Assembly (NCBI RefSeq): GCF_003751225.1
Contig: NZ_RJKE01000001.1
Location: forward strand, 7,254,001-7,318,000
Reading direction: 5' to 3'
DNA from: Actinocorallia herbida
GTDB taxonomy: Bacteria > Actinomycetota > Actinomycetes > Streptosporangiales > Streptosporangiaceae
Length of the DNA: 64,000 nt
Made by a program: the position numbers and the translations under genes. A model generated the notes under the pieces. That model was not told the DNA's origin, made no database searches, and saw only the letters and a list, made by a program, of their open reading frames with translations. How positions within the stretch are numbered: the first letter of the stretch is position 1; each line of letters opens with the position of its first letter. Below, in pieces: positions 1-64,000 of the stretch.

Positions 1-181
1 CTGCGCGGTCACCCGGGCCGTCGCCGACGGCACCCTCCCGGAGCGCCGGCTGGCCTCCTGGCGCAAACTCCAGCGCGAAGCCGAATGGGCGGCCTCCCGC
101 ACCGACGCCCGCCTCCGCGCCGAACGCGAGAACCGCTGGAAGTCCATCCACAAGGAAATGCGAGGCCGCAACCGCCCCTGA
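1..181 (+). CDS. rsgA: RsgA ribosome-assembly GTPase, C-terminal end (partial)
   Basis: Only the last 59 codons are present, and the rest of the gene lies left of the window. The reading frame begins at base 2 with a Cys codon, followed by AVTRAVADG, then LASWRKLQREAEWAA and a basic tail containing WKSIHKEMRGR before TGA. This Cys, helical RLxSWxKLQRE and basic WKxIHKEMR ending is what I know from actinobacterial RsgA (YjeQ), the circularly permuted GTPase that acts in late 30S subunit maturation. The Cys would be one ligand of its C-terminal zinc site. The GTPase and OB domains are out of view, so the assignment rests on the tail alone. Confidence 0.75.
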   Translation, partial: CAVTRAVADGTLPERRLASWRKLQREAEWAASRTDARLRAERENRWKSIHKEMRGRNRP

Positions 182-204
182 CCGCGCCCCACCGCAACGC
201 ACCA

Positions 205-244
205 CCCGTGGGCCGGACCGCCCCAACGCGGCCCGGCCCACGGG
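205..244 (+). terminator. Hairpin terminator after rsgA
   Basis: A perfect 12-bp inverted repeat (CCCGTGGGCCGG at 205-216 and its complement at 233-244, 16-nt loop) begins 24 bases after the rsgA stop. There is no U tract, which is common for actinobacterial terminators. The role is inferred from position and stem strength. Confidence 0.55.
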
Positions 245-387
245 CCCGAGCACCGTTCCCGAGTGCCCCGACCGGACCCCGCCCACAGACCGACCCCGCG
301 AACCTCGGCACAGGCGAACAGGTCCCAGGCCGAGCCGCGCCGACGGAGGCTCCCCACACCAAAGGCCGGTCCCACGAACCTCGGGAC

Positions 388-594
388 GGGCGGGTGGGTC
401 CCGGGCCTGGTGGGCCGGGCAGGTTGGGTCGGCTGGGCAGGCCGGGCGGGTTGGGCAGGCCGGGCGGGTTGGGTGGGCTGGGAGGGCAGGCCGGGCGGGT
501 TGGGTGGGCTGGGGGTTCAGGGTGGTTCGGGTGGTGGTCTGGCTTTGTCGGGTTCGGGTGGGTTCGAGCTAGGAGGGGTCGGGGTGGGGGGTGT
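388..594 (+). repeat. G-rich tandem repeat with GGG runs
   Basis: The plus strand carries many runs of three or more G separated by one to four bases. The unit GGGCAGGCCGGGCGGGTTGGG occurs at 435-455, 453-473 and 484-504, and partial copies surround these. The stretch lies between the 3' ends of two convergent genes, so its C-rich complement falls at the end of the regulator transcript. The sequence suits G-quadruplex formation or slippage. No protein reading of it has normal codon use. Confidence 0.6.
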
Positions 595-1984
595 CGTGGG
601 CTCGGGTGAGTTTGTCGACGGCGGCGTCGAGGAGGTCCGGGGGGAGGGTGAAGGGGAGGCGGAGGTGGCGGTGGTGGGCGCCTTCGGGGGAGAAGCGGTG
701 GCCTGGGGTGAGGGCCAGGCCCAGGGCCGCGGCGCGTGAGGTCAGGCGGTCGGCGTCGGTGTCGAGGAGTTCCAGCCAGAGGGAGAGGCCGCCTTGCGGG
801 AGCGCGAAGCGGCACCAGGGGAGGTCGCGTAGGCGGGCCGCGAGGTGGTCGCGCTGGGTCCTGAGGCGGCGTCTGCGCTCGTCGAGGATCTCGGCGCGGA
901 CGTCGAGGAGCCGGAGCGCGACGAGCTGGTCCAGCGGGGAAGGCGCCAGGGAGTGCGCGACGGGCAGCGCGGCCGACCGCGCGATCACGGCGGGGTGCGC
1001 CCTGATCCAGCCGACGCGGAGCCCCGGCCACAGGGACTTGCTGAGCGAGCCGATCGTCACCGTCCGCCGGTCGCCCGGCGCGGCGATCCGCGCGGGCGGC
1101 GGTGCGGCCGCGCGCAGGTCGAGGTCGCGCAGGGTCTCGTCCACCACCACGAGGGTGTCCTGCGCGGACAGGAGGCGGCGCAGGGCACCGCGCCGCTCGT
1201 CGTCCATGAGCAGCCCGGTCGGGTTGTGGAAGTCCGGGACGAGGTAGGTGAGCGCGGGGCCCGCCGCGGCGACGGTGCGGCCCAGGGCCGCGACGTCCCA
1301 GCCGTCGCCGGTCAGGGGCTGGGCGACCGGCCTGGCGCCTGCCGACCGGAACAGGGCGAGCGCTCCCGGGTAGGTGGGCGAGTCCGTCACGACCCGTGCG
1401 CCGCGCCGGACGAAGGCGGCGATGAGCAGCGCGAGCGCCGCGTCCGCGCCGCCGGTCAGCAGCACATGGCCTTCCCGGGTGGGCAGGCCCTGGTCGGTGT
1501 AGGCCGCGGCGATCGCGGCGCGCAGGTGCGCGGCGGGCCCGTCGGGGGCCAGCGCGGACGGGAGGCCGTCCGCCGCGCCCAGTACGGCGGCGTGCAGCGC
1601 GTCGAAGGGCGCGGCGGGTTCCGCGGCCGTCAGGTCCAGGGCCGCCTCGCGCCCGCCGGTGAGGGAGAGGCCCGCGGGCCAGGGGGCGAGGCCGCCCCGC
1701 AACCCGGGCGGGAGTGCGGTGACGCTGCCGGATCCGGTGCGCGTCGTGATCAGTTCGGCGGCGCGCAGTGCCCGGTAGGCGCTCGCGACGGTGCCCCGGG
1801 CCAGGCCGAGCACCTCGGCGAGCCGCCGTTCGGCGGGCATCCGGACGCCCAGCGCGAGCCGGCCGTCGTGGAGTGCCCGCTCGACGGCGTCGGCGAGAAG
1901 TCCCGCCGCGCTGCCCTCGCCGTCCCGCCACGAGCCCAGCAGCCGGGCCACTTCGAGGGCGGAGACCTGTCGCACGTCGACCAT
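569..1984 (-). CDS. MocR/GntR-family transcriptional regulator with aminotransferase domain
   Basis: The product is about 471 residues, with an N-terminal GntR winged helix (residues ~25-85, including MPAERRLAEVLGLARGTV) and a fold-type I aminotransferase domain. The PLP lysine is visible in SLSKSLWPGLRVGW. MocR proteins bind a PLP-linked effector and commonly regulate a divergent gene. Here the neighbours are a phzF homologue and an ornithine-cyclodeaminase homologue, and a perfect palindrome overlaps the start region. I chose the ATG at 1984. A TTG three codons upstream at 1993 is possible but lies inside the palindrome. Neither start has a good ribosome site. The C-terminus runs into the G-rich repeat. 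Confidence 0.88.
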   Translation of the reverse strand: MVDVRQVSALEVARLLGSWRDGEGSAAGLLADAVERALHDGRLALGVRMPAERRLAEVLGLARGTVASAYRALRAAELITTRTGSGSVTALPPGLRGGLAPWPAGLSLTGGREAALDLTAAEPAAPFDALHAAVLGAADGLPSALAPDGPAAHLRAAIAAAYTDQGLPTREGHVLLTGGADAALALLIAAFVRRGARVVTDSPTYPGALALFRSAGARPVAQPLTGDGWDVAALGRTVAAAGPALTYLVPDFHNPTGLLMDDERRGALRRLLSAQDTLVVVDETLRDLDLRAAAPPPARIAAPGDRRTVTIGSLSKSLWPGLRVGWIRAHPAVIARSAALPVAHSLAPSPLDQLVALRLLDVRAEILDERRRRLRTQRDHLAARLRDLPWCRFALPQGGLSLWLELLDTDADRLTSRAAALGLALTPGHRFSPEGAHHRHLRLPFTLPPDLLDAAVDKLTRAHDTPHPDPS

Positions 1985-2012
1985 ATGGTCCAATTTATTC
2001 TAATTGGACCAT
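1985..2012. promoter_or_regulatory. Probable MocR operator
   Basis: ATGGTCCAATT at 1985-1995 and AATTGGACCAT at 2002-2012 form a perfect 11-bp inverted repeat with a 6-bp spacer. It abuts the regulator ATG and lies 68 bp upstream of phzF. GGTCC/GGACC-type repeats between a MocR gene and its target are typical of the family. The link to this protein is inferred. Confidence 0.7.
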
Positions 2013-2079
2013 TACTAAAGGTTCGCCGCCACCTACCTTCGGCAAGAGAGCAGGCACCAACCCGAGAAAGCCGAACCAG

Positions 2080-2964
2080 ATGTCACTCGAGTACCGGCAC
2101 GTCGACGTGTTCGCGGCCGAACCGTTCACCGGCAACAGCCTCGCCGTCTTCCCCGACCGCCCCGACCTGACGGGCGCCCAGATGCTCGCCGTCACCCAGG
2201 AGCTGCGCCACTTCGAGACGATCTTCCTGCGGCCCACCGACGCGCCGGACGCGTTCGAGGCCCGGGTGTTCGACCTCATCGAGGAACTGGACTTCGCCGG
2301 GCACCCGATCCTCGGGGCCGCCGCCGTCCTCCACGAGCGGGCTGGGGGCGCCGGGACTCGGGAGTGGCGGTTCCGGCTCCCGCGCAAGACCGTCCAGGTC
2401 ACCACGCGTCACACCGAGGGCCACTTCCAGGCCGCGCTCGACCAGGGCAGGCCCGAGTTCCTCGGCACCGTGCCCCCCGACGGCAGGGCGGAGATCGCCG
2501 AGGCGCTGCGGCTCCCCTCCGGGGCGCTCGCCGATCTGCCCCTCGAGGTCGTCTCGACCGGCCTGCGCTACCTCGTCGTCCCCGTGCGGGGGCGGCTGGT
2601 GGAGGCGCGGATCGTCCGCCAGGACTTCGCCGACCTGCTCGCCCGGCACGGCGCGCAGTTCGCGTACCTGCTCGACGTCGACGGCCTGGAGGGCAGGCAC
2701 TGGAACAACGACGGCGTCATGGAGGACGTGGCGACGGGAAGCGCCGCCGGATGCGTCGGCGCCTACCTGGCGCGGCACGGCGTCGTGCCCGCCGGGCGGG
2801 AGTTCATCCTCCGGCAGGGCCGCTTCACCGGCCGGCCGAGCAGGATCGGCGTCCTCCCGGAGGGCTCCCCCGACGACCTCGAGAACATCCGCGTCTCCGG
2901 AGCCGTCGCGATGACGGCCCGCGGCACCCTCGACGCGGTTCCGGCGAAGACCGAGGAGTCCTGA
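2080..2964 (+). CDS. PhzF-family isomerase/epimerase-like protein
   Basis: This 294-residue protein has the PhzF/diaminopimelate-epimerase fold. The N-terminus holds GNSLAVF, then HFETIFL with the conserved catalytic Glu, and the C-terminal half holds EDVATGSAAGCVGAYL, the second-lobe signature. Characterised members isomerise small amino or hydroxy acids, and the true substrate of most is unknown. The ATG at 2080 follows a weak GAGAAAG. The gene overlaps the next by one base (TGATG), so both are probably one transcript under the divergent MocR regulator. An imino- or amino-acid substrate is a reasonable inference from that partner. Confidence 0.85.
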   Translation: MSLEYRHVDVFAAEPFTGNSLAVFPDRPDLTGAQMLAVTQELRHFETIFLRPTDAPDAFEARVFDLIEELDFAGHPILGAAAVLHERAGGAGTREWRFRLPRKTVQVTTRHTEGHFQAALDQGRPEFLGTVPPDGRAEIAEALRLPSGALADLPLEVVSTGLRYLVVPVRGRLVEARIVRQDFADLLARHGAQFAYLLDVDGLEGRHWNNDGVMEDVATGSAAGCVGAYLARHGVVPAGREFILRQGRFTGRPSRIGVLPEGSPDDLENIRVSGAVAMTARGTLDAVPAKTEES

Positions 2965-3926
2965 TGCCCGCGTTCCCCGTCCACACGGCCCCGGAGATCC
3001 GCGCGGCCGTCGGCGTCGACGACCTCCTGGAGCCGGTGGCCGAGGCGCTCGCCGCCTTCAGCACGGTGGAAGGGGCCAGGGCCCCGATCTCGGTGCTTCC
3101 CCTGAAGAACGGCGGCGACGCCCACCTCAAGGCCGCCTACCTGCCTGGGATGCCGCACTTCGTCGTCAAAGTGGCGACCTGGTTCCCCGCCAACCGCGCG
3201 CTCGGACTGCCCGAAGGCGGCGGGTTCGTCGCCCTCCTCGACGCCCGTACCGGGACCGTCACCGCGGTGCTGGAGGACGAGCACCACCTGTCCGATCTGC
3301 GGACCGCCGCGGCGGGCGCCGTCAGCGCCCGCGCCCTCGCCCGCCCCGACGCCTCCCGCGTCACCGTGATGGGCACCGGCAGGCAGGCGCGGTTGCAGGC
3401 CCACGCGCTCACCCGGGTCCGCGGCATCGACCACGTGACCGTCTGGGGACGCACCCCCGAAGGCGCGGCCCGCCTCGTCGGGCAGCTCCGCGAAGACCTC
3501 CCCGACCTGCCGGTCGAAGCCGTCGCCGACCCGGAGGCCGCCGTCCGCGACGCCGACGTGATCATCACCGCCACCGCCGGCACCTCTCCCGTCCTCCGGG
3601 GCGACTGGCTCCGCCCCGGCCAGCACATCACCGCGCTCGGCGCCGACGACGAGCACAAGCGCGAACTGGACGCCGGAGTCTTCGCCCGCGCGACCCGGAT
3701 CTTCGTGGACGGCCGCGACCTGAACCTCCGCTACGGCGACGTGCACGCCGCCGTGGCCGCAGGCGAGATCACCCCCGACCGCATCACCGGCGAACTCGGC
3801 GAAGTCCTGTCCGGCCGCACCCCCGGCCGCCGCACGTCCAGCGACATCACGCTCGCCAAACTCATCGGCATAGGCCCCCAGGACCTGGCCGCCGCCGAAA
3901 CCGCCGTCGCCCTCCTCACCCCCTGA
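2964..3926 (+). CDS. Ornithine cyclodeaminase / mu-crystallin family protein
   Basis: This 320-residue NAD(P)-dependent protein shows family landmarks in order: VKVATWFPANRALGLP, LLDARTGTVTAVLED, SDLRTAAAGAVSARALA, and the Rossmann loop VMGTGRQARLQA near residue 135. The family covers ornithine cyclodeaminase, alanine dehydrogenase and delta1-pyrroline-2-carboxylate reductase, which cannot be separated by eye. Coupling to phzF and a MocR regulator favours a small cyclic imino acid or a modified amino acid over arginine catabolism, since no arginine genes are nearby. The start ATG overlaps the phzF stop. Confidence 0.85.
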   Translation: MPAFPVHTAPEIRAAVGVDDLLEPVAEALAAFSTVEGARAPISVLPLKNGGDAHLKAAYLPGMPHFVVKVATWFPANRALGLPEGGGFVALLDARTGTVTAVLEDEHHLSDLRTAAAGAVSARALARPDASRVTVMGTGRQARLQAHALTRVRGIDHVTVWGRTPEGAARLVGQLREDLPDLPVEAVADPEAAVRDADVIITATAGTSPVLRGDWLRPGQHITALGADDEHKRELDAGVFARATRIFVDGRDLNLRYGDVHAAVAAGEITPDRITGELGEVLSGRTPGRRTSSDITLAKLIGIGPQDLAAAETAVALLTP

Positions 3927-4221
3927 CCCCGGCCGCGCAGCGGACATCGGCCGCGCCTCCGCGAGCACGCGCCGCTCCCAGAAGGCCACCGCCGACCCGG
4001 GTCGCCAGGCGGCCTGCGGGAGCGCTCGGGGTGGGGTGCCGCGGCCGTCCTCGGAAGATCGGCGGATCCGTGCCCGAGGCGTCGGCGAGGAGGCTCCGAC
4101 GCCGCCGCGGGGCGGGTTCCGGAGGTGCCGCGCGGCGATTTCGGCGTGGGTCAAGGCCGTGGAGGCGCGGTCCCGACGGGCAGCGTTGCTGCGCCCTCGT
4201 GCCGGAGGTGGTCGCGGGGGC
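3927..4221. other. Intergenic region without a convincing gene
   Basis: These 295 bp lie between convergent genes. Open frames cross them, but none has a recognisable start, motif or ribosome site. I see no strong hairpin. A decayed gene is possible but cannot be shown. Confidence 0.4.
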
Positions 4222-5010
4222 CTAGAGGGGCTTGAGGTCGGGGCGTTTGGGGGCGCGGCCGTCTCCGGAGGAGATGCCCTTGAGGCGGCGTTGGACCCAG
4301 GGGGCGAAGTAGGCGCGCGCCCAGTGGAGGTCTTCACGGCGGGCGTCCTGCCAGGTCTTGGCGGAGGGCAGGGGCCAGGGGGCGCGCCAGTCGCCTTCGA
4401 CGGGGACGCCGAGCCGCTCGGCCACGGCGAGGGCGAGACGGCTGTGGCCTTCGGGGGTGAGGTGCAGGCGGTCCTCGTGCCAGGCGGGGTCGGCGTTCAG
4501 CACGGGCATCGACCACAGGTCGACGACGGTCAGGCCGAGGCGATCGGCGATCGACCGGATGTGCAGGTTGTAGGTGGCGACCTTCCCGCGGAAGCGCCCG
4601 TCGCTCGCGCGGCCGTTGAGGCCCCGGAACTTCGGGTCGAACCCGGTGAACACGACGACCTCGGCGCCCGTCCCGCGCAGCGCGGCGAGGGCGTCGCGGT
4701 AGACGACGGCCATCTCGTCGGGGTCGGCGCCGGGGCGGATCATGTCGTTGCCGCCCGCGGAGATCGTGTACAGGTCGGCCCGCATCTCCACGGCCCGCGG
4801 CACCTGGTCCTCGGCGATCTGGCGCAGCAGCTTGCCCCGCACCGCGAGGTTCGCGTACAGCAGACCGGGCCGGGCGGCATCGAGGTGCCCCGCGAGCCGG
4901 TCGGCCCAACCGCGGAACTCGTCCGGCCGGTAGGGGTCGTTCAACCCCTCGGTGAAGCTGTCACCGAGGGCCACAAAAGATCGAATTTCCTTCTTCACCG
5001 CACCACTCAC
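4222..5010 (-). CDS. SGNH/GDSL-family hydrolase
   Basis: The product is up to 262 residues, with the SGNH blocks in order: VALGDSFTEGLND (block I, nucleophile Ser at about residue 18), YTISAGGNDMIRPG (block III with Asn) and WHEDRLHLTPEGHSRLA (block V with the Asp and His of the triad). There is no signal peptide, so the esterase or lipase activity would be cytoplasmic. The GTG at 5010 is the upstream start, and a second GTG at 4998 is equally possible because neither has a strong ribosome site. It lies downstream of a metallophosphoesterase on the same strand, with a 64-bp gap. Confidence 0.87.
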   Translation of the reverse strand: MSGAVKKEIRSFVALGDSFTEGLNDPYRPDEFRGWADRLAGHLDAARPGLLYANLAVRGKLLRQIAEDQVPRAVEMRADLYTISAGGNDMIRPGADPDEMAVVYRDALAALRGTGAEVVVFTGFDPKFRGLNGRASDGRFRGKVATYNLHIRSIADRLGLTVVDLWSMPVLNADPAWHEDRLHLTPEGHSRLALAVAERLGVPVEGDWRAPWPLPSAKTWQDARREDLHWARAYFAPWVQRRLKGISSGDGRAPKRPDLKPL

Positions 5011-5074
5011 GGCATAAAGAGTGCATCATGCACATTGCCCTACGCGACCGTAAGAAGCGGTGATGACCGCCACG

Positions 5075-6562
5075 TCAGCGCAGGGGAATACGCAACTCGT
5101 GCTCCAGCGGAGGCTCCAGTTCCTGCGCCCGGCAGCCCGTCGCGCCGAAGCAGCGGATCCGCAGCTCGCCGGGGGTGACGTCGAGGCGCAGGAAGCTCTT
5201 GAAGAAGGGCGCGCTGTCGGTGTCGGAGGCCTCGGAGAACATGCGGTGGTAGGGCTTGTTGACCGGGAGCCGCAGCCACGGCCTGCGCTTGCGCCCGTCG
5301 GGGACGGCGAGGAGCGAGGCGATCATCCGGGCGCGCAGCCCTGGCACGACGCCGTGGGCCTCCGGCCGGGTCGGCGGGACGCCGAGCCGGCGGGAGACCG
5401 CCGCGGCGGCCTGGGGGTAGTCGATCTCGAAGAACCGGCGAAGGCCGAGACGACGCAGGCGCCGCCCGTACAGGCGGCTGTAGAAGACCAGGGAGTCTCC
5501 GCGCAGCGGGTGGCAGACGAAGTCGTCCTCGCCGACGAGGGTGACGCCGTCGCGCTTGACGTCCACGGCCGGGATCGTATGGGTCGCGTGCATGTACGCC
5601 CCGGAGCCTCCCGCGACGAGGTAGTCGATCCGCCGGCCCGCCACGTCGACCGGGTAGTGCTGGTAGTTGTGGATGTCGCCGCCGATCACCGCGACGTATC
5701 CGGTGGACCTGACGATCTCGTCGACGGTGCCGCCGCCCTCGATCGGGCACGGCCGGTACTCGTTGTTGCGGTAGATCGGCTTGCCGGTGATGAGGACCTT
5801 CGGCTTGGGATCGGCCGAGACCCGGCGCAGCCACTCGGCCTGCTCGCGGTCGATGCCGCCGCCGATCCCGGTGTCGAGGCCGATGACGCGCAGCCGCGGA
5901 CTGTCGATGTACCAGTACGGGCCGGGCTGCTTGGCCTGCTGCGCGGGCTGGGCGCGCAGCGCGCGGGCCGCGGCGAACGCGGACTCGTCCGTGGGCTCGG
6001 GCCTGCGCCACAGCCGCCGCGCGAGCGGTCCCCACCGGGGATGCCACGACGCGCCGGGCGCGCCGTCACCGATGCGGTCGCAGAAGACGCGCATGAACCC
6101 TTCGAGCCCGTCGTACCAGTCGTGGTTGCCCGGAACCGCGTAGATGGGCGCCGGGTAGGCCTGGTAGGGCTTGAAGAACACCTGCGCGTAGTCGTTGATC
6201 GACCCGACGGGGTAGTTCACGTCGCTGGCGAACACCGCGAAGTCCGTGCCCTGCCCGGCCTTGAGCATGCCGGGGACGACGGCGTACTGCGAGGAGTCGC
6301 CCTCGCCCGGGTCGCCCAGGACGAGGAAGGAGAACTCCTCCCCTTCGGCGCGCATCGGGGTCTCGTCGGGCACCCCGACCCAGCGGCGGCGCAGTTCGTC
6401 GACGGGATCGCCGAACCACTTGGCGATGACGTCGTTGCGCGAGCGCCACAGCACCGACGGCCGCATCCAGGAGAGCGCGGGCCGCGGACCGAGATCGGGG
6501 TAGACGCCGGGCTCCGCACAGTCCCATCGGGAGAGCTGCTGTGAACTTCGGGGGGAGGTCAC
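5075..6562 (-). CDS. Calcineurin-like metallophosphoesterase with degenerate metal site
   Basis: This protein of about 495 residues has the metallophosphoesterase order: LVLGDPGEGD, FAVFASDVNYP, VPGNHDWYDG, LITGKPIYRN and VIGGDIHNYQHYP. GNHD and the last His are intact. The usual DxH reads DPG, the usual HHP position reads GKP, and GHxH reads GDIH, so several metal ligands look replaced. A C-terminal region of about 170 residues has no motif I recognise. No signal peptide is visible. The GTG start at 6562 has GAAGG almost touching it, so a later start is possible. A phosphatase role is plausible but uncertain given the substitutions. Confidence 0.75.
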   Translation of the reverse strand: MTSPRSSQQLSRWDCAEPGVYPDLGPRPALSWMRPSVLWRSRNDVIAKWFGDPVDELRRRWVGVPDETPMRAEGEEFSFLVLGDPGEGDSSQYAVVPGMLKAGQGTDFAVFASDVNYPVGSINDYAQVFFKPYQAYPAPIYAVPGNHDWYDGLEGFMRVFCDRIGDGAPGASWHPRWGPLARRLWRRPEPTDESAFAAARALRAQPAQQAKQPGPYWYIDSPRLRVIGLDTGIGGGIDREQAEWLRRVSADPKPKVLITGKPIYRNNEYRPCPIEGGGTVDEIVRSTGYVAVIGGDIHNYQHYPVDVAGRRIDYLVAGGSGAYMHATHTIPAVDVKRDGVTLVGEDDFVCHPLRGDSLVFYSRLYGRRLRRLGLRRFFEIDYPQAAAAVSRRLGVPPTRPEAHGVVPGLRARMIASLLAVPDGRKRRPWLRLPVNKPYHRMFSEASDTDSAPFFKSFLRLDVTPGELRIRCFGATGCRAQELEPPLEHELRIPLR

Positions 6563-6684
6563 CCTTCAAGGCGACCACGCCGCACCGCTCTGGATCAAGA
6601 GCCCGCAGTGATCTTTCGTGACGGATATGCCGGTCAGCAACCTTCCACCCTCACGAAACACCCCAAGTCAGGCACCGTGCGGGG

Positions 6685-7086
6685 TCAGAAACCCTGGCCG
6701 GGAACCCGTGGGTCGTCGGCGGAGACGATCTCCCGGCCCAGCGGGGTGAGGGAGACGGGGATCAGCTTGAAGTTCGCGATGCCCAACGGGATGCCGATGA
6801 TCGTGATGCAGAGGGCGATACCGGTCATGAGGTGCCCGATCGCCAGCCAGATTCCGGCCACGATGATCCAGATGACGTTGCCGATCGCGGACCCGACCCC
6901 GGCCGACTCCTTCTGGGTGATCTTCTTGCCGAAAGGCCAGAGTGCGAAGACGCCGATGCGCCAAGCGGCGACCCCGAACGGGATCGTGATGATCAGGATG
7001 AAGCAGATGAGCCCGGCCACGAAGTAGCCGAGCGCCATCCAGAACCCACACAGGACGAGCCAGATGATGTTCAGCAGAGTTCGCAT
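6685..7086 (-). CDS. YccF-domain inner-membrane protein
   Basis: This 133-residue protein has two repeated halves, each with a hydrophobic pair of segments. The first half is IIWLVLCGFWMALGYFVAG then ITIPFGVAAWR, and the second is VIWIIVAGIWLAIGHLMTG then IIGIPLGIANFK. The duplicated IW..L.G.W.ALG..I.G and IPFG motifs define the YccF (DUF307) family of small membrane proteins of unknown function. The length is normal for the family. It stands alone between the phosphoesterase and the MFS gene. Confidence 0.88.
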   Translation of the reverse strand: MRTLLNIIWLVLCGFWMALGYFVAGLICFILIITIPFGVAAWRIGVFALWPFGKKITQKESAGVGSAIGNVIWIIVAGIWLAIGHLMTGIALCITIIGIPLGIANFKLIPVSLTPLGREIVSADDPRVPGQGF

Positions 7087-7195
7087 GCTTCGACCCTAAC
7101 TCGCGGTCGTCCGCCCCCACCTCCCTCACACGAGGGAGCCGACCCCTAGGGGGTCCGGGACCTCGGGGGCGAGCCGTCGGATCGCCCCCGAGGGG

Positions 7196-8623
7196 TCAGG
7201 AGGCGGGGGCGGCGGCGTCTGCGGCGTCCCGGTCGAAGGTGTTGCGGATCCAGAGCAGGGAGAGGACGGCGAGGAACATCGCGGGGACCAGGACGAGCAT
7301 GGCCAGGGCCAGCGGTTCGCCGGAGTAGCCGGTGGCGGCGATCCGGTCGGACGTGAAGCCGATGAGCAGGGGCCCCAGGGCGCCGCCCAGGGTCACCAGG
7401 AAGGTCAGGAGGGCGAAGCCCATGCCTCGGCGGGCCGAAGGGACCACGTCGGCGGAGGCCGCGGTGAGATTGGGGATGGCGGCGGCGAAGCCGGCGCAGG
7501 CGACGGCGACGAGGGTGATGCGGAGCCCCAGGCCGGGGAGCAGTACCGCGCCGGTGAGGGACACCGCACCGATGAAGAGGAAGCCCGTGGCGACCCTGAT
7601 GCGCCAGCCGGGGCGCAGGCCGTGGTGGCGGTCGCCCATGCGACTGCCGATCAGGATGCCGACGACGATTCCGGTGCCGCCCACTCCCCCGGCCAGGCCG
7701 GAGGCCGCGTCGTAAGCCAGGTCCTCGGTGCGCTCCAGGAAGGTCGGGAGCCAGTAGAAGAGCCCCGCCACGGCCAGGGACAGGAGGGCCTGACCGAGGA
7801 TGATGCCCTTGAGGGTGCGGACACGGAGCAGGGAGCGGGCCTCCGCGATCAACGAGACGCCCTCGGCGCCCTCTGTAGCCTGCTCGGCTGCGGCGTCCGG
7901 GCTCACCGGGGCGTCGCGGAGCCTGTCGAAGGCGTCTCCCAGCCCTCGGATGGGCTCCTTGACCGTCAGCACGAGCAGGGCGACCAGCAGGCCGGGGACC
8001 GCGGCCACGAAGAAGACCGCGCGCCAGTCCAGCGCCTCGGCCACCGCGCCGCCGAGGATGACGCCCGTGGGCAGGCCCATGTAATAGCCCGCGCGCTCGA
8101 AGCCGAACGCCTTGCCCCGGCTTCTCGCCGGGTAGTAGTCCGCGAGCAGGCTGGACGCGGGCGGGTTGTAGAGCTGCCCGGCCGCGCCGAGCAGCACCCT
8201 GACCCCGAAGAACATGACGAACGTCGTCGCCAGGCCGCTGAGCACCGAGCAGAGCGACCAGATCAGCACCACGATCGCGATCGTCGCGACCCGGGGCGCG
8301 CGGTCGGCGAGCCGCCCGGCCGGGAGCAGGAGCAGCGCCGCGGCGATGCTCGCGGCGGTCGGGATCGCGCCGCCCGCGGTGTCGCTGAAGCCGAAGTGGT
8401 CCTGGATCGCCGGGAGCGCCCCGGAGATGAGGTTGATCTCGATCCGGTCGATGAACGCGACGAGCGCGACGACGACCGCGGGCCACCACCCGAGCGGCGC
8501 CGCCTTGTCCAGGTCGACCGTGCGCGCGGGGCGCTTGGGGAACACGGGGATCTCCACGGTGGCTCCGCGCGGGGCGGTGGACCCCGTCGGCGGCTCTGGC
8601 GCCTTGTCGTGCGTGTCGGTCAA
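7196..8623 (-). CDS. MFS transporter
   Basis: The product has about 475 residues and 12 predicted hydrophobic segments. The first begins at WWPAVVVALVAFIDRIEIN, and the cytoplasmic loop after TM2 carries ADRAPR. A hydrophilic central loop (about residues 225-265) separates the halves. I set the start at TTG 8623 because GAGGAG lies 8 nt upstream, whereas the open frame continues upstream without a ribosome site. The overall pattern resembles spinster-like or organic-anion MFS carriers. The substrate is unknown. Two short palindromes lie upstream. Confidence 0.85.
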   Translation of the reverse strand: MTDTHDKAPEPPTGSTAPRGATVEIPVFPKRPARTVDLDKAAPLGWWPAVVVALVAFIDRIEINLISGALPAIQDHFGFSDTAGGAIPTAASIAAALLLLPAGRLADRAPRVATIAIVVLIWSLCSVLSGLATTFVMFFGVRVLLGAAGQLYNPPASSLLADYYPARSRGKAFGFERAGYYMGLPTGVILGGAVAEALDWRAVFFVAAVPGLLVALLVLTVKEPIRGLGDAFDRLRDAPVSPDAAAEQATEGAEGVSLIAEARSLLRVRTLKGIILGQALLSLAVAGLFYWLPTFLERTEDLAYDAASGLAGGVGGTGIVVGILIGSRMGDRHHGLRPGWRIRVATGFLFIGAVSLTGAVLLPGLGLRITLVAVACAGFAAAIPNLTAASADVVPSARRGMGFALLTFLVTLGGALGPLLIGFTSDRIAATGYSGEPLALAMLVLVPAMFLAVLSLLWIRNTFDRDAADAAAPAS

Positions 8624-8734
8624 GGGATCCGCTCCTCTCGGCTGATGGATCGCGCCGGGGCCCGGATCGTACAAACTTCAAGGAACAACCGTGTTTCACG
8701 GCACCGCGGGCACGCGGCCGCACCCAGACCCGAA

Positions 8735-8753
8735 CGTCTCGATATGTGAGACG
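8735..8753. promoter_or_regulatory. Inverted repeat upstream of the MFS gene
   Basis: CGTCTC and GAGACG are separated by seven bases (GATATGT). The site is about 110 bp upstream of the transporter start, in the only gap that could hold its promoter. An operator is possible, but no regulator is adjacent. Confidence 0.35.
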
Positions 8754-8824
8754 CGAACCGGCGGTCCGCGGCGTGGAGCTGCGCGACCGCCGACGGCCGG
8801 CCGGGCCCTCTGACGCGCGACGCC

Positions 8825-8841
8825 GTCCCACCATGTGGGAC
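8825..8841. promoter_or_regulatory. Inverted repeat GTCCCAC-N3-GTGGGAC
   Basis: This perfect 7-bp inverted repeat with a 3-bp spacer lies 10 bp past the diacylglycerol-kinase stop. It could terminate that transcript or act as an operator for the downstream MFS gene. The short loop fits a hairpin. Confidence 0.4.
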
Positions 8842-8850
8842 ACGCCGGAT

Positions 8851-9717
8851 TCACGGCCGGATGATATTGAGCGCGGAGGGCAGCGCGCGGACGGTGACGG
8901 GGAGCCAGCCTGGGAGTTCGCCGTCGCACCCGTAAGGCAGCGGCCGGGAGGACGCGATGTGGATCTCGGCGCAGCGAAGGGTCTCCACCTCGGGCCGCCG
9001 GATGTGGGCGCCGCTCTCCAGCTCCTGCATGACGGTCAGGAACATCCGCCGGGAGGCGTGCTTGATGATGACGATGTCGAGGAGCCCGTCGTCGACCGAC
9101 GCCATGGGGGCGATCTTCCGGCCGTAGCCGTAGTAGCCGGAGTTGGCGGCCACCACCGTGTAGGCCCCGCGTTCCAGCCGCTCTCCGTCGACCGTCACGG
9201 TGTAGGTGACGGGCTTCCATGACGCGAAAGCCCTGACGGCGCCCCACGTGTAAGACGCCTTGCCTTTGAGCCATGTCCTGTTCGCGTGGGCGTTCGCCAG
9301 CGCGTCCACACCCGCGTAGACGCTGCCCAGGGCGGCCTCTCCCCCGGCCTCGATGGCGTCCGTCGGCCGCGCCTCGCCGTGGAGCAGCAGTTCGGCGAGC
9401 TTCGAAGGCTCGGTGGGAAGGCCCAGCTGACGAGCGAAGTCGTTGCCGCGTCCGGCCGGGACGATGGCGTACTCCGCACCGGTGCCTACGAGGGCTCCCC
9501 CTACCGTCCCGGCTATGCCGTCGCCGCCTACGCCCAGCACTGTGTCGCCCCGGGCCGCGGCCTGCCTCGCGAGGTCCGCGGCGTGCCGAAGGTCCCGGCT
9601 GTAGTCGACCTGGAGGGACGCGCCCGCGTCACGCAGGAGGCGGGCGAGGCCGAACAGCGCCTGGGCCGACGACCCGCCTCCGGCCGTCGGGTTCACGACC
9701 GCGGTGAACGACCTCAC
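8851..9717 (-). CDS. Diacylglycerol kinase family lipid kinase
   Basis: This 288-residue protein has the DAGK/sphingosine-kinase catalytic domain: AVVNPTAGGGSSA at the N-terminus, VLGVGGDGIAGTVGGALVG (usual GGDGT, here GGDGI) and PAGRGNDFARQLGLP. The C-terminal lobe has GYYGYGRKIAPMASVDDGLLDIVI. It would phosphorylate diacylglycerol or a related lipid at the membrane. The GTG start at 9717 overlaps the stop of the upstream flavoprotein in a GTGA, so they are translationally coupled. The same set (lipid kinase, flavoprotein, TetR, GlpD) is what I recall around Rv2249c-Rv2252 in Mycobacterium tuberculosis, where the kinase is Rv2252. Confidence 0.88.
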   Translation of the reverse strand: MRSFTAVVNPTAGGGSSAQALFGLARLLRDAGASLQVDYSRDLRHAADLARQAAARGDTVLGVGGDGIAGTVGGALVGTGAEYAIVPAGRGNDFARQLGLPTEPSKLAELLLHGEARPTDAIEAGGEAALGSVYAGVDALANAHANRTWLKGKASYTWGAVRAFASWKPVTYTVTVDGERLERGAYTVVAANSGYYGYGRKIAPMASVDDGLLDIVIIKHASRRMFLTVMQELESGAHIRRPEVETLRCAEIHIASSRPLPYGCDGELPGWLPVTVRALPSALNIIRP

Positions 9718-11258
9718 GGGATCAGCACGCCCGGGTTGAGCACCCCGGCAGGGTCGACGCGCGCCTTGACCGCGCGCAGGATCTCGACGCCGAGCGGGCC
9801 GATCTCCTCGGCGTACGCGGCGCGGTGGTCGGTGCCGACGCCGTGGTGGTGGCTGATCGAGCCGCCTGCCGCCAGGATCGCCGCGTTCACCGCGGGCTTG
9901 GCGGTGTCCCAGTCGATGTCGGGGGTGACGATCGTGAAGTACAGCGAGGCTGCCGAGGGATACACGTGCGAAATGTGGCACATCACCAGATGGCCCGGCA
10001 ATGCCCCCAGCACCGCCTGATACAGGGCCGGGATGTTCGACCAGAAGGTCGTCGTCTCCAGGGTTTCGACGAACGCGCCGACGTCCAGCAGGGAATCGCG
10101 CAGGTAGGGGGCGGCGAACCTGCCGTGCGCCCAGCCGTCGCCGGGGCCCTCGCCGAGGTCGGTGCCGCCCTCCTCGATCAGGATCTCCCGTACGCGGGCC
10201 CGCCTATCGGCGACGTCTCGCGGCTCGCCCTCGAACCCCACGATCGCGAGGCACCCTGAGCCGCCCTCCTCCCCGATGGCGCCGGACTGGGCGAGGTTGA
10301 CCAGCGTCTCGGTCTCGTCGGACAGCCGCAGGACCGTGGGAACGGGCCCGTCCTGGATGATCCGGCGCAGCGCGCGCGACCCGGTGGCGAAGTCCGCGAA
10401 CCGCCACCCTTCATACTTCTTCACCTCGGGAACCGGCCGGATCCGGACGGTGACCGAGGTGATCACCCCGAAGGCCCCTTCCGAGCCCAGGACGAGCTGC
10501 CTCAGGTCGGGCCCGGCCGCCGACTTCTGCGCCCGGCCCAGGGTGAGCGTCCCGGTGGGCGTGGCGACGGTCAGCCCGACGACGTTCTCGTCGAACCGCC
10601 CGTATCCGGCGGAGGACTGGCCGCTGGAGCGGGCCGCGGCGAACCCGCCGACGCTCGCCCACTCGAACGACTGCGGGAAGTGGCCGAGGGTGAACCCGTG
10701 CTCGGCGAGCAGCTCCTCGACGCGCGGGCCGCGCAGGCCCGGCTCCAGGGTCGCGGTCCGGCTGACGGGGTCGACGGCGACGAGCCGGTCGAGACGCCGC
10801 AGATCCAGGGCGACGAATCCGGCGAATCCGCTGTCGTCCGGGGCGAGCCCGCCCACCACCGACGTTCCCCCGCCGAAGGGGACGACCGCGAACCCGTGCT
10901 CAGTGGCCAGCTCCAGCACCTTGACCACCGCGTCGTGCCCGTCGGGCAGCACGACCGCGTCCGGCGCGGCCGAGACGTCGCCGCTCCGGAGCGCCAGAAG
11001 GTCGGGCGTCGACTTGCCGCGCGTGTGCCTGACCCGGCTTTCCGCGTCGGTCCGCACGACGGCGACCTCGCCGAGTGCCCGGAGCGCCGCCGCGGAGAGC
11101 CGCGACGGCCGGGGCGCGAGGTCCGCCAGCGCGACGGGCGCGGCCTCGCGGGGCTTGACGCCCAGGAGATCGCGCAGCAGGGTCGTGATCTTCTCGGGGA
11201 GCGGCGCCGCCTGGGCCGGGTCGCCCCATCCCGACCAGGAGATCTCAGGTTCGGACAT
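9714..11258 (-). CDS. FAD-linked oxidase, alkyl-dihydroxyacetonephosphate synthase-like
   Basis: This 514-residue flavoprotein of the vanillyl-alcohol-oxidase fold has the FAD loop VVPFGGGTSVVGG near residue 130, SFEWASVGGFAAARSSGQSSAGYG, and an active-site stretch GGSISHHHGVGTDH. It ends DPAGVLNPGVLIP. The His-rich stretch and overall order match alkylglycerone-phosphate synthases, which make ether lipids from acyl-DHAP, but bacterial homologues may have other substrates. A good GGAGC site precedes the ATG at 11258. It is divergent from a TetR gene by 48 bp and coupled to the lipid kinase. The glpD partner ties the group to dihydroxyacetone-phosphate or glycerol-phosphate chemistry. Confidence 0.85.
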   Translation of the reverse strand: MSEPEISWSGWGDPAQAAPLPEKITTLLRDLLGVKPREAAPVALADLAPRPSRLSAAALRALGEVAVVRTDAESRVRHTRGKSTPDLLALRSGDVSAAPDAVVLPDGHDAVVKVLELATEHGFAVVPFGGGTSVVGGLAPDDSGFAGFVALDLRRLDRLVAVDPVSRTATLEPGLRGPRVEELLAEHGFTLGHFPQSFEWASVGGFAAARSSGQSSAGYGRFDENVVGLTVATPTGTLTLGRAQKSAAGPDLRQLVLGSEGAFGVITSVTVRIRPVPEVKKYEGWRFADFATGSRALRRIIQDGPVPTVLRLSDETETLVNLAQSGAIGEEGGSGCLAIVGFEGEPRDVADRRARVREILIEEGGTDLGEGPGDGWAHGRFAAPYLRDSLLDVGAFVETLETTTFWSNIPALYQAVLGALPGHLVMCHISHVYPSAASLYFTIVTPDIDWDTAKPAVNAAILAAGGSISHHHGVGTDHRAAYAEEIGPLGVEILRAVKARVDPAGVLNPGVLIP

Positions 11259-11294
11259 GCTCGCTCCTCGTTCGCCGGGACCGTCGGATGTGGT

Positions 11295-11315
11295 TCACTG
11301 TGACACATGACGTCA
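11295..11315. promoter_or_regulatory. Candidate TetR operator region
   Basis: The 48-bp divergent gap and the first TetR codons hold TCAC-T-GTGA (11295-11303) and the 8-bp palindrome TGACGTCA (11308-11315). With so little space, a single operator probably controls both promoters. The exact boundaries are uncertain. Confidence 0.4.
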
Positions 11316-11921
11316 GTTCGTCACAACACCGGCCACGGCGCCTCCGGGGCCGCGCCCACCAACGACGCGGTGCTCGACGCGGCTCGGGACTGCGTGCTCG
11401 CCGTCGGGGTGCGCCGCACCACGCTCACCGACATCGCGCGCCGCGCGGAAGTCTCCCGGATGACGCTCTACCGCCGCTGGCCCGACGTGCGGACGATCGT
11501 CGGCGACCTCATGACCCGCGAATGGCTGGCGCTGGCCGCCTCGGTGCTCGAGGCGGACCCGTCCGGCGACGCCAGGAGCCGTCTCGTGCAGACGCTCGTG
11601 CGCGGCACCGTCGCCTTCCGGGCGCACCCGCTGCTGCGCAAGATCCTCGAAGTGGATCCCGAACTCCTGCTCCCCTACCTGCTCACCCGTACGGGCGCGA
11701 GCCAGGAGGCGTTCCTCGACCTCATAGAGGACGCGCTGGAGCACGGGCACACGGACGGCTCCATACGCCCCGGCTCCACGCCGCTCCAAGCGCGCGCGCT
11801 TCTCCTGGTCGTCCAGGGCTTCGCGCTGTCCCTCCCCACGATGGCCGGGGAAGGCGATCTCTCCCCGGCGGCCTTCGACGCCGAACTCCGCCGCATCCTC
11901 GACCGCACCTTGGCGCCCTGA
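11307..11921 (+). CDS. TetR-family transcriptional regulator
   Basis: This 204-residue protein has an N-terminal TetR helix-turn-helix (about residues 20-66): VLDAARDCVLAVGVRRTTLTD, then IARRAEVSRMTLYRRWPD, with the second part covering the turn and recognition helix. The C-terminal ligand-binding part is helical and rich in Leu and Ala. It is divergent from the AGPS-like/lipid kinase pair and is followed 17 bp later by glpD on the same strand, so it may control both directions. I recall Rv2250c at the same position in the mycobacterial cluster. Confidence 0.9.
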   Translation: MTSVRHNTGHGASGAAPTNDAVLDAARDCVLAVGVRRTTLTDIARRAEVSRMTLYRRWPDVRTIVGDLMTREWLALAASVLEADPSGDARSRLVQTLVRGTVAFRAHPLLRKILEVDPELLLPYLLTRTGASQEAFLDLIEDALEHGHTDGSIRPGSTPLQARALLLVVQGFALSLPTMAGEGDLSPAAFDAELRRILDRTLAP

Positions 11922-11938
11922 CCTTGAGCGAGCACCCC

Positions 11939-13432
11939 ATGAGCACTTCCCTCAACGCCGCCCGACGCGCGGGCGACCTCGCCGCGGCCTCCGGCGAGGT
12001 CGCCGACGTCCTGGTGATCGGCCTCGGCGTCACCGGGGCGGGCGTCGCCCTGGACGCCGCCGCGCGCGGCCTCAAGGTCACCGCGATCGACGCCCACGAC
12101 CTCGCCTTCGGCACCTCCCGGTGGAGTTCCAAGCTCGTCCACGGCGGCCTGCGCTACCTCGCCTCCGGCCAGGTCGACGTGGCCCGCGAGAGCGCGATCG
12201 AGCGCGGGATCCTCATGACCCGCACGGCCCCGCATCTGACCCGCCGGATGCCGTTCGTGCTGCCGCTGACCCCGCTCGTCTCGCGCCGGAGCGAGCTGCT
12301 CACCGGGATCGGCCTGCGCGCGGGCGATCTGCTGCGGATGAGCGCGGGCACGCCCCGGGGCGTGCTGCCCGGCCCGTCCCGGCTGTCGGCCGCCGCGACG
12401 CTGCGGACCGCGCCCGTGCTGCGCCCCGCGGGGCTGCGCGGCGGCCTCCTGTCGTGGGACGGCCAGCTCCACGACGACGCCCGCCTGGTCACCGCCATCG
12501 CCCGCACGGCCGCCGGGCACGGGGCCCGGATCATCACCCGCTGCCGCGCGCTGGAGGCGACGGGCGAGGGCGTCCGTGTGCGGGACGAGCTGACCGGCGC
12601 CGAGCACGACCTGCGCGCCCGCCGGGTGGTCAACGCCGCCGGCGTCTGGGCGGGATCGCTCGTGCCGGGCGTCACCCTGCGCCCGTCTCGCGGCACCCAC
12701 CTCGTCCTGGACGGGCTGGTCTTCGGCGGGATGCGGACGGGCATGCACCTCCCCATCCCGGGCACCCTGAACCGGTTCGCCCTGGTCCTCCCCCAGGACG
12801 ACGGCCGTGTCTACGTCGGCCTCACCGACGAGCCCGTCGACGACATCCCGGACGTCCCGACCGCGCCCGAGTCCGACATCGGGTTCCTCCTCGACCTCCT
12901 CGGCACGGTCCTCGACGTCCCGGTCCGGAGGTCCGACGTGCTCGGGGCCTTCGCGGGCCTCAGGCCGCTCCTCGACGCCGAAGGCACCACCGCCGACATC
13001 TCCCGCAGGCACGCGGTCCTGAAGTCCCCAGAAGGGATCGTGACGGTCGTCGGAGGCAAGCTTACGACGTACCGCAGGATGGCCGAGGACACCGTGGACG
13101 CCCTCGGGCTCACCGCCACCCCTTCCCCCACGGCCTCTCTGCCCCTCGTCGGCGCCGCCTCCCTCGGCGAGCTCGCCAGGATCAAGGCCCCGTCGCGGCT
13201 CGTCCGCCGGTACGGCGCGGAGGCGTCGGCGATGGCGGAACTCGCCGCCTCGGACCCGTCGCTGCTGGAGCCGATCGTCACGGGGCGTCCCCATCTGCGG
13301 ATCGAGTGGGCGTGGGCGGTCCGGCATGAAGGCGCGCTCGACCCGACCGACCTGGTGGACCGCAGGACCCGGCTGGGTCTGTCCGATGCCGATCGCGCGC
13401 GAGCCCTGCCGCTGGCCAGGGCGTATTTCTGA
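11939..13432 (+). CDS. glpD: Glycerol-3-phosphate dehydrogenase (FAD)
   Basis: This 497-residue protein has the FAD-binding motif VLVIGLGVTGAGVALDAAARG (residues ~27-47), then FGTSRWSSKLVHGGLRYL, the diagnostic GlpD substrate-site block. RRVVNAAGVWAG, GVLGAFAGLRPLL-type residues and VGGKLTTYRRMAEDTVD follow. It oxidises sn-glycerol-3-phosphate to dihydroxyacetone phosphate at the membrane and passes electrons to quinone. The length is slightly shorter than many GlpD proteins because the C-terminal cap is small. The start is the ATG at 11939 after a weak GAGCGAG. It probably shares a transcript with the preceding TetR gene. Confidence 0.88.
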   Translation: MSTSLNAARRAGDLAAASGEVADVLVIGLGVTGAGVALDAAARGLKVTAIDAHDLAFGTSRWSSKLVHGGLRYLASGQVDVARESAIERGILMTRTAPHLTRRMPFVLPLTPLVSRRSELLTGIGLRAGDLLRMSAGTPRGVLPGPSRLSAAATLRTAPVLRPAGLRGGLLSWDGQLHDDARLVTAIARTAAGHGARIITRCRALEATGEGVRVRDELTGAEHDLRARRVVNAAGVWAGSLVPGVTLRPSRGTHLVLDGLVFGGMRTGMHLPIPGTLNRFALVLPQDDGRVYVGLTDEPVDDIPDVPTAPESDIGFLLDLLGTVLDVPVRRSDVLGAFAGLRPLLDAEGTTADISRRHAVLKSPEGIVTVVGGKLTTYRRMAEDTVDALGLTATPSPTASLPLVGAASLGELARIKAPSRLVRRYGAEASAMAELAASDPSLLEPIVTGRPHLRIEWAWAVRHEGALDPTDLVDRRTRLGLSDADRARALPLARAYF

Positions 13433-13487
13433 ACGAAACTTCCAAGCCGCGGAGGTGTGTCACCGGGGGTGGCAGGGGAAGGACAAG

Positions 13488-13506
13488 TTAGGTTAGGGTG
13501 TCCTAA
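13488..13506. promoter_or_regulatory. Iron box (IdeR/DmdR-type)
   Basis: The 19-bp sequence TTAGGTTAGGGTGTCCTAA closely matches the established IdeR/DmdR1/DtxR consensus TTAGGTTAGSCTNACCTAA. It ends 25 bp before the TTG start of the sucrase/ferredoxin-like gene, where a bound repressor would block transcription in iron-replete cells. Confidence 0.8.
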
Positions 13507-13531
13507 CTATTGCTCGGGGGAGGTCCTTCCT

Positions 13532-14419
13532 TTGTCACGCTCGGTCTCGTGTGAGCACTGCCCAGGCGGTCATCTGGGACAGAAGCCCTGCTTGGCGAGC
13601 GCGACGACGAAGGCCAACTCCTGGCTCCTCATCGAGCACTCCGGCCCCTGGCCGCGCAAGATCGAGGAGCTGGGCCTGCCGGTGATCGACCGGGCGATCG
13701 CGCACGGCGTGCGCCCGCAGCTGATCCGCCGCAGCGGCCGCCGCGCCCAGACCCCTCCCCTGCGCGTCTACGTCGGCTGGTCCGGGGAGAACCCGTGGCT
13801 GGAGACCCGCGTGGTCTCCGACATGGCCGAACTCGACGATCTCGACCTCGCCGCGGTGGCGCTCGGCCGTCGTCCCGGCTTCGGCGAACCCACCCTGGAG
13901 CCGCTGCTGCTGGTGTGCACGCACGCCAAGCGCAACGCGTGCTGCGCCCGGACGGGCACCCCGCTCGCTCGCGGCCTCGCGGCCGGATACGGCGACCTGG
14001 TCTGGGAGACGAGCCACGTGGGCGGCGACAGGTACGCGGCCAACCTCGTGTGCCTGCCGCACGGCATCTACTACGGCGCCCTGGACGGAGAGACCGCGCG
14101 CGAGGCCGTGGACGCCTACCTGCGCGGCGAGGTCGTGCTGGACCGGCTGCGCGGCCGCGCGGGCATCCCCGAGCCCGCCCAGGCCGCCGAGCACTTCGTC
14201 CGGGCGCACACCGGATTGCTCGGTCTGGACCAAGTCAGGGTAATATCCGTCACCGGTACCGGCCCCTATATGACGAGGGTCACAGCCGCCGGAAACGTGT
14301 GGTACGGCACGGTTGAACTGGTGAGCAGCCTCGGTGGCTGCGGTCACGACTGCGATGAGACGGTCGAGACATACCAAATGAGGGACCTGGCCCTTCACAG
14401 CGAGGCGGCCCTCGTGTAA
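13532..14419 (+). CDS. Sucrase/ferredoxin-like family protein, iron-box regulated
   Basis: This 295-residue protein belongs to the Suc_Fer-like family with a thioredoxin-like Fe-S domain. Cys pairs occur near the N-terminus (VSCEHC and QKPC) and in LLLVCTHAKRNACCARTG. They are followed by SHVGGDRYAANLVCLPHGIYYG and a C-terminal GGCGHDCDE. The TTG at 13532 is chosen because GGGGGAGG lies 9 nt upstream. Upstream codons would run through the iron box and promoter. The family's chemistry is not established, and some members sit near siderophore genes. The iron box here supports a role in iron limitation, perhaps electron transfer or ferric reduction (inference). Confidence 0.8.
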   Translation: MSRSVSCEHCPGGHLGQKPCLASATTKANSWLLIEHSGPWPRKIEELGLPVIDRAIAHGVRPQLIRRSGRRAQTPPLRVYVGWSGENPWLETRVVSDMAELDDLDLAAVALGRRPGFGEPTLEPLLLVCTHAKRNACCARTGTPLARGLAAGYGDLVWETSHVGGDRYAANLVCLPHGIYYGALDGETAREAVDAYLRGEVVLDRLRGRAGIPEPAQAAEHFVRAHTGLLGLDQVRVISVTGTGPYMTRVTAAGNVWYGTVELVSSLGGCGHDCDETVETYQMRDLALHSEAALV

Positions 14420-14494
14420 TCTCTGCGAGGCCCCATTCAGTGGGGATGCTGCGCCGCGGGCTCACCCATCATAGGGAACACAGCGGCAACTCCG

Positions 14495-14534
14495 GACGTT
14501 GAAAATTTTGACGCTACCAAGCGTCGGCAACGTC
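14495..14534 (+). promoter_or_regulatory. Nested hairpin upstream of whiB-like gene
   Basis: GACGTTG (14495-14501) pairs with CAACGTC (14528-14534). Inside it, GACGCT (14510-14515) pairs with AGCGTC (14520-14525) around an ACCA loop. The asymmetric internal loop is AAAATTTT on one side and GG on the other. It lies about 43 bp upstream of the WhiB start, so it could be an operator pair or a folded 5' leader. Confidence 0.45.
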
Positions 14535-14576
14535 TATGTCCTTATTTGCTCAGAAATCAACTGAGGTGGGTGTTTC

Positions 14577-14873
14577 ATGGCTCAGGTACGTCGGCAGGCT
14601 AACCTCCCCCGTCCCAGCTGGGGCTGGCAGGACGCCGCCGCGTGCCGGGGGGAAGACCTTGTGCTCTTCTTCGGCCCCGACGGCGAGCGTCAGCCCGAGC
14701 GGGAGATCCGAGAGCGCAAGGCGAAGCAGGTCTGCATGGGCTGCCCCGTCCGCTCGGAGTGTCTGGACTACGCCGTCTCCCGTCCGGAGAAGTACGGCAC
14801 GTGGGGCGGACTGAACGAGGACGAGCGCGCTTCCGAGCGTCGCCGCCGCATGCGTCGCGCCAACGCCGCGTAA
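14577..14873 (+). CDS. WhiB-family iron-sulfur transcriptional regulator
   Basis: This 98-residue protein has the four cluster Cys at positions 23, 53, 56 and 62 (CRGEDLVLFF, then CMGCPVRSEC). The GTWGGLNEDER turn follows, then a basic tail ERRRRMRRANAA. That is the standard WhiB [4Fe-4S] domain order, which acts with the principal sigma factor at target promoters and senses redox or NO. The internal insertion GPDGERQPEREIRERKAKQ is longer than in WhiB1-type proteins, so I give no Wbl subtype. GAGGTGGG precedes the ATG at 14577. A nested hairpin lies upstream and two terminators downstream, so it is monocistronic. Confidence 0.93.
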   Translation: MAQVRRQANLPRPSWGWQDAAACRGEDLVLFFGPDGERQPEREIRERKAKQVCMGCPVRSECLDYAVSRPEKYGTWGGLNEDERASERRRRMRRANAA

Positions 14874-14914
14874 AGATCGGCCGCCGTTAACCCCGGCACC
14901 ACAGATGCGCCTCC

Positions 14915-14935
14915 GGCCTCGCATTGCGCGAGGCC
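14915..14935 (+). terminator. Terminator of the whiB-like gene
   Basis: GGCCTCGC and GCGAGGCC form an 8-bp stem with a 5-nt loop, followed by GTTTGCGTT. It lies 42 bp after the WhiB stop. Confidence 0.7.
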
Positions 14936-15030
14936 GTTTGCGTTCCACGCCACGGATCGGCGCGCGCCGCCGTTCCCCTGACCCTTGGTTCTTCGCACAA
15001 CGATCTGTGACGTGGGACTCGGGAAATGCG

Positions 15031-15057
15031 AAAAGGCCCTCCATCGGAGGGCCTTTT
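15031..15057. terminator. Bidirectional terminator
   Basis: AAAAGGCCCTCC and GGAGGGCCTTTT form a perfect 12-bp stem with a 3-nt loop, with A and T tracts at either end. It lies between the convergent whiB-like and phosphotriesterase-like genes and can serve both. Confidence 0.85.
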
Positions 15058-15150
15058 GTGTTACACGTCTCGTGGTCGCGCTCACATCGCGGGGACACAT
15101 CCGCGGGAGAGAAAGAAACGGATTCCGCACTCCGCGGCGCGCCCGCGCGG

Positions 15151-16095
15151 CTACAGCCGCGAGGACAGCCAGCGCAGGGTGTTCTCCCGGGTGAGCAGGC
15201 CGAGGGTCGCGTCGTCCACACCGCACAGGCGGAGGGCCGGCACGAACTCGGTGAGGACCGCGCCGAAACCCGGACCGCCGTAGTGCGCGATGTGGCTTTG
15301 CCGGGTGACGCCGGAGCCGATCAGGAGCCGGTCGGCGTGGCCCGCCTCGATCAGCTCCAGGGCATGCCGCAGGGAGGCGTCGCCGGAGTGGGCGACGTCG
15401 CCGAACGACACGTACGCGCCGAGTTCGGCGATCTTGCGGTGCACCGCGGGGTCCGCGCCGTCGGCCTGCTGGCCGATCGCGATCCGCTCGGGGGCGACGC
15501 CCATGTCCAGGAGCACCTCGAGCTGGGCCAGCCCGGGCCGGCCGTAGGTGGCGATGGGAAGGGAGGTCTCCAGGGCGGCGAGGGCGGCGCCGCGCAGGGC
15601 CTTGTCCTCGCCGGGGGTCGGGATCTCGCCCCACACGCCGACCTCGCCGATGACGCCCGGCAGGACGCTGGTGCCGTCCATGCCGAACCCGATCTCGGCG
15701 ATCAGCCGCTCGGCGATCTGCTCGGGGTCCATGTCGGCCATGGCGACGGGGTGGAACGGGTCCGCGAAGTAGCCCGTGGAGGCGACGACCGCGACCCGGC
15801 TGGCCGCGGAGATGCGGGCCAGCGCGGAGGCGTCGCGACCCATGCCGAGGCAGGTGAGGTCGACGACCAGGCCCAGCTCGTGCTCCTTGCGCAGCGCGGT
15901 CAGCTCGGCGGCGACGTGCAGCTCCTCGTCGAGCCAGCGGTGCGGGTCGGACTCCGCCCGCACCGGCCAGCGCAGGTCCATGCGCAGGTGCTCGCGGGAG
16001 AGGACGCGGCCGGTCAGGGCGGAGAGCTGGGCGGGGCCCGTGACCGTGCGGATACGGGCTTCGCCGGTAGGGGCATGGAGAGGGAGGGCCGTCAT
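15151..16095 (-). CDS. Phosphotriesterase-family protein lacking most metal ligands
   Basis: This 314-residue protein aligns end to end with the phosphotriesterase/Php family (VLSREHLRMDL, VIGEVG, LPIATYGRPG, IAIGQQAD, LGAYVSFGD, LLIGSGVTRQSHI, LLTRENTLRW). Compared with E. coli Php as I remember it, the first His of HxH is Arg, the two later His ligands are Tyr and Gln, and the final Asp is Gly. The second His of HxH and the bridging Glu remain. The fold looks intact and codon use is normal, so this is a candidate pseudoenzyme rather than a decaying gene. The ATG at 16095 lacks a ribosome site, and a TTG lies at 16104. It follows the BrkB gene by 30 bp. Confidence 0.78.
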   Translation of the reverse strand: MTALPLHAPTGEARIRTVTGPAQLSALTGRVLSREHLRMDLRWPVRAESDPHRWLDEELHVAAELTALRKEHELGLVVDLTCLGMGRDASALARISAASRVAVVASTGYFADPFHPVAMADMDPEQIAERLIAEIGFGMDGTSVLPGVIGEVGVWGEIPTPGEDKALRGAALAALETSLPIATYGRPGLAQLEVLLDMGVAPERIAIGQQADGADPAVHRKIAELGAYVSFGDVAHSGDASLRHALELIEAGHADRLLIGSGVTRQSHIAHYGGPGFGAVLTEFVPALRLCGVDDATLGLLTRENTLRWLSSRL

Positions 16096-16125
16096 AAAAC
16101 GCAAGGTTAAGCGAACTTTGCCGGA

Positions 16126-17091
16126 TTAGTGAATGGGGCCCGAATTCTTTACCAATGCCGCGGCGCGGGCCCTTGACGTGCTGACGCTGGGCCAGAGCTT
16201 GTCGACCTCGGCGTTCAGGCACGCCCCCACCAGGACGGCGAACGCCGTGACGTACAACCAGGCCATGAAGGCGATCGGGGCCGTCAGGGACGCGCTCACC
16301 GACACCCCGCTCACGGTCCCGGAAAGGTAGATCCGCAAAAGGACGCTGCCCGCGACCCAGAAGACCATGGCCACCACGGCCCCCGGCATCTCGCGCCACC
16401 AGGCCGTGCGCACCGGGACGCTCAGGTGGTAGAGCAGCGCGAGAAAAAGGATCAATAGGAGGACGGTGAAAGGCCAGTAAAGCAAGGAGAGCAGCCGGGA
16501 ACTCGCCGGGATCGTGCTGCGCACCAGCGCCGGACCGAGGATCATGAACGGGATCACCAGCACCGCCACGAAGAGGCCGACGATGTAGAGCAGGAAGGCC
16601 TGGAGCCGGGTCCGGACGACGCCGCGGACGCCGTCGAGCCCGTAGGTGATGGTGATCGTGTCGACGTAGACGCTCATCGCGCGCGATCCCGCCCACAGGC
16701 AGGTGAGGAAGCCGACCGAGATGATCGCGATCTTCTCGCCGCGCACGACGTCGTCGACCAGGGGTTCCACCACGCTGTCCACGGCGGGCTCGGTGAGGAA
16801 CGCGCGCGACTTGGCGATGATCCAGTTGCTGATCTCCCCCACCGTCTCCGGCCCCAGCAGCCCGCGCATGTGGCCGACGCTGGAGATGAGGCCCAGGACC
16901 AGGGGCGGCAGCGACAGCAGCGCCCAGAAGGCGGCCTCCGCGGCGAGACCCGTGATCCGGTAGTTGAAGGCGGTGACCGACGTCCCCTTCACCAGGAGCC
17001 ACAGCACGCGCAGCAGAGCGGTGGCGCGGCGGGCTGGCGGGGACGCGGGGGACTCCACCACCCGCGGGACGGCTGACGTCACGGACAACAC
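16126..17091 (-). CDS. YihY/BrkB-family membrane protein
   Basis: The product has about 321 residues and six hydrophobic segments. The family signature near the first reads FNYRITGLAAEAAFWALLSLPPL, and SVGFLTCLWAGSRAMSVYVDTITITYG follows at about residues 115-145. It was once annotated as ribonuclease BN, but the family consists of polytopic inner-membrane proteins of unclear function. The GTG at 17091 and another GTG at 17082 are both possible, and neither has a clear ribosome site. An upstream palindrome may regulate it. It is probably cotranscribed with the phosphotriesterase-like gene. Confidence 0.85.
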   Translation of the reverse strand: MLSVTSAVPRVVESPASPPARRATALLRVLWLLVKGTSVTAFNYRITGLAAEAAFWALLSLPPLVLGLISSVGHMRGLLGPETVGEISNWIIAKSRAFLTEPAVDSVVEPLVDDVVRGEKIAIISVGFLTCLWAGSRAMSVYVDTITITYGLDGVRGVVRTRLQAFLLYIVGLFVAVLVIPFMILGPALVRSTIPASSRLLSLLYWPFTVLLLILFLALLYHLSVPVRTAWWREMPGAVVAMVFWVAGSVLLRIYLSGTVSGVSVSASLTAPIAFMAWLYVTAFAVLVGACLNAEVDKLWPSVSTSRARAAALVKNSGPIH

Positions 17092-17176
17092 CGTAGGGGG
17101 TCGCGTACCCGGATCATTCGCTCTCGCTCTAACTCGATCGTTCGTGCCGCGGGTTCGGCCGCCTGGCGGCCTATGA

Positions 17177-17205
17177 TGTCCGACACACCACTGTGGTATC
17201 GGACA
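17177..17205. promoter_or_regulatory. Compound palindrome in a divergent promoter region
   Basis: TGTCCGA (17177-17183) and TCGGACA (17199-17205) flank an inner palindrome ACCAC-T-GTGGT (17187-17197), with centres offset by one base. It lies between the BrkB start and the small Cys-rich gene, 27 bp before the latter. It is an operator candidate for either direction. The regulator is unknown. Confidence 0.5.
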
Positions 17206-17231
17206 CTCGTCACGATAGGTGACACTAGAGC

Positions 17232-17360
17232 ATGATCTGCCCTCAGTGCCGAAACCGTCACCACGAGGATTGCCCCGGTGGAACCTGGTGCGACTGCCAG
17301 CACCAGTCCCCCGCGGAACCCGTCGACGAAGCACCCCTGAACTGGGTCAGGCAGGGGTGA
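17232..17360 (+). CDS. Small Cys-rich (zinc-finger-like) protein, 42 aa
   Basis: The frame ATG 17232 to TGA 17360 encodes 42 residues beginning MICPQCRNRHHEDCPGG, followed by TWCDCQHQ. The pattern CxxC-N4-HH-N2-C-N5-CxC-x-H could bind zinc. AGGTGA lies 9 nt upstream of the ATG. Short proteins with this CxxC...CPGG.WCDCQH arrangement seem familiar from streptomycetes, but I know no function. It sits between a compound palindrome and the sulfite-reductase leader, so a link to sulfur metabolism is possible but unproven. Confidence 0.6.
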   Translation: MICPQCRNRHHEDCPGGTWCDCQHQSPAEPVDEAPLNWVRQG

Positions 17361-17434
17361 AGATGATCGTTCTCGCCTGTCCACATGCCGGACGCGGCTG
17401 GACAACGGCCGCTACCGCGTGTCAAAGTCATGGC

Positions 17435-17515
17435 ATGACTGCTGCCTCCGACCCGTTGCTGGTGACTCGCCGGCACGTGGACTTCCTCCGGGTCCGCAGC
17501 GCCATCTGTCGGTAA
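17435..17515 (+). CDS. Putative cysteine-attenuator leader peptide, 26 aa
   Basis: ATG 17435 to TAA 17515 encodes 26 residues ending TRRHVDFLRVRSAICR, with a single Cys codon (TGT) two codons before the stop. Short peptides with the R-HVDLLRxxSAxCR signature are annotated as putative leader peptides upstream of sulfur-assimilation operons in actinobacteria, and Cys-rich leaders act as cysteine-responsive attenuators in mycobacteria. It lies 135 bp before the sulfite-reductase start. I see no ribosome site, so it may be leaderless or weakly initiated. The role is inferred from the match and position. Confidence 0.68.
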   Translation: MTAASDPLLVTRRHVDFLRVRSAICR

Positions 17516-17650
17516 CGCCCAGACCACGCCCGACGACTCATTCCGGGACCGTGGCTTACCGGCGACCTCTTTTTCGCTCAATGTCGAGCACGTCCGGCCT
17601 GCCATGCGTTCCTCCGCTCCAATGAAAACGACCTCTGGGAGACGCGCGCC

Positions 17651-19294
17651 GTGCCACCCCGTAAGCGTGGTGAGGGCCAGTGGGCCCTCGGATACCGCGA
17701 GCCGCTGAACAAAAACGAAGAGAGCAAGAAGAACGACGACCCGCTCAACGTGGGCAGTCGGATCATCGACATCTACTCCAAGCGCGGCTTCGACTCGATC
17801 GACCCGGCCGACCTGCGCGGCCGGTTCCGGTGGTACGGCCTCTACACCCAGCGCAAGCCCGGGATCGACGGCGGCAAGACGGGCCTCCTCGAAGAGGAAG
17901 AGCTCGACGACAAGTACTTCATGATGCGGGTGCGCATCGACGGAGGCCAGCTCAGCGCCGCCCAGCTGCGGGTGCTCGCCGACATCTCCAACGACTACGC
18001 GCGCGGCACCGCCGACATCACCGACCGGCAGAACATCCAGTACCACTGGATCGCCATCGAGGACGTCCCGGCGATCTGGGAGAAGCTGCACAGCGTCGGC
18101 CTGTCCACCATGACGGCCTGCGGCGACTCCCCCCGCGTCATCATCGGCTGCCCGCTCGCCGGCATCGCCGAGGACGAGATCATCGACGGCCAGCCGCAGA
18201 TCCAGGACGTCCTGGACCGCTACCTGGGGTCCAAGGAGTTCTCGAACCTGCCGCGCAAGTTCAAGTCGGCGATCTCCGGCTGCTCCTCGCACTGCACCGT
18301 GCACGAGATCAACGACATCGCGTTCGTGGGCGTCGTCAACGAGGCGGGCGAGGTCGGCTACGACCTGTTCGTCGGCGGCGGCCTGTCCACCAACCCGATG
18401 TTCGCCAAGCGCCTCGGCGTCTTCGTCTCGCCCGAGCGCGTCCACGAGGTCTGGAAGGGCGTCATCTCGGTCTTCCGGGACTACGGCTACCGCCGCCTGC
18501 GGCACCGCGCCCGGATCAAGTTCCTGATCAGCGACTGGGGCGCGGAGAAGTTCCGCCAGGTCCTCCAGGACGAGTACCTGGGCTACGCCCTGCCCGACGG
18601 CCCCGCGCCCGCCGCGCCCAAGGCGCAGCGCGACCACGTCGGCATCCGCCGCCAGCAGGACGGCAACTTCTACGTCGGCTTCACGCCGCGGGTCGGCCGG
18701 GTCAACGGCGACAAGCTGCACGTGATCGCGAGCCTCGCCGAGAAGTACGGCTCGGGCCGCACCCGGACGACCGCCGAGCAGAAGATGGTCATCCTGGACG
18801 TTCCGGAGGAGAACACCGAGGCGCTCGCGGCCGAGCTCGAGGCGCACGACCTGCGGGTCCGCCCGTCGGTGTTCCGCCGCCAGACCATGGCCTGCACCGG
18901 CATCGAGTACTGCAAGCTCGCCATCGTGGAGACCAAGCAGCGCGCCATGGACCTCATGGACGAGCTGGAGAAGCGCCTGCCGGACTTCGACCAGCCGCTG
19001 ACGATCAACGTCAACGGCTGCCCGAACGCCTGCGCCCGCATCCAGGTCGCCGACATCGGCCTCAAGGGCCAGCTCGTCCTGGACGAGGACGGCAACCAGG
19101 TCGAAGGCTTCCAGATCCACCTCGGCGGCCAGCTGGGCACCACCTTCGGCAAGAAGGTGCGCGGCCTGAAGACCACCTCCGCCGGGCTCACCGACTACGT
19201 CGAGCGGGTCGTGCGCAAGTACGACGACCAGCGCACCGAGGGCGAGACCTTCGCCCAGTGGGTGCAGCACGCCGACGAAGCAGATCTTCAGTAG
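17651..19294 (+). CDS. sir: Assimilatory sulfite reductase (ferredoxin), nitrite/sulfite reductase family
   Basis: This 547-residue protein contains two ferredoxin-like half-domains and the siroheme/[4Fe-4S] ligands ACTGIEYCKLA (C-x5-C) and NVNGCPNACAR (C-x3-C) in the C-terminal half. TDRQNIQYHW near residue 125 and FKSAISGCSSHC are typical of the NirA/Sir group. It reduces sulfite to sulfide with six electrons from ferredoxin. The neighbours cysH and a sirohydrochlorin chelatase favour sulfite over nitrite. The GTG at 17651 follows GGGAGA. It heads an operon with a zinc-ribbon peptide, cysH and the chelatase, all tightly spaced. Confidence 0.92.
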   Translation: MPPRKRGEGQWALGYREPLNKNEESKKNDDPLNVGSRIIDIYSKRGFDSIDPADLRGRFRWYGLYTQRKPGIDGGKTGLLEEEELDDKYFMMRVRIDGGQLSAAQLRVLADISNDYARGTADITDRQNIQYHWIAIEDVPAIWEKLHSVGLSTMTACGDSPRVIIGCPLAGIAEDEIIDGQPQIQDVLDRYLGSKEFSNLPRKFKSAISGCSSHCTVHEINDIAFVGVVNEAGEVGYDLFVGGGLSTNPMFAKRLGVFVSPERVHEVWKGVISVFRDYGYRRLRHRARIKFLISDWGAEKFRQVLQDEYLGYALPDGPAPAAPKAQRDHVGIRRQQDGNFYVGFTPRVGRVNGDKLHVIASLAEKYGSGRTRTTAEQKMVILDVPEENTEALAAELEAHDLRVRPSVFRRQTMACTGIEYCKLAIVETKQRAMDLMDELEKRLPDFDQPLTINVNGCPNACARIQVADIGLKGQLVLDEDGNQVEGFQIHLGGQLGTTFGKKVRGLKTTSAGLTDYVERVVRKYDDQRTEGETFAQWVQHADEADLQ

Positions 19295-19300
19295 GCGGGA

Positions 19301-19444
19301 ATGAGCGAGCGAGCGGCCCCGTTCTACTGCCCGTACTGCGGTGAAGAAGACCTTGTTCCCTTCGAGGGGGACGGGACCTGGCACTGCCGGGCCTGTGCCC
19401 GCAAGTTCCGTTTGAGCTTCCTCGGGATTGGAGCCCCCCAGTGA
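19301..19444 (+). CDS. Small zinc-ribbon protein of the sulfate-reduction operon, 47 aa
   Basis: ATG 19301 to TGA 19444 encodes 47 residues with two CxxC knuckles: FYCPYCGEEDLVPF and WHCRACARKFRL. The gene sits 6 bp after the sulfite-reductase stop and its last codons overlap the cysH start (GTGA), so it is embedded in the operon. The size and CPYC/CRAC pair suit a rubredoxin-like or zinc-ribbon protein. A structural or electron-transfer role with sulfite reductase or CysH is inferred from position only. Confidence 0.8.
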   Translation: MSERAAPFYCPYCGEEDLVPFEGDGTWHCRACARKFRLSFLGIGAPQ

Positions 19445-20163
19445 CGGTGTTGGACCAGGCGAAGGTCGACGCACGCCCCTCCCTGTCCCTGGAGGACATC
19501 GTCGACTCGGCAGCCGCCGCGCTCGCCGATGCCTCCGCCCTGGAGATCGTCCAGTGGGCGTCGGCGACGTTCGGCGACCGGATCTGCCTCACCTCCTCGA
19601 TGTCGGACGCGGCCCTCATCCACCTCGTCTCCAAGGTCCGCCCGGGCGTGGACGTGCTGTTCGTCGACACCGGCTACCACTTCGTGGAGACGATCGGCAC
19701 CCGCGACGCCGTCGAGGCGGTCTATCCGGTGAACGTCATCAATGTGACGTCGTCGCGGACCGTCGCCGAGCAGGACCGGGACCTGGGGCCGCGCCTGCAC
19801 GGCCGCAACCCGGACCTGTGCTGCCACCTGCGCAAGGTCGAGCCGCTCGGCCGGGCGCTGGAGGGCTACATGGCGTGGTTCACCGGGGTGCGCGGGGACG
19901 AGACCAGCTCGCGCAAGGACATGAAGGTCGTCGAGTGGGACCGGCGGCGGCAGATGGTCAAGGTCAACCCGATCCTCAACTGGACCGAGGACGAGGTCGA
20001 CAACTACATCGCCGACAACGGGATCCTCGTCAACCCGCTGCACTACGACGGCTACCCGTCGATCGGCTGCGAGCCCTGCACCTCGCGGGTCGAGCCGGGC
20101 GCCGATCCGCGCAGCGGCCGCTGGGCCGGTCTTGGCAAGGTCGAATGCGGCATTCATCTCTGA
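19441..20163 (+). CDS. cysH: Adenylyl-sulfate (APS) reductase CysH
   Basis: This 240-residue member of the PAPS/APS reductase family has the P-loop-like SSMSDAALIH region and LFVDTGYHFVET. It also has DLCCHLRKVEPL and GCEPCTSRV, the two Cys pairs that hold a [4Fe-4S] cluster. The catalytic Cys is at the extreme C-terminus in ECGIHL. The two Cys pairs mark the APS-using type found in actinobacteria rather than the E. coli PAPS type. It reduces activated sulfate to sulfite, the substrate of the upstream sulfite reductase. The GTG at 19441 overlaps the preceding stop, and the 3' end overlaps the chelatase gene by 19 nt. Confidence 0.93.
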   Translation: MTVLDQAKVDARPSLSLEDIVDSAAAALADASALEIVQWASATFGDRICLTSSMSDAALIHLVSKVRPGVDVLFVDTGYHFVETIGTRDAVEAVYPVNVINVTSSRTVAEQDRDLGPRLHGRNPDLCCHLRKVEPLGRALEGYMAWFTGVRGDETSSRKDMKVVEWDRRRQMVKVNPILNWTEDEVDNYIADNGILVNPLHYDGYPSIGCEPCTSRVEPGADPRSGRWAGLGKVECGIHL

Positions 20164-20897
20164 GGCCTCCCCTGGTCGCGGTCGCGCACGGGTCACGTGA
20201 CCCGCGGGCGACCGCGACCGTGGAGTCCCTCCTCGACCTCGTGCGCGCGCGGGGCGTGAACGTCCGGGCGTCCTACCTGGACCACGCCGCGCCGTCGCCC
20301 GTGCACGTGCTGGAAGGCGTGCACTCGGCGGTGGTGCTGCCGCTGCTGCTCACCGAGGCTTATCACAGCAAGATCGACATTCCCGGCGTGCTGGAGACGG
20401 CACGGCGGCGCAACCGGCGCCTGTCGGTGCGCGTCACCGGGACCCTCGGGCCGCACCCGCTGATGTGCGACGCGCTGGAGCGGCGGCTCGCCGAGGTCGA
20501 CGTCACGCCCTCCCCCGACACGGCCGTGGTGCTGGTCTCGGCGGGGTCGTCCGACCCGTCGGCGAACGCCGTGATCGCGTCGATGGCCGCGGACTGGCGG
20601 CGGCGCGGCTGGTACGACGTGCGGCCCGCCTACGCCTCGGCCACGGCGCCGACCCCTTCGGACGCGATCAGCGCGCTATACGACGCGGGCGCCCCGCGCG
20701 TCGCGGTCGCGTCGTACTTCCTCGCGCCCGGCTACTTCGCCGACAAGGTGCGCACCGCGGCGGAGGAGGCGGGCGCCTGCGCGGTCTCCCCCGTGCTCGG
20801 GGCGGCTCCGGAGCTCGCCGAGATCATCGTGCAGCGCTATCGGGCGGCCCTCACCCGTCCCGCCTCGGGCCCGCGCCACGCGCTCAGCCACTCCTGA
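20145..20897 (+). CDS. Sirohydrochlorin chelatase (CbiX/SirB-like)
   Basis: This 250-residue protein has two CbiX half-domains. The first begins LVAVAHGSRDPRA with the metal-binding His, and contains LLLTEAYHSKIDIPG. The second begins VVLVSAGSSDPSAN and contains VASYFLAPGYFADK. The family inserts Fe or Co into sirohydrochlorin. In a sulfite-reductase operon the product is most likely siroheme. The ATG at 20145 lies inside the cysH 3' end, a 19-nt overlap, which indicates coupled translation. Confidence 0.88.
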   Translation: MRHSSLRPPLVAVAHGSRDPRATATVESLLDLVRARGVNVRASYLDHAAPSPVHVLEGVHSAVVLPLLLTEAYHSKIDIPGVLETARRRNRRLSVRVTGTLGPHPLMCDALERRLAEVDVTPSPDTAVVLVSAGSSDPSANAVIASMAADWRRRGWYDVRPAYASATAPTPSDAISALYDAGAPRVAVASYFLAPGYFADKVRTAAEEAGACAVSPVLGAAPELAEIIVQRYRAALTRPASGPRHALSHS

Positions 20898-20903
20898 CGG
20901 GTT

Positions 20904-21347
20904 TCACCACTTCCGGTAGGGCTCGAACCTTCCGTCCAGGATGACGCGTACGCGATCTCCGGCGGGGTCCGCGATCCGCTCGACGTCGATCCGGAAGTCG
21001 GTCGAGCTCATCAGCCCGTCGCCGAACTCCTCCTGGATCACCGACCGCAGCGTCGTGCCGTACACCTGCACGATCTCGTGGAACCGGTGGATCAGCGGAT
21101 CGGTCGGCACCGGCCCGTCCAGCGACCCCTTGTCGGCCGGCGCCTGGAGCGCCCGCGCGACGTCCATGTCCAGGCCCAGCAGGTCCACCACCGCGTCCGC
21201 CTCGGTCATGCTCATCTGCTGCTGCCCGAGCAGCGCCGACGTCGTCCACACCGTGTGCCGGTCCACCGCCTCCGCGATCTCGGAAAACGTCAGCCCCTTC
21301 ATGGACTTCGCCTCCAGCACCAGCTCCATCGCACGCATCTTGTCCAT
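20904..21347 (-). CDS. cynS: Cyanate hydratase (cyanase)
   Basis: This 147-residue protein has the N-terminal helical domain (LTFSEIAEAVDRHTVWTTSALLGQQ) and the C-terminal catalytic domain. The active-site residues match E. coli CynS: Arg and Glu in HRFHEIVQVYGTTL, and Ser in EFGDGLMSSTDF. It decomposes cyanate with bicarbonate to ammonia and CO2 as a decamer. It is convergent with the sulfate operon (6-bp gap) and is not accompanied by cynT or cynX. The ATG at 21347 has only a weak ribosome site. ATGs a few codons further in are less likely. Confidence 0.92.
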   Translation of the reverse strand: MDKMRAMELVLEAKSMKGLTFSEIAEAVDRHTVWTTSALLGQQQMSMTEADAVVDLLGLDMDVARALQAPADKGSLDGPVPTDPLIHRFHEIVQVYGTTLRSVIQEEFGDGLMSSTDFRIDVERIADPAGDRVRVILDGRFEPYRKW

Positions 21348-21590
21348 GATCGCAAACTAGGCCCCCCCGATTTCACCCACGTGAAATGCACGTCACACCC
21401 ACCGCCCGTGAGCCCCGCCCGGCGCTGGACCGGGTCGTCCTCATCGGGCCCGCCACCCGGCCACTTGACGAGCCCGGCTTCGCCGGGGCGTCCGCGTGCC
21501 GGGCCGGTGGCGCGCGGCCGGATGCGGTCGGGGGGATGGTGCGGAGTGGTGCGGGACGGGCGGGGGGTTCTGTCTTTATCGTTGGTTTTT

Positions 21591-23186
21591 ATGGTGGAAG
21601 CGGAGTCCGGTGGGTGGCGGTGGGGGCGGTGGGGGCTCGCGGTGGTGGGGGTGGTCGGGCTCGTCGCGATGGTGGCGGCGCTGCTGGAGCCCGGGTGGGT
21701 GCTGGCGCACCTGTACGGGGTGGACGTGACGGACAAGGATCTGGTGTCGGAGGCGGACAAGGACAAGCTCGAGGCGTTCGACAAGGCGCGGAGCCGGATC
21801 GTAGGGCTCGCGACGGGGGTGCTCGCGGTCGTCGCGGTCTACTACACGGCGGCCAACGCCGCGTCGGCGAGACGGACCGCGCAGGCCGCCGCCGACAACG
21901 TCGAACTGGCCGCGCGCGGGCAGACCAACGACCGGTTCACCGCGGCGGTCGCCCAGCTCGGGGACGCGTCCACGGCGGTCCGCCTCGGGGCCGTCCAGGC
22001 GCTGGCCGGGATCGCCGACGACGCGCCGGACCTGCGCCAGACATGCATCGACGTGCTCTGCGCCTACCTCCGCCTCCCGTACGAGCCGGAGCCCGACCCG
22101 TCCGACGCGCGGGCGCACCGCGCCTACCGGGCGGAACGGGAGGTGCGGCACACGGTCATCCGGCTCGTCGGCGCGCACCTGCGGCTGCCCGCCCGTGACC
22201 GGCGCTCCTGGCAGGGCAGGGACTTCGACTTCACCGACGTCGTCTTCGACGGCGGGGACCTGTCCGGCGCGGTCTTCTCGAGCGGCACGGTCACGTTCCA
22301 GAACGCCGAGTTCGCGTCCGGCACCGTCTCCCTCACCCATGCCGAGTTCTCCGGCGCCGCCGTCAACCTGTGGAACGCCCGGTTCACCGGCGGCACCGTG
22401 GACCTCTGGGCGAGCCGCTTCCTCGACGGGGAGATCGACTTCGGCGGGGCCGAGGCAAGCGCCGGGAAGATCACGTTCTGGGAGGCGGAGTTCGCGGGCG
22501 GGATCGTCGAGTTCAAGGGCGCGCGGGTGAGCGGCCAAGCGCTCGTGGACCTCGGCAAGGCCAAGTTCACCGGCGGAACCCTCTCCTTTGAGGAGACCGA
22601 GGTCTCCGGCGGCACGATCAACCTGTGGGAGGCCGACCTGCGGACCGGGATCGTCGACTTCGGTGGGTTGCTCCTTTCGGGGGGAAAGATCACTTTCTGG
22701 GAGGCCGCGTTCGGCGGGGCCGTCGTCGGCTTCGTCGGGGCCGCCTTCACCGGGGGGCTCGCCGACTTCGGGAAGGCCGCGGTCACCGACGGCCTGGTGG
22801 ACTTCAAGGACGCGCGCTTCTCGGGCGGTGACGTCAACGTCTGGGACACCGACCTGTCCGGCGGCGTCCTGGACTTCTCCCGCGCGGTCTTCTCCGGAGG
22901 CAAGGTCACCTTCTACGAGTCCCGCCTGACCGGTGCCTCCCTTGCCTTCCGCCGCGCCGCCTTCACCGGCGGGACCGCCGACTTCGGCCGCGCGTCCCTC
23001 ACCGCCGGCTCCCTCGACTTCCCCGACGCCTCCCTCACCGACCAGTCCCTCGTCTTCACCGGCACCGACTTCGGCGGCACCACCCTCGACTTCACCCGGA
23101 CGACCGGCCCCCGCCCGTCCACCCTTCCCGCCGACCCGATCCCGGGCCTACACCCGTCCCCGAACTGGGCCCCTCCCCCGGCCTGA
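21591..23186 (+). CDS. Membrane-anchored protein with 12-residue beta-helix-like repeats
   Basis: This 531-residue protein has two N-terminal hydrophobic segments (WGLAVVGVVGLVAMVAALL and IVGLATGVLAVVAVYYTAA), then a helical linker with TNDRFTAAVAQLGDASTAVRLGAVQALAGI. A repeat domain of about 280 residues follows. The repeat is 12 residues with consensus xFxGGxVxFxxA, about 23 copies. It resembles pentapeptide-repeat proteins of actinomycetes but has a longer unit and a higher-order period of six units. The N-terminus places the linker and repeats on one side of the membrane. The function is unknown. The upstream 230 bp hold no gene. The ATG at 21591 lacks a strong ribosome site. Confidence 0.8.
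   Translation: MVEAESGGWRWGRWGLAVVGVVGLVAMVAALLEPGWVLAHLYGVDVTDKDLVSEADKDKLEAFDKARSRIVGLATGVLAVVAVYYTAANAASARRTAQAAADNVELAARGQTNDRFTAAVAQLGDASTAVRLGAVQALAGIADDAPDLRQTCIDVLCAYLRLPYEPEPDPSDARAHRAYRAEREVRHTVIRLVGAHLRLPARDRRSWQGRDFDFTDVVFDGGDLSGAVFSSGTVTFQNAEFASGTVSLTHAEFSGAAVNLWNARFTGGTVDLWASRFLDGEIDFGGAEASAGKITFWEAEFAGGIVEFKGARVSGQALVDLGKAKFTGGTLSFEETEVSGGTINLWEADLRTGIVDFGGLLLSGGKITFWEAAFGGAVVGFVGAAFTGGLADFGKAAVTDGLVDFKDARFSGGDVNVWDTDLSGGVLDFSRAVFSGGKVTFYESRLTGASLAFRRAAFTGGTADFGRASLTAGSLDFPDASLTDQSLVFTGTDFGGTTLDFTRTTGPRPSTLPADPIPGLHPSPNWAPPPA
22380..23030 (+). repeat. Three 72-73-residue super-repeats within the repeat protein
   Basis: Six consecutive 12-residue units recur as a block starting at 22380, 22599 and 22815, which are steps of 73 and 72 codons. 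Equivalent units match across blocks: NLW/NVW at unit 1, VDFGG-like at unit 2, GKITFWEA at unit 3 (GKVTFYES in the third block) and DLGKA/DFGRA at unit 5. This implies duplication of a 72-residue module. Confidence 0.75.
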
Positions 23187-23534
23187 CGCGCCCGTCCCGG
23201 CGCGGTACCGGTCACCATCCGCGAACAGGACGCTCTCGCCCACCGCGTAGGCCAGGCGGCTCTCGACGTCGAAGTCGCGCGGCACGTGACGGTCTTCCAG
23301 CCGTCCTTGCAGCACACCCGGTCGCCCGGCAGTTCGGCGTACTGGCCGGGGTGCGTGCTCGCGGCGCCGAGGACGGGGCCGAGGGGACGCACGCCGAGCA
23401 GTTCGCAGGGGCCTGGCCGTCGGCCAGGCGGCGGAGGGTGTGCCGGCCCAGGAGGTCCCAGCGGCTCCGCACGTCGTTCTCGAAAGACCCCGAGTGACGG
23501 CACCGTCTGCGTCATCGGCTTTCTCCACGTTCAT
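23148..23534 (-). pseudogene. Frameshifted remnant of an unknown gene
   Basis: Read on the minus strand from ATG 23534, three frames carry successive protein-like segments with strong GC3 bias: MNVEKADDADGAVT, then FENDVRSRWDLLGRHTLRRL, then CELLGVRPLGPVLG through CKDGW, then DRHVPRDFDVESRLAYAVGES. Each segment breaks off where the next frame picks up, which is what several small indels in one former gene would give. The 3' end overlaps the repeat-protein gene. I do not recognise the family. Confidence 0.45.
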
Positions 23535-23603
23535 GGCAATTTGCACCAGATCGCCATGCTTTCCTGGCCGATCCCGCAAAGCCGACTGGAAGCATGCGAG
23601 AAC

Positions 23604-24695
23604 TCAGTGCGCCGTGGCGAGCCGATCCCGGTGGATCGGTCCGGTGGTGGCGGTGAGCGGAAGGGCAGGGCCGCCCCTGCGGGCCGCGACGATCTCCGCG
23701 ACGATCGACACCGCGGTCTCCTCGGGAGTGCGGGCGCCCAGGTCGAGGCCGATCGGCGAGCGGAGGCGGGCCAGCTCGTCATCGGTGAGGCCCGCCTCGC
23801 GCAGCCGGGCGAGGCGCTCGGCGTGGGTGCGGCGCGAGCCCATCGCGCCGACGTAGCCGACGGGCAGGCGCAGGGCGACCTCCAGCAGGGGGAGGTCGAA
23901 CTTCGCGTCGTGGGTGAGAACGACGACGGCGGTCCGGGAGTCCACCGCCGTGGCGGCGAGGTAGCGGTGCGGCCAGTCGCAGACGACCTCGTGGGCGTCG
24001 GGGAACCGCGCGGGGGTCGCGAAGACGGGACGGGCGTCGCAGACCGTCACACGGTGGCCGAGGAAGCGGCCGAGGGAGGCGACGGACGCGGCATAGTCGA
24101 TCGCGCCGAAGATCAGGAGCCTGGGCGGGGTGGCGAAGGAGGAGACGAAGACCTCCAGACCCGGACGGCACCGGACATCGCGGATGCCGGTGGCGCCGGC
24201 GTCGAGCATGGCGGCGGCCTCGGATCCGATCACCGTGTCCACGTCGGGCTCGCCGGTGGTCCCGTGGAACCCGTCCGCCGTGATGGCGAGGGTCGACCCG
24301 GAGCCGTCGAGGAGATGGGCGACAGCGATGGGGCGGCCTACGGCCAGGGCCGCTTCGACGGCGGCGATGACGGGGGCGGGGGGCGTCGGCTGGACTTGCA
24401 CTTCGATGGTCCCGCCGCAGGTCAGGCCGACGGCGAAAGCGGTGTCGTCGGAGTAGCCGAAGGTCTCCCGGGCCGGCTCCCCCGTCTCCAGAGCGCGCAG
24501 GCACAGCTCGTATACGGCGCCCTCTACGCATCCGCCGGAGACGCTGCCCACGGCCTCGCCGTCTTCGGCCACGGCCATGGCGGCACCGGGCGTCCGGGGA
24601 GCGCTGCCGCCCGTGCCGATGACGGTGGCCAGGGCGTAGCGCGTACCGGCCCGGTGCCAGGCCGCCAGCCGCTCGACGATCTCCCGCATCCGCAT
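23604..24695 (-). CDS. XdhC/CoxI-family molybdenum-cofactor maturation protein
   Basis: This 363-residue protein has the N-terminal XdhC domain (ALATVIGTGGSAPRTPGAAMAV and GSVSGGCVEGAV, with the conserved Cys) and a C-terminal Rossmann domain (PRLLIFGAIDYAASVASLGRFLGHRVTVCDAR, ending RTPEETAVSIVAEIVAARRGG). XdhC proteins sulfurate and insert the molybdenum cofactor into xanthine-dehydrogenase-type hydroxylases. The only such hydroxylase in view is the three-subunit enzyme near 41-45 kb. ATG is available at 24695 and at 24689, and AAAGGGGG favours the second slightly. It is divergent from the NicC-like gene by 78 bp. Confidence 0.88.
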   Translation of the reverse strand: MRMREIVERLAAWHRAGTRYALATVIGTGGSAPRTPGAAMAVAEDGEAVGSVSGGCVEGAVYELCLRALETGEPARETFGYSDDTAFAVGLTCGGTIEVQVQPTPPAPVIAAVEAALAVGRPIAVAHLLDGSGSTLAITADGFHGTTGEPDVDTVIGSEAAAMLDAGATGIRDVRCRPGLEVFVSSFATPPRLLIFGAIDYAASVASLGRFLGHRVTVCDARPVFATPARFPDAHEVVCDWPHRYLAATAVDSRTAVVVLTHDAKFDLPLLEVALRLPVGYVGAMGSRRTHAERLARLREAGLTDDELARLRSPIGLDLGARTPEETAVSIVAEIVAARRGGPALPLTATTGPIHRDRLATAH

Positions 24696-24743
24696 CCCCC
24701 TTTTCGTCCGGTTTGCATAGGAAGATACCTTAGTCCTAACATT

Positions 24744-24764
24744 CTTTGAACAAAGCGTTCAAAG
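24744..24764. promoter_or_regulatory. Probable IclR operator overlapping the ribosome site
   Basis: CTTTGAAC (24744-24751) and GTTCAAAG (24757-24764) form a perfect 8-bp inverted repeat with a 5-bp spacer. The right arm overlaps the AAAGGAG ribosome site of the monooxygenase. The IclR gene lies at the end of that transcript, so autoregulation is likely. Confidence 0.65.
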
Positions 24765-24773
24765 GAGAACAGG

Positions 24774-25901
24774 ATGACCGCTCAGGGATCCATCGCCATC
24801 AGCGGCGCCGGCATCGGCGGCCTCGCCGCCGCGATCGCGCTGCGGGCGCTCGGCCACGAGGTCGTCGTCTACGAGCAGGCCCCGAAGTTCGCCCGGGTCG
24901 GCGCCGACATCAACCTGACCCCGAACGCCGTCCGCGCCCTCGACGGCCTCGGCGTCGGCGCCGCGCTCCGCGAGACCGCGGCCCGCCCGACCCACCGGAT
25001 CAGCCGCACCTACGACACCGGCGAGGAGACCTCCCGGCTGCCGATGGGCGACATCGCCGAGCAGCAGTACGGCGCGCCGCAGCTCACCATGCACCGCGCC
25101 GACCTCATGACCGCGCTGGAAGCCGCGGTCCCCGCCTCGGCCATCCGGTTCTCCGCCAAGGTCACCGGCCTCACCCAGGACGACGAGGGCGTCACCCTGG
25201 AGTTCGCCGACGGCACCACCGCCCGGCACGACGCCGTCATCGGCGCGGACGGCATCCACTCCTCCGTCCGGACCGCGCTGTTCGGCAAGGAGAGCCCCGA
25301 CTTCACCGGTGTCGTCGCGTTCCGGGCCGTCGTGCCCGTCGAGACCCTCGCGGGCGTGGACAACCTGGACGCCTTCACCAAGTGGTGGGGCCCCGACAAG
25401 GACACCCAGATCGTGACGTTCCCCCTCAACCGGGGCCGCGATCTCTTCATCTTCGCGACGATCCCGCAGGAGGGGTGGCACGAGGAGTCCTGGACCCAGC
25501 CCGGCAACGTCGCCGAACTGAGCGAGCTCTACCGGGACTTCCACCCCGAGGCCCGGCAGCTCCTCGCGGCCTGCGACGAGGTCCTGAAGTCCGCCCTCTA
25601 CGTCCGTGACCCGCTGGCGTCCTGGACCGTCGGCCGGGCGACCCTGATGGGCGACGCGAGCCACCCGATGATGCCGTTCATGGCCCAGGGCGCCGGCCAG
25701 GCCATCGAGGACGGCGTCGTCCTCGCCCGCGCCATCGCCGCGCACGACGCCTTCCCCGCCGCCTTCGCCGCCTACGAGGCCGCCCGCCGCGAGCGCACCG
25801 CCCGCATCCAGATCTCCTCCCGCGACAACGCCTGGCTCAAGGAGTCCGGCACCGGCGACTGGGTCTACGGCTACGACGCCTGGACCGTCCCGGTCGCGTG
25901 A
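24774..25901 (+). CDS. FAD-dependent aromatic monooxygenase, NicC-like
   Basis: This 375-residue flavoprotein monooxygenase has GXGXXG in ISGAGIGGLAAAIALRALG. It also has the DG motif IGADGIHSSVR and the GD motif ATLMGDASHPMMPFMAQGAGQAIEDG. The end, with NAWLKESGTGDWVYGYDAW, closely recalls Pseudomonas NicC (6-hydroxynicotinate 3-monooxygenase), as do the KWW and MHRADL stretches. A hydroxylated N-heteroaromatic or salicylate-like substrate is therefore likely, though the exact one is not proven. AAAGGAG precedes the ATG at 24774. The stop overlaps the IclR start (GTGA). Confidence 0.85.
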   Translation: MTAQGSIAISGAGIGGLAAAIALRALGHEVVVYEQAPKFARVGADINLTPNAVRALDGLGVGAALRETAARPTHRISRTYDTGEETSRLPMGDIAEQQYGAPQLTMHRADLMTALEAAVPASAIRFSAKVTGLTQDDEGVTLEFADGTTARHDAVIGADGIHSSVRTALFGKESPDFTGVVAFRAVVPVETLAGVDNLDAFTKWWGPDKDTQIVTFPLNRGRDLFIFATIPQEGWHEESWTQPGNVAELSELYRDFHPEARQLLAACDEVLKSALYVRDPLASWTVGRATLMGDASHPMMPFMAQGAGQAIEDGVVLARAIAAHDAFPAAFAAYEAARRERTARIQISSRDNAWLKESGTGDWVYGYDAWTVPVA

Positions 25902-26566
25902 CCACGCCGCCGAAGGATTCCGCCGCCGCCCGCGTCCTCACCCTCCTGGAGCACGTCGCGGACGGCGGCGGCACCGCCAACCTCTCCGACCTGGCCCGCG
26001 CCACCGGCCTCAACCGCATCACCGCCATGCGCCTCGTCGCCGACCTGGAAGACCTCGGCGTCCTGGAGCGCACCGGCTCCGACCACCGCCTGGGCTCCCG
26101 TCTGCTCCGCCTGGCCGCCTCCGCCCTTTCCGGCCAGGACCTCACCTCCCTGGGCCAACGCGCCCTCGATGCCCTCAGCACCACCCTGGGCGTCTCGGCT
26201 TACCTGGTCGTAGCCAACGAAACCCACCTCACCTACCTTCTCCGCTCCATCCCCGACACCCCCCTCGTCTCCCACATCGGAATAGGCACCGTCGTCCCCC
26301 TGGACGCCACCACCGGCGGCCGAGCCATCGCCGCCGCCCGCACCGGCGACAACGCCTGCACCTGGAGCCACTCCGGCTACGAACCAGGCATCGACTCCGT
26401 AGCCGCCCCCGTGGTCCCCGCCCCCGGCTCCCCGGTGGCCGCCATCAGCCTCGCCGCCCCCGCCGGCGTCCTGGACCCCACCCCGGCCCGCCGCACCGAA
26501 GTAGAACAAGCCCTCCGAACCGCGGCCTACGACCTGGCAGCCCTATTGACCACCACCCGCTCCTAG
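25898..26566 (+). CDS. IclR-family transcriptional regulator
   Basis: This 222-residue protein has an N-terminal winged helix (RVLTLLEHVADGGGTANLSDLARATGLNRITAMRLVADL). The C-terminal effector domain is shorter than usual, with HIGIGTVVPLDATTGGRAI and SVAAPVVPAPGSPVAAISLA. The GTG at 25898 overlaps the monooxygenase stop. It probably controls the monooxygenase, itself and perhaps xdhC through the palindrome at 24744-24764. The C-terminal half is rich in Pro and Ala. Confidence 0.87.
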   Translation: MTTPPKDSAAARVLTLLEHVADGGGTANLSDLARATGLNRITAMRLVADLEDLGVLERTGSDHRLGSRLLRLAASALSGQDLTSLGQRALDALSTTLGVSAYLVVANETHLTYLLRSIPDTPLVSHIGIGTVVPLDATTGGRAIAAARTGDNACTWSHSGYEPGIDSVAAPVVPAPGSPVAAISLAAPAGVLDPTPARRTEVEQALRTAAYDLAALLTTTRS

Positions 26567-26640
26567 GAGCCCCCGACCTCTTCGCCGCGCCACGCCCCAG
26601 GCGGCCGACGACGCCCGCCACCCACCCCGGCGAAGAGCCC

Positions 26641-26672
26641 CCGGGCCCGCACCCCCACGGGTGCGGGCCCGG
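26641..26672. terminator. Terminator between convergent genes
   Basis: CCGGGCCCGCACCC and GGGTGCGGGCCCGG form a perfect 14-bp stem with a CCAC loop. It directly follows the stop of the small minus-strand gene and lies 74 bp after the IclR stop. Confidence 0.8.
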
Positions 26673-26674
26673 TT

Positions 26675-26896
26675 TCACAACACGCCCCGCTCGAACCCCT
26701 CCGCGATCCGATCCTGCCTTCCCAGCGACTCCCCCAGCTCCTCCGGCGTCGGAGCCACGACCGTGGCCAGCAGCCCGGCCCCCATCTGCGCCCACGTAAG
26801 CCCCGCCCTCCGCCGAGCCGTAAGAAAGTCCCGCGTCTCCCGAATCTCCCAAAGCGACTCGTACTTTCGCCTCAGGTCTTCCAGCGCTTGCCCCAT
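26675..26896 (-). CDS. Small hypothetical protein, 73 aa
   Basis: The 73-residue frame starts at ATG 26896, preceded by GGGAGGA at good spacing. It is mostly helical: MGQALEDLRRKYESLWEIRETRD, then FLTARRRAGLTWAQMGAG, then PTPEELGESLGRQD. RRRAGLTWAQMGAGL looks like part of a helix-turn-helix. It is divergent from a Cro/C1-type regulator gene by 138 bp, in an arrangement common for small regulator partners. I do not recognise the family. Confidence 0.65.
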   Translation of the reverse strand: MGQALEDLRRKYESLWEIRETRDFLTARRRAGLTWAQMGAGLLATVVAPTPEELGESLGRQDRIAEGFERGVL

Positions 26897-27034
26897 GCGT
26901 CCTCCCGGTTTCGTCGCGACATTGGGTGATTCACCTGTCACGTAACCGGTGATCGGGGCACGATGGGAGGGGCCTCGCATCGCCCTGACGTTGGCCCCTA
27001 CCTGGCCCACAGGCCACGAGCCAGAGGTCGGAAA

Positions 27035-28284
27035 GTGCATGAAAACACCAAATTCTCGGCAGAACGCATGGTGGCCCACAGGAAGCGAGCCGGGCTTTCA
27101 CAAGGTCAGCTCGCCGCCGGGCTCTCCCTGATCACCGGGGTCACAACCCTCACCCGGCACGAAATCAGTCGCTGGAACGCGGTGCACGCACCCCTACCGC
27201 CTGGCTCGACGCGCTGGCCCACGCGCTGGGCATCGACGTCAGCCACCTGTGCGAGGCTCCTGCGTCGGCCTTCGGGCCGGGTCTACAGTCCTGCCAGGAC
27301 GCACAGGGCCCACGGGAGCAGGTGAGTGATGTGCTGCGCCGGGAGTTCCTCGCCAAGACCGCCGCCCTGACGGCTCTGCCGCCCGTTCTTCACGCCTTGG
27401 ACGTCATAGGCGACGGGAACCCCTCGACCATCGCCGACAGCCTCGGTGAACTCGTCGAGCACTATGCCCGAGCGCTGCCCTCGCTCCCGCCCGCGGGGGC
27501 CTACGACGAACTCCTCGCCATCCGCTCTTTCAGCGGTGCCGTCCTCGACCGAACAAAGACCCCGCGCAAGGCCGACCTCGCTCTCCAGTGCGGGCGCCTG
27601 TCCGGCCTCCTGGCGATCGCCGCACAGAACCTCGGGCAGCACGCGACCGCCCGCCTCTGGTGCTCGGACACCGAACGCCGCGGCGACGAGGCCGGGCACC
27701 GCGAACTCACGGGCTGGTCCCACCTCACCCGCTCGATGATCGCCCACTACCAACGCCTCCCCCACCAGGCCGCAGACCTCGCCGCCCAGGGTCGGCGGTA
27801 CGCGCCCCTCGGCAGCGTCGCCCACGCCAGACTCTCCGCCCAGTACATGCGCGCCACCGCCGTGACCGGGGACAGAGCCGCGACCGCCAAGGCCCGACGA
27901 CAGGCCGTGGCCGCCATGTGCGCCCTCCCCACGAGCGTCCCCGAGAGCGGCGTCTACGCCATCACCCCGTCAGAGGACCCGCCCTACACCGCCACATCCC
28001 TCCTCCTCACCGGCCACCACCACGGCGGCGACCTCCCCGGTTACGCCCGCTCCCTCCTCATCCTCGCCCTCGCTCAAGCCGGTGCAGGCGACCCTTGCCA
28101 AGCCGCCGACACCGGCCTCACCGCCCTGACCACCGGCCACCCCACCTGGCCCACCGTCAAACTCGCCGCACAACTCACCGAAGCCCTCACTGCTGCGGGC
28201 CCGAATGCCTCCACCACCACCTACTCCACGCGCTACCAGGAGCTGAGGCACGCTTTCGAATCCCCCACGGAGCCCAGCCGATGA
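27035..28284 (+). pseudogene. XRE-family HTH/TPR-like regulator with one frameshift
   Basis: GTG 27035 (AGAGG 7 nt upstream) begins VHENTKFSAERMVAHRKRAGLSQGQLAAGL, the usual start of Cro/C1-type regulators in actinomycetes. At 27173-27178 the frame reads TGG AAC GCG. Restoring one G gives RWERGARTPTAWLDALAHALGIDVSHLCEAP in the next frame, which then continues with REFLAKTAALTALPPVLHALD and a helical C-terminal domain to the stop at 28284. A single G lost from the TGG-GAA run explains everything. It is either a recent null allele or an assembly error. The intact protein would be about 415 residues. The 3' end overlaps the NUDIX start. Confidence 0.75.
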
Positions 28285-28811
28285 CCGAGGATCACATCAC
28301 CCCGGACCGCGCGGCCGCCATCGCCGCAGTGACCACCGATCCGACCGCGAGCTTTTCGCGTCCCGTCGTCGCCGCCGGAGTCCTCTTCTTCGACGAGCAG
28401 GACCACGTGCTCCTCGTCGTCCCCAGCTACAAGGATTATCGCGAGATTCCGGGCGGGTACGTCGAACACGGCGAGACCCCGTCAGAAGCGGCGGTACGTG
28501 AAGTCCGCGAAGAACTCGGCATCACCCCGCCCATCGGTCGTCTCCTCATCACCGACTGGGCCCCCAACGAGGCCGAAGGCGACAAGCTCCTCTACATCTT
28601 CGACGGGGGCCGCCTCACCGACGAGCACCTCGCGAAGATCCATCTGGATCCCGCCGAGATCGCCGCCATCGAGTTCCACCCCATCTCCGCGGCCCCCACC
28701 CTCACCATCCCGCGCCTGGCCCGCCGCCTCCACGCCGCCCAGACCGCCCGCTCAACGGGCACCACCCTCTCCTTGGAGCACGGCAGCTCCCCCATCACGC
28801 CCGCACCCTGA
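28281..28811 (+). CDS. NUDIX hydrolase (first copy)
   Basis: This 176-residue protein has a complete Nudix box, GGYVEHGETPSEAAVREVREELGI (pattern GX5EX7REUXEEXGU). It begins with VVAAGVLFFDEQDHVLLVVPSYKDY and ends with TLTIPRLARRLHAAQ. It would hydrolyse a nucleoside diphosphate linked to another moiety. The substrate is unknown. The ATG overlaps the regulator stop. A second NUDIX protein of nearly the same sequence is encoded at 29466-29945, so the two arose by duplication. Confidence 0.88.
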   Translation: MTEDHITPDRAAAIAAVTTDPTASFSRPVVAAGVLFFDEQDHVLLVVPSYKDYREIPGGYVEHGETPSEAAVREVREELGITPPIGRLLITDWAPNEAEGDKLLYIFDGGRLTDEHLAKIHLDPAEIAAIEFHPISAAPTLTIPRLARRLHAAQTARSTGTTLSLEHGSSPITPAP

Positions 28812-28827
28812 CCGCCCGGAGCCCACG

Positions 28828-29422
28828 ATGACCGCCGACGACATCTCACCCGGCCAGGCCGCCGTCATCGCCGCCGAGGTCGACATCCACGCCCCGCCCC
28901 CCCGACGACCTCCCCACAGCCCACTTCGTCTTCGGGACCGATCAGTCGGACGTCGTCGTTCCGCTCGTCTCCGCGAGGCATCGGCTCGGCCTCGCCCCCT
29001 TGATCATCGTGACGGGCGGCGTCAACCGGCACACCGGCATCGTCGAAGGACAGGAGTTCCGTCGCAGGCTCGTCGAGAGCGGCGTCCCGGCCACCGCGAT
29101 CCGAGTGGAAGACGTCTCCGCGAACACCTGGCAGAACGTCGAGAATGCCGCGCCGCACGTTCAGGAGGCGCTGTCCGCGGGGCTGCGGATCACCGCCGTC
29201 AGCAAGTGGTTCCACCGGCGGTCCCTCCACGCGCTCAAGAAGCACGCTCCTGGTCTGGGCCCGTTCCACGGTCTCGGGTGGGAGCCCGTCTACCGGGGCG
29301 TCACCGTCACGCGGGAAGCGTGGCCGGACGTTCCCGACGGGAAGCGGCGGGTCCTGCGCGAGAGGGCCGAACTGGACCGCGCGACCGTGCCCGTGGGCCT
29401 CGACGGCGGAGCCTGGATCTGA
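28828..29422 (+). pseudogene. YdcF/DUF218-family protein with a poly-C frameshift
   Basis: ATG 28828 begins MTADDISPGQAAVIAAEVDIHAPP and then runs into a C7 run at 28897-28903. With one C removed, the frame reads DDLPTAHFVFGTDQSDVVVP and continues through LIIVTGGVNRHTG, VEDVSANTWQNVENA and ITAVSKWFHRRSLHALK to the stop at 29422. Those motifs are the DUF218 (YdcF/SanA) fold, a cytoplasmic or envelope protein of unclear role. A single C insertion in a homopolymer is either a null mutation, a phase-variable tract or a sequencing error. It lies between two NUDIX paralogues. Confidence 0.72.
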
Positions 29423-29465
29423 TGCGTGCCGCGAAGGGGTGCCCTGCCCGCCTAAGGTCGAAGCC

Positions 29466-29945
29466 GTGAGTACCGATTGGGGTGCGGGGCGTTCTCGGCC
29501 CTTCGTCGCGGCCGGGGTCCTCTTCTTCGACGAGTGGGATCGGGTGCTGCTCGTCGTTCCCACTTACAAGGACGACCTGGATATTCCGGGCGGATACGTT
29601 GAGGGCGGGGAGACGCCTTGGGAGGCGGCGGTACGTGAGGTCCGCGAGGAACTCGGGATCAGCCCGCCCATCGGGCGGCTGCTCGTCACCGACTGGGCGC
29701 CGGATGACGTCGAAGGCGACAAGGTCCTCTACGTGTTCGACGGGGGGCGGATCGGTGCGGACCTGATCTCCGAGATCCGGCTGGATCCCGGTGAGATCGC
29801 CGCGATCGCGTTCCACCCCCTCTCGGAGGTGCCCACCCTCACCATCGCGCGGCTGGCCCGGCGCGTTCAGCAGGCGGGCGTGGCGCGGGCCACCGGCGGC
29901 ACGCTCTATCTGGAGCACGGGCGGCCCTTCGAGCCCCGCCGCTGA
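29466..29945 (+). CDS. NUDIX hydrolase (second copy)
   Basis: This 159-residue protein has the Nudix box GGYVEGGETPWEAAVREVREELGI. FVAAGVLFFDEWDRVLLVVPTYKDD, PPIGRLLVTDWAP and TLTIARLARRVQQAG match the first copy almost residue for residue. It lacks the N-terminal extension of about 20 residues. The GTG at 29466 follows AAGG. It is closed by a strong terminator. The paralogue pair flanking a YdcF gene suggests a tandem duplication with independent drift. Confidence 0.87.
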   Translation: MSTDWGAGRSRPFVAAGVLFFDEWDRVLLVVPTYKDDLDIPGGYVEGGETPWEAAVREVREELGISPPIGRLLVTDWAPDDVEGDKVLYVFDGGRIGADLISEIRLDPGEIAAIAFHPLSEVPTLTIARLARRVQQAGVARATGGTLYLEHGRPFEPRR

Positions 29946-29974
29946 CGGGGCATCTGAACGGCGGGGGCAAGAGG

Positions 29975-30014
29975 AAGGCCCCGGTCCTGTCGGCGCTGAC
30001 AGGCCCGGGGCCTT
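29975..30014. terminator. Strong hairpin terminator
   Basis: AAGGCCCCGG (29975-29984) pairs with CCGGGGCCTT (30005-30014). The stem continues inward with CCTGTC/GACAGG after one mismatch. It follows the second NUDIX gene by 29 bp. Confidence 0.75.
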
Positions 30015-30067
30015 GGCTGGGCGCTTGTCCTTGGCGACGTTGGCAAGGACCGGCCCTGGTTGGAGCC

Positions 30068-30089
30068 GTGCCCGCCTTTCGGCGGGCAC
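30068..30089. terminator. Hairpin terminator of the minus-strand catabolic transcript
   Basis: GTGCCCGCC and GGCGGGCAC form a perfect 9-bp stem with a TTTC loop, 5 bp past the alpha/beta-hydrolase stop on the minus strand. Confidence 0.7.
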
Positions 30090-30094
30090 GGGGT

Positions 30095-30883
30095 CTAGAG
30101 GGTGCTCAGGAAGGCGGAGAGTTCCTTGTTGAAGGCTTCCGGGTTCTCCTGGTTGGCGAGGTGGCCGGCGTCGGGGACGACGGCCAGCGCGGCGCCGGGG
30201 ATCTGGGCTGCGATCGCTTCGCTCTCCGGGCGGCCGGTCACTCGGTCGTGTTCGCCGTAGAGGACGAGGGCGTGGGCGGTGATGTCTCCCATGGAGCCCT
30301 CCAGGTAGGTGGCGGCCATGGAGTCGGCGGCGTGGGCGTAGCCGGGGAGGCGGATGGCGGCGGCCATGGCCTTCGCGGCGGCCTCCACCTCGGCGGCGGG
30401 GGCCGTCGCGCGCAGGAGGCGCGGGGCTCGCACGGCGGAGAACGTCTCAGGGCCCGTCGAAGACAGCTCGGGGCCTCGGGCGCGCATGGCGGCGGCCTTT
30501 TCGGGGGTGGCGGCGGAGCCCCGGGTGCTGTCACCGAGGATCAGGGCGCGGACCAGGGAGGGGTGGCGCTGGGCCAGGCGCATCGCGATGACGCCGCCCC
30601 AGGACATGCCGAGGACGACGGCCGGGGCGCCGTGCGACGCGATCAGGACGGCGGCCAGGTCGGCGTAGCCGTCCATGCCGGGGGCCGAAGGCAGGGCCGG
30701 GGAGGCGGCGTAGCCGGGGGCGTCCCAGGCGACGACGTGGTAGCGGTCGGCGAAGGCCGTGAGCTGCGGGGCGAAGGAGGCGGAGCTGGAGCCTATGCCG
30801 TGGAGGCAGAGGAGGAGGGGGCCGTCGCCCGCCTCCCGCGTGTGCAGGAGACGGGCGGCGGCGGAGGCGTCGAAAGCGGTCAT
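30095..30883 (-). CDS. Alpha/beta hydrolase
   Basis: This 262-residue protein has the oxyanion motif LLLCLHGIGSSSASF, nucleophile elbow VLGMSWGGVIA (Ser at about residue 95), acid residue in LYGEHDRVTG and catalytic His in VPDAGHLANQENPEAF. The pattern fits the MhpC/enol-lactonase group, which cleaves C-C bonds, lactones or amides in ring-cleavage pathways. The ATG overlaps the cupin stop (ATGA), so it is the last gene of the transcript SDR-ThDP-VOC-cupin-hydrolase. The ring-cleavage product as substrate is inferred from those partners. Confidence 0.87.
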   Translation of the reverse strand: MTAFDASAAARLLHTREAGDGPLLLCLHGIGSSSASFAPQLTAFADRYHVVAWDAPGYAASPALPSAPGMDGYADLAAVLIASHGAPAVVLGMSWGGVIAMRLAQRHPSLVRALILGDSTRGSAATPEKAAAMRARGPELSSTGPETFSAVRAPRLLRATAPAAEVEAAAKAMAAAIRLPGYAHAADSMAATYLEGSMGDITAHALVLYGEHDRVTGRPESEAIAAQIPGAALAVVPDAGHLANQENPEAFNKELSAFLSTL

Positions 30884-31407
30884 CAGTCGCGGGTGACGCC
30901 GTGCATCTCGGAGGTGACCGGGTAGCTCGGGATGGCGGGCTTCCGGGTGCCGATGATGACGCAGATGCGGGCGTCCTCCTCGGAGACCGTCTTCAGGCTG
31001 CGGGGGACGCCGGCCGGGACGCAGAGGAGGTCGTACTTGCCGAGGACGCGGCTGGCGGTCTTGGTGCCGTCCTCCACGTCGTGCACGGAGAACTCGACCC
31101 GGCCCTCGAGGACGAAGAAGGCCTCCTCGACGTCCGGGTGGGTGTGCTCGGGGCCGACGCAGCCCGCGGGAAGGATCATGTTCGAGAAGGTGAAGTGGTC
31201 CGAGGGGATGATCGTCTGGTCGCCCTCGTGGTTACCGGTCGCACCCGAGCCGATGTAGCGGACCTGGCCGCGGCGGAACTTCTCGCCGGCCTTGGTCTGG
31301 AACTTCAGGGTGTCGAAGTCGGCGGTGCGGGTCGCGCTGGTGGCGAGGCACTTGTCGATGAGGGCTTCCAGCTCGGGCGTGCCGGTGGAGGTCGTGGTCT
31401 CGGTCAT
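30883..31407 (-). CDS. Cupin-domain protein
   Basis: This 174-residue protein has a single cupin barrel: ILPAGCVGPEHTHPDVEEAFFVLEGRVEF (motif 1, metal-binding H-x-H and E) and LGKYDLLCVPAGVPRSLKTVSEEDARICVIIG (motif 2, where the usual His is not obvious). An N-terminal stretch QVRYIGSGATGNHEGDQTIIPSDHF precedes the barrel. Such small cupins act as dioxygenases, isomerases or decarboxylases in aromatic catabolism. It is coupled to the alpha/beta hydrolase and lies 45 bp downstream of the extradiol-type gene. Confidence 0.85.
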   Translation of the reverse strand: MTETTTSTGTPELEALIDKCLATSATRTADFDTLKFQTKAGEKFRRGQVRYIGSGATGNHEGDQTIIPSDHFTFSNMILPAGCVGPEHTHPDVEEAFFVLEGRVEFSVHDVEDGTKTASRVLGKYDLLCVPAGVPRSLKTVSEEDARICVIIGTRKPAIPSYPVTSEMHGVTRD

Positions 31408-31451
31408 GATGCGCCTTTCGGTATCTCAGGGAACTGCTGCGGAGGACGTGC

Positions 31452-32357
31452 TCAGGCCCAGCCCGGGTCCGGCACTCCGCCCATGTGCTCGCGGATGTGC
31501 GGGCTGGGCGGCCCCGCTGTGCGGAAGAGGTCGGAGAGTTCCGGGATGCGCGGCCACACGCGCGGCATCCAGGTGTCCTCGTCGATCTGCATGACCTCGG
31601 CGGTCATCTCCGGGACGAGCCCGGCGGGGTCGACGTAGTAGGCGAACGCGTTGTCGCCGGGGCCGTGCCGGCCGGGGCCCCAGGCCGTCTCGTGCCCGGC
31701 GACCTTCAGCCTGCCGATGCTGCGCAGCCAGGCGTCGAGGTTCGCGACCTCGTAGGCGACGTGGTTGGGCGCCGCCCACTCGGCCTGGTTGAAGGCGATG
31801 ACGTGGTGGTCGCCGACCGCGCGCAGGAACACCATCTGGTGCTCCGACCAGTCGCTGACGCGCAGGCCGAGGACCCGGGTGTACCAGGCGGTGAGGGCGT
31901 CGATGTCGGTGGTGTTGAGCACGCAGTGCGCGACCTTGCGCGGGACCGGGACGTCCTGGGGCCGTTCGGCGACGGCGTGCACGTAGGCGCTGATCTCCAG
32001 GACCCGGTTCTCGGGGTCGAGGATCCGGAACCCGTAGCCGGCCCCTGGCCTGTCGATCCGGCCGGGCGGCTCGAGGATCGTCGCGCCCTCGGCGGCGGCC
32101 CAGGCGGCCGCGGCGTCGACCTCCTCGGGGGTCGGCAGCGCGAACGCGAGGTGGTCGAGCGCGTTGCGGTCGGCCGCGTGCAGCTGGAGCACGTGGTGCT
32201 CGGGTCCGGCGGCGCGCAGGTACGCGGCGTCGTCGGTGCGCTCCTGGACCTCCAGCCCCCACGGCCCGCTGTAGAAGGCGACGGACTCCTCGAGGGCCGT
32301 CGTCCGCAGCGCGACGTGGCGCAGGGCCCTGATCTTGGGGGGTGCCGGGGTGCTCAT
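31452..32357 (-). CDS. VOC-superfamily protein, extradiol dioxygenase-like
   Basis: This 301-residue protein has two glyoxalase/bleomycin-type modules. The first has ALRHVALRTTALEESVAFYSGPWGLEV. The second has RKVAHCVLNTTDIDALTAWYTRVLGLRV, NHVAYEVANLDAWL and YYVDPAGLVPEMTAEV, so two His and one Glu are placed as the Fe(II) triad of type I extradiol dioxygenases. The usual acid-base His and Tyr are partly recognisable. The likely role is ring cleavage of a catechol-like intermediate. It shares a transcript with the ThDP enzyme upstream and cupin downstream. Confidence 0.85.
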   Translation of the reverse strand: MSTPAPPKIRALRHVALRTTALEESVAFYSGPWGLEVQERTDDAAYLRAAGPEHHVLQLHAADRNALDHLAFALPTPEEVDAAAAWAAAEGATILEPPGRIDRPGAGYGFRILDPENRVLEISAYVHAVAERPQDVPVPRKVAHCVLNTTDIDALTAWYTRVLGLRVSDWSEHQMVFLRAVGDHHVIAFNQAEWAAPNHVAYEVANLDAWLRSIGRLKVAGHETAWGPGRHGPGDNAFAYYVDPAGLVPEMTAEVMQIDEDTWMPRVWPRIPELSDLFRTAGPPSPHIREHMGGVPDPGWA

Positions 32358-32409
32358 CGGCTGTCCTCTCGGATCGGATGGGGAAAGGTCGGGGGACGGT
32401 CTCGCGCGG

Positions 32410-34083
32410 CTAGTCGACGCCGGGGATCGAGACCGGCGGGGTGAACGGCTTGGGGATCGGGCCGAGCGCGTCCACGTCGACCTCGACGAAGACGGCCCCC
32501 CGGACGGACAGGGCCGCGGCGAGCGCGCCCTCGATCTCGTCGACGCTCTTGACCTTCCAGTACGGCAGGCCGTACGCCTGGGAGAGGAGGCCGAAGTCGG
32601 GGGTGGCGAGGTCGACGCCGGAGCGCCGCCCGACGAACCCGTCCTGGGTGTTGCGCAGGACGCCGTAGCCGCCGTCGTTGAACAGCAGGACGACGGCCCA
32701 GGGGTTCTCCTGCGCGAGCGTGCCGAGTTCGCCGAGGTGGACGGCGAAGCCGCCGTCTCCGGCGAGGATCAGGGAGGGCACGTCGGGCCGGGCGAGCGCG
32801 CCGCCGATGCCCATGGCCAGGCCCTGGCCGATGCCGCCGCCGCGCGGGAACACGTTGACGGACGGGTCCTCGACGGCGAGCAGCCGGTTGCCCCACATGC
32901 TGGACGGGATGGTGACGTCCCGGGCGAGGACCGCGGTCCGCGGGAAGGCCGAGCGGACGGCGTCGCAGATCTCGGCCTGCCAGCCGATGGAGGCCCGCAG
33001 TCCCTGCCGGGCGCCGCGCCGGGCGGCGGCGATCTCGGTGAGCCAGGTGCCGTCGGTGGCGGTGCGCTCGGGCAGCCGGTCGAGCAGGGCGCGCAGCACG
33101 GCGGCGGCGTCGCCCGCGAGTCCGGCGCTCGCCGCGTAGACCCGGCCGATGGCCGCGGGGTCGAGGTCGATCTGGACGTGCGCGGCGGGCAGCTCGAGCG
33201 CGTAGTCGCCGGTCTCGTTGCTGCGGAAGTGGGTGCCGATGCTGACGAGCAGGTCGGCGCGCTCGCGGACCGGCGCGACCGCCGGGTTCATCGCGAAGTT
33301 GCCGATGCACGCGCCGTGCCCCTCACCGACGACTCCTCGCCCGGAGTTGCTGGTGAGGAGCCCGGCACGGGTCCTGGTGAGCAGCTCGAGCACCTCGTCG
33401 CGGGCGTCGAGCGCGCCGCCTCCGACCCACAGCAGCGGGCGCTCGGCCGCGGCGATCAGCGCGGCGGCCTCGTCCAGCGCGGACGCGGAGGGCAGGGCCG
33501 CCTCCGGGCGGGGCGCGACGTCCAGGGCCGGGATCTCGTGCCGCTGGTACTGGAGGTCGATCGGCCACTCGACGCTGACCGGCCCGTAAGGGGCGGTCGC
33601 GGCCTCGCGGGCGGCGCGGGCGAGCAGTTCGGGCGCGCCGGCGACGTCCTCGACCGTGTAGGCGGCCTTGCTGACCGCGGCGAGCATGCCCGCCTGGTCC
33701 TTGGTCTCGTGGATGAAGCCGCGGCCCTGGCCGAGGTACCGGCTCTCGATCTGGCCGGTCACGTGCAGCACCCGCGACCCGGTGGCGAGGGCCTCGATGA
33801 GGGAGCCCGCGGCATTGCCCGCGCCGGTCCCGGTGCTGGTGAGCGCGATGCCGACGGTGCCGCGGACGCGTCCGTAGGCGTCGGCGGCGTTGACCGCGGC
33901 GGCCTCGTGCCGGACGGGGACGAAGCGCAGCCTCTCGGAGATCGCGTCGACCAGCGGCATGTTGTGCACGCTGACGACGCCGAAGGCGGTGTCGACGCCG
34001 AGCGCCTCCATGAGCGCGACGAGCAGGTCACCGCCGTTCACGACGTCGAGGGCGCGGCGGGGGGCGGGGGTCTGGTCAGACAT
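32410..34083 (-). CDS. Thiamine-diphosphate-dependent enzyme (acetolactate synthase / 2-keto acid decarboxylase family)
   Basis: This 557-residue protein has three domains. The N-terminal domain carries the activating Glu in VPVRHEAAAVNAADAYGR (about residue 60). A central domain follows (LLWVGGGALDARDEVLELL). The C-terminal domain has the ThDP motif GDGGFAVHLGELGTLAQ through NDGGYG. It resembles benzoylformate decarboxylase more than acetolactate synthase by length and lack of a regulatory partner. Decarboxylation of a 2-keto acid to an aldehyde would feed the island's aldehyde dehydrogenase (inference). The ATG at 34083 overlaps the SDR stop by 8 nt. Confidence 0.88.
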   Translation of the reverse strand: MSDQTPAPRRALDVVNGGDLLVALMEALGVDTAFGVVSVHNMPLVDAISERLRFVPVRHEAAAVNAADAYGRVRGTVGIALTSTGTGAGNAAGSLIEALATGSRVLHVTGQIESRYLGQGRGFIHETKDQAGMLAAVSKAAYTVEDVAGAPELLARAAREAATAPYGPVSVEWPIDLQYQRHEIPALDVAPRPEAALPSASALDEAAALIAAAERPLLWVGGGALDARDEVLELLTRTRAGLLTSNSGRGVVGEGHGACIGNFAMNPAVAPVRERADLLVSIGTHFRSNETGDYALELPAAHVQIDLDPAAIGRVYAASAGLAGDAAAVLRALLDRLPERTATDGTWLTEIAAARRGARQGLRASIGWQAEICDAVRSAFPRTAVLARDVTIPSSMWGNRLLAVEDPSVNVFPRGGGIGQGLAMGIGGALARPDVPSLILAGDGGFAVHLGELGTLAQENPWAVVLLFNDGGYGVLRNTQDGFVGRRSGVDLATPDFGLLSQAYGLPYWKVKSVDEIEGALAAALSVRGAVFVEVDVDALGPIPKPFTPPVSIPGVD

Positions 34084-34885
34084 AGCGGGCGACTCCTCCG
34101 GAGACCTCGAGCTGGGTGCCGGTGACATAGGAAGCGCGCGGCGACGCGAGGAACACGACGGCCGCGGCGACCTCTTCTGCGGTGCCGAAACGCCCTGCGG
34201 CGATCCGGCGGTTGGCGGCGATGGAACGCGCCCACTCGTCGTACGAGCCGGGCGACCGGCCCTCCTCGACCGCGGTGTCGTAGCGGCGGCGCCACTGGCC
34301 GGTGTCGATCAGGCCGACGCAGACCGAGTTGACGCGGATGCCGTCGGCGGCGAACTCGGCGGCCATCGACGTGGAGAGGTTGAGCAGTCCGGCGCGGGCG
34401 GCCGAGGTCGCCACGAGGTGCGGCTCGGGCTGGCGGGCGAGGACGGCGTTGAGGTTGACGATCGCGGCGGCGTCGGAGGCGCGCAGGGCCTCGAGCGCGG
34501 CGCGGGTCGGGTTGATCACGCCGAAGAACTTCAGGTCGACCTCGGCGCGCCAGGCGTCGTCGGTGGTGGTCTTGAAGGTCGAGGTGTGCGACCGGCCCGC
34601 GTTGTTGACCAGGACGTCGAGGCCGCCGAAGTGCGCGACGGCGGAGGCGACGAACGCGGTGGTCGTCTCGGCATCGGTGACGTCCGCGGTGCCGGTGTAC
34701 AGGCGGTCGCCGTACTGCTCGCGCAACGGGGCGAGGGCGGTCCTGAGCCTTTCGGGGTCGCGGCCGCAGGTCGCGACGTTCGCCCCTTCGGCGAGCAGCG
34801 ACGCCACGGTGGCGAGCCCGATGCCCGAGCTCCCCCCTGTGACAAGGGCCGTACGCCCGGTCAGTTCCAGTTCCATGAGCGGCAC
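34076..34885 (-). CDS. Short-chain dehydrogenase-fold protein without the catalytic triad
   Basis: This protein of up to 269 residues has a standard SDR cofactor site, ALVTGGSSGIGLATVASL (about residues 13-30), then DVLVNNAG and a C-terminal ASYVTGTQLEVSGG. At the active site, where SDRs have SS...YxxxK, the sequence reads NLNAVL and VATSAARAGLL. Ser is replaced by Ala, Tyr by Thr and Lys by Arg. The fold and NAD(P) site look intact, so it may be a non-redox enzyme or use other residues. GTG 34885 and ATG 34876 are both possible and neither has a ribosome site. Operators lie just upstream. Confidence 0.85.
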   Translation of the reverse strand: MPLMELELTGRTALVTGGSSGIGLATVASLLAEGANVATCGRDPERLRTALAPLREQYGDRLYTGTADVTDAETTTAFVASAVAHFGGLDVLVNNAGRSHTSTFKTTTDDAWRAEVDLKFFGVINPTRAALEALRASDAAAIVNLNAVLARQPEPHLVATSAARAGLLNLSTSMAAEFAADGIRVNSVCVGLIDTGQWRRRYDTAVEEGRSPGSYDEWARSIAANRRIAAGRFGTAEEVAAAVVFLASPRASYVTGTQLEVSGGVARYV

Positions 34886-34897
34886 GCTACCATAAAT

Positions 34898-34909
34898 CTC
34901 AGTACTAAG
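34898..34909. promoter_or_regulatory. Island operator copy A (CTCAGTACTAAG)
   Basis: This 12-bp near-palindrome, CTTAGTACTGAG on the other strand, differs at one base from the perfect core CTTAGTACTAAG. It lies 13 bp upstream of the SDR start, in the gap shared with the divergent aspartate-dehydrogenase-like gene. Related copies occur at 40196-40226 and 44866-44897. Confidence 0.6.
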
Positions 34910-34946
34910 TATCTTTAGTCTTGGGTAATTAGCCCTGAGTCAACCA

Positions 34947-34966
34947 GCCCTGAGATACTTCAGGGC
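34947..34966. promoter_or_regulatory. Inverted repeat GCCCTGA-N6-TCAGGGC
   Basis: This perfect 7-bp inverted repeat with GATACT between the arms lies 32 bp upstream of the aspartate-dehydrogenase-like start. A direct copy of AGCCCTGAG lies at 34931-34939. It is probably an operator for that gene and differs from the CTTAGTACTAAG sites. Confidence 0.5.
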
Positions 34967-34997
34967 AAGGATCCGATCCGCCCCAGAAGGAGCACAC

Positions 34998-35801
34998 ATG
35001 TCGCAAGCGACGACGGCGCCTCGCCCCCAGGCACCCGTGAAGGGGAAGGCCGTCGCGGTCCTCGGGTACGGCGCGATCGGCTCGGTCGTCTGCGACAGGC
35101 TGCTCGCCGGGGCGATCCCCGGAGCGCGGCTCGACTGCGTCGTCAGCCTCGACGGCGCCGACACCCCGGTGCCGGTCGTGACCGCCGAGGAGGCGATCGC
35201 GCGGGCCGACGTGCTCGTGGAGTGCGCCGGGCACGCGGCCCTCGCCGCGCACGGCCTCGCCGCCCTGAACGCCGGGGTGGACCTCGTCGTCTCCTCGGCG
35301 GGCGCGCTGACCGACAAGGCGCTGTACGACGGCCTGCGCGCGGCGGGTCCCGGCAGGCTGTTCCTCACCACGGGCGCGCTCGGCGGGCTCGACCTCCTCG
35401 CCGCGGCCGCCTCGGCCGCCCCGTTCACCTCGGTGCGGCTCACCACCACCAAGACACCGCGGGCGCTCGTCCAGGACTGGATGGACGACGCGCGCAAGGC
35501 CGAGCTGACGAACGCGACGGCGCCGCTCACCGTCTTCCGCGGCCCCGCCGAGGAGGCCGCCGGACTGTTCCCCAGGTCCCTCAACGTCGCCGCGACGCTG
35601 GCCCTGGCCCTGCCCGGCACCCCGGTCGAGGTGGAGCTCGTCGCCGACCCGGCCGCCGACGTCGTCACCCATGTGGTCTCGGCCGAAGGTCCGGTCGGCT
35701 CCTACCGGTTCGAGGTGCGCAACCTGCCGTCTCCGGAGAACCCCCGCACGAGCCGGGTCGTCCCCTACGCCGTCCTGCGCACGCTGCGCGACGCGCTGTA
35801 G
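34998..35801 (+). CDS. Aspartate dehydrogenase-like protein (NadX family)
   Basis: This 267-residue protein has a Rossmann start VAVLGYGAIGSVVCDRLL (residues ~18-35), then VECAGHAALAAHG, TTGALGGLDLLAAA, FPRSLNVAATLALALPG and a C-terminal RFEVRNLPSPENPRTSRV with the conserved NP-TS region. This order is the L-aspartate dehydrogenase (NadX) family. The position in a catabolic island rather than with nadA/nadC suggests deamination of aspartate or a related amino acid to a 2-keto acid, for which the ThDP enzyme would be the next step (inference). AAGGAG precedes the ATG. It is convergent with the aldehyde dehydrogenase gene. Confidence 0.87.
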   Translation: MSQATTAPRPQAPVKGKAVAVLGYGAIGSVVCDRLLAGAIPGARLDCVVSLDGADTPVPVVTAEEAIARADVLVECAGHAALAAHGLAALNAGVDLVVSSAGALTDKALYDGLRAAGPGRLFLTTGALGGLDLLAAAASAAPFTSVRLTTTKTPRALVQDWMDDARKAELTNATAPLTVFRGPAEEAAGLFPRSLNVAATLALALPGTPVEVELVADPAADVVTHVVSAEGPVGSYRFEVRNLPSPENPRTSRVVPYAVLRTLRDAL

Positions 35802-35816
35802 CAGCCCGGAACGCCG

Positions 35817-35850
35817 GAAAGGCCGCGGACCCGAGGATCCGCGGCCTTTC
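35817..35850. terminator. Bidirectional terminator
   Basis: GAAAGGCCGCGGA and TCCGCGGCCTTTC form a perfect 13-bp stem with an 8-nt loop between the two convergent genes. Confidence 0.85.
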
Positions 35851-35868
35851 GGCGCTTTCGGGGGTCGG

Positions 35869-37341
35869 TCAGTCGGCCCAGGGGATGGGCATCCCGCTGA
35901 CGTCGACGTAGACACTCTTCTGCCGCTGGTAGGCGCGGATGGCGTCCGCGCCCTTCTCCCGGGTGGAGCCGGAGTCCTTGAACCCGCCGAACGGCGTGGC
36001 GACGGACAACTGCTTGTAGGTGTTGATCCACACCTGCCCGGCCTTGAGGGCGCGGGCCGTCCGCCACGCCTTGGGGAAGTCGCGCGTCCACACGCCCGCG
36101 GCGAGACCGTAGACGGTGTCGTTGGCCTGCGCGATCAGGTCCGCCTCGTCCTCGAACGGGATCACCACGAGGACCGGCCCGAAGATCTCCTCCTGGGCGA
36201 TCCGGGAGGAGTTGCCCACCCCGGTGATGATCGTCGGCCGCAGGTAGGTCCCGCAGGCCAGGGCGGGATCGTCCGGCCGGACTCCCCCGGCGACGACCTT
36301 GCCGCCTTCGGCGGTGCCGAGCCCGATGTACTCCTCGACCGAGGTGCGGTGCCGGTCGGTGATGAGCGGGCCCATCTGGGTGCGTTCGTCGCGGGGGTGG
36401 CCGACCCGCAGGGCGTCCGCGCGCGCGGCGAGCCGGGCGACGACCTCGTCGAAGACCGCGCGCTGCACGAAGAGCCGGGACCCGGCGATGCAGGACTGCC
36501 CCTGGGAGCTGAAGATGCCGTACAGGACGCCGTTCACGGCGACGTCGAGGTCGGCGTCGTCGAACACGATCGTCGGGGACTTGCCGCCGAGCTCCAGCGA
36601 GGTCGTCATGAGCTTGCGCGCCGCCGAGGCCGCGAGGCCGCGCCCGGTGTCGGTGCCGCCGGTGAAGGAGACGTGCCCGACCTCGGGGTGGTCCACGATG
36701 CGCTGGCCGACGGTGCCGCCCGCGCCCGGCAGGACGCTGACGAGTCCGGGCGGGAAGCCCGCCTCCAGCAGGATCTCGCCGACCTTGAGGGAGATCAGCG
36801 GCGCCCAGCCCGCGGGCTTGAGGACGACCGCGTTGCCGCCGGCCAGGGCCGGGGCGAGCTTCTGCGCGTCGGAGGCGATCGGCGAGTTCCACGGGGTGAT
36901 CGCGCCGACCACGCCGATCGGCTCGTGCACCGACAGGGTGAGGTACTGCCCGCGCGGGACGGTGAGCCGCTCGTCGGAGCTCTCCAGCACCGCCGCGACA
37001 TAGCGGAAGGTGCCCGCCGCGCTGGCGACCAGCGCCCGCGTCTCGGTGATCGGCTTGCCGTTGTCGCGCGACTGGAGGACCGCGAGCTCCTCGTGCCGGG
37101 CCTCGATCAGCTCGGCCGTCCTGGTGAGGAGCCGGGCCCGCACGTGCGGCAGCATCCGCAGCCAGGCCGGGTCGGACTGCGCGGCGACCGCGCGCTCGAC
37201 GGCGAGGTCCACGTCCTCCTCGGACGCCGCCGCCACGGTCGCGACGGGGGTGCCCTCGGCCGGGTCGACGCTGGTGATCGGCTTGCCTCGGCCGTCCTGG
37301 AGGACGCCGCCGATCAGGATCGGAAGGGGGTTCTGTGCCAT
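35869..37341 (-). CDS. Aldehyde dehydrogenase
   Basis: This 490-residue NAD(P)-dependent aldehyde dehydrogenase has VGAITPWNSPIASDAQKLAPAL, FTGGTDTGRGLA, the catalytic Glu in SLELGGKSPTIVFDDADLD and the catalytic Cys in SQGQSCIAGSRLFV. EEIFGPVL and PFGGFKDSGSTREKG complete the family pattern. The length is normal. It oxidises an aldehyde to the acid, and its place after an importer and near the ThDP enzyme suggests the aldehyde from that decarboxylation. It starts 10 bp after the permease stop, so it is the last gene of the transporter operon. Confidence 0.92.
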   Translation of the reverse strand: MAQNPLPILIGGVLQDGRGKPITSVDPAEGTPVATVAAASEEDVDLAVERAVAAQSDPAWLRMLPHVRARLLTRTAELIEARHEELAVLQSRDNGKPITETRALVASAAGTFRYVAAVLESSDERLTVPRGQYLTLSVHEPIGVVGAITPWNSPIASDAQKLAPALAGGNAVVLKPAGWAPLISLKVGEILLEAGFPPGLVSVLPGAGGTVGQRIVDHPEVGHVSFTGGTDTGRGLAASAARKLMTTSLELGGKSPTIVFDDADLDVAVNGVLYGIFSSQGQSCIAGSRLFVQRAVFDEVVARLAARADALRVGHPRDERTQMGPLITDRHRTSVEEYIGLGTAEGGKVVAGGVRPDDPALACGTYLRPTIITGVGNSSRIAQEEIFGPVLVVIPFEDEADLIAQANDTVYGLAAGVWTRDFPKAWRTARALKAGQVWINTYKQLSVATPFGGFKDSGSTREKGADAIRAYQRQKSVYVDVSGMPIPWAD

Positions 37342-37351
37342 GTTCGGCTCC

Positions 37352-38245
37352 TCAGGACTCGGTCGGCAGGAAGCCGGTCTGGCGCCAGAAGATCACCTTG
37401 CGCTCGATGAGATCGACCGCGAGGTAGACCAGGAAGGCCATGACCGACAGCAGGATGACGAAAGCGAACACCCGGTCCAGCGCGAAGCCCACCGACGCGG
37501 TCTTCACCATGACGCCCAGGCCCTCACCGCCGCCGAGGAACTCCGCGACGATCGCGCCGATGACGGCGAGGACCGACGCCGACTTCAGACCGGCGAACAC
37601 GAACGGCAGGGCGTTCATCAGCTTGAGCTTGACGAACCGCTGCCAGGCGTTGGCGCGCAGCGACTTGAACAGTTTGTCCTCGTCCTCGTCGATCCCGGCG
37701 AGGCCCGCCGCGGTGTCGACCATGACCGGGAAGAACGCGATCACCGCGGCCATGACGACCTTCGGCGCCATGTCGAAGCCGAACCAGGCGACGAACAGCG
37801 GGGCGAGCGCGACCTTCGGCGCCGCGTACAGCGCGATCATCAGCGGCTGGAGGACGCGGCGGCCGATCACCGTCTCGGCGATGAGCACGCCGAGCACGAT
37901 GCCGGCGACCGCCGCGATGAGCAGGCCGTACAGGGTCTCCTGGGCGGAGATGAGGAAGTTGTCGAACACCGGGCCGCCGGTGAACAGGTCGGCGGTGACG
38001 TCCCACAGGGCCGTCGCGGTGTCCCACGGGGTCGGCAGGACGTACTCGTTGACCCACCCGAGCGAGATGGCGCCCTGCCAGACCGCGACGAGCAGGGCGA
38101 GCGCCGCGGTGAGCAGGACGGGGGTGGGGATGCGCTCCATGAGCGGCTTGGCGGCCTTGGCGCGCGGCGCGGCCGGGCCCTTGCCGGCCGGCGCGGCCGC
38201 CGGGGCCGTGCCTTCCCCGGCGAGGACGGTGGGGGGCTGCGTCAT
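37352..38245 (-). CDS. ABC transporter permease (SsuC/TauC family)
   Basis: This 297-residue membrane protein has an Ala/Pro-rich cytoplasmic N-terminus and six hydrophobic segments. The BPD-type loop AVIGAIVAEFLGGGEGLGVMV sits near residue 235. ALYAAPKVALAPLFVAWFGFD and KSLRANAWQRFVKLKLMNALPFVFAGLKSA are typical of the nitrate/sulfonate/taurine group, which also covers riboflavin-precursor and aromatic-carboxylate importers. The start ATG is 2 bp after the ATPase stop. Confidence 0.9.
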   Translation of the reverse strand: MTQPPTVLAGEGTAPAAAPAGKGPAAPRAKAAKPLMERIPTPVLLTAALALLVAVWQGAISLGWVNEYVLPTPWDTATALWDVTADLFTGGPVFDNFLISAQETLYGLLIAAVAGIVLGVLIAETVIGRRVLQPLMIALYAAPKVALAPLFVAWFGFDMAPKVVMAAVIAFFPVMVDTAAGLAGIDEDEDKLFKSLRANAWQRFVKLKLMNALPFVFAGLKSASVLAVIGAIVAEFLGGGEGLGVMVKTASVGFALDRVFAFVILLSVMAFLVYLAVDLIERKVIFWRQTGFLPTES

Positions 38246-38247
38246 GG

Positions 38248-39117
38248 TCAGTGCTCCTCGGTGCCGGAGGAGGCCGCGTCGTAGCCGATCTTCAGCAGGT
38301 CGCGGGCCTCGCGGACGTAGTTCTGGAACGGAGCTGAGGTCATCACCTCCGGGTCGCGCGGCTTGATCAGGTCGACGTCGACGATGCCGGCGATGCGACC
38401 GGGTCTGGCGCTCATCACCACGACGCGGTCGGCGAGGAAGACCGCCTCGCTGATCGCGTGGGTGACGAACACCGCGGTGCGGCCGGTCAGCTTGCAGATC
38501 CGCGCGAGTTCCACGTTCATGTGCTCGCGGGTGAACTCGTCGAGCGCGCCGAACGGCTCGTCGAGCAGGAGGACTCCGGGGTCCTGGATGAGCATGCGGC
38601 AGATCGCCGCGCGCTGCTGCATGCCGCCGGACAGCTCGTTCGGCATCTTGTCGGCGAAGGCGCCGAGGCCGACGAGGTCGAGCAGCTCGTCCGCCCGGGG
38701 CGTCGCGGCCTTGGCGGCCTTTCGGCCCCGGGAGATCTCGATCGGGAGCAGGACGTTCTCCCGGATCGTGCGCCAGGCGAGCAGGACCGCCTTCTGGAAC
38801 ATCATCCCGACCTCGTCGGGCACCCCGTCGACGTCCGTGCCGCCGACCTGGACGACGCCCGAGGTCTGCGGCAGGAGGCCGCCGATGATGTTGAGAAGGG
38901 TGCTCTTCCCGCATCCCGAGGGACCGAGCAGGGCCACGAACTCCCCGGGCTCGATGTCCAGGGACACCGGGCCGAGGGCGTGGACGGTCTCCCCGTCGCG
39001 CGTGAAGGTCCGGACGACGTCGTGGACGTGGACGGACGCCCCAGTCGCGGGCCCGTCGGCCGCGGAGTTCTTCGGGTCGGCCGCGGGCAGATCCGCGGTC
39101 ATTCGGTGCTGTGGCAT
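38248..39117 (-). CDS. ABC transporter ATP-binding protein (SsuB/TauB family)
   Basis: This 289-residue ATPase has an N-terminal extension of about 30 residues, Walker A LLGPSGCGKST, Q-loop GMMFQKAVLLAWRTI, signature LSGGMQQRAAICRML, Walker B VLLLDEPFGALDE and the H-loop VFVTHAISEAVFLADRV. It energises the adjacent permease. The ATG at 39117 is preceded by AGAGGGAAG. Order and spacing with the substrate-binding and permease genes indicate one operon. Confidence 0.93.
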   Translation of the reverse strand: MPQHRMTADLPAADPKNSAADGPATGASVHVHDVVRTFTRDGETVHALGPVSLDIEPGEFVALLGPSGCGKSTLLNIIGGLLPQTSGVVQVGGTDVDGVPDEVGMMFQKAVLLAWRTIRENVLLPIEISRGRKAAKAATPRADELLDLVGLGAFADKMPNELSGGMQQRAAICRMLIQDPGVLLLDEPFGALDEFTREHMNVELARICKLTGRTAVFVTHAISEAVFLADRVVVMSARPGRIAGIVDVDLIKPRDPEVMTSAPFQNYVREARDLLKIGYDAASSGTEEH

Positions 39118-39155
39118 GCTTCCCTCTCGCTCACCCGGCGCTACGGCGCCGGGTG

Positions 39156-40169
39156 CTACTTGCCGCTCGAATTCCAGGCTTCGACGTGGTCGTTGGTGAC
39201 GGCCTGGGCGCCGTCGGCGGACTCGATGAGCTTCAGGTCCGCGAGCTGCCCCGCGAACGCCGTGAAACCCTCGGTGTCGATGTGGCCGTACTCGCCCCCG
39301 GCGCTCGCGGGCAGCGTCAGCAGGTCGCTCACCCGGTCGTAGATGACCTTGGCGAAGGCCGGGTCCTCGGTCTCCTCGGGCGCGTGCTTCCCGCAGATCT
39401 CGATGACGCCGTCGGGGTTGGCGAGGCCCCACTCGGTGCCGCGCGCGAGCGCCCTGCCGAACTTGTCGACGGTCTCGCCGTTGGCCGCGGCCCACTTGTT
39501 CGTGGCGACGAGGAAGTTGTCGACGAGCTGGGGCTCGTCGGCCACGTGCAGCGCGGTCAAGTCGAGGTCGCCGCCCTTGATGACCTCCTCGTCGAAGAAC
39601 GAGGCGGCGTAGGCGTCGACGGTGCCCTTCTTCAGCGCGGTGGCCGCCGAGGAGCCGTCGCCGACCGCGAGCTGCTTGTAGTCGGCGTCCTTGGTGAGGC
39701 CCGCCCGGGAGGCCAGCCACTCCTGGTAGATGACGTCGCCGCCGCCGGGGGCGCTGATGCCGACGGTCTTGCCCTTGAGGCCGGCGACGTCGGTGATGCC
39801 CGAGCCGGTCGGGGTGATCACCGCGAAGGTGCTCTTCTGGTACAGCGCGTAGAAGGCCTGGAGGCCCGCGCCGGTGGAGGTGGCCGACAGGTAGGCGTTG
39901 GGCGCGGCCGCGGCGAGCTCGGCCTTGCCGGTCAGCGTCGCCTGGACGGCGCCGCCGGACCCGTCGGTCGCCTCGAAGGAGGCGTTGATGCCCTCCTCGT
40001 CGAAGTAGCCCTTGTCCTCGGCGACGTAGAGGGGGTACCAGGACAGGCAGCTCGCGAACGGAAGGGCGACGGTGACGTCGCCGGACGCGGTCGCCGGGTC
40101 GTCTCCGCCGCAGGCGGAAGCGAACACGGCCGTGGCCGCGAGGGCGGAGGCCAGAAGCTTCTTCGACAT
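39156..40169 (-). CDS. ABC transporter substrate-binding lipoprotein (NMT1/THI5-like)
   Basis: This 337-residue protein has a lipoprotein signal, MSKKLLASALAATAVFASAC, with the lipobox Cys at residue 20. The NMT1-like domain follows: VALPFASCLSWYPLYVAEDKGYFDEEGINASF, KGKTVGISAPGGGDVIYQEWL, and a C-terminal NDHVEAWNSSGK. This fold binds small anions or heteroaromatic and pyrimidine-type ligands. It is the first gene of the importer/aldehyde dehydrogenase operon, and the island operator with a perfect 11-bp inverted repeat lies just upstream. Confidence 0.9.
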   Translation of the reverse strand: MSKKLLASALAATAVFASACGGDDPATASGDVTVALPFASCLSWYPLYVAEDKGYFDEEGINASFEATDGSGGAVQATLTGKAELAAAAPNAYLSATSTGAGLQAFYALYQKSTFAVITPTGSGITDVAGLKGKTVGISAPGGGDVIYQEWLASRAGLTKDADYKQLAVGDGSSAATALKKGTVDAYAASFFDEEVIKGGDLDLTALHVADEPQLVDNFLVATNKWAAANGETVDKFGRALARGTEWGLANPDGVIEICGKHAPEETEDPAFAKVIYDRVSDLLTLPASAGGEYGHIDTEGFTAFAGQLADLKLIESADGAQAVTNDHVEAWNSSGK

Positions 40170-40195
40170 GGGAGATCCTTCTCTCAGATCATGAC

Positions 40196-40226
40196 TTCTT
40201 AGTACTTGAATTATTAGTACTAAGAA
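40196..40226. promoter_or_regulatory. Island operator copy B (perfect 11-bp inverted repeat)
   Basis: TTCTTAGTACT (40196-40206) and AGTACTAAGAA (40216-40226) are exact complements with a 9-bp spacer. Each half contains a version of CTTAGTACTAAG, at 40198-40209 and 40213-40224, with centres 15 bp apart. It lies 26 bp upstream of the substrate-binding lipoprotein start, in an AT-rich promoter. Confidence 0.75.
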
Positions 40227-40335
40227 ATTTGATGCCTAGACTCTTGCCGTAACGATCGGGTTAAACCGCTGGTCACACCGCACATGCCAGGCAAATACGG
40301 CATTGACCCGCTTATCTGCGCTATCTGTGCGGACC

Positions 40336-40995
40336 TCAGCCGCGGGTCAGCCGGTATCCGGCGGTGCGGCGGCCGAGCAGGAACGCGAGCAGGACGCCGA
40401 GCACGACCGCGAAGGGCGCGGCCTTCCTGGCCAGCACGGGCCCGGCCACCGAACCGAGGTCCAGCGGCGGAGCCGCCGCGAGCGGCGTGGCCGGCGCCCG
40501 TCCCGCGGGGGCGGCCACCGCCCGGGGAGCCGCGGCGGCGGCCTGCGCGCCCTGCCCGCCGTCGGTGAGCGCCGCCTGGATGTTGGCCGCGAACGCCGCC
40601 ACCACCTTGTCGCCGACCTCGCTGATGACACCGCGCCCGAACTGCGCGGCGCGTCCGGAGATGTCGACGCGGGTGTCCACGACGACCCGGGTCGCCCCCG
40701 CCTCGTCGCTCAGCCTGCACACCACGTCCGCGGAGACCGCCCCCGCGCCCTTGGTCTCGGCGGCCTCCACCCGCAGCGCCACGGTGTCCGCGGCACCGTC
40801 CAGGAAGCTGCCCTTGCCCCGGTAGGACATGGTGATCGCGCCGACCTTGACGCTCATCCGGCCGGTGAACTCGCCGCCGTCGAACCCTTCGAGGACCGCG
40901 CCGGGCATGCACGGGGCGAGCCGCGTGACGTCGTGCAGGACGTCCACCGCCTCGGCGAGCGGGACGGGCACGGTGAAGGAGTGCTGAAGCTCCAT
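40336..40995 (-). CDS. CoxG-family SRPBCC protein with C-terminal membrane anchor
   Basis: This 219-residue protein has an N-terminal CoxG/SRPBCC domain (MELQHSFTVPVPLAEAVDVLHDVTRLAPCMPGA, VKVGAITMSYRGKGSF) to about residue 150. An Ala/Pro linker and a hydrophobic segment (FAVVLGVLLAFLLG) followed by a basic tail complete it. CoxG in carbon-monoxide dehydrogenase operons recruits the hydroxylase to the membrane through such an anchor. Here it ends the coxMSL-like operon, 12 bp after the large subunit, so the same role for this molybdenum hydroxylase is likely. Confidence 0.88.
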   Translation of the reverse strand: MELQHSFTVPVPLAEAVDVLHDVTRLAPCMPGAVLEGFDGGEFTGRMSVKVGAITMSYRGKGSFLDGAADTVALRVEAAETKGAGAVSADVVCRLSDEAGATRVVVDTRVDISGRAAQFGRGVISEVGDKVVAAFAANIQAALTDGGQGAQAAAAAPRAVAAPAGRAPATPLAAAPPLDLGSVAGPVLARKAAPFAVVLGVLLAFLLGRRTAGYRLTRG

Positions 40996-41007
40996 TGCTT
41001 TCGCCTT

Positions 41008-43395
41008 TCAGTGCCGGGCGGACGACGCCGCGCGGAGAAGGTCCTTGACCCGGCTCGGGGTGAGCGGGCCTCGGGTGATGTGGACGTGGTCGGGCCCCAG
41101 CGCGTCCTCGACGGCGTTGGCGATGACGGCGGGCGGGGCGATCGCGCCGCCTTCGCCGAGGCCCTTCACCCCGAGGGGGTTGAGGGTGGATCTGGTCTCG
41201 ATGTGGTCGAGCACGTACGGCGGCGCCTCCGCGGCCGTCGGGACCAGGTAGTCCATGTAGGTGACCGAACGGGGCTGGCCGTCGGGGCCGTACTCCATCT
41301 CCTCGTACAGGGCGCCGCCGATGCCCTGCATGACGCCGCCGGTGACCTGGCCGTCGGCGACCATGGGGTTCACCACCCGGCCGCAGTCGTGCACGATCGC
41401 GTAGGAGAGGATCTCGGTCTTGCCGGTCCGCTCGTCCACCTCGACGATCGCGCCGTGCGCGGCGCTGGCCACGGTCACGGTCGGCGGCTTGAAGAAGGTG
41501 GTCTCGCTGATCACCGCGCCGGGGCCGGTGCTGGTGCCCGGGACGAGCAGCGGGGCGCGGCGGGCGGCGAGGACCGCGACGTCGATCCCGGCCTCCGGCT
41601 CGTCGACCGGGCGGACGATCCCGTCGACGATCTCCAGGTCCTCCGGCGCGGTGCCGAGCAGCCCGGACGCGTCGGCGAGCACCTGCTCGCGGACCGCCAG
41701 CGCGGCCAGGTGGATGGCGTTGCCCGCGGTGACCATGCTCCGGCTCGCGATCGTGCCGACGCCGTGGCCGATCACGCCGGTGTCGCCCTCGCGCAGGTCG
41801 ATCCGGTCGATCGGGACGCCGAGCGCGTCGGCGGCGACCTGGGCGAACACCGTCTGGTGCGCCTGGCCCTGGGAGCTGGCGCCGGTCGCGACCCTGATCC
41901 GGCCGGTCGGCAGGACCGTCACCGACCCGCTCTCGAACGGGCCGAGGCCGGTGCCCTCGATGTAGAGGGCGAGGCCGACGCCGAGCCGCTTGCCGGGCGC
42001 GACGTCCCCGGTCCGCTGCCGCTCCCGGATCTCGTCAATCTTCAGATGCCCGACGACGCGGCGCAGCAGCTCGGGGAAGTTCCCCGAGTCGTAGGTCTGC
42101 GTCGTCCCGTCGCGGTACATGAGGCCGGTGCGGTGCGGCATGTTCTCGGGCCGGACGAGGTTGCGGGCGCGCAGTTCGTGCGGCTCGATCCCCATCTTGC
42201 GGGCGAGCCTGTCCATCGCCCGTTCCATGGCGAAGACCGCCTCGGGGCGTCCGGCGCCGCGGTAGGGCGTCGCCATCATCGTCGTGGTGACCGCGCCGCG
42301 GACACGGAGGTCCAGCGCGGGGATCACATACGGGCCGATGACGTGGGTCAGCGTGTTGTAGGGGACGACCAGCCCGGTGAGGTTGGCGTTCCCGAGGTTG
42401 AGCACGGCGTCGTCGCGGAGCGCGAGGAGCCTCCCGTCGGCGTCGGCGGCGAGGGTGATGTCGTGCACCTGCTCGCGGGCGTGCGAGGAGGAGGTCAGGT
42501 TCTCGGTGCGGTCCTCGATCCAGCGGACCGCGCGGCCCAGGCGGTGCGCGGCGTAGGGCACGAGCACGTCCTCGACGTACTGGACGCCCTTCTGGCCGAA
42601 GCCGCCGCCGATGTCGGGCGCGGTCACCCGGACGTGGTCGGGATCGACCCGCAGGGTGCCCGCGATGACCTCGCGCAGCCGGTGCGGCGTCTGGGTGGAG
42701 GCGAAGACGGTCAGGGACCTGTCGCGCGGGTCGAGGGTGACCGCGACCCCTCGGGTCTCCATCGGCGAGGCGACGTACCGGTGCGACCGGTACCGCTCGG
42801 TCACCACGAAGGCGGCCTCGGCGAGCGCCGCGTCCACGTCGCCGACCCTGCCCTCGACGGAGATGGCCAGGTTGTCCTCGGTGCCCGGGACCACCGCGGG
42901 GGCGTCCGGCGCGAGCGCGTCCAGCGGGTCGACCAGCGCGGGCAGCGGCGCGTAGCCGACCTCGACCAGCTCCACCGCGTCCTCGGCGAGGTACCTGTCC
43001 TCGGCGACGACCATCACCACGGCCTGGCCGACGCAGGTGACCCGGCCGTCGGCGAGCAGCGGCACGGGCTGGAGCCGGGACAACGGCTTGATCGCCTCGC
43101 GGACCTGGTCGGGGATGCGCATCTCGGCTTCGAGGAACAGCGCCGAGACGGTGTCGCGGATGTCGTCCCAGGAGTAGACGGCGACGACGCCGGGCAGCGC
43201 GCGGGCCGCCGCGCAGTCGATCCGGGTGATTTCGGCGTGCGCGTGCGGGCTCCGCACGAAGGCGATCTCCAGGGCGCCGGGCAGCCGCAGGTCGGCGAGG
43301 AAGCGGCCCCTGCCGCGCAACAGCGCGTCGTCCTCCTTGCGCAGGACGGAAGTGCCGATCAGGCCGGTCCCGCCGGTCGCGGGGGCTGCGCTCAT
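41008..43395 (-). CDS. Molybdenum hydroxylase large (molybdopterin-binding) subunit
   Basis: This 795-residue xanthine-oxidase-family subunit begins IGTSVLRKEDDALLRGRGRFLADL. It has APDIGGGFGQKG for the cofactor, PYRGAGRPEA at the Mo site, and the catalytic Glu in GVKGLGEGGAIAPPAVIANAVEDAL. The AYRGAGR-type loop differs from the Cys-containing AYxCSFR loop of true CO dehydrogenases, so this is a form II enzyme with an organic, probably N-heteroaromatic, substrate. The start at ATG 43395 overlaps the small-subunit stop. XdhC, needed for maturation of such enzymes, is encoded at 23.6 kb. Confidence 0.92.
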   Translation of the reverse strand: MSAAPATGGTGLIGTSVLRKEDDALLRGRGRFLADLRLPGALEIAFVRSPHAHAEITRIDCAAARALPGVVAVYSWDDIRDTVSALFLEAEMRIPDQVREAIKPLSRLQPVPLLADGRVTCVGQAVVMVVAEDRYLAEDAVELVEVGYAPLPALVDPLDALAPDAPAVVPGTEDNLAISVEGRVGDVDAALAEAAFVVTERYRSHRYVASPMETRGVAVTLDPRDRSLTVFASTQTPHRLREVIAGTLRVDPDHVRVTAPDIGGGFGQKGVQYVEDVLVPYAAHRLGRAVRWIEDRTENLTSSSHAREQVHDITLAADADGRLLALRDDAVLNLGNANLTGLVVPYNTLTHVIGPYVIPALDLRVRGAVTTTMMATPYRGAGRPEAVFAMERAMDRLARKMGIEPHELRARNLVRPENMPHRTGLMYRDGTTQTYDSGNFPELLRRVVGHLKIDEIRERQRTGDVAPGKRLGVGLALYIEGTGLGPFESGSVTVLPTGRIRVATGASSQGQAHQTVFAQVAADALGVPIDRIDLREGDTGVIGHGVGTIASRSMVTAGNAIHLAALAVREQVLADASGLLGTAPEDLEIVDGIVRPVDEPEAGIDVAVLAARRAPLLVPGTSTGPGAVISETTFFKPPTVTVASAAHGAIVEVDERTGKTEILSYAIVHDCGRVVNPMVADGQVTGGVMQGIGGALYEEMEYGPDGQPRSVTYMDYLVPTAAEAPPYVLDHIETRSTLNPLGVKGLGEGGAIAPPAVIANAVEDALGPDHVHITRGPLTPSRVKDLLRAASSARH

Positions 43396-43904
43396 CGGTC
43401 GGCTCCTTCGGGGGCGTGCTCGCACGGGGCGGTGTCCGCGCCCAGCGCACGGCGGGCGGCCGCGGTGATGTTGCGGTAGCCGGTGCACCGGCAGAGGTGG
43501 CCCGACAGGGTCTCGTCGATCTCCTCCTCGGCCACCGTCCCGGCGCCCTCGGCCCGCTCGTGCAGCGCGACGAGGCTCATCACGATGCCGGGGGTGCAGA
43601 AGCCGCACTGGAGGCCGTGGCAGTCGCGCATCGCCTGCTGCACCGGGTGCAGCGCGTCCTCGGACGGCGCGACGGACTCGACGGTGCGGATCCGGCGGCC
43701 CTCGGCCTGGACGGCCAGGGTCAGGCAGGCGCGCACGGGCCTGTCGTCCATGAGCACCGTGCAGGCGCCGCACACGCCGTGCTCGCAGCCGACATGGGTG
43801 CCGGTCAGGCCGAGCCGGTCGCGCAGCGCGTCGGTGAGCAGCATCCGGTCGGGCACGTCGAGGCGGTGCTCCCGGCCGTTGACGTGAAGGGTGATCTCAG
43901 GCAT
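43392..43904 (-). CDS. Molybdenum hydroxylase [2Fe-2S] subunit
   Basis: This 170-residue protein has two iron-sulfur domains. The N-terminal plant-ferredoxin-like domain has GCEHGVCGACTVLMD and a fourth Cys in RACLTL. The C-terminal helical domain has CGFCTPGIVMSL and HLCRCTGYRNI. It passes electrons from the Mo site to the FAD subunit. The ATG at 43904 overlaps the FAD-subunit stop by 8 nt. Starting further upstream would add a Pro-rich stretch unlike the family. Confidence 0.93.
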   Translation of the reverse strand: MPEITLHVNGREHRLDVPDRMLLTDALRDRLGLTGTHVGCEHGVCGACTVLMDDRPVRACLTLAVQAEGRRIRTVESVAPSEDALHPVQQAMRDCHGLQCGFCTPGIVMSLVALHERAEGAGTVAEEEIDETLSGHLCRCTGYRNITAAARRALGADTAPCEHAPEGADR

Positions 43905-44790
43905 CGGCGGTGCTCCCGGCTGGGGTTCTGGCGAACGCGTCGGCCAGCGTGGTCGCGACCAGGTGGGCGGCGACCTCACGGCGGTAGTCGGCGGAGGCAT
44001 GGCTGTCGGAGCCGGGGTCGAGGTGCTCGGCGGCCACGCGCGCGGCCTCCTCGAACGCCTCGGCGGTGGCGGGCCGGCCGGTGAGCAGGTCCTCGGCCTC
44101 GGGCAGCCGGACGGGGGTGGAGGCGACGCCGAACAGGGCGAGCCGTGCCTCTTCCACCGTCCCGGCGGCGTCCGTGCGCAGGAGCGCGACGCAGCCGACG
44201 AGCGCGAAGTCGCCGCTGCGCCGGGCCACCTCCGCGAAGGCCCAGCCGGTGGCCGGAGCGGGCAGCGGGAACTGCACGGCGGTGACGATCTCGTCGGCCG
44301 CGAGGGCGGTGTCGAACGTCCCGGTGAAGAAGGACGCGGCCGCGTAGGAGACGGGTCCCCGCGGCCCGAACGCCAGGATCTCGGCGTCCAGCGCGAGCGC
44401 TACCGCGGGCAGTTCGGCCGACGGATCGTGGTGCGCGATGCTGCCGCAGACGGTGCCGCGGTTGCGGATCTGGGAGTGCCCGATCCGGGCGATCGCCGCG
44501 GCCAGCACCGGCAGGTGCGCCCGCACCAGCGGGTGCGCGGCCACGTCGGCCTGGGTCGCGGTGGCGCCGACCTCGAGGCGCCCGGCCACCACGTCGACGT
44601 AGTCGAGGGCGCTGAGCGCGCCGATGTCGACGAGGGTGCCGGGGCGGGCCAGCCGCATGTTGAGCATCGGCACGAGCGACTGCCCGCCCGCGATGACCTT
44701 GGCGTCCGGGTCGGCGGCCAGCAGGTCGACGGCCTCGCCGAGCGTGGCGGCCCTGCGGTAGGTGAACGGCGCGGGCTTCACTGCCGCCAC
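43897..44790 (-). CDS. Molybdenum hydroxylase FAD-binding subunit
   Basis: This 297-residue protein of the CoxM/PCMH-type FAD family has AGGQSLVPMLNMRLARPGTLVDIG for the pyrophosphate and RNRGTVCGSIAHHDPSAELPAVALAL, the TxGG-type second loop. It is the first gene of the operon FAD-FeS-Mo-CoxG, all overlapping or within 12 bp. The ATG at 44790 faces the MarR gene across a 151-bp gap that holds two copies of the island operator. Confidence 0.92.
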   Translation of the reverse strand: MAAVKPAPFTYRRAATLGEAVDLLAADPDAKVIAGGQSLVPMLNMRLARPGTLVDIGALSALDYVDVVAGRLEVGATATQADVAAHPLVRAHLPVLAAAIARIGHSQIRNRGTVCGSIAHHDPSAELPAVALALDAEILAFGPRGPVSYAAASFFTGTFDTALAADEIVTAVQFPLPAPATGWAFAEVARRSGDFALVGCVALLRTDAAGTVEEARLALFGVASTPVRLPEAEDLLTGRPATAEAFEEAARVAAEHLDPGSDSHASADYRREVAAHLVATTLADAFARTPAGSTADA

Positions 44791-44865
44791 CTCGCGTGTG
44801 TGGTCATTGGGGGTTCCTCTCCTGGACTTCCCGGCGCTGCGCCCACGGCCCCGTACACTAGAAGT

Positions 44866-44897
44866 CTTGATACTGAGATTGTTTGCTTAGTCCAAAG
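44866..44897. promoter_or_regulatory. Island operator copies C1 and C2
   Basis: CTTGATACTGAG (44866-44877) and CTTAGTCCAAAG (44886-44897) match the core CTTAGTACTAAG at 9 and 10 of 12 positions, with centres 20 bp apart. They lie between the hydroxylase operon and the divergent MarR gene. Confidence 0.5.
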
Positions 44898-44903
44898 ATG
44901 TTC

Positions 44904-44923
44904 AGTCCAGAGAGATCTGGACT
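44904..44923. promoter_or_regulatory. Palindrome in the MarR leader
   Basis: AGTCCAGA and TCTGGACT form a perfect 8-bp inverted repeat with GAGA between, 18 bp before the MarR ATG. It is probably an autoregulatory operator and differs in sequence from the island core. Confidence 0.55.
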
Positions 44924-44941
44924 CCGGGTGGGGAGATCCGC

Positions 44942-45475
44942 ATGACGACCGAGCTGGACGAGAACTTCCGCGACGAGGTCGACGAGATCGTCGATCAGTG
45001 GCGGGAGCAGCGCCCCGATGTCGTGCCCGACGCGATCGGCGTCTTCGGCCGGATCACCCGGACCTACCTCACCCAGCGCGCGATCCTGCGCGAGGTCCAC
45101 GAGCGCCACGGCCTGACCCTCGCCGCCTTCGACGTGCTGGCCAACCTGCGCCGCTCCGGCGCCCCGCACCGCAAGACCGCCGGTGAACTGGCCGAGTCAT
45201 CCCTGCTCACCTCGGGCGGGATCACCTTCCGGCTCGACAAGATGGAGGCCGACGGCCTGATCCGCCGCAGCCGCTCGCTGGAGGACCGCAGGGTCGTCTA
45301 CGCCGAACTCACCGAACTCGGCCTCGCCAAGATCGACGAGGTGTTCGCCGAGCACCTCGCGGTCGAGCAGGGCATGCTCGGCCTGCTGGAACCCGCCGAG
45401 ATCGCCCAGCTCTCGGCGCTGCTGCGCAAGCTCGGCGCCTCGGTCGCGCAGGGCGCCCGCCCCGCCGACGGCTGA
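44942..45475 (+). CDS. MarR-family transcriptional regulator
   Basis: This 177-residue protein has a central winged helix: LTLAAFDVLANLRRSGAPHRKTAGELAESSLLTSGGITFRLDKMEADGLI, then the wing RRSRSLEDRRVVYAELTELG. Helices for dimerisation lie on either side. GGGGAG precedes the ATG. It is divergent from the molybdenum hydroxylase operon and is the only regulator gene in the 30-45 kb island, so it is the best candidate to bind the CTTAGTACTAAG sites. MarR proteins of aromatic pathways usually release DNA on binding a pathway acid or CoA ester. Confidence 0.9.
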   Translation: MTTELDENFRDEVDEIVDQWREQRPDVVPDAIGVFGRITRTYLTQRAILREVHERHGLTLAAFDVLANLRRSGAPHRKTAGELAESSLLTSGGITFRLDKMEADGLIRRSRSLEDRRVVYAELTELGLAKIDEVFAEHLAVEQGMLGLLEPAEIAQLSALLRKLGASVAQGARPADG

Positions 45476-45651
45476 CCCGGCGCGCATGCCGTCGTTCATG
45501 CCCTGTACCCCCTGCCCCGCACCGTGTTCGGCGGCGCTCGCGCGCCCGGTCGGTCGAGCCGTCCGGGCGCGGGCCGGGGCGAGGGGGCGGCAGGCGCCGG
45601 CCAGGCCCGGAGATGCGCGATGTCCGGTTTCGACGCTTCTCAGTGTGCGTG

Positions 45652-45667
45652 CTCAAGTACGCTTGAG
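45652..45667. promoter_or_regulatory. Candidate MerR operator
   Basis: CTCAAG and CTTGAG form an inverted repeat with TACG between, 30 bp before the MerR-type start. Its left part is repeated as AGTAC further on. Autoregulation is inferred from position. Confidence 0.5.
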
Positions 45668-45697
45668 TACAAGGGGCAAGTGTTACGGGGGCCCATA

Positions 45698-46150
45698 TTG
45701 ACACGGCTGTACTCGATCAGTGAGGTGTCGGAGCTCTTCGGCGTCTCCGTGCCGACACTGCGCTACTACGAGGACATCGGGCTCCTGCCGTCCTCGGCGA
45801 GGCGCGGCAGGGTCAGGCACTACGACCGCGCCGCGCTGGAACGGCTGGCCTACGCCCAGCTCTGGCGCGACGACGGCATGATGACGCTCGCCGACACCAT
45901 GGCGACCATGCAGGCCCGGCAGGCCGCCGACCGGCATGAGCGGATCGCCGCCCAGCTGGCGGCCACCCGCGAGCGGATCTACCGGCTGGAGCGGTCCGCC
46001 CGGGTGCTGAACCACCTGCTGGACTGCCCGCGTGACCATCCGCTGGCCTGCCCCGTCACCGGCGCCCACATCCGGGCCAGGGTCGACGCGATCCTTGCGG
46101 GCGAGGAGTTCACGCCGGAGTTCCCCGACACGTCCCCGCCCCCTCGCTGA
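45698..46150 (+). CDS. MerR-family transcriptional regulator
   Basis: This protein of about 150 residues begins with LYSISEVSELFGVSVPTLRYYEDIGLLPSSAR, the MerR helix-turn-helix and wing. It continues with a coiled-coil dimerisation helix rich in Arg and Ala (ERIAAQLAATRERIYRLERSARVLNHLL) and a short C-terminal part with two Cys (DCPRDHPLACP). No large effector domain is present. The TTG at 45698 fits the family start, and an in-frame GTG at 45680 with AAGGGG close upstream is an alternative. The target is unknown beyond itself. Confidence 0.85.
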   Translation: MTRLYSISEVSELFGVSVPTLRYYEDIGLLPSSARRGRVRHYDRAALERLAYAQLWRDDGMMTLADTMATMQARQAADRHERIAAQLAATRERIYRLERSARVLNHLLDCPRDHPLACPVTGAHIRARVDAILAGEEFTPEFPDTSPPPR

Positions 46151-46154
46151 GCCG

Positions 46155-47186
46155 TCAGAGGCGGCGGGCGATCAGCCGGTAGGCGTTGGCGTGGCCGGGG
46201 ACGAGGTGGCGGACCGTGTGGTCCAGCACGAACGCGACCGCGACGGCCGGAATCGCGGCGAGCACCGCCGCGTAGTGCCGCACCCGCGCCCGGAAGGTCG
46301 GCTTCGCCCAGGGCCGTGACGGCTTCGGGCCGAAGGCGTTGAGCACGACCAGCGCCGCGAAGACGAAGTCGTGCCCGAGGTCGGCCTTGCCCCCGACCAC
46401 CTCGACGACCTCGAACCCGGCGTCCTCGACGGCCTTGGCGAGGTTGCCCGACGGGTACATGTGCAGGTGCTGGGGCTGCATCCACTGGAACCAGCGGCCG
46501 CCGAACAGCCTGGCGAACGCGCACTCGGGGTCGGGGACCTCGATCTGGAGGAATCCACCGGGGTCGAGCGCCCGGGCGGCCGCCGCGATCTCGGCGAACG
46601 GCTCGGTGGTGTGCTCCAGGTAGTGGTGCATGCTGATCACGTCGTAGCGCCCGGCGAGCTCCGGCGCGAGATCCGTGAACGAGCCCCGGTGCGCCTCGGC
46701 GACCCAGCCCCGGGCGAGGCCCTTGAGGATCCCCGCGCCCTGGTCGAGTCCGGAGAATTCGGTGTCCGGCCAGATGCGCTGCGCCGCCTTGCAGAAGTGC
46801 CCGAAGCCCGCGCCGACGTCCAGCCACCGCTTGGGCTGCTCGGCGTGCCGCAGAAGGGTCCGGGCGCGGCGCCGGTAATCGGCGGCGACGAGACCGAATC
46901 CGAATTCCGTCGAGGCCTCACCGAGACCGTCATAGGTGTCCCGGTAGTAGAAGTCGAGTCCTTCTCCGGTGAGCCGGGGATTCTGGAAGACATGCCCGCA
47001 CGCGCGGCACCCTTCGAGGGTGAAGGTGCCCGGCTTGTGCTGGACGATGTCGGGCGTGACGGCGCGGACCTCCAGGTCGGGCGAGCCGCACCAGACGCAC
47101 TCGGTGCGCCGGGGCTCGAAGAACCTGGCGACCCCCTTGGCGATCTCCGGCGTGTAATAGGCGCGGGCTTCGGACTCTGCGGTCAT
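46155..47186 (-). CDS. Class I SAM-dependent methyltransferase with zinc ribbon
   Basis: This 343-residue protein begins with a zinc-ribbon-like CVWCG and CRACGHVFQNPRLTGEGL (residues ~30-75). A methyltransferase domain with motif I RWLDVGAGFGHFCKAA follows. Then come YDVISMHHYLEHTTEP and PGGFLQIEVPDPECAFARL, with a hydrophobic segment AAVLAAIPAVAVAFVL near the C-terminus. Zn-ribbon plus methyltransferase proteins often act in sugar or surface-polymer modification, but there is no sugar gene cluster here. The target is unknown. It is convergent with the MerR gene by 4 bp. Confidence 0.85.
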   Translation of the reverse strand: MTAESEARAYYTPEIAKGVARFFEPRRTECVWCGSPDLEVRAVTPDIVQHKPGTFTLEGCRACGHVFQNPRLTGEGLDFYYRDTYDGLGEASTEFGFGLVAADYRRRARTLLRHAEQPKRWLDVGAGFGHFCKAAQRIWPDTEFSGLDQGAGILKGLARGWVAEAHRGSFTDLAPELAGRYDVISMHHYLEHTTEPFAEIAAAARALDPGGFLQIEVPDPECAFARLFGGRWFQWMQPQHLHMYPSGNLAKAVEDAGFEVVEVVGGKADLGHDFVFAALVVLNAFGPKPSRPWAKPTFRARVRHYAAVLAAIPAVAVAFVLDHTVRHLVPGHANAYRLIARRL

Positions 47187-47280
47187 AGCGAGCAAATGTA
47201 CTGAAGTGGTTTGACGAACCCGCTTTTCCCCAAGAGTGATCTGCATCACATCGAATGGTGAAACTTCCCCGCAAGGTCTT

Positions 47281-47298
47281 CGACCTCGACAGAGGTCG
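47281..47298. promoter_or_regulatory. Inverted repeat CGACCTC-N4-GAGGTCG
   Basis: This perfect 7-bp inverted repeat with GACA between the arms lies in the 222-bp divergent gap between the methyltransferase and TetR genes. It is a candidate TetR operator. Confidence 0.45.
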
Positions 47299-47408
47299 GG
47301 CTTCTGTAAAGCGTCCGGGGAATGAGAAAGGACGAGACAACGAAATGCTGGCGAAACATAAATGGGGACCATCTCAGAAAGTCGCCGAGGCCCCGGTAAA
47401 TTGGGAGG

Positions 47409-48065
47409 ATGGATTCCGGCTCCGGGCACGAAGGGCGCGACGGGTTCCTGCCGCCGCGGCAGGAGCGCAGCCGTGAGGTACTGCGCCGGGTCCTGGCCTC
47501 GGCCGAGCACGTCCTCGGGGAGCGGGGCCTCGCCGACTTCACGATGGCCGCGGTCGCCGCGGACGCGGGGGTGTCCGTCGGCGCGATCTACCGCAGGTTC
47601 GAGGGGCGCGAACCCCTGCTCGCCGCGGTGAAGGACCTCCTGCTCACCCGGCTCGAGGAGGGCGTCGCCGGCCGGCTCAGGGACGCGCGGCCCGACCTCG
47701 CCGGCGTGGTCGACGCGTTCGTGCGGGGCTACGCCGAGTCCTTCGCGGCGGGCCGCCGGGTCTTCCCCGACCTCCTGGGCGGCGCTCCCGGCACGGCGCT
47801 CGCCGAGCGCGGCGACGAGGCGCTGCGCACCACCCGCGCCCTCTTCCGCGCCGCGGCGGACCCGCACGTCGGCGAGGTCGTCCGAGCCGACCCGGAGACG
47901 GCGCTCACCCTCGCCTGGCAGACGATCACCAGCGCGTTCATCCACCGCGCGACCATGCCCGACGGCATCCGCGACGACCTCCCCTGGGACGTCTACGCCG
48001 TCCACCTGCGCGACATGACGCTGGCCTACCTCACCAGCCCCGGCGGACCGCCGCCCGCGGCTTGA
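47409..48065 (+). CDS. TetR-family transcriptional regulator
   Basis: This 218-residue protein has an N-terminal TetR domain (RQERSREVLRRVLASAEHVLGERGLADFTMAAVAADAGVSVGAIYRRFEGREPLLAAV) to about residue 75, then a helical C-terminal domain. The ATG at 47409 leads, with a second possibility a few codons in. It is divergent from the methyltransferase gene, which is its most likely target. Confidence 0.9.
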   Translation: MDSGSGHEGRDGFLPPRQERSREVLRRVLASAEHVLGERGLADFTMAAVAADAGVSVGAIYRRFEGREPLLAAVKDLLLTRLEEGVAGRLRDARPDLAGVVDAFVRGYAESFAAGRRVFPDLLGGAPGTALAERGDEALRTTRALFRAAADPHVGEVVRADPETALTLAWQTITSAFIHRATMPDGIRDDLPWDVYAVHLRDMTLAYLTSPGGPPPAA

Positions 48066-48159
48066 TCACGATTAACCGGAAGATCCATTCGCATATCCGT
48101 CTAATGAAAGGTACAGTTTTGGCACGATATAAGTGACGATCTGGGTCTGAGGTGCACTC

Positions 48160-48945
48160 ATGTCCGTGGCTTCTCCGGCCGCCCCGGTCCGCGACGACCG
48201 TGCGGCGATCGACAAGGCGGTCAGCCTGCTCACGTCCTTCGGCGCGCAGGCCAGCACCGGAGTCGGCGTCAGCGAGCTCGCCCGGCGGTCCGGCCTCAGC
48301 AAGTCCACGGCCTTCCGCGTCCTCGGCATGCTGGAGCGCAACGGGGTCGTCGAGCGCACGGGCAAGGGCTACCGCCTCGGCGAACGGCTCCACGAGCTCG
48401 GCACCAGCGTCTACGCCCCGGGCCAGGACCACGTCCGGGACCTGCTCATCCCGTTCCTCACCGACCTGTACGGAATGACCCGCGAGACCGTCCACCTCGC
48501 GGTGCTGCACGGCACCGAGGTCGTCTACCTGGCCAAGCTCTACGGGCACCGGAACCTGCCCGTCCCGTCGCGGATCGGCGGCCGGATGCCCGCACACTGC
48601 ACCGCCGTCGGCAAGGCCCTGCTCGCCTACGACGAGGACGCCGCAGAGGAGGCGCTGACCGCCCCGCTGCGCCGCTTCACCGCCACCACCCTCGCCGATC
48701 CGGGCGACCTCTCCCTTGAGCTGCGGCGGGTACGCCAGGAGGGCATCGCCTACGACGAGGGCGAGGCCAAGCCCGGCCTGCACTGCATCGCGGTGCCGAT
48801 CATGGGCCGCACCGGCAGGCCCGTCGCCGCCCTGTCCGTCGCGGGCGCCGCGGGAAGGCTCGAGGCGGGCGCGCACGCCTCGGCCCTGCGCCGCGTCGCC
48901 GCCGCGGCCTCCCGCGAGGTCTCCCGGCTGCGCCTGGTCCGCTAG
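48160..48945 (+). CDS. IclR-family transcriptional regulator
   Basis: This 261-residue protein has a winged helix (AIDKAVSLLTSFGAQASTGVGVSELARRSGLSKSTAFRVLGMLERNGVV). The full IclR effector domain carries VHLAVLHGTEVVYLAKLYG, RIGGRMPAHCTAVGKALLAY and PGLHCIAVPIMGRTGRPVAALSVAG. It ends tail to tail with the acyl-CoA ligase, sharing a CTAG. Its target may be that ligase or the following alcohol dehydrogenase (inference from position). Confidence 0.9.
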   Translation: MSVASPAAPVRDDRAAIDKAVSLLTSFGAQASTGVGVSELARRSGLSKSTAFRVLGMLERNGVVERTGKGYRLGERLHELGTSVYAPGQDHVRDLLIPFLTDLYGMTRETVHLAVLHGTEVVYLAKLYGHRNLPVPSRIGGRMPAHCTAVGKALLAYDEDAAEEALTAPLRRFTATTLADPGDLSLELRRVRQEGIAYDEGEAKPGLHCIAVPIMGRTGRPVAALSVAGAAGRLEAGAHASALRRVAAAASREVSRLRLVR

Positions 48946-50522
48946 CCGACCATCGCGCGGACGGCGACCTTCTCCAGCTTGCCCGAGGCGTTGCGCGGCA
49001 GCGCGGGGACCACCCGCAGCTCGCGCGGCAGCTTGTAGCGGGCCAGCCGCCGCTCGCCGAACGCCCGCAGCTCCTCCAGCGTCAGCTCGACGCCCTCGGC
49101 CAGCGACACGACCGCGACCACCCGCTCGCCCCACCGCTCGTCGCCGACGCCGATCACCGCGATGTCGGTGAGGCCGGGCAGCTCGGTGAGGACCCGCTCG
49201 ACCTCGGCGGGGTAGACGTTCTCCCCACCACTGATGATCATGTCCTTGAGCCGGTCGACGATGAACAGGTAGCCGTCCTCGTCCAGGTAGCCGATGTCGC
49301 CGGAGTGGAACCAGCCCTCGGCGTCGAACGCGGCGGCCGTCGCCTCGGGGTTCTCCCAGTAGCCCGGCGTCACGTTCGGCCCGGACACCAGCACCTCGCC
49401 CGCCACGCCCGGCGCCGCCGCCTCCCCGGTCTCGGTGTCGACGACCCGGACCCGGGTGTGCGGCATCGGCAGCCCGGCGGATCCGAGCTTGGCCATGGTC
49501 GACTCGGCGGGCAGATGGGTCGCGAACGGCGCGGTCTCGGTGAGCCCCCACGCCTGCTGGAGCAGCACGCCGTACCCGGCGAACTGCTCGATCAGCGACG
49601 GCGGCACCGGCGCCCCGGCCACCACGACCGAGCGCAGCGCCGACAGATCGGCCTCGGCGATCCCCTCGACCCGGCTCAGCCCCGCCAGCATCGCGGGGAC
49701 CATGAACGTCGAGTTGACGCGGTGCGCCGTGAGGTCCGCGAGCGTGCTCGCCGGGTCGAACGTCCGCCGGACGATCACCGTGCCGCCCCGCACCAGCGTG
49801 CGGATCACAAAGCTGTTGAGCGCGCCGATGTGGAACAGCGGGGCCACCGCGTGGGTGGTGTCGCCGCGCCGGGTGTCCAGCATCGTGTCGACGTTGACGG
49901 AGTTCCACCAGACGTTGCCGTGGGTGAGCAGGACGCCCTTGGGCCGACCGGTCGTGCCGGAGGTGAACATGAGGATCGCCGGGTCCGCGAACCCCCGGCT
50001 CGCGATCTCCGGGTGCGGGTCGGCCTCCGCGAGCGGGCCGGACCAGGGGGCCCACGCCGGACCGGGCTCGCCCTGGACCGGGATCGCCGGGTCGTCGTCC
50101 ACGAGCAGGGCGAGCCGCAGGTCCACTCCCTCGCGCGCGGCCTCGGCGACGGCCCGGTGCCCGTCCTCGCACACCAGCGCGACGGCCCCGCTGCGGCCGA
50201 GGACATAGCCGGTCTCGACCCCGGTCAGCCGGAAGTTCAACGGCACGAACACCGCCCCCAGCCGGAACGCCGCGAGCATCGTCACCAGGAACGACGAACT
50301 GTTCAGCCCCAGATAGGCGACCCGCTCCCCTTCCCCCACCCCGCCCTCCGCCAGCACCGCCGCGAGCCGCGCCGCCCGCTCATCGAGCCCCGCATAACTG
50401 AGGTCGCCGCCCTCGTACCGCACCACCACATGATCGGGTGCGACCCGCGCCCGGCGCCGCACCGCCCCCGCGGGGTTCACATCGACATCGGCACCGGAGT
50501 TCGCAGAATTCGGGGTGGTCAT
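48942..50522 (-). CDS. AMP-dependent acyl-CoA synthetase/ligase
   Basis: This 526-residue adenylate-forming enzyme has the P-loop ILMFTSGTTGRPKGVLLTHGN, then LLQQAWGLTETAPF, the core motif GWFHSGDIGYLDEDGYLFIVDRLKDMIISGGENVYP and the C-terminal catalytic Lys in LPRNASGKLEKV. A fatty or aryl acid is activated to the CoA thioester. The exact acid is not readable. I start it at ATG 50522 (MTTPNSANSG), since upstream codons are low-complexity. The stop overlaps the IclR stop on the other strand. Confidence 0.9.
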   Translation of the reverse strand: MTTPNSANSGADVDVNPAGAVRRRARVAPDHVVVRYEGGDLSYAGLDERAARLAAVLAEGGVGEGERVAYLGLNSSSFLVTMLAAFRLGAVFVPLNFRLTGVETGYVLGRSGAVALVCEDGHRAVAEAAREGVDLRLALLVDDDPAIPVQGEPGPAWAPWSGPLAEADPHPEIASRGFADPAILMFTSGTTGRPKGVLLTHGNVWWNSVNVDTMLDTRRGDTTHAVAPLFHIGALNSFVIRTLVRGGTVIVRRTFDPASTLADLTAHRVNSTFMVPAMLAGLSRVEGIAEADLSALRSVVVAGAPVPPSLIEQFAGYGVLLQQAWGLTETAPFATHLPAESTMAKLGSAGLPMPHTRVRVVDTETGEAAAPGVAGEVLVSGPNVTPGYWENPEATAAAFDAEGWFHSGDIGYLDEDGYLFIVDRLKDMIISGGENVYPAEVERVLTELPGLTDIAVIGVGDERWGERVVAVVSLAEGVELTLEELRAFGERRLARYKLPRELRVVPALPRNASGKLEKVAVRAMVG

Positions 50523-50745
50523 CGCGCTCCTCAATCGGTCAGGTCCGCGCCCCGCGCCGAAGCCGGTCGCGCCCCGCATCCATGCGGTCGCCGACACGGG
50601 GGTCCCGCCCATTCGACTCCCGCCCCCGGCCCGCCCGACACACTCCGTGCCGCACAACGGCACACCTCCCCGACGCGAGCGGCTCATCGCGTCCTCGCGG
50701 TCGGGGACCGCCGCGACGTCCGCCGCCGTGTCCCGTGAACGCGGA

Positions 50746-50786
50746 CGGCCCGGCCCGGCGTCCGGAGTGGACGCCGGGCCGGGCCG
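50746..50786. terminator. Terminator of the alcohol dehydrogenase gene
   Basis: CGGCCCGGCCCGGCGTCC and its exact complement form an 18-bp stem with a 5-nt loop, 25 bp past the dehydrogenase stop on the minus strand. There is no U tract. Confidence 0.75.
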
Positions 50787-50811
50787 GGGTGAGGCGGTCG
50801 GTCGGTACCGG

Positions 50812-51957
50812 TCAGTACTTGATGACGCCTCGGATGTTCTTGCCGTCGCGCATGTCCTGGTAGCCCTGGTTGATGTCGTCCAGGGTGTAGGTGGTGGTGA
50901 TGAGTTCGTCGAGCTTGAGCTTGCCCTCCTCGTAGAGGCGGAGGAGGCGGGTGATGTCGCGGCGCGGGTTGGAGTTGCCGAAGAGGCAGCCGACGAGCTC
51001 CTTGCGCTGCATGGAGAGGTCGAAGAGGTTGAGCTTGACGTCTTCCTGCATGATCGGGGCGACGGCGGTGACGACGCCGCGGCCGCCCTTGGTGATCAGG
51101 GACATCATCTGGCCGATGAGGTCGCCGTAGGCCACGCCGGTGGTGAGAATGGCCTTGTCGGCCATCGCGCCCCAGGTCAGCTCGCCGACCTTGGCGAACG
51201 CCTCCTCGACCGAGGCGACCGCGTGGGTCGCGCCGAACTCGAAGGACTTCTCGCGCTTCCACTCGACCGGGTCGATCGTGACGACGTGCCGGGCGCCGGC
51301 CAGCGCCGCGCCCTGGACGGCGTTCATGCCGATGCCGCCGAGGCCGATGACCACGACCGTCTCGCCCGCGCGGACGCTCGCCGCGTTGACCGCCGAACCC
51401 CACCCGGTGGTGACGCCGCAGCCGATCAGGGCCGCCTTGTCCATCGGGATCCAGTCGTCGATCTTGATGCAGGAGGTCTCGCTGACGACCGTGTACGGCG
51501 CGAAGGTGCCCGTGCACGCCATGATGCCGAGGTCGGTGCCGTCCAGCGCGTGGTGGCGGGCCGTCATGTCGGTGATCTGGCGGCCCGCGAGGATGAACGC
51601 GCCGAGGTCGCACAGGTGCTGGCGGCCCATCGCGCAGGACGGACAGCGCCCGCACGCCGGAATGAAGGACAGGACGACATGGTCGCCCTCCTTCAGGGTC
51701 GTGACACCGGGGCCGACCTCGACGACCTCGCCGGCGCCCTCATGGCCGCCGATGATCGGGAACTGCTGGACGCCCATCAGCTCCGAGATGTCGGGCCCGA
51801 GCACCATGTCGCCCGTGACGAGGTGCTCGTCGGAGTGGCACAGGCCCGAGGCGACCAGCTTGATCTTGACCTCGCCGGCCTTCGGGTCGTCGAGCTCGAT
51901 GTCCTCGACGCTCCAGGCGCCGTTCTGTTCCCACAGGATCGCTGCCCGAGTCTGCAT
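50812..51957 (-). CDS. NDMA-dependent alcohol dehydrogenase (zinc type)
   Basis: This 381-residue medium-chain dehydrogenase has the catalytic zinc site in SGLCHSDEHLVTGD (Cys40) and GGHEGAGEVVEVGPGV. The structural zinc site is CGRCPSCAMGRQHLC, and VVIGLGGIGMNAVQGAALAGA binds NAD. The sequence as a whole is that of the actinobacterial NDMA-dependent family, in which NAD(H) is tightly bound and regenerated by an external acceptor. An alcohol from amine or aryl-acid catabolism is a plausible substrate. The start is ATG 51957 with a clear gap upstream. Confidence 0.92.
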   Translation of the reverse strand: MQTRAAILWEQNGAWSVEDIELDDPKAGEVKIKLVASGLCHSDEHLVTGDMVLGPDISELMGVQQFPIIGGHEGAGEVVEVGPGVTTLKEGDHVVLSFIPACGRCPSCAMGRQHLCDLGAFILAGRQITDMTARHHALDGTDLGIMACTGTFAPYTVVSETSCIKIDDWIPMDKAALIGCGVTTGWGSAVNAASVRAGETVVVIGLGGIGMNAVQGAALAGARHVVTIDPVEWKREKSFEFGATHAVASVEEAFAKVGELTWGAMADKAILTTGVAYGDLIGQMMSLITKGGRGVVTAVAPIMQEDVKLNLFDLSMQRKELVGCLFGNSNPRRDITRLLRLYEEGKLKLDELITTTYTLDDINQGYQDMRDGKNIRGVIKY

Positions 51958-52298
51958 GTGTTCCCCTTTGGGGGTCGGACCGTCGTGGCAGTCGCGCTCG
52001 CGCCTTGACGCGGCTTCCCGACAGGTGCGGTCGATTTACTTCCGGTCCTCACTGCAGGAGGGATCGCCGCGCCCTGACCGGCCCGTGGCAGGGTTGCGGT
52101 CCCGTCTTCCGCTTTTGTGACATTTCGGCACCTCCGAAGGGGGTGGCAGGAGGCCTTCGCCACGCAGCATGTCACGTATCGGATGCCGCGGACAATATCG
52201 AAAAGGGGCCGTCGCACAGCCGCCTTGACGCTCTGCTGTGCCGCCGCACCGACCTCGTGTCACGGTGCGGGACCTTCGATCACTTAGGGTGATCACCC
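51958..52298. other. Divergent promoter region with a short palindrome
   Basis: These 341 bp separate the divergent alcohol dehydrogenase and glutamine-synthetase-like genes. The only clear motif is the perfect 12-bp palindrome GGGTGATCACCC at 52287-52298, touching the GTG start. GATCAC also occurs at 52278-52283. No frame here has convincing coding features. Confidence 0.5.
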
Positions 52299-53648
52299 GT
52301 GGAACGGTTGGCTGACGAGGAGCGGGCGCGGCGCGCGGCCCGGGGCAGGGCGCTCGCCGAGGATCTGGTGCGCGACGGGATCGAGGGCGTCGCCGTCACC
52401 TGGGTCGACACCAGCGGGATCACCCGGATGAAGGGCGTGCCCGTCGGACGGCTCGGGCACGCCGCGGGCTGGGGCGTCGGAGCGTCGCCGGTGTTCGACC
52501 TGTTCCTGCTGGACGACTCGGCCGCGCCCGGCGCGTCGCCCGTCGGGGACCTCAGGCTGCACCCCGATCTCGACCGTCTCGTCCCCCACACGGCGCTGCC
52601 CGGCTGGGCGTGGGCGCCCGGCGACCGCTACGACCAGGACGGCCTCACCCACTCCCGCGACGGCCGCGCGCTGCTGCGCCGGGAGTGCCTGCGGCTCGCC
52701 GTGGACGGGTGGCGGGTCCTCGCGGGGATCGAGGTCGAGTGGACGGTCTCGCGCGGCGCCGGCGAGGAGTTCGTCCCCGCCGTGACGGGGCCCGCATACG
52801 CGATGTCCCGTCTCAGCGCGCTAGGGGATTACACCGCTGAGGTGCTGACGGCGCTGGGCCGGGCGGGGGTCGCGGTCGAACAGCTCCATCCGGAGTACAC
52901 GCCGGGCCAGTTCGAGCTGTCCACCGCGGCCGAGGACCCCGTCGGGGCCGCGGACACCGCCGTTCTGGTGCGCGAGACCGTCCGGGCGGTGTCGGCGGCG
53001 CACGGGCTGCGCGCGACGTTCGCGCCCCAGCCCGCACCCGGCCTTGTCGGGAACGGGGGACACGTCCATTTGAGCCTGTGGCATGGGGATGTGCCGATGA
53101 TGTCGGGCGGGCCGCTCCGGTACGGGATGACCACCGAGGGCGCCTCCTTCATCGCGGGCGTCCTGACCCGGCTGCCCGCCCTTCTCGCGATCGGCTCCCC
53201 TTCCGTCGCCAGCTACCTGCGGCTCGTCCCCGAGCGCTGGGCCGGCGCGTACGCCTGCTGGGGCCTGGAGAACCGCGAGGCCGCCGTCCGGTTCATCACC
53301 GGCCCCGCGGGCGCGGGCCGCTGCGCGAACGTCGAGATCAAGTGCTTCGACGCCACCGCCAACCCCTACCTCGCCCTCGCCGCCCTCCTCGCCGCCGCCC
53401 GCGCCGGCCTCACCTCGGAGACCACCCTCCCCGACCCCGTCATCGGCGCCCCCACCGACGCGACGGCCTCCCGCCTCCCCTCTTCCCTCCCCGACGCGGT
53501 CGCCGCCTTCACCGCCGACCCCGTCCTCACCGAGGCCCTGGGCGCCCCCATGGCCGAAGCCGTCACCGCGGTCCGCACCGCCGAGACGGCGCTGTTCGCC
53601 GACGCCTCCCCCGACGAGATCGTCACCCGCACCCGCTGGCGCCACTGA
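52299..53648 (+). CDS. Glutamine synthetase family gamma-glutamyl-amine ligase
   Basis: This 449-residue protein has the GS beta-grasp and catalytic domains: GIEVEWTV, HPEYTPGQFELSTAAEDPV and GNGGHVHLSLW with the catalytic motifs. SPVSYLRL-like SVASYLRLVPERWAGAYACWGLENREAAVRF and VEIKCFDATANPYLALAALL complete it. The shape is of the GlnA-like group that includes polyamine (PuuA, GlnA3) and ethanolamine (GlnA4) gamma-glutamylases rather than GlnA1. Nearby amine oxidase and gamma-glutamyltransferase-like genes support an amine substrate. The GTG at 52299 adjoins a palindrome. Confidence 0.85.
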   Translation: MERLADEERARRAARGRALAEDLVRDGIEGVAVTWVDTSGITRMKGVPVGRLGHAAGWGVGASPVFDLFLLDDSAAPGASPVGDLRLHPDLDRLVPHTALPGWAWAPGDRYDQDGLTHSRDGRALLRRECLRLAVDGWRVLAGIEVEWTVSRGAGEEFVPAVTGPAYAMSRLSALGDYTAEVLTALGRAGVAVEQLHPEYTPGQFELSTAAEDPVGAADTAVLVRETVRAVSAAHGLRATFAPQPAPGLVGNGGHVHLSLWHGDVPMMSGGPLRYGMTTEGASFIAGVLTRLPALLAIGSPSVASYLRLVPERWAGAYACWGLENREAAVRFITGPAGAGRCANVEIKCFDATANPYLALAALLAAARAGLTSETTLPDPVIGAPTDATASRLPSSLPDAVAAFTADPVLTEALGAPMAEAVTAVRTAETALFADASPDEIVTRTRWRH

Positions 53649-53685
53649 CCCTCGACCGGACCGGACGGCCTCGGAGACGAGCGGG

Positions 53686-54576
53686 CTAGCCGAGCGGATC
53701 GTCGGCGAACACCTCGTCGGCCACGGATGCGGTCGCCGCCCGCATCAGCCACTTCTCCAGGACCTCGGCCTCCCGGCACTCCTCGATCCGCGCCCTGACC
53801 TGCCCGTCGACCGCGAGGCCCCGGCTGTCCAGCACCAGCAGGATCGACCGCGCCAGCCCGTCGACCTCCCCCTCCGCATGGCCCTCCGCACGGCCCTTGC
53901 CGAAGTGCTCACGGGCAAAAGGGGAGAAAGCGGGCCATTCATTGGTTTTCATGATTTCCTCCATGATTTTCCGGACGGGGAGGGGCGAGATGTTCCAGCA
54001 GTGCTCAGTGTAGGAGTTTCCCTTCTCGCGCGGAATGGACTCAATGGCGGCCATGAAGGCGGTGACGACTTTTCTGTTGCCGGCACCGTGGGCCATGACG
54101 CTGAGGGCGGAGAGATCTATGTGGGCCGCGGCCTCGGCCGGATCGGCGATGACGGGGATCGTCTCGCTGCCGACGACGTGCGGGCGGAAGGTGTAGCCGG
54201 GGAGGATCGTCACGAGGGGGGTCTCGTAGAAGACGGCGGCGGACCGGGTCGGCGCGATCACCAGAACGTGGGCGGGGCGGTCGAGCAGCAGGCAGAGCTG
54301 CATGGCGTAGCGGGCGAGCTGGCGCCGCTTGCGCTCGCTCTTCTCGTACTGGATCTCAACGATCACTCCGAGCGTGGGCGATTGCGGAGGTCCGGCGACG
54401 ATGACGGTGTCGGGAGTGAAGTCGTCGGACGGGCGGGTGTTGAAGTCGTTGGACTCCACCCGGGCGAGGACCGTGCTGTCTATGGCGGCGCCGCACAGGT
54501 CGTGCAGGATCTCCAGGGCCAGTTCCGGGCGACGACGAAAGATGCTGTTGAGGCTGTCGTGACGGGGTGAGGGCAT
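53686..54576 (-). CDS. Putative PD-(D/E)XK nuclease-fold protein (Rpn-like)
   Basis: This 296-residue protein has an N-terminal region with DDFTPDTVIVAGPPQSPTLGVIVEIQYEKSERKRRQLARYA. Its D...E-x-Q/K arrangement resembles the PD-(D/E)XK core of Rpn or transposase-like proteins. HVLVIAPTRSAAVFYETPL and a charged helical C-terminus follow. Homologues of this arrangement are common as lone genes in actinomycetes. The ATG at 54576 gives MPSPRHDSLNSIF. A GTG at 54612 would add 12 residues. The function is unknown. Codon use is less GC-biased than that of its neighbours, which is consistent with transfer. Confidence 0.6.
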   Translation of the reverse strand: MPSPRHDSLNSIFRRRPELALEILHDLCGAAIDSTVLARVESNDFNTRPSDDFTPDTVIVAGPPQSPTLGVIVEIQYEKSERKRRQLARYAMQLCLLLDRPAHVLVIAPTRSAAVFYETPLVTILPGYTFRPHVVGSETIPVIADPAEAAAHIDLSALSVMAHGAGNRKVVTAFMAAIESIPREKGNSYTEHCWNISPLPVRKIMEEIMKTNEWPAFSPFAREHFGKGRAEGHAEGEVDGLARSILLVLDSRGLAVDGQVRARIEECREAEVLEKWLMRAATASVADEVFADDPLG

Positions 54577-54905
54577 GCCGGAAAAGTACCGAGGGGTTTC
54601 CTGACGTTTCACCGGTTTAATGAATTACCCACACAAGTGAGGTGCGCTCGCACTGATCAAAGTTGACTACATATGTCCGGGCTAGCGGAAATGCCGCGGG
54701 GAGGACGGAGCGGCCGACTGCGCGCGGACCAGGCGGGGCGGGCGTCGCCGCGGCCCTGCGCGTCCGGAGGATGCGTCCATGGGTGGGTGGATTGAGGATG
54801 GACACAGCGGATCGGGGGACAGGGGGCTGGGGAAAGCGATCTCGTATCCCGTCATGCTAGTTTTGGATCCCAGATGTTGGATCGCGGCTGCGGGAGAGGT
54901 GCCCG
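54577..54905. other. Divergent intergenic region without a gene
   Basis: This 329-bp region between the nuclease-fold and gamma-glutamyltransferase-like genes is locally AT-rich at 54610-54680 (TTGACT at about 54662), which could hold a promoter. I see no convincing frame or strong hairpin. Confidence 0.4.
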
Positions 54906-56441
54906 GTGGGTTCTGAGCGTGTTGAGGGGGCCGCAGGGCGGGTGGCGGTCGCGGCGCCGCATGCGGCCGCGGTGGAGGCCGCGGAAGAGGCCGTGCGGGG
55001 CGGGGGGAACGCGATCGACGCGGCGCTCGCCGCGGCGGCGGCGCTCACCGTCGTCTATCCGCATCAGTGCTCGCTCGGCGGGGACCTCATCGCGCTCGTA
55101 CACGACGAGCGGTCGGGTGACGGACCCGTCGCGGTGCTGTCGGCGGGGACCGTGCCCGCCGGGCTTGACCTGGAAGCACTGGCCGGGGCGCCGATGCCGC
55201 GGCGCGGGATCGAGACCGTCACCGTGCCCGGGGCCGTCGCCGGGTGGCGTGCGATCGCCGCGCTCGGGGCGGCGCGGCCGCTCGGCGAGGCGCTGCGGGC
55301 CGCGGCGAGGACCGCCGCGAAGGGCGCGCCGGTCTCCCCCGGGCTCGCGCGGGCGATCGAGGCGCAGCGCGAGGCGGTGCTGGCCGATCCGGGGCTGCGC
55401 GAGGTCTTCGCGCCCGAGGGAGAGCCGCTCGGCGAAGGGGACGTCTTCGTCCAGCCCGCGCTCGCCGCCACGCTCGAAGAACTCGCCGAAGACCCCGCGT
55501 CCTTCTACACGGGCGCCGTCGCCGCCCGGCTCGCCGCCGGGCTGGCAGGGCTGGGCGGCGCGCACACGGCCGCCGACCTCGCCGCGCACGAGGCCGAGAC
55601 GGTACCCGCGCTCGGCCGGGAGCTCGGCGGGGTCCACTGGTGGGTGGCACCTCCGCCGTCGCAGGGCGCGCTGCTGCTCGGGGTGCTGCCCGCCGCGCTG
55701 GAGGCCGCCGCGTCGGGCCGGGAGGCCGGGCTGGTCGAGGCGAGCCTGCGCGGCATGGACGTGCGGGACCGGGAACTCGGCGACCCGCGCACCGCCCCCG
55801 TGGACGTCAGGGCGATGACGGATCTGCGCGTCTCCTCCACCGAGCCCGCTCCCCCGTCCGGGCGGGCGCTCGGCGACACCGTCGCGGTCACCGCGGTCGA
55901 CGGGGCGGGCCTGTCCGTCACCCTGATCCAGAGCGTCTTCCAGACGTTCGGGGCCGGCCTTCTGGAGCGCTCCACCGGCATCGTGCTGCACAACCGCGGC
56001 GCGTCGTTCAGCACCGACCCCGCGAGCCCCGCGCGGATCGCGCACGGGTCGCGGCCGCCGCACACGCTGTGCCCGCTCATCGTCCAGGCGCCCGGCCTCA
56101 CCGCGGCCGTCGGCTGCCAGGGCGGGCGGGCCCAGCCGTGGATCCTCGCCCAGGCCGCGCCCGACCTCGCCGAGCCCTCCGCGAACCCCGCCGCAGTGCT
56201 CGCCCGACCCCGCTGGGTCGTCGGCGCCAAGGACCTCGGGCACGACGTGCCGACGCTGGTCGGCGAGCCGGGGACCGCGGGCGCGGTGAACGCCGCCTCC
56301 GCCCTGGGCGTCCCGGTGGACCGCCGCGACGGCCCGCAGGACGAGGCGGGGCACGTCCAGGTCGCGCGGCGCGCGGCGGGCCGCCTCGACGCGGCCACCG
56401 ACCCGCGCGCCGACGGCGCCGCCGCGGTCCTGCACCCCTGA
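54906..56441 (+). CDS. Gamma-glutamyltransferase family protein
   Basis: This 511-residue Ntn-hydrolase has AAEEAVRGGGNAIDAALAAAAALTVVYPHQCSLGGD at the start. The autoprocessing site is GDTVAVTAVDGAGLSVTLIQSVFQTFGAG, where the nucleophile Thr is about residue 325. The usual TTH reads TVA, so processing may be slow or altered. The C-terminal part holds SRPPHTLCPLI. There is no signal peptide, so it is probably cytoplasmic and acts on gamma-glutamyl-amines made by the GS-like ligase. GGTG at 54904 lies at the GTG/ATG start area. Confidence 0.82.
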   Translation: MGSERVEGAAGRVAVAAPHAAAVEAAEEAVRGGGNAIDAALAAAAALTVVYPHQCSLGGDLIALVHDERSGDGPVAVLSAGTVPAGLDLEALAGAPMPRRGIETVTVPGAVAGWRAIAALGAARPLGEALRAAARTAAKGAPVSPGLARAIEAQREAVLADPGLREVFAPEGEPLGEGDVFVQPALAATLEELAEDPASFYTGAVAARLAAGLAGLGGAHTAADLAAHEAETVPALGRELGGVHWWVAPPPSQGALLLGVLPAALEAAASGREAGLVEASLRGMDVRDRELGDPRTAPVDVRAMTDLRVSSTEPAPPSGRALGDTVAVTAVDGAGLSVTLIQSVFQTFGAGLLERSTGIVLHNRGASFSTDPASPARIAHGSRPPHTLCPLIVQAPGLTAAVGCQGGRAQPWILAQAAPDLAEPSANPAAVLARPRWVVGAKDLGHDVPTLVGEPGTAGAVNAASALGVPVDRRDGPQDEAGHVQVARRAAGRLDAATDPRADGAAAVLHP

Positions 56442-56491
56442 CGCCCCCGACGTTCCGACCCGCAGACCTCCCGATCCGACAGGAGCACACG

Positions 56492-58420
56492 ATGAGCACC
56501 GCACACTGGACCGATCCCCTCACCGAAGCCGAGATCGCCGAGGTCGTCGCGCTGGTCAAGGCGGATCCGCGGATCGGGGAGCGGCCCAGGTTCTGGGGCG
56601 TGGCGGTGGAGGAGTCGCTGGCGCGCGGGCTCGCGGCCGGGCAGGGCCGCCCGGTGCGGCTCGTGGTGATGAACCCCGACGCGCACGCCGCCTGGGAGAT
56701 CGCGGCCTGGACGGCCGGCACGGACCGCGTGGCGTCGCTCGGCGCCTGGCTCCCGGTGGACGCCCGGCGCCCCGGCGTGTCCAGTGAGGAGGCCCGGATG
56801 GTCGCGCAGGCCTGCCGGGAGGACAGGGGCGTGCAGGAGGCCCTGGCCAAGCGCGGGATCCACGATGTGTCGCTGGTCTGGGTGGACCCCGAGTCGATCA
56901 CCGGGTTCGAGCCGGCCGACCTGAAGGACCGCCGCCTGTCCTGGGGCACCGTGTGGCACCGGGAGACCGCCGACGACAACGGCTACGCCCGTCCGGTCTC
57001 CGGGCTCGTGCCGATCATCGACATGGAGACCCTCGAGGTCGTCCGGATCGAGGACCACGGCGTGATCCCGATGGCGTCGGAGACCGGCGTCTACCGGTCG
57101 GGCACCTGGGGACCGGACCGGGAGGTCGCCCCGCTGGAGATCACTCAGCCCGACGGCCCCGGCTTCTCCGTCGACGGGCAGCTCATCGAGTGGCAGAACT
57201 GGTCGTTCCGGGTCGGGTTCACGCACCGCGAGGGCCTCGTGCTGCACGACATCCGGTACAGGGACGGCGACAAGGTACGTCCCATTATGAAGCGGGCGTC
57301 CGTCAATGAGATGTACGTGCCCTACCTCGACAGCGACCCGACCGCCTACCGGAAGAACTTCTTCGACTGGGGCGAGTACGGCGCCGGCCCGCTGACCGCG
57401 TCGCTGGAGCTCGGCTGCGACTGCCTCGGCGAGATCCGCTACCTCGACGCGGCGGTGCTGAACGGGCACGGCGAGCCGCGCACGATCAAGAACGCGATCT
57501 GCATGCACGAGGAGGACTTCTCGATCCTCTGGAAGCACGTCAACACCCGGACCGGCGAGGCCGAGGTGCGCCGCGCCCGCCGCTTCGTCGTCTCGTTCTT
57601 CGCGACCGTCGCCAACTACGACTACGGTTTCTACTGGTCGTTCCACCAGGACGGCATGATCGAGCTGGAGATCAAGCTGACGGGCGTCATGTCCGTCTCG
57701 GGCGTGGCCGACGGCGTCACCCCTCCGTTCGGCAGGATCGTCTCCCCGAACGTGCAGGCGCCCAACCACCAGCACTACTTCGGCCTGCGCCTGGACATGG
57801 GCGTCGACGGCCCGGTGAACCGCCTCTACGAGGTGCACTCCGAGGTCGAGGAGGACGAGGCGCTCAACCCGTACGGGAACGCCTGCAGGACCGTCCGGAC
57901 GCCGCTGCTCTCGGAGAAGGACGCCGCGCGCAAGGGCGACCCGTCACGGGCGCTGCACTGGCTCGTGGAGAGTGACGGCACCCTTAACCGGTTCGGGGAC
58001 AAGACCGCCTACAAGGTCCTCCTCCAGAACACGACGAACCTGTTCGCCAAGCCCGGCAGCGTCGTGGAGCGCAAGGCCCCCTTCGTCGCCAAGCACCTGT
58101 GGGCCACCGCCTACGACGGCACCCAGCGCTTCATCGCGGGCGAGTACCCCAACCAGGCCCCGCTCGGCGACCCCGACGGCGTGCACGCCTGGCAGGAGGC
58201 CGACCGCTCGCTCGACGGCGCGGAACTCGTCCTCTGGCCCGTCGTCGGCGTCCACCACGCGCCCCGCCCGGAGGAATGGCCCATCATGCCCGTCCACCGC
58301 ATCGGCATGCGCCTGGAACCCGACGGCTTCTTCGACCGCAACCCCTCCCTCGACCTCCCGGCCCCCAAGCGCCACCGCACCCCCGCGGAGGCGTCCGACG
58401 GCGGCTCCTGCTGCCGCTGA
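56492..58420 (+). CDS. Copper-containing primary amine oxidase
   Basis: This 642-residue protein has N2/N3-type domains and the catalytic domain. The catalytic base Asp lies in VPYLDSDPTAYRKNFFDWGEYGAG. The topaquinone precursor Tyr lies in TVANYDYGFYW, and two copper His in NHQHYFGLRLDMGVDG. The third His is expected near KHLWATAYDG. It oxidatively deaminates a primary amine to the aldehyde with H2O2. AGGAG lies 6 nt before the ATG at 56492, and it follows the gamma-glutamyltransferase-like gene by 50 bp. It has no signal peptide. The C-terminus ends GGSCCR. Confidence 0.93.
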   Translation: MSTAHWTDPLTEAEIAEVVALVKADPRIGERPRFWGVAVEESLARGLAAGQGRPVRLVVMNPDAHAAWEIAAWTAGTDRVASLGAWLPVDARRPGVSSEEARMVAQACREDRGVQEALAKRGIHDVSLVWVDPESITGFEPADLKDRRLSWGTVWHRETADDNGYARPVSGLVPIIDMETLEVVRIEDHGVIPMASETGVYRSGTWGPDREVAPLEITQPDGPGFSVDGQLIEWQNWSFRVGFTHREGLVLHDIRYRDGDKVRPIMKRASVNEMYVPYLDSDPTAYRKNFFDWGEYGAGPLTASLELGCDCLGEIRYLDAAVLNGHGEPRTIKNAICMHEEDFSILWKHVNTRTGEAEVRRARRFVVSFFATVANYDYGFYWSFHQDGMIELEIKLTGVMSVSGVADGVTPPFGRIVSPNVQAPNHQHYFGLRLDMGVDGPVNRLYEVHSEVEEDEALNPYGNACRTVRTPLLSEKDAARKGDPSRALHWLVESDGTLNRFGDKTAYKVLLQNTTNLFAKPGSVVERKAPFVAKHLWATAYDGTQRFIAGEYPNQAPLGDPDGVHAWQEADRSLDGAELVLWPVVGVHHAPRPEEWPIMPVHRIGMRLEPDGFFDRNPSLDLPAPKRHRTPAEASDGGSCCR

Positions 58421-58431
58421 CCGCCGCTCAC

Positions 58432-58455
58432 CTGAGCCCCGGGCACGGGGCTCAG
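58432..58455. terminator. Terminator between convergent genes
   Basis: CTGAGCCCC and GGGGCTCAG form a 9-bp stem with a GGGCAC loop, 11 bp after the amine-oxidase stop and 8 bp before the stop of the following minus-strand gene. Confidence 0.75.
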
Positions 58456-58463
58456 GGGCGAGG

Positions 58464-58943
58464 TCAGCCGTACATGTGCATGGTGCGCCAGTCGCCGAAG
58501 TCGGAGAGGCACTCTTCGGTGAGGTCGGCGAGGTCGCGTGGACAGGACCACAGGGCCAGGGCCTCGGGCGATGGCGGGGGCTCGGGGTCGAAGAGGGCGG
58601 TGAGGGAGGCCGGGCGGTCGCGCTGCCCGGTGACGGCCCAGGGGTGGGCGTCGCCGTGCGAGCAGGGGGCGGGGTCGAGGGTCGCCACCGCCGCGCGCAA
58701 CGCCGCCGCCATGTCGGTCAGGAGGCCGGCGGAGCCGATCCGGCCCGACACCGCGTACCAGGACGTGGCGCTCAGGATGACGACGAACCCGGCGCGGCCC
58801 GGACCGCCCGGGGCGGCGGCGAGCCTGTCGGCGCAGTCCTGGAGCGTCCACCGGGGGTCGCCCGAGGGATGGTCGTCGACGATCCCGCGCAGGGACCCGG
58901 CCAGGTCCGACGCCTCCGACGCGCTCATCTCCACGGTGGTCAT
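58464..58943 (-). CDS. Hypothetical protein, 159 aa
   Basis: This 159-residue protein has no motif I recognise. It begins MTTVEMSASEASDLAGSLRGIVDD, has a central GFVVILSATSWYAVSGRIGSAG and ends LSDFGDWRTMHMYG. Codon use is normal for the window. The ATG at 58943 is the only sensible start. It lies between the amine-oxidase and kinase genes, divergent from the latter by 112 bp, and shares no obvious link with either. Confidence 0.7.
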   Translation of the reverse strand: MTTVEMSASEASDLAGSLRGIVDDHPSGDPRWTLQDCADRLAAAPGGPGRAGFVVILSATSWYAVSGRIGSAGLLTDMAAALRAAVATLDPAPCSHGDAHPWAVTGQRDRPASLTALFDPEPPPSPEALALWSCPRDLADLTEECLSDFGDWRTMHMYG

Positions 58944-59055
58944 GCCGGGAACCTACCGAGTGCCGCCGACACTTCGATCATGCATGCCACCGGCATCGCA
59001 CAGCAGATGGGGAAATCTCCGATAAGAGAGATCGCCGGCGGCTATCCTGCCGGGC

Positions 59056-60504
59056 GTGATCCCGTTTCAGCCCCTCGGGGCGCGCGATCCCCGCGAGATC
59101 GGCGGGTACCGGATCTCGGCGGTGCTGGGTTCCGGCGGCATGGGCCGAGTGTTCCTCGGCGCGACGCGCAGCGGGCGGCTGCTCGCGATCAAGGTGATCC
59201 GGCCGGAGTACGCCGACGACGAGCACTTCCGGCGCAGGTTCCGGCGCGAGGTCGAGGCCGCCGACCGGGTGCGCAGCATCTACACCGCGCCCGTCGTGGA
59301 CGCCGACCCGGAAGGCTCGCCGCCGTGGCTGGCGACCGCCTACGTGCCGGGGCCGTCGCTCGCCGCGGCGGTCGCCGAGCAGGGCCCGCTGCCCGCCGCG
59401 ACGGCGCGGGTGCTCGCGCTGGGCGTCGCCGAGGCCCTGCACGCGGTGCACGCGGCGGGCCTGGTGCACCGCGACCTCAAGCCGGGGAACGTGCTGCTGT
59501 CGGCCGACGGCCCGCGCGTCATCGACTTCGGGATCGCCCGCGCCGCCGACACCACGCCGCTGACCCGCACGGGCGCCCGGATGGGCTCACCGCACTTCAT
59601 GTCCCCCGAGCAGGCCGCGGCCCGGACCGCCGAAGCGCCGTCGGACGTCTTCGCCCTGGGCGCGACGGTGCTGTTCGCCGCCACCGGCCGTCCTCCGTTC
59701 GGCGAGGGCGACCCGGCCGCGGTGCTCTACCGCGTCCTGCACGACGAGCCCGACCTCTCCGGCTGCCCCGAGGACCTCCTCCCCCTCGTCCGGTCCTGCC
59801 TGGACAAGGACCCCGACGCCCGGCCGTCCGTGCGCGAGGTCATCGACGCGCTGGCGGCCGACCCGTCGGCCACGACCGTCGACTGGCTGCCGGAGGGCGT
59901 CGAGACCGGTCTCGACGCCTACGCGCGGCCGCCCGAGCCCGAGCCGGAGGCCCGCAGGCGCCTCCCCGCCTCGGCGGGCGTGCTCGGCGCGGCGGTCCTG
60001 CTCGCCGGGGCGGTCGTCGCCGCCGCGGTCATCCTGCGGCCCGGCGGCCCCGAGAAGGCCGACGCCGCCCCCTCGCCCAGCGCGACCGCGACGATCCCGT
60101 CGCCCGCGCCGCCCGCCTCCGGCACCTACCGGTTCGACCGGCAGGTCTACCGGGACATGGAGTGGACGGTGAAACTCGACCGGATCGAGGTCGAGGGCGC
60201 CACGGCCACCGCGCGCATCGTCATCTCCCGGAGGTCCGGCACGCGGGAGCTCATCTGCCTCAGGAACGCCGGCGTCAACGTCGCCCTCGTCCTCGCCGAC
60301 GGCAGGTCGGTGCCCGCCCGGAGCACCTTCTGCGGGAAGCACGAGGGCGAGACCTGGCCCGTCCGGGCCGGGACGCCGCACCGGGAATGGGCGACCTTCC
60401 CCGTCTCCCCCGACCTCACCGAGCCCTTCACCCTCGAATGGGGCACCCTCGGCGACGTCCTGGGCGGCCAGGTCAAGGGCCTGACCCTCACCGACCCGTC
60501 CTGA
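59056..60504 (+). CDS. Membrane Ser/Thr protein kinase (Hanks type)
   Basis: This 482-residue kinase begins GGYRISAVLGSGGMGRVFLG (glycine loop). The ATP Lys is in LLAIKVIRP, the catalytic loop is GLVHRDLKPGNVLL, DFGIARAA is the magnesium loop and MGSPHFMSPEQ the activation segment. The kinase domain ends near residue 275. A Pro-rich linker, one transmembrane segment (GVLGAAVLLAGAVVAAAVIL, about residues 310-330) and an extracellular domain of about 155 residues with Cys at two places follow. It is a PknB-like receptor of unknown signal. The GTG at 59056 is the start. Confidence 0.92.
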   Translation: MIPFQPLGARDPREIGGYRISAVLGSGGMGRVFLGATRSGRLLAIKVIRPEYADDEHFRRRFRREVEAADRVRSIYTAPVVDADPEGSPPWLATAYVPGPSLAAAVAEQGPLPAATARVLALGVAEALHAVHAAGLVHRDLKPGNVLLSADGPRVIDFGIARAADTTPLTRTGARMGSPHFMSPEQAAARTAEAPSDVFALGATVLFAATGRPPFGEGDPAAVLYRVLHDEPDLSGCPEDLLPLVRSCLDKDPDARPSVREVIDALAADPSATTVDWLPEGVETGLDAYARPPEPEPEARRRLPASAGVLGAAVLLAGAVVAAAVILRPGGPEKADAAPSPSATATIPSPAPPASGTYRFDRQVYRDMEWTVKLDRIEVEGATATARIVISRRSGTRELICLRNAGVNVALVLADGRSVPARSTFCGKHEGETWPVRAGTPHREWATFPVSPDLTEPFTLEWGTLGDVLGGQVKGLTLTDPS

Positions 60505-60512
60505 CCCGCGCC

Positions 60513-61451
60513 TCAGAGCAGGAGGCCGGACCCCTCCTCCCTGGAGCGCGTGTGCACGACGTGGGCGGCGGCGACGTCAAAGGCGGCGTGGCCGGTCGAC
60601 TTGAAGAAGGTGATCTCCGATTCCGAGACGCGGCCGCGGTGGCGGCCGGCGAGGACGTCGCCGAGGAGGGTGACGCGCTCGGGCGGGACGCCCTGGAGTT
60701 CGTGGGCGCCGGCCGGGAGGGGGGAGGCGGCGGCGCCGGGCCATTCGGCGAAGAGGGTCGCGGAGGCGACGGTGTCGGCGGGGATCTCGGGGCCGTGGAA
60801 GCCGCCCACGGAGCCGACGTGCGCGCCGGGGACGAGCCAGGAGTGGTCGAGCACGGGGGTCCTCGCATCGGTGCAGCACAGCACGATCTCGGCGGCGCGG
60901 ACCGCGTCCTCGATCCCCGCGGACGTGCCGTTCGGATGGCGGGCGGCCAGGGCCGCCGCCGCGGACGGCCGCCGGCCCCCGACCATCAAAGGCAGGTCGG
61001 GGTGCAGCGCGGCGAGCAGGGCGACCTGGGCGGCGGCCTGCGAGCCCGTGCCGATCACCGCGACGCGCCGGGCGCCGGGCCTGGCCAGCGCGCGCATCGC
61101 CACGGTGGCGACGGCGGCGGTGCGCACCTCGGTGATCGGCTCGCCGTCCATGACGGCGAGGACGCTCCCGTCGCGTTCGTCGAAGAGCACGACCACGCCC
61201 CGATGAGCGCTGCGCCCGGCGTGCCCGGGGTCGGCGAAGACGGAGACGAGCTTGGCGCCGAGGCCAAGGCCGGGAACATATCCGGGCATCGCGCCCAGGA
61301 GCCCGCCCGGTGCGAAGGCCGCGACCCGGGGTGGCGCCGACGCGGTCCCGTCGCTGATCGCGCTGAGCGCGACGGCCACCGCGGCGACGACGGCCTCCGG
61401 GTCGAGCGCGGCGGCGGTCGCCCGCGCGTCGAGGACACGTGCCCCGTTCAT
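60513..61451 (-). CDS. Ornithine cyclodeaminase / mu-crystallin family protein (second copy)
   Basis: This 312-residue protein has AKLVSVFADPGHAGRSAHRGVVVLFDERDGSVLAVMDG, ITEVRTAAVATVAMRALA and the Rossmann loop VAVIGTGSQAAAQVALLAALH. It differs from the copy at 2964-3926. It would reduce or deaminate an imino or amino acid. It ends 9 bp from the kinase stop on the other strand. The IclR gene 46 bp upstream on the same strand may share its promoter. Confidence 0.85.
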   Translation of the reverse strand: MNGARVLDARATAAALDPEAVVAAVAVALSAISDGTASAPPRVAAFAPGGLLGAMPGYVPGLGLGAKLVSVFADPGHAGRSAHRGVVVLFDERDGSVLAVMDGEPITEVRTAAVATVAMRALARPGARRVAVIGTGSQAAAQVALLAALHPDLPLMVGGRRPSAAAALAARHPNGTSAGIEDAVRAAEIVLCCTDARTPVLDHSWLVPGAHVGSVGGFHGPEIPADTVASATLFAEWPGAAASPLPAGAHELQGVPPERVTLLGDVLAGRHRGRVSESEITFFKSTGHAAFDVAAAHVVHTRSREEGSGLLL

Positions 61452-61497
61452 CGGAGGCCTTCGAGGGACGAAGCGCGGCGGAGATGATCGGGGCGGT

Positions 61498-62238
61498 TCA
61501 AGGTGCGGCTCCTGAGATGACTGCGGCTAGGGATTCCGCCGCCTCGCGAAGAGCGGCGGCGAGGACCGGCAGCGCCTCGGTCGTGAACTCGGCGTCCGGT
61601 CCGACGAGGGTGAGCGCGCACACGGGGCGCCCTTCGGAATCGAGGACGGCGCGGCTCAGGGAGGCGACCATCCGGTCCTCGCGCCCGTGTTCGACGGCGA
61701 AGCCCGTCCGCTCGGCCTCGGCGAGGGCGTCCGCCAGGGCCGCGGCGGGTGTCCCGTCGGCCTCGGCGACGCGCAGGTAGGGCGCGCGGGCGTCTTCCGG
61801 CAGGGCGGCGACGAGGGCGAGCGGCCCGGCGAACCGGTGGACGGGCAGGGCCTCGCCGACCAGGTCGGTGATCATGTGCAGCCGGGGCGGCCGGACGGCG
61901 TCGAGCACGAGGGACGTGTCGGCCTGCGGGACCTGGAGGTTCACCATCAGCGCCGTCCGGGCGGAGAGGCCCTCCAGCACGGGCCGGGCCAGCGCCGCGA
62001 GCGAGGCGCCGACGGGCGTGCGGGCCAGCCGGAGGATGCCCGCGCCGGGCAGGTAGGCGTCTCCGGCGCGCAGGATCCAGCCCCTCGCGACGAGATCGGC
62101 GAGCACCCGGTGCGCGGTCGCGCGATGCAGCCCGGCCGCCTCGGCGATCTCGCTGAGCCGCTGCGGCCGACCTGCGGAGGCGACGATCTCGATGACGTCG
62201 AGGGCCTTGGCCACCGCCGAATTCGCCGATCTGGGCAC
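61498..62238 (-). CDS. IclR-family transcriptional regulator
   Basis: The product has about 246 residues with an IclR winged helix (SAVAKALDVIEIVASAGRPQRLSEIAEAAGLHRATAHRVLADLVARGWI) and effector domain (HMITDLVGEALPVHRFAGPLALVAALP, SLSRAVLDSEGRPVCALTLVGP). I start it at GTG 62238 because GGGGAGGGG lies just upstream. A GTG five codons earlier lacks one. It is divergent from the amidohydrolase gene by 115 bp, with a perfect palindrome between. Confidence 0.88.
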   Translation of the reverse strand: MPRSANSAVAKALDVIEIVASAGRPQRLSEIAEAAGLHRATAHRVLADLVARGWILRAGDAYLPGAGILRLARTPVGASLAALARPVLEGLSARTALMVNLQVPQADTSLVLDAVRPPRLHMITDLVGEALPVHRFAGPLALVAALPEDARAPYLRVAEADGTPAAALADALAEAERTGFAVEHGREDRMVASLSRAVLDSEGRPVCALTLVGPDAEFTTEALPVLAAALREAAESLAAVISGAAP

Positions 62239-62312
62239 CGGACCCCTCCCCACCTGGGCAAACCGCTGTAAAGCGCGCTACCGTGTCCTCTGGATTACAA
62301 CTGATACAACGA

Positions 62313-62333
62313 TTGTTACATACTACGTAACAA
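62313..62333. promoter_or_regulatory. Probable IclR operator
   Basis: TTGTTAC (62313-62319) and GTAACAA (62327-62333) form a perfect 7-bp inverted repeat with ATACTAC between, 20 bp before the amidohydrolase start. The arms resemble the shape but not the sequence of the palindrome at 24744-24764. Confidence 0.65.
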
Positions 62334-62353
62334 GCCTGGACAGGAGGTGCCGC

Positions 62354-63676
62354 GTGCTGGAGTTTCCGGGCGCACCCACGCCGTACGCCCCGGCGCCGGA
62401 AGACGCGGTCACCGTCTACCGGGGGGCCACGCTGATCGACGGGCACGGCGGCCCGTCCCGTCCCGGCACCTCGATCGCGGTCCTCGGCCAGGTGCTCGCC
62501 TTCGTCGGGCCCGACGCGGAACTCCCCGCCGCGTTCGCCGACGCCGAGACCGTCGAGCTGACCGGCCGGTTCGTGGTGCCGGGCCTCATCGACACCCACC
62601 AGCACCTGGCGACCCCGCCCGACCGGACCGTCGCCGAGTTCGCGCTGCGCCGCCAGGTGTACGGCGGCGTCACCGCGATCCGCGACATGGCCGACGACCT
62701 GCGCCAGATCTCCGACCTCGCCCGCGCCACCCTGGTGGGCGAGATCCCCGGCCCCGACCTCGGCTACGCCGCCCTCACCGCGGGCCCCGGGTTCTTCTCC
62801 GACCCGCGCACCTGGGAGGTCTCGCGCGGCGCGGCCCCCGGCGCGATCCCCCACATGCAGGCGATCACCGACGCGACCGACCTCCCCCTGGCCGTCGCGC
62901 TGGCCCGCGGCACCGGCGCCGTCGCACTGAAGATCTACGCCGATCTGCCCGCCCGGCTCGTCGCCGAGCTCACCGCGGAGGCGCACCGGCAGGGGCTGCA
63001 CGTGTGGGCGCACGCGGCGGTCTTCCCCGCGACCCCGCGCGACATCGTCGAGGCGGGCGTCGACGTCGTCTCGCACGCGACGCTCCTCGCGCACGAGGCG
63101 TCCGCCCAGAACGGCCGCGCCAGCTACGCCGAGAAGCCTCCGATCGACTTCGCGCGGTTCACCGGCGAGGACGACCCCGTCATGGCCGGGCTGTTCGCGC
63201 TGATGCGCGAGCGCGGCACGATCCTCGACGCGACCGCCGCCCTGTACTCGGTCCTCGCCGAGCCCGGTGAGGACGACCCCGGTTTCCCGCACGGCCCCGA
63301 GACGGCCGAACTCGCCGTCCACCTCACCCGGCAGGCGCACGCGGCCGGCGTCGAGATCTGCGCGGGCACCGACTACGAGACGGACGCTGACACGCCCTAC
63401 CCGTCGCTGATCGAGGAGATCGAGTTCCTCGTCGCGCGGTGCGGGTTCACCGCCGCGCAGGCGATCCGCTCCGCGACCCTCGTCGGGGCCAAGGCGATGG
63501 ACGCCGAGGACGTGCGGGGCACCGTCGAGCCCGGGAAGCTCGCCGACCTCGTCGTCCTCGCCGAAGACCCTTACGCCGACATCGCCGCGCTGCGGACCGT
63601 CGTCGGCACCCTCAAGCGCGGCACGTGGTTCGACCGCGCCGACTTCTCCCCCGCCGCGAAGGGAACCGACCGATGA
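62354..63676 (+). CDS. Amidohydrolase-superfamily protein
   Basis: This 440-residue metal-dependent hydrolase has the HxH ligand pair in VVPGLIDTHQHLATPP. A Lys in ALKIYADLPARLVAELTAEA may be carboxylated, and further His lie in HVWAHAAVFP and VSHATLLAHE. The catalytic Asp is in ICAGTDYETDADTPYPSL. The order and spacing resemble dipeptidase- or imidazolonepropionase-type members. AGGAGG lies 6 nt before the GTG at 62354. It overlaps the dipeptidase gene by 4 nt, so an amide or peptide substrate is likely. Confidence 0.85.
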   Translation: MLEFPGAPTPYAPAPEDAVTVYRGATLIDGHGGPSRPGTSIAVLGQVLAFVGPDAELPAAFADAETVELTGRFVVPGLIDTHQHLATPPDRTVAEFALRRQVYGGVTAIRDMADDLRQISDLARATLVGEIPGPDLGYAALTAGPGFFSDPRTWEVSRGAAPGAIPHMQAITDATDLPLAVALARGTGAVALKIYADLPARLVAELTAEAHRQGLHVWAHAAVFPATPRDIVEAGVDVVSHATLLAHEASAQNGRASYAEKPPIDFARFTGEDDPVMAGLFALMRERGTILDATAALYSVLAEPGEDDPGFPHGPETAELAVHLTRQAHAAGVEICAGTDYETDADTPYPSLIEEIEFLVARCGFTAAQAIRSATLVGAKAMDAEDVRGTVEPGKLADLVVLAEDPYADIAALRTVVGTLKRGTWFDRADFSPAAKGTDR

Positions 63677-64000
63677 GCACCGACCTGCCCTTGATCGTCA
63701 ACGCGCTCGGCGCGCTGGACAATCCCAACGCCGAGACGTCCCTGGCCGCCGCGAACGCGCTCATCCAGAACAGCGACGAGATGACCGTCGACGCCCGCGC
63801 GATCGCCGACGCCCACGCGTCCGGTCTCACCGCGGTGAACGTCACGCTCGGGTACGTCATGGGCGACCTGCCCCCTTACGAGCACACCCTCGCCGAGATC
63901 GCCCACTGGGACCGCGTCATCGCCGACCACCCCGGCGACCTCCGCAAGGTCGTGCGCGCGGCCGACATCACCGACGCCCGCGCGAACGACGAGATCGGCG
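63673..64000 (+). CDS. Membrane dipeptidase (peptidase M19), N-terminal part
   Basis: ATG 63673 overlaps the amidohydrolase stop and the gene runs off the window, so 109 codons are visible. It begins MSTDLPLIVNALGALDNPNAE, and then ARAIADAHASGLTAVNVTLGYVMGD matches the N-terminus of M19 (renal-dipeptidase-type) enzymes, here lacking a signal peptide. It would hydrolyse dipeptides, perhaps those with D-residues. It forms an operon with the amidohydrolase under the IclR regulator. Confidence 0.78.
   Translation, partial: MSTDLPLIVNALGALDNPNAETSLAAANALIQNSDEMTVDARAIADAHASGLTAVNVTLGYVMGDLPPYEHTLAEIAHWDRVIADHPGDLRKVVRAADITDARANDEIG

Follow-up and report, generated by a model that had tools for sequence, protein, structure and literature searches.

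Introduction

The genes at positions 30095–45475 of the window (the whole stretch of 64,000 nucleotides of Actinocorallia herbida DNA that was analysed) raise two questions: which compound do they degrade, and do these positions contain the entire unit? In the first-pass annotation, the region was described as a contiguous block of fourteen genes with a MarR regulator at its edge, forming a possible catabolic unit for an aromatic or N-heteroaromatic compound. Every gene named there was found, giving 15 real genes, and the general function is probably as described. To our knowledge, bacterial kynurenate/xanthurenate catabolism is a pathway without assigned genes, and we know of no sequences for kynurenate dihydroxylation, 7,8-dihydroxykynurenate dioxygenase, or the enzymes of the later steps. 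Here, the extent, conservation, and module composition of the locus are described, and a pathway is proposed.

Extent and Regulation of the Locus

Third-position GC is 92–98% in 12 of the 15 block genes, namely those chosen by the gene-call script; the SsuC, SsuB, and 2Fe-2S genes lie outside the list of that script and are supported by Pfam matches. An 11-base putative operator consensus, CTTAGTMCWRA, has four matches in the 9.8 Mb genome, all four at promoters of this locus. Because one of these falls between the FAD monooxygenase and XdhC genes, the unit evidently extends beyond 30095–45475 to take in the genes at 23604–26566. The coordinates of the first-pass annotation were thus too narrow: XdhC, the FAD monooxygenase, and IclR are grouped around a promoter carrying this operator, and the ring-activating monooxygenase (24774–25901) and XdhC (23604–24695) had been omitted. 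The features are as follows.

23604–24695, minus strand: XdhC/CoxI-type Mo-cofactor maturation factor (PF13478/PF02625), divergent from the FAD monooxygenase
24729–24739, plus strand: putative operator half-site CTTAGTCCTAA, between XdhC and the FAD monooxygenase
24774–25901, plus strand: FAD-dependent aromatic monooxygenase, 3-hydroxybenzoate 6-monooxygenase/salicylate hydroxylase-like (PF01494)
25898–26566, plus strand: IclR-type regulator, overlapping the FAD monooxygenase and shorter than its relative in locus L173
29975–30014, unstranded: strong terminator-like hairpin, downstream of the main operon
30095–30883, minus strand: alpha/beta hydrolase, Ser-Asp-His
30883–31407, minus strand: cupin, H-x-H...E-E
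31452–32357, minus strand: two-domain VOC extradiol-type dioxygenase, His-His-Glu triad
32410–34083, minus strand: ThDP-dependent enzyme, PRK07064
34076–34876, minus strand: SDR with Thr/Arg replacing Tyr/Lys, PRK07062
34899–34909, minus strand: putative operator half-site, in the SDR/AspDH divergent promoter
34998–35801, plus strand, opposite to the flanking genes: aspartate dehydrogenase-like protein (AspDH; NadX family, PF01958)
35869–37341, minus strand: aldehyde dehydrogenase (ALDH; PF00171)
37352–38245, minus strand: SsuC-type ABC permease
38248–39117, minus strand: SsuB-type ABC ATPase
39156–40169, minus strand: NMT1/SsuA-type substrate-binding protein
40196–40226, unstranded: putative 31-bp operator dyad TTCTTAGTACTTGAATTATTAGTACTAAGAA, upstream of the importer operon
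40336–40995, minus strand: CoxG-family protein (PF06240)
41008–43395, minus strand: Mo hydroxylase large subunit, with PYRGAGR in its sequence
43392–43904, minus strand: Mo hydroxylase 2Fe-2S subunit
43897–44790, minus strand: Mo hydroxylase FAD subunit
44886–44896, plus strand: putative operator half-site, between the FAD subunit and MarR
44942–45475, plus strand: MarR regulator (PF12802/PF01047)

MarR is proposed to be a ligand-released repressor of the four promoters. The motif is also present upstream of MarR in seven other loci; its 8-base form is missing from 58 of 65 other MarR upstream regions and was not found in L046, the closest relative, or in the three Streptomyces regions examined. 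The pair of FAD monooxygenase and IclR genes occurs in loci L170 and L173 as well.

Conservation of the Core

The core was defined as seven genes, encoding the extradiol-type VOC protein, cupin, alpha/beta hydrolase, ThDP enzyme, SDR, AspDH, and ALDH, all seven of which are present in the source window. After exclusion of duplicates (L136, L137, L145, and L147) and plasmid loci (L118–L121) from 98 loci, at least five core genes were counted in 84 of the remaining 90 actinobacterial loci, the exceptions being L038, L050, L059, L106, L115, and L149. The core recurs in Proteobacteria, and its carriers include Streptomyces and Rhodococcus from soil as well as Burkholderia, Acinetobacter, and Vibrio sequences filed as plasmids. 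Far from an isolated oddity, the block is a genuine bacterial gene set with wide conservation. The first-pass annotation had proposed a gene-neighbourhood search and had regarded scattered homologues as evidence against a unit; the core genes, among them those for the ThDP, NadX-like, and Thr/Arg SDR proteins, remain together, at least five of the seven, in those 84 of 90 loci.

Families and Active Sites of the Enzymes

Active-site residues were counted without L136, L137, L145, L147, and L155 and without matches below 35% identity (25% for VOC and hydrolase). The ThDP enzyme scores 685.7 bits against PRK07064 (NF005470; cut-off 495) and the SDR 370.7 against PRK07062 (NF005468; cut-off 266); both families are already catalogued in NCBIfam, as equivalog models that carry no function. 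The ThDP enzyme is proposed to be a 2-oxo acid decarboxylase. The "TxxxR" SDR of the first-pass annotation is genuine, since Thr and Arg occupy the usual Tyr/Lys positions in 99 of 100 relatives, and the one remaining sequence does not extend over them. Its predicted structure has a mean pLDDT of 83.3, with residues 146–156 beside the catalytic site poorly modelled, and a profile search of PDB sequences at E ≤ 1e-50 matched only Q9HYA2 (3lf1/3lf2), presumably from Pseudomonas aeruginosa, whose structure reportedly has an atypical catalytic centre. As a guess, this SDR may be a C=C reductase or isomerase.

The His-His-Glu metal triad expected of an extradiol enzyme is present in all 93 VOC relatives, and the protein is proposed to be an extradiol-type ring-cleaving dioxygenase. 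The cupin has Arg where a fourth ligand is expected (97 of 97 relatives), and ALDH has Cys/Glu/Asn in 90 of 90. A role of the cupin in ring opening and a lactam or C–C hydrolase activity of the alpha/beta hydrolase are guesses. The AspDH-like protein scores 162.4 bits against TIGR03855, below the NadX equivalog cut-off of 206.55, and is under the cut-offs of the seven other AspDH models listed as well, reaching only that of the fold family PF01958; its catalytic His is found in 85 of 86 relatives, and the remaining one does not cover the site.

Exchange of Modules Between Loci

Two steps of the predicted pathway would be served by different enzymes in different lineages. Among the 84 core loci, 68 carry Rieske and SDR2 genes without the FAD monooxygenase, six carry all three, six carry the monooxygenase with none of Rieske, SDR2, and PDR, and four are of mixed content; neither Rieske nor monooxygenase was detected at the thresholds used in L144 and L105, the latter cut by a contig end. 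The monooxygenase is also present without Rieske/SDR2 in a Vibrio plasmid. Its best NCBIfam model is PRK08163 (276.7 bits, under the cut-off of 459), and actinobacterial clusters contain genes 65–84% identical to it. Judging from gene content, this enzyme replaces the Rieske oxygenase, reductase, and SDR2 in some lineages, and each set may produce a ring diol.

Furthermore, AspDH is absent from 11 of the 84 loci, and RidA is found in eight of these compared with two of the 73 loci with AspDH (one being L146). Searches of the whole genomes behind these 11 loci, for all but L148, did not find AspDH elsewhere (10 of 10 searched), and two of the three loci lacking both genes are not cut short. The RidA cases lie mostly within Mycobacteriales and so represent few independent events; as the loci are related, a Fisher value for this association is not to be read as a probability. 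RidA evidently replaces AspDH in some lineages, and a 2-imino acid may be the substrate of both. Together, the two exchanges suggest the chemistry of the pathway.

The Molybdenum Hydroxylase Module

The Mo large subunit was found, at 52–59% identity, in 14 of the 61 cluster-bearing genomes searched and not found in 47. The survey comprised 49 genomes out of 50 chosen from 66 further loci (L087 left out) and 12 others, eight picked for XdhC or FAD hits at the locus edge and four being sister loci, with E-value limits that differed between the two sets (1e-100 and 1e-180). In eight genomes (seven Streptomyces, one Nocardia), the gene lies no more than about 12 kb from that for the ThDP enzyme; the Streptomyces homologues near the core are 57–59% identical, and the order FAD-FeS-Mo-CoxG is kept in all three Streptomyces regions examined. 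An XdhC homologue adjoins the FAD monooxygenase in L046; in L110, L189, and L190, one lies next to the Mo hydroxylase. The enzyme scores under every NCBIfam cut-off listed, including those for aerobic CO dehydrogenase (739.3 against 950; 462.7 against 991.15), and its PYRGAGR motif is unlike the form I active-site motif of CO dehydrogenase.

A Proposed Pathway for Quinoline-2-Carboxylates

There is about an even chance that quinoline-2-carboxylates of the kynurenate/xanthurenate family, among them quinaldate and 8-hydroxyquinaldate, which have no 4-hydroxyl, are broken down by this locus as a modular catabolic unit under MarR control. The classical kynurenate/xanthurenate/quinaldate pathway is the best fit to the module exchanges together with the Mo hydroxylase, extradiol enzyme, ThDP enzyme, and ALDH. 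Classical kynurenate chemistry proceeds by the same succession of activities, and gene families suited to each of them occur together in the locus, by assignment and by exchange. Substrates and order of steps are predicted throughout, whereas the gene set, conservation, exchanges, operator motif, and active-site residues are read directly from the sequence.

Briefly, a quinoline-2-carboxylate would be taken up by the SsuABC-type importer, and the Mo hydroxylase, matured by XdhC, would add a 4-hydroxyl with oxygen from water to substrates lacking it. The FAD monooxygenase would then hydroxylate the phenolic benzo ring to yield 7,8-dihydroxykynurenate, a Rieske oxygenase, reductase, and SDR2 diol dehydrogenase taking its place in other bacteria. 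Extradiol cleavage by the VOC enzyme would leave a pyridine bearing a 3-carboxy-3-oxopropenyl side chain, whose double bond may be reduced by the Thr/Arg SDR before the ThDP enzyme releases CO2 and ALDH oxidizes the product to a propionate side chain. Opening of the resulting 4,6-dihydroxypicolinate ring to glutarate and iminosuccinate may fall to the hydrolase and cupin; iminosuccinate would be reduced to aspartate by AspDH or, in other lineages, hydrolysed to oxaloacetate and ammonia by RidA. The carbon of the route balances (C10 minus CO2 equals C4 plus C5).

The gene families support the import, Mo hydroxylation, extradiol-type cleavage, decarboxylation, and aldehyde oxidation listed in the first-pass annotation. 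Its order of steps stands in part: nitrogen would leave near the NadX-like step, but AspDH or RidA acts last in the present model, and decarboxylation and aldehyde oxidation, formerly placed at the end, would shorten the side chain while the pyridine ring is still closed. The remark that no published pathway was known with this set requires qualification, as the proposed chemistry matches an old pathway and the ThDP and SDR families are present in NCBIfam, without function.

A point against this assignment is that tryptophan dioxygenase and kynureninase had no match in 108 loci (one query each) and that the former was not found in the host genome. Separately, CoA transferase and acyl-CoA dehydrogenase genes in L151 were tested as a glutarate-degradation candidate; the pair is not diagnostic.

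Alternative Explanations

The sequence evidence limits the reaction types and not the exact ring, so the unit might act on another benzo-fused N-heteroaromatic, such as an acid of the indole, isoquinoline, or quinolone type, through an equivalent sequence of diol formation, extradiol cleavage, shortening of a 2-oxo acid by the ThDP enzyme and ALDH, hydrolytic opening, and imino acid exit. This is unlikely, though within reach: AspDH or RidA would imply a nitrogen alpha to a carboxylate with a two-carbon unit beside it, an arrangement found in 2-carboxylated pyridines, and kynurenate-type acids are probably the simplest common compounds with such a ring. Degradation of a monocyclic amino-aromatic of the aminophenol or hydroxyanthranilate type is improbable. 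It would proceed by meta-cleavage to 2-aminomuconate semialdehyde, ALDH oxidation, action of RidA or AspDH on a 2-imino acid, and decarboxylation. The VOC protein is of extradiol type, the ALDH resembles hydroxymuconic semialdehyde dehydrogenases among others (below cut-off), and 2-aminomuconate deaminases belong to the RidA family; however, such a route has no need for a Mo hydroxylase, the ThDP enzyme would be unusual in it, a hydratase/aldolase lower pathway was not found among the block genes, and anilines attacked by Rieske oxygenases normally lose their nitrogen early.

Chance adjacency of two separate pathways under one regulator, with the Mo hydroxylase/SsuABC genes as one half and the ThDP/VOC genes as the other, is quite improbable. 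It would account for the 44 of 49 cluster genomes in which no Mo hydroxylase was found at E ≤ 1e-180, and for genome G388, where this enzyme lies about 4 Mb from the cluster. Against it, all four promoters share the operator motif, the same Mo module is near the core in the seven Streptomyces and the Nocardia, and a divergent Mo hydroxylase adjoins a ThDP–VOC pair in Caballeronia pNK84. Sulfonate catabolism (cysteate to sulfopyruvate to sulfoacetaldehyde), suggested by SsuABC, does not fit the extradiol, Rieske, and FAD monooxygenase partners and was dropped.

Significance and Comparison with Known Systems

Beyond the quinoline-2-carboxylate assignment, it is tentatively suggested that the locus and its relatives are the missing genes of kynurenate/xanthurenate catabolism, in which nitrogen exits as iminosuccinate and carbon as glutarate, the benzo-hydroxylation and imine steps are exchanged between unrelated enzymes, and the Thr/Arg SDR and Arg-cupin sites are unusual and strictly conserved. 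If true, genes would be supplied for enzymes of the kynurenate pathway for which no sequences are known to us. Kynurenic and xanthurenic acid are tryptophan waste products studied in host–microbe signalling. Given the wide spread of the core (Streptomyces, Rhodococcus, Burkholderia, Acinetobacter, Vibrio), one set of assays would annotate a widespread cluster, and the exchanges illustrate that a given step of one pathway may be taken over by unrelated enzymes.

The solved structures nearest to the Mo subunit by sequence are those of 6-hydroxypseudooxynicotine dehydrogenase and, next, quinoline 2-oxidoreductase, which likewise comprise FAD, FeS, and Mo subunits; unlike them, the enzyme of the block lies under the NCBIfam cut-offs and has only a predicted substrate. 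The indole-3-acetate (iad) operon was first suggested by a Rieske gene and a recombinase-like HTH neighbour. For the Variovorax operon, nine iad genes are described, including an acyl-CoA synthase, a thiolase, an alcohol dehydrogenase, and a kynurenine formamidase-like enzyme (PMC12633357; see also PMC10374108, PMC9613470, PMC11630574). MarR control, an ABC-transporter binding protein, and an N-heteroaromatic acid substrate (predicted for the block) are shared, and the iad Rieske oxygenase has counterparts in relatives of the cluster. By contrast, the 15 block genes include none of those four enzymes, and the ThDP/AspDH/VOC/cupin core is not named among the nine genes described out of a list of 25; this identity was therefore rejected.

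The chemistry of the bacterial kynurenate (quinoline) pathway was reportedly studied by Hayaishi and co-workers in about 1961. One article, which cites a 1961 paper, states that certain pseudomonads metabolise kynurenate (PMC11354673). In the open-access literature searched, no paper was found that assigns genes to this pathway or ties the present families to kynurenate. Diol formation, diol dehydrogenase, extradiol cleavage, reduction, decarboxylation, and aldehyde oxidation would be shared with the classical pathway step for step, whereas entry through a Mo hydroxylase and a FAD monooxygenase would differ from it, and the ring-opening end (cupin, hydrolase, and AspDH or RidA) is a proposal of this analysis that goes beyond the classical scheme.

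Extent and Regulation of the Cluster

The cluster is real, conserved, modular, and catabolic, and is larger than first reported. All 15 genes placed by the first-pass annotation at 30095-45475 of the window were confirmed as real, whereas its boundaries were too narrow, owing to a fourth operator match in the promoter between the genes for XdhC and an FAD monooxygenase (FMO). The features are as follows:

23604-24695 (-): XdhC gene
24729: operator match between XdhC and FMO
24774-25901 (+): FMO gene
25898-26566: IclR gene, overlapping FMO
30095-45475: block with three promoter sites, CTTAGTACTGA, CTTAGTACTAA, and CTTAGTCCAAA
48160-53648: downstream IclR, AMP-binding enzyme, zinc alcohol dehydrogenase, and glutamine-synthetase-like genes
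60513-63676: grouped ornithine cyclodeaminase-like, IclR, and amidohydrolase genes, possibly a separate small catabolic unit

The consensus CTTAGTMCWRA has four matches genome-wide, namely the three block sites and that at 24729, all known beforehand and with the consensus derivable from the three block sites alone; the genome matches the reversed pattern, used as a control, 7 times. Across 80 other loci (1.6 Mb), there are 9 copies of the shorter CTTAGTMC, 7 of them just upstream of MarR (65 MarR genes examined) and one each in an MFS/ALDH and an ALDH/VOC gap; none was found in the closest relative, locus L046, or in three further Streptomyces regions. L046 has CTTAG/CTAAG halves upstream of its monooxygenase, and its FMO directly adjoins the hydrolase with an XdhC homologue alongside. 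The IclR protein overlapping FMO has 222 aa, compared with 253 aa in a Caballeronia relative, and appears to lack part of its effector domain, in frame.

The host genome is a single high-GC contig of 9.8 Mb. The ThDP gene was found at E<=1e-120 in 13 of the 341 genomes of the host's family, host counted, and in neither same-genus genome of that survey; thus, the block is accessory and patchy. For the ThDP gene, the nearest named locus among the best 80 of 190 is in Actinomadura sp. CNU-125 (86% identical).

Conservation of the Core

ThDP loci were scanned with one genome per species, and around most of the best 80 of 190 confirmed loci, the same neighbors recur (tblastn with the window genes). 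Five or more of the seven core genes (VOC, cupin, hydrolase, ThDP, SDR, AspDH, and ALDH) are present in 84 of 90 actinobacterial loci counted, the usual Streptomyces order being MFS-ALDH-VOC-AspDH-hydrolase-cupin-SDR2-SDR-ThDP-reductase-Rieske-MarR (tblastn). The core is also present in Cupriavidus and two Burkholderia (tblastn) and, by annotation and with IclR regulators, in plasmid records of Caballeronia, Novosphingobium (split into two nearby groups), Paracoccus, Pseudosulfitobacter, Nitratireductor, Vibrio, and Acinetobacter. The scattering of homologues that the first-pass annotation named as evidence against a unit was not observed, the core being kept together in these 84 loci and on Proteobacteria plasmids. 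The Nocardiopsis salina ThDP gene (L115/L147, 2143-3712) aligns as two pieces, which may reflect a frame-shift or assembly error. LysR, CoA transferase, and acyl-CoA dehydrogenase genes adjoin the Pseudosulfitobacter cluster (L151, 21367-24653); these genes could act on a dicarboxylic product, but their family scores are not diagnostic.

Active-site residues are retained among relatives: VOC His-His-Glu (93/93), ALDH Cys/Glu/Asn (90/90), cupin His-His-Glu-Glu with Arg at the fourth position (both 97/97), SDR2 Ser-Tyr-Lys (92/92), and, in each case with the remaining row not covering the site, hydrolase Ser (98/99), ThDP Glu (101/102), AspDH His (85/86), and SDR Thr/Arg (99/100).

Exchangeable and Optional Modules

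Among the 84 loci, with FMO scored at at least 50% identity, Rieske, SDR2, and reductase occur without FMO in 67, Rieske and SDR2 alone in 1, all four together in 6, FMO without the other three in 6, and mixed sets in 4 (SDR2 and reductase in L144 and in L105, which ends at a contig end; FMO and SDR2 in L094; Rieske and reductase in L140), although, the loci being related, these numbers do not represent independent events. FMO is also encoded on the Vibrio plasmid, which lacks both Rieske and SDR2; in the host, the closest match to Rieske reaches 35% identity over part of the protein only. Rieske and SDR2 would yield a catechol via a cis-diol, and FMO would hydroxylate an already phenolic ring. 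A ~100-aa "recombinase-like HTH" protein (PF20552) is encoded just before Rieske in several Proteobacteria, including a Caballeronia locus (L118, 8764-9072), and its relatives precede Rieske in several actinobacterial loci (tblastn); this protein may assist the oxygenase instead of acting as a regulator.

AspDH is absent from 11 of the 84 loci and from 10 whole genomes of these (all but that of L148); the Nocardiopsis L038 genome, also searched whole, has AspDH in a second locus. RidA (PF01042) is present in 8 of these 11 loci vs. 2 of the 73 AspDH-positive loci, mostly in Mycobacteriales, implying few independent swaps; the three loci lacking both are L105, L094, and L148, the latter two uncut. 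Given that RidA proteins hydrolyze 2-imino acids and that iminosuccinate and aspartate are interconverted by AspDH, the substrate that the two have in common is probably iminosuccinate. One Caballeronia locus (L173) has RidA between Rieske and reductase (12318-12734) together with an AspDH-like match.

The Mo hydroxylase module is optional, yet repeatedly linked to the core. In 12 chosen Streptomyces genomes (8 for XdhC/FAD matches at the locus edge, 4 sister loci), 9 have a homologue of the window's large subunit (57-59% identical), located ~12 kb from ThDP in 7, at 45 kb in 1, and on another contig in 1. A homologue (52-58%) is also present in 5 of another 49 genomes, seen adjacent only in Nocardia L110; in genome G388, the hydroxylase lies ~4 Mb from the cluster. 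FAD-FeS-Mo-CoxG genes with flanking MarR adjoin the core in all three Streptomyces regions fetched, with XdhC in two. Other Mo hydroxylases (~30% identical) adjoin the core in L114, L138, and L139, and the ThDP-VOC pair in L155. L155 (Caballeronia sp. NK8 pNK84, same strain as L118) encodes ferredoxin, an HTH_62 protein, Rieske, ThDP, and VOC, then the divergent Mo hydroxylase and a CoxG-like protein (13116-22347), with an ALDH-VOC-reductase-MFS-SDR group at its left edge (1-5796), and may serve a related substrate.

Substrate and Comparison With Known Routes

Kynurenate, xanthurenate, or quinaldate constitutes the best-supported substrate class, with roughly an even chance of being correct. 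According to one report, certain pseudomonads turn kynurenic acid into glutamate, alanine, and organic acids (PMC11354673). Counting against kynurenate, kynurenine genes (tryptophan dioxygenase and kynureninase, one query each) were linked to none of 108 loci, and the host genome has no tryptophan dioxygenase; the substrate could be another benzo-fused N-heteroaromatic acid. No gene assignment to the kynurenate pathway was found in the open-access library searched, and subscription journals may contain one.

For the kynurenate class, the remaining 4,6-dihydroxypicolinate ring would be opened hydrolytically and cleaved at C4-C5 into glutarate (C5) and iminosuccinate (C4, with the ring nitrogen), which would explain the presence of AspDH or RidA. 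The roles assigned to the cupin, hydrolase, and Thr/Arg SDR are speculative. The SDR profile has a single PDB match at E<=1e-50 (Q9HYA2), and the hydrolase profile best matches esterases, then an enol-lactonase and alpha-(N-acetylaminomethylene)succinate hydrolase.

The Mo hydroxylases include the quinaldate 4-oxidoreductases. The bacterial kynurenate route proceeds from the 7,8-dihydrodiol through the 7,8-diol to an extradiol product bearing a 3-carboxy-3-oxopropenyl side chain, then through its reduced form and a decarboxylated aldehyde to 4,6-dihydroxypicolinate carrying a propionate side chain; Rieske/FMO, SDR2, VOC, SDR, ThDP, and ALDH match these steps one to one.
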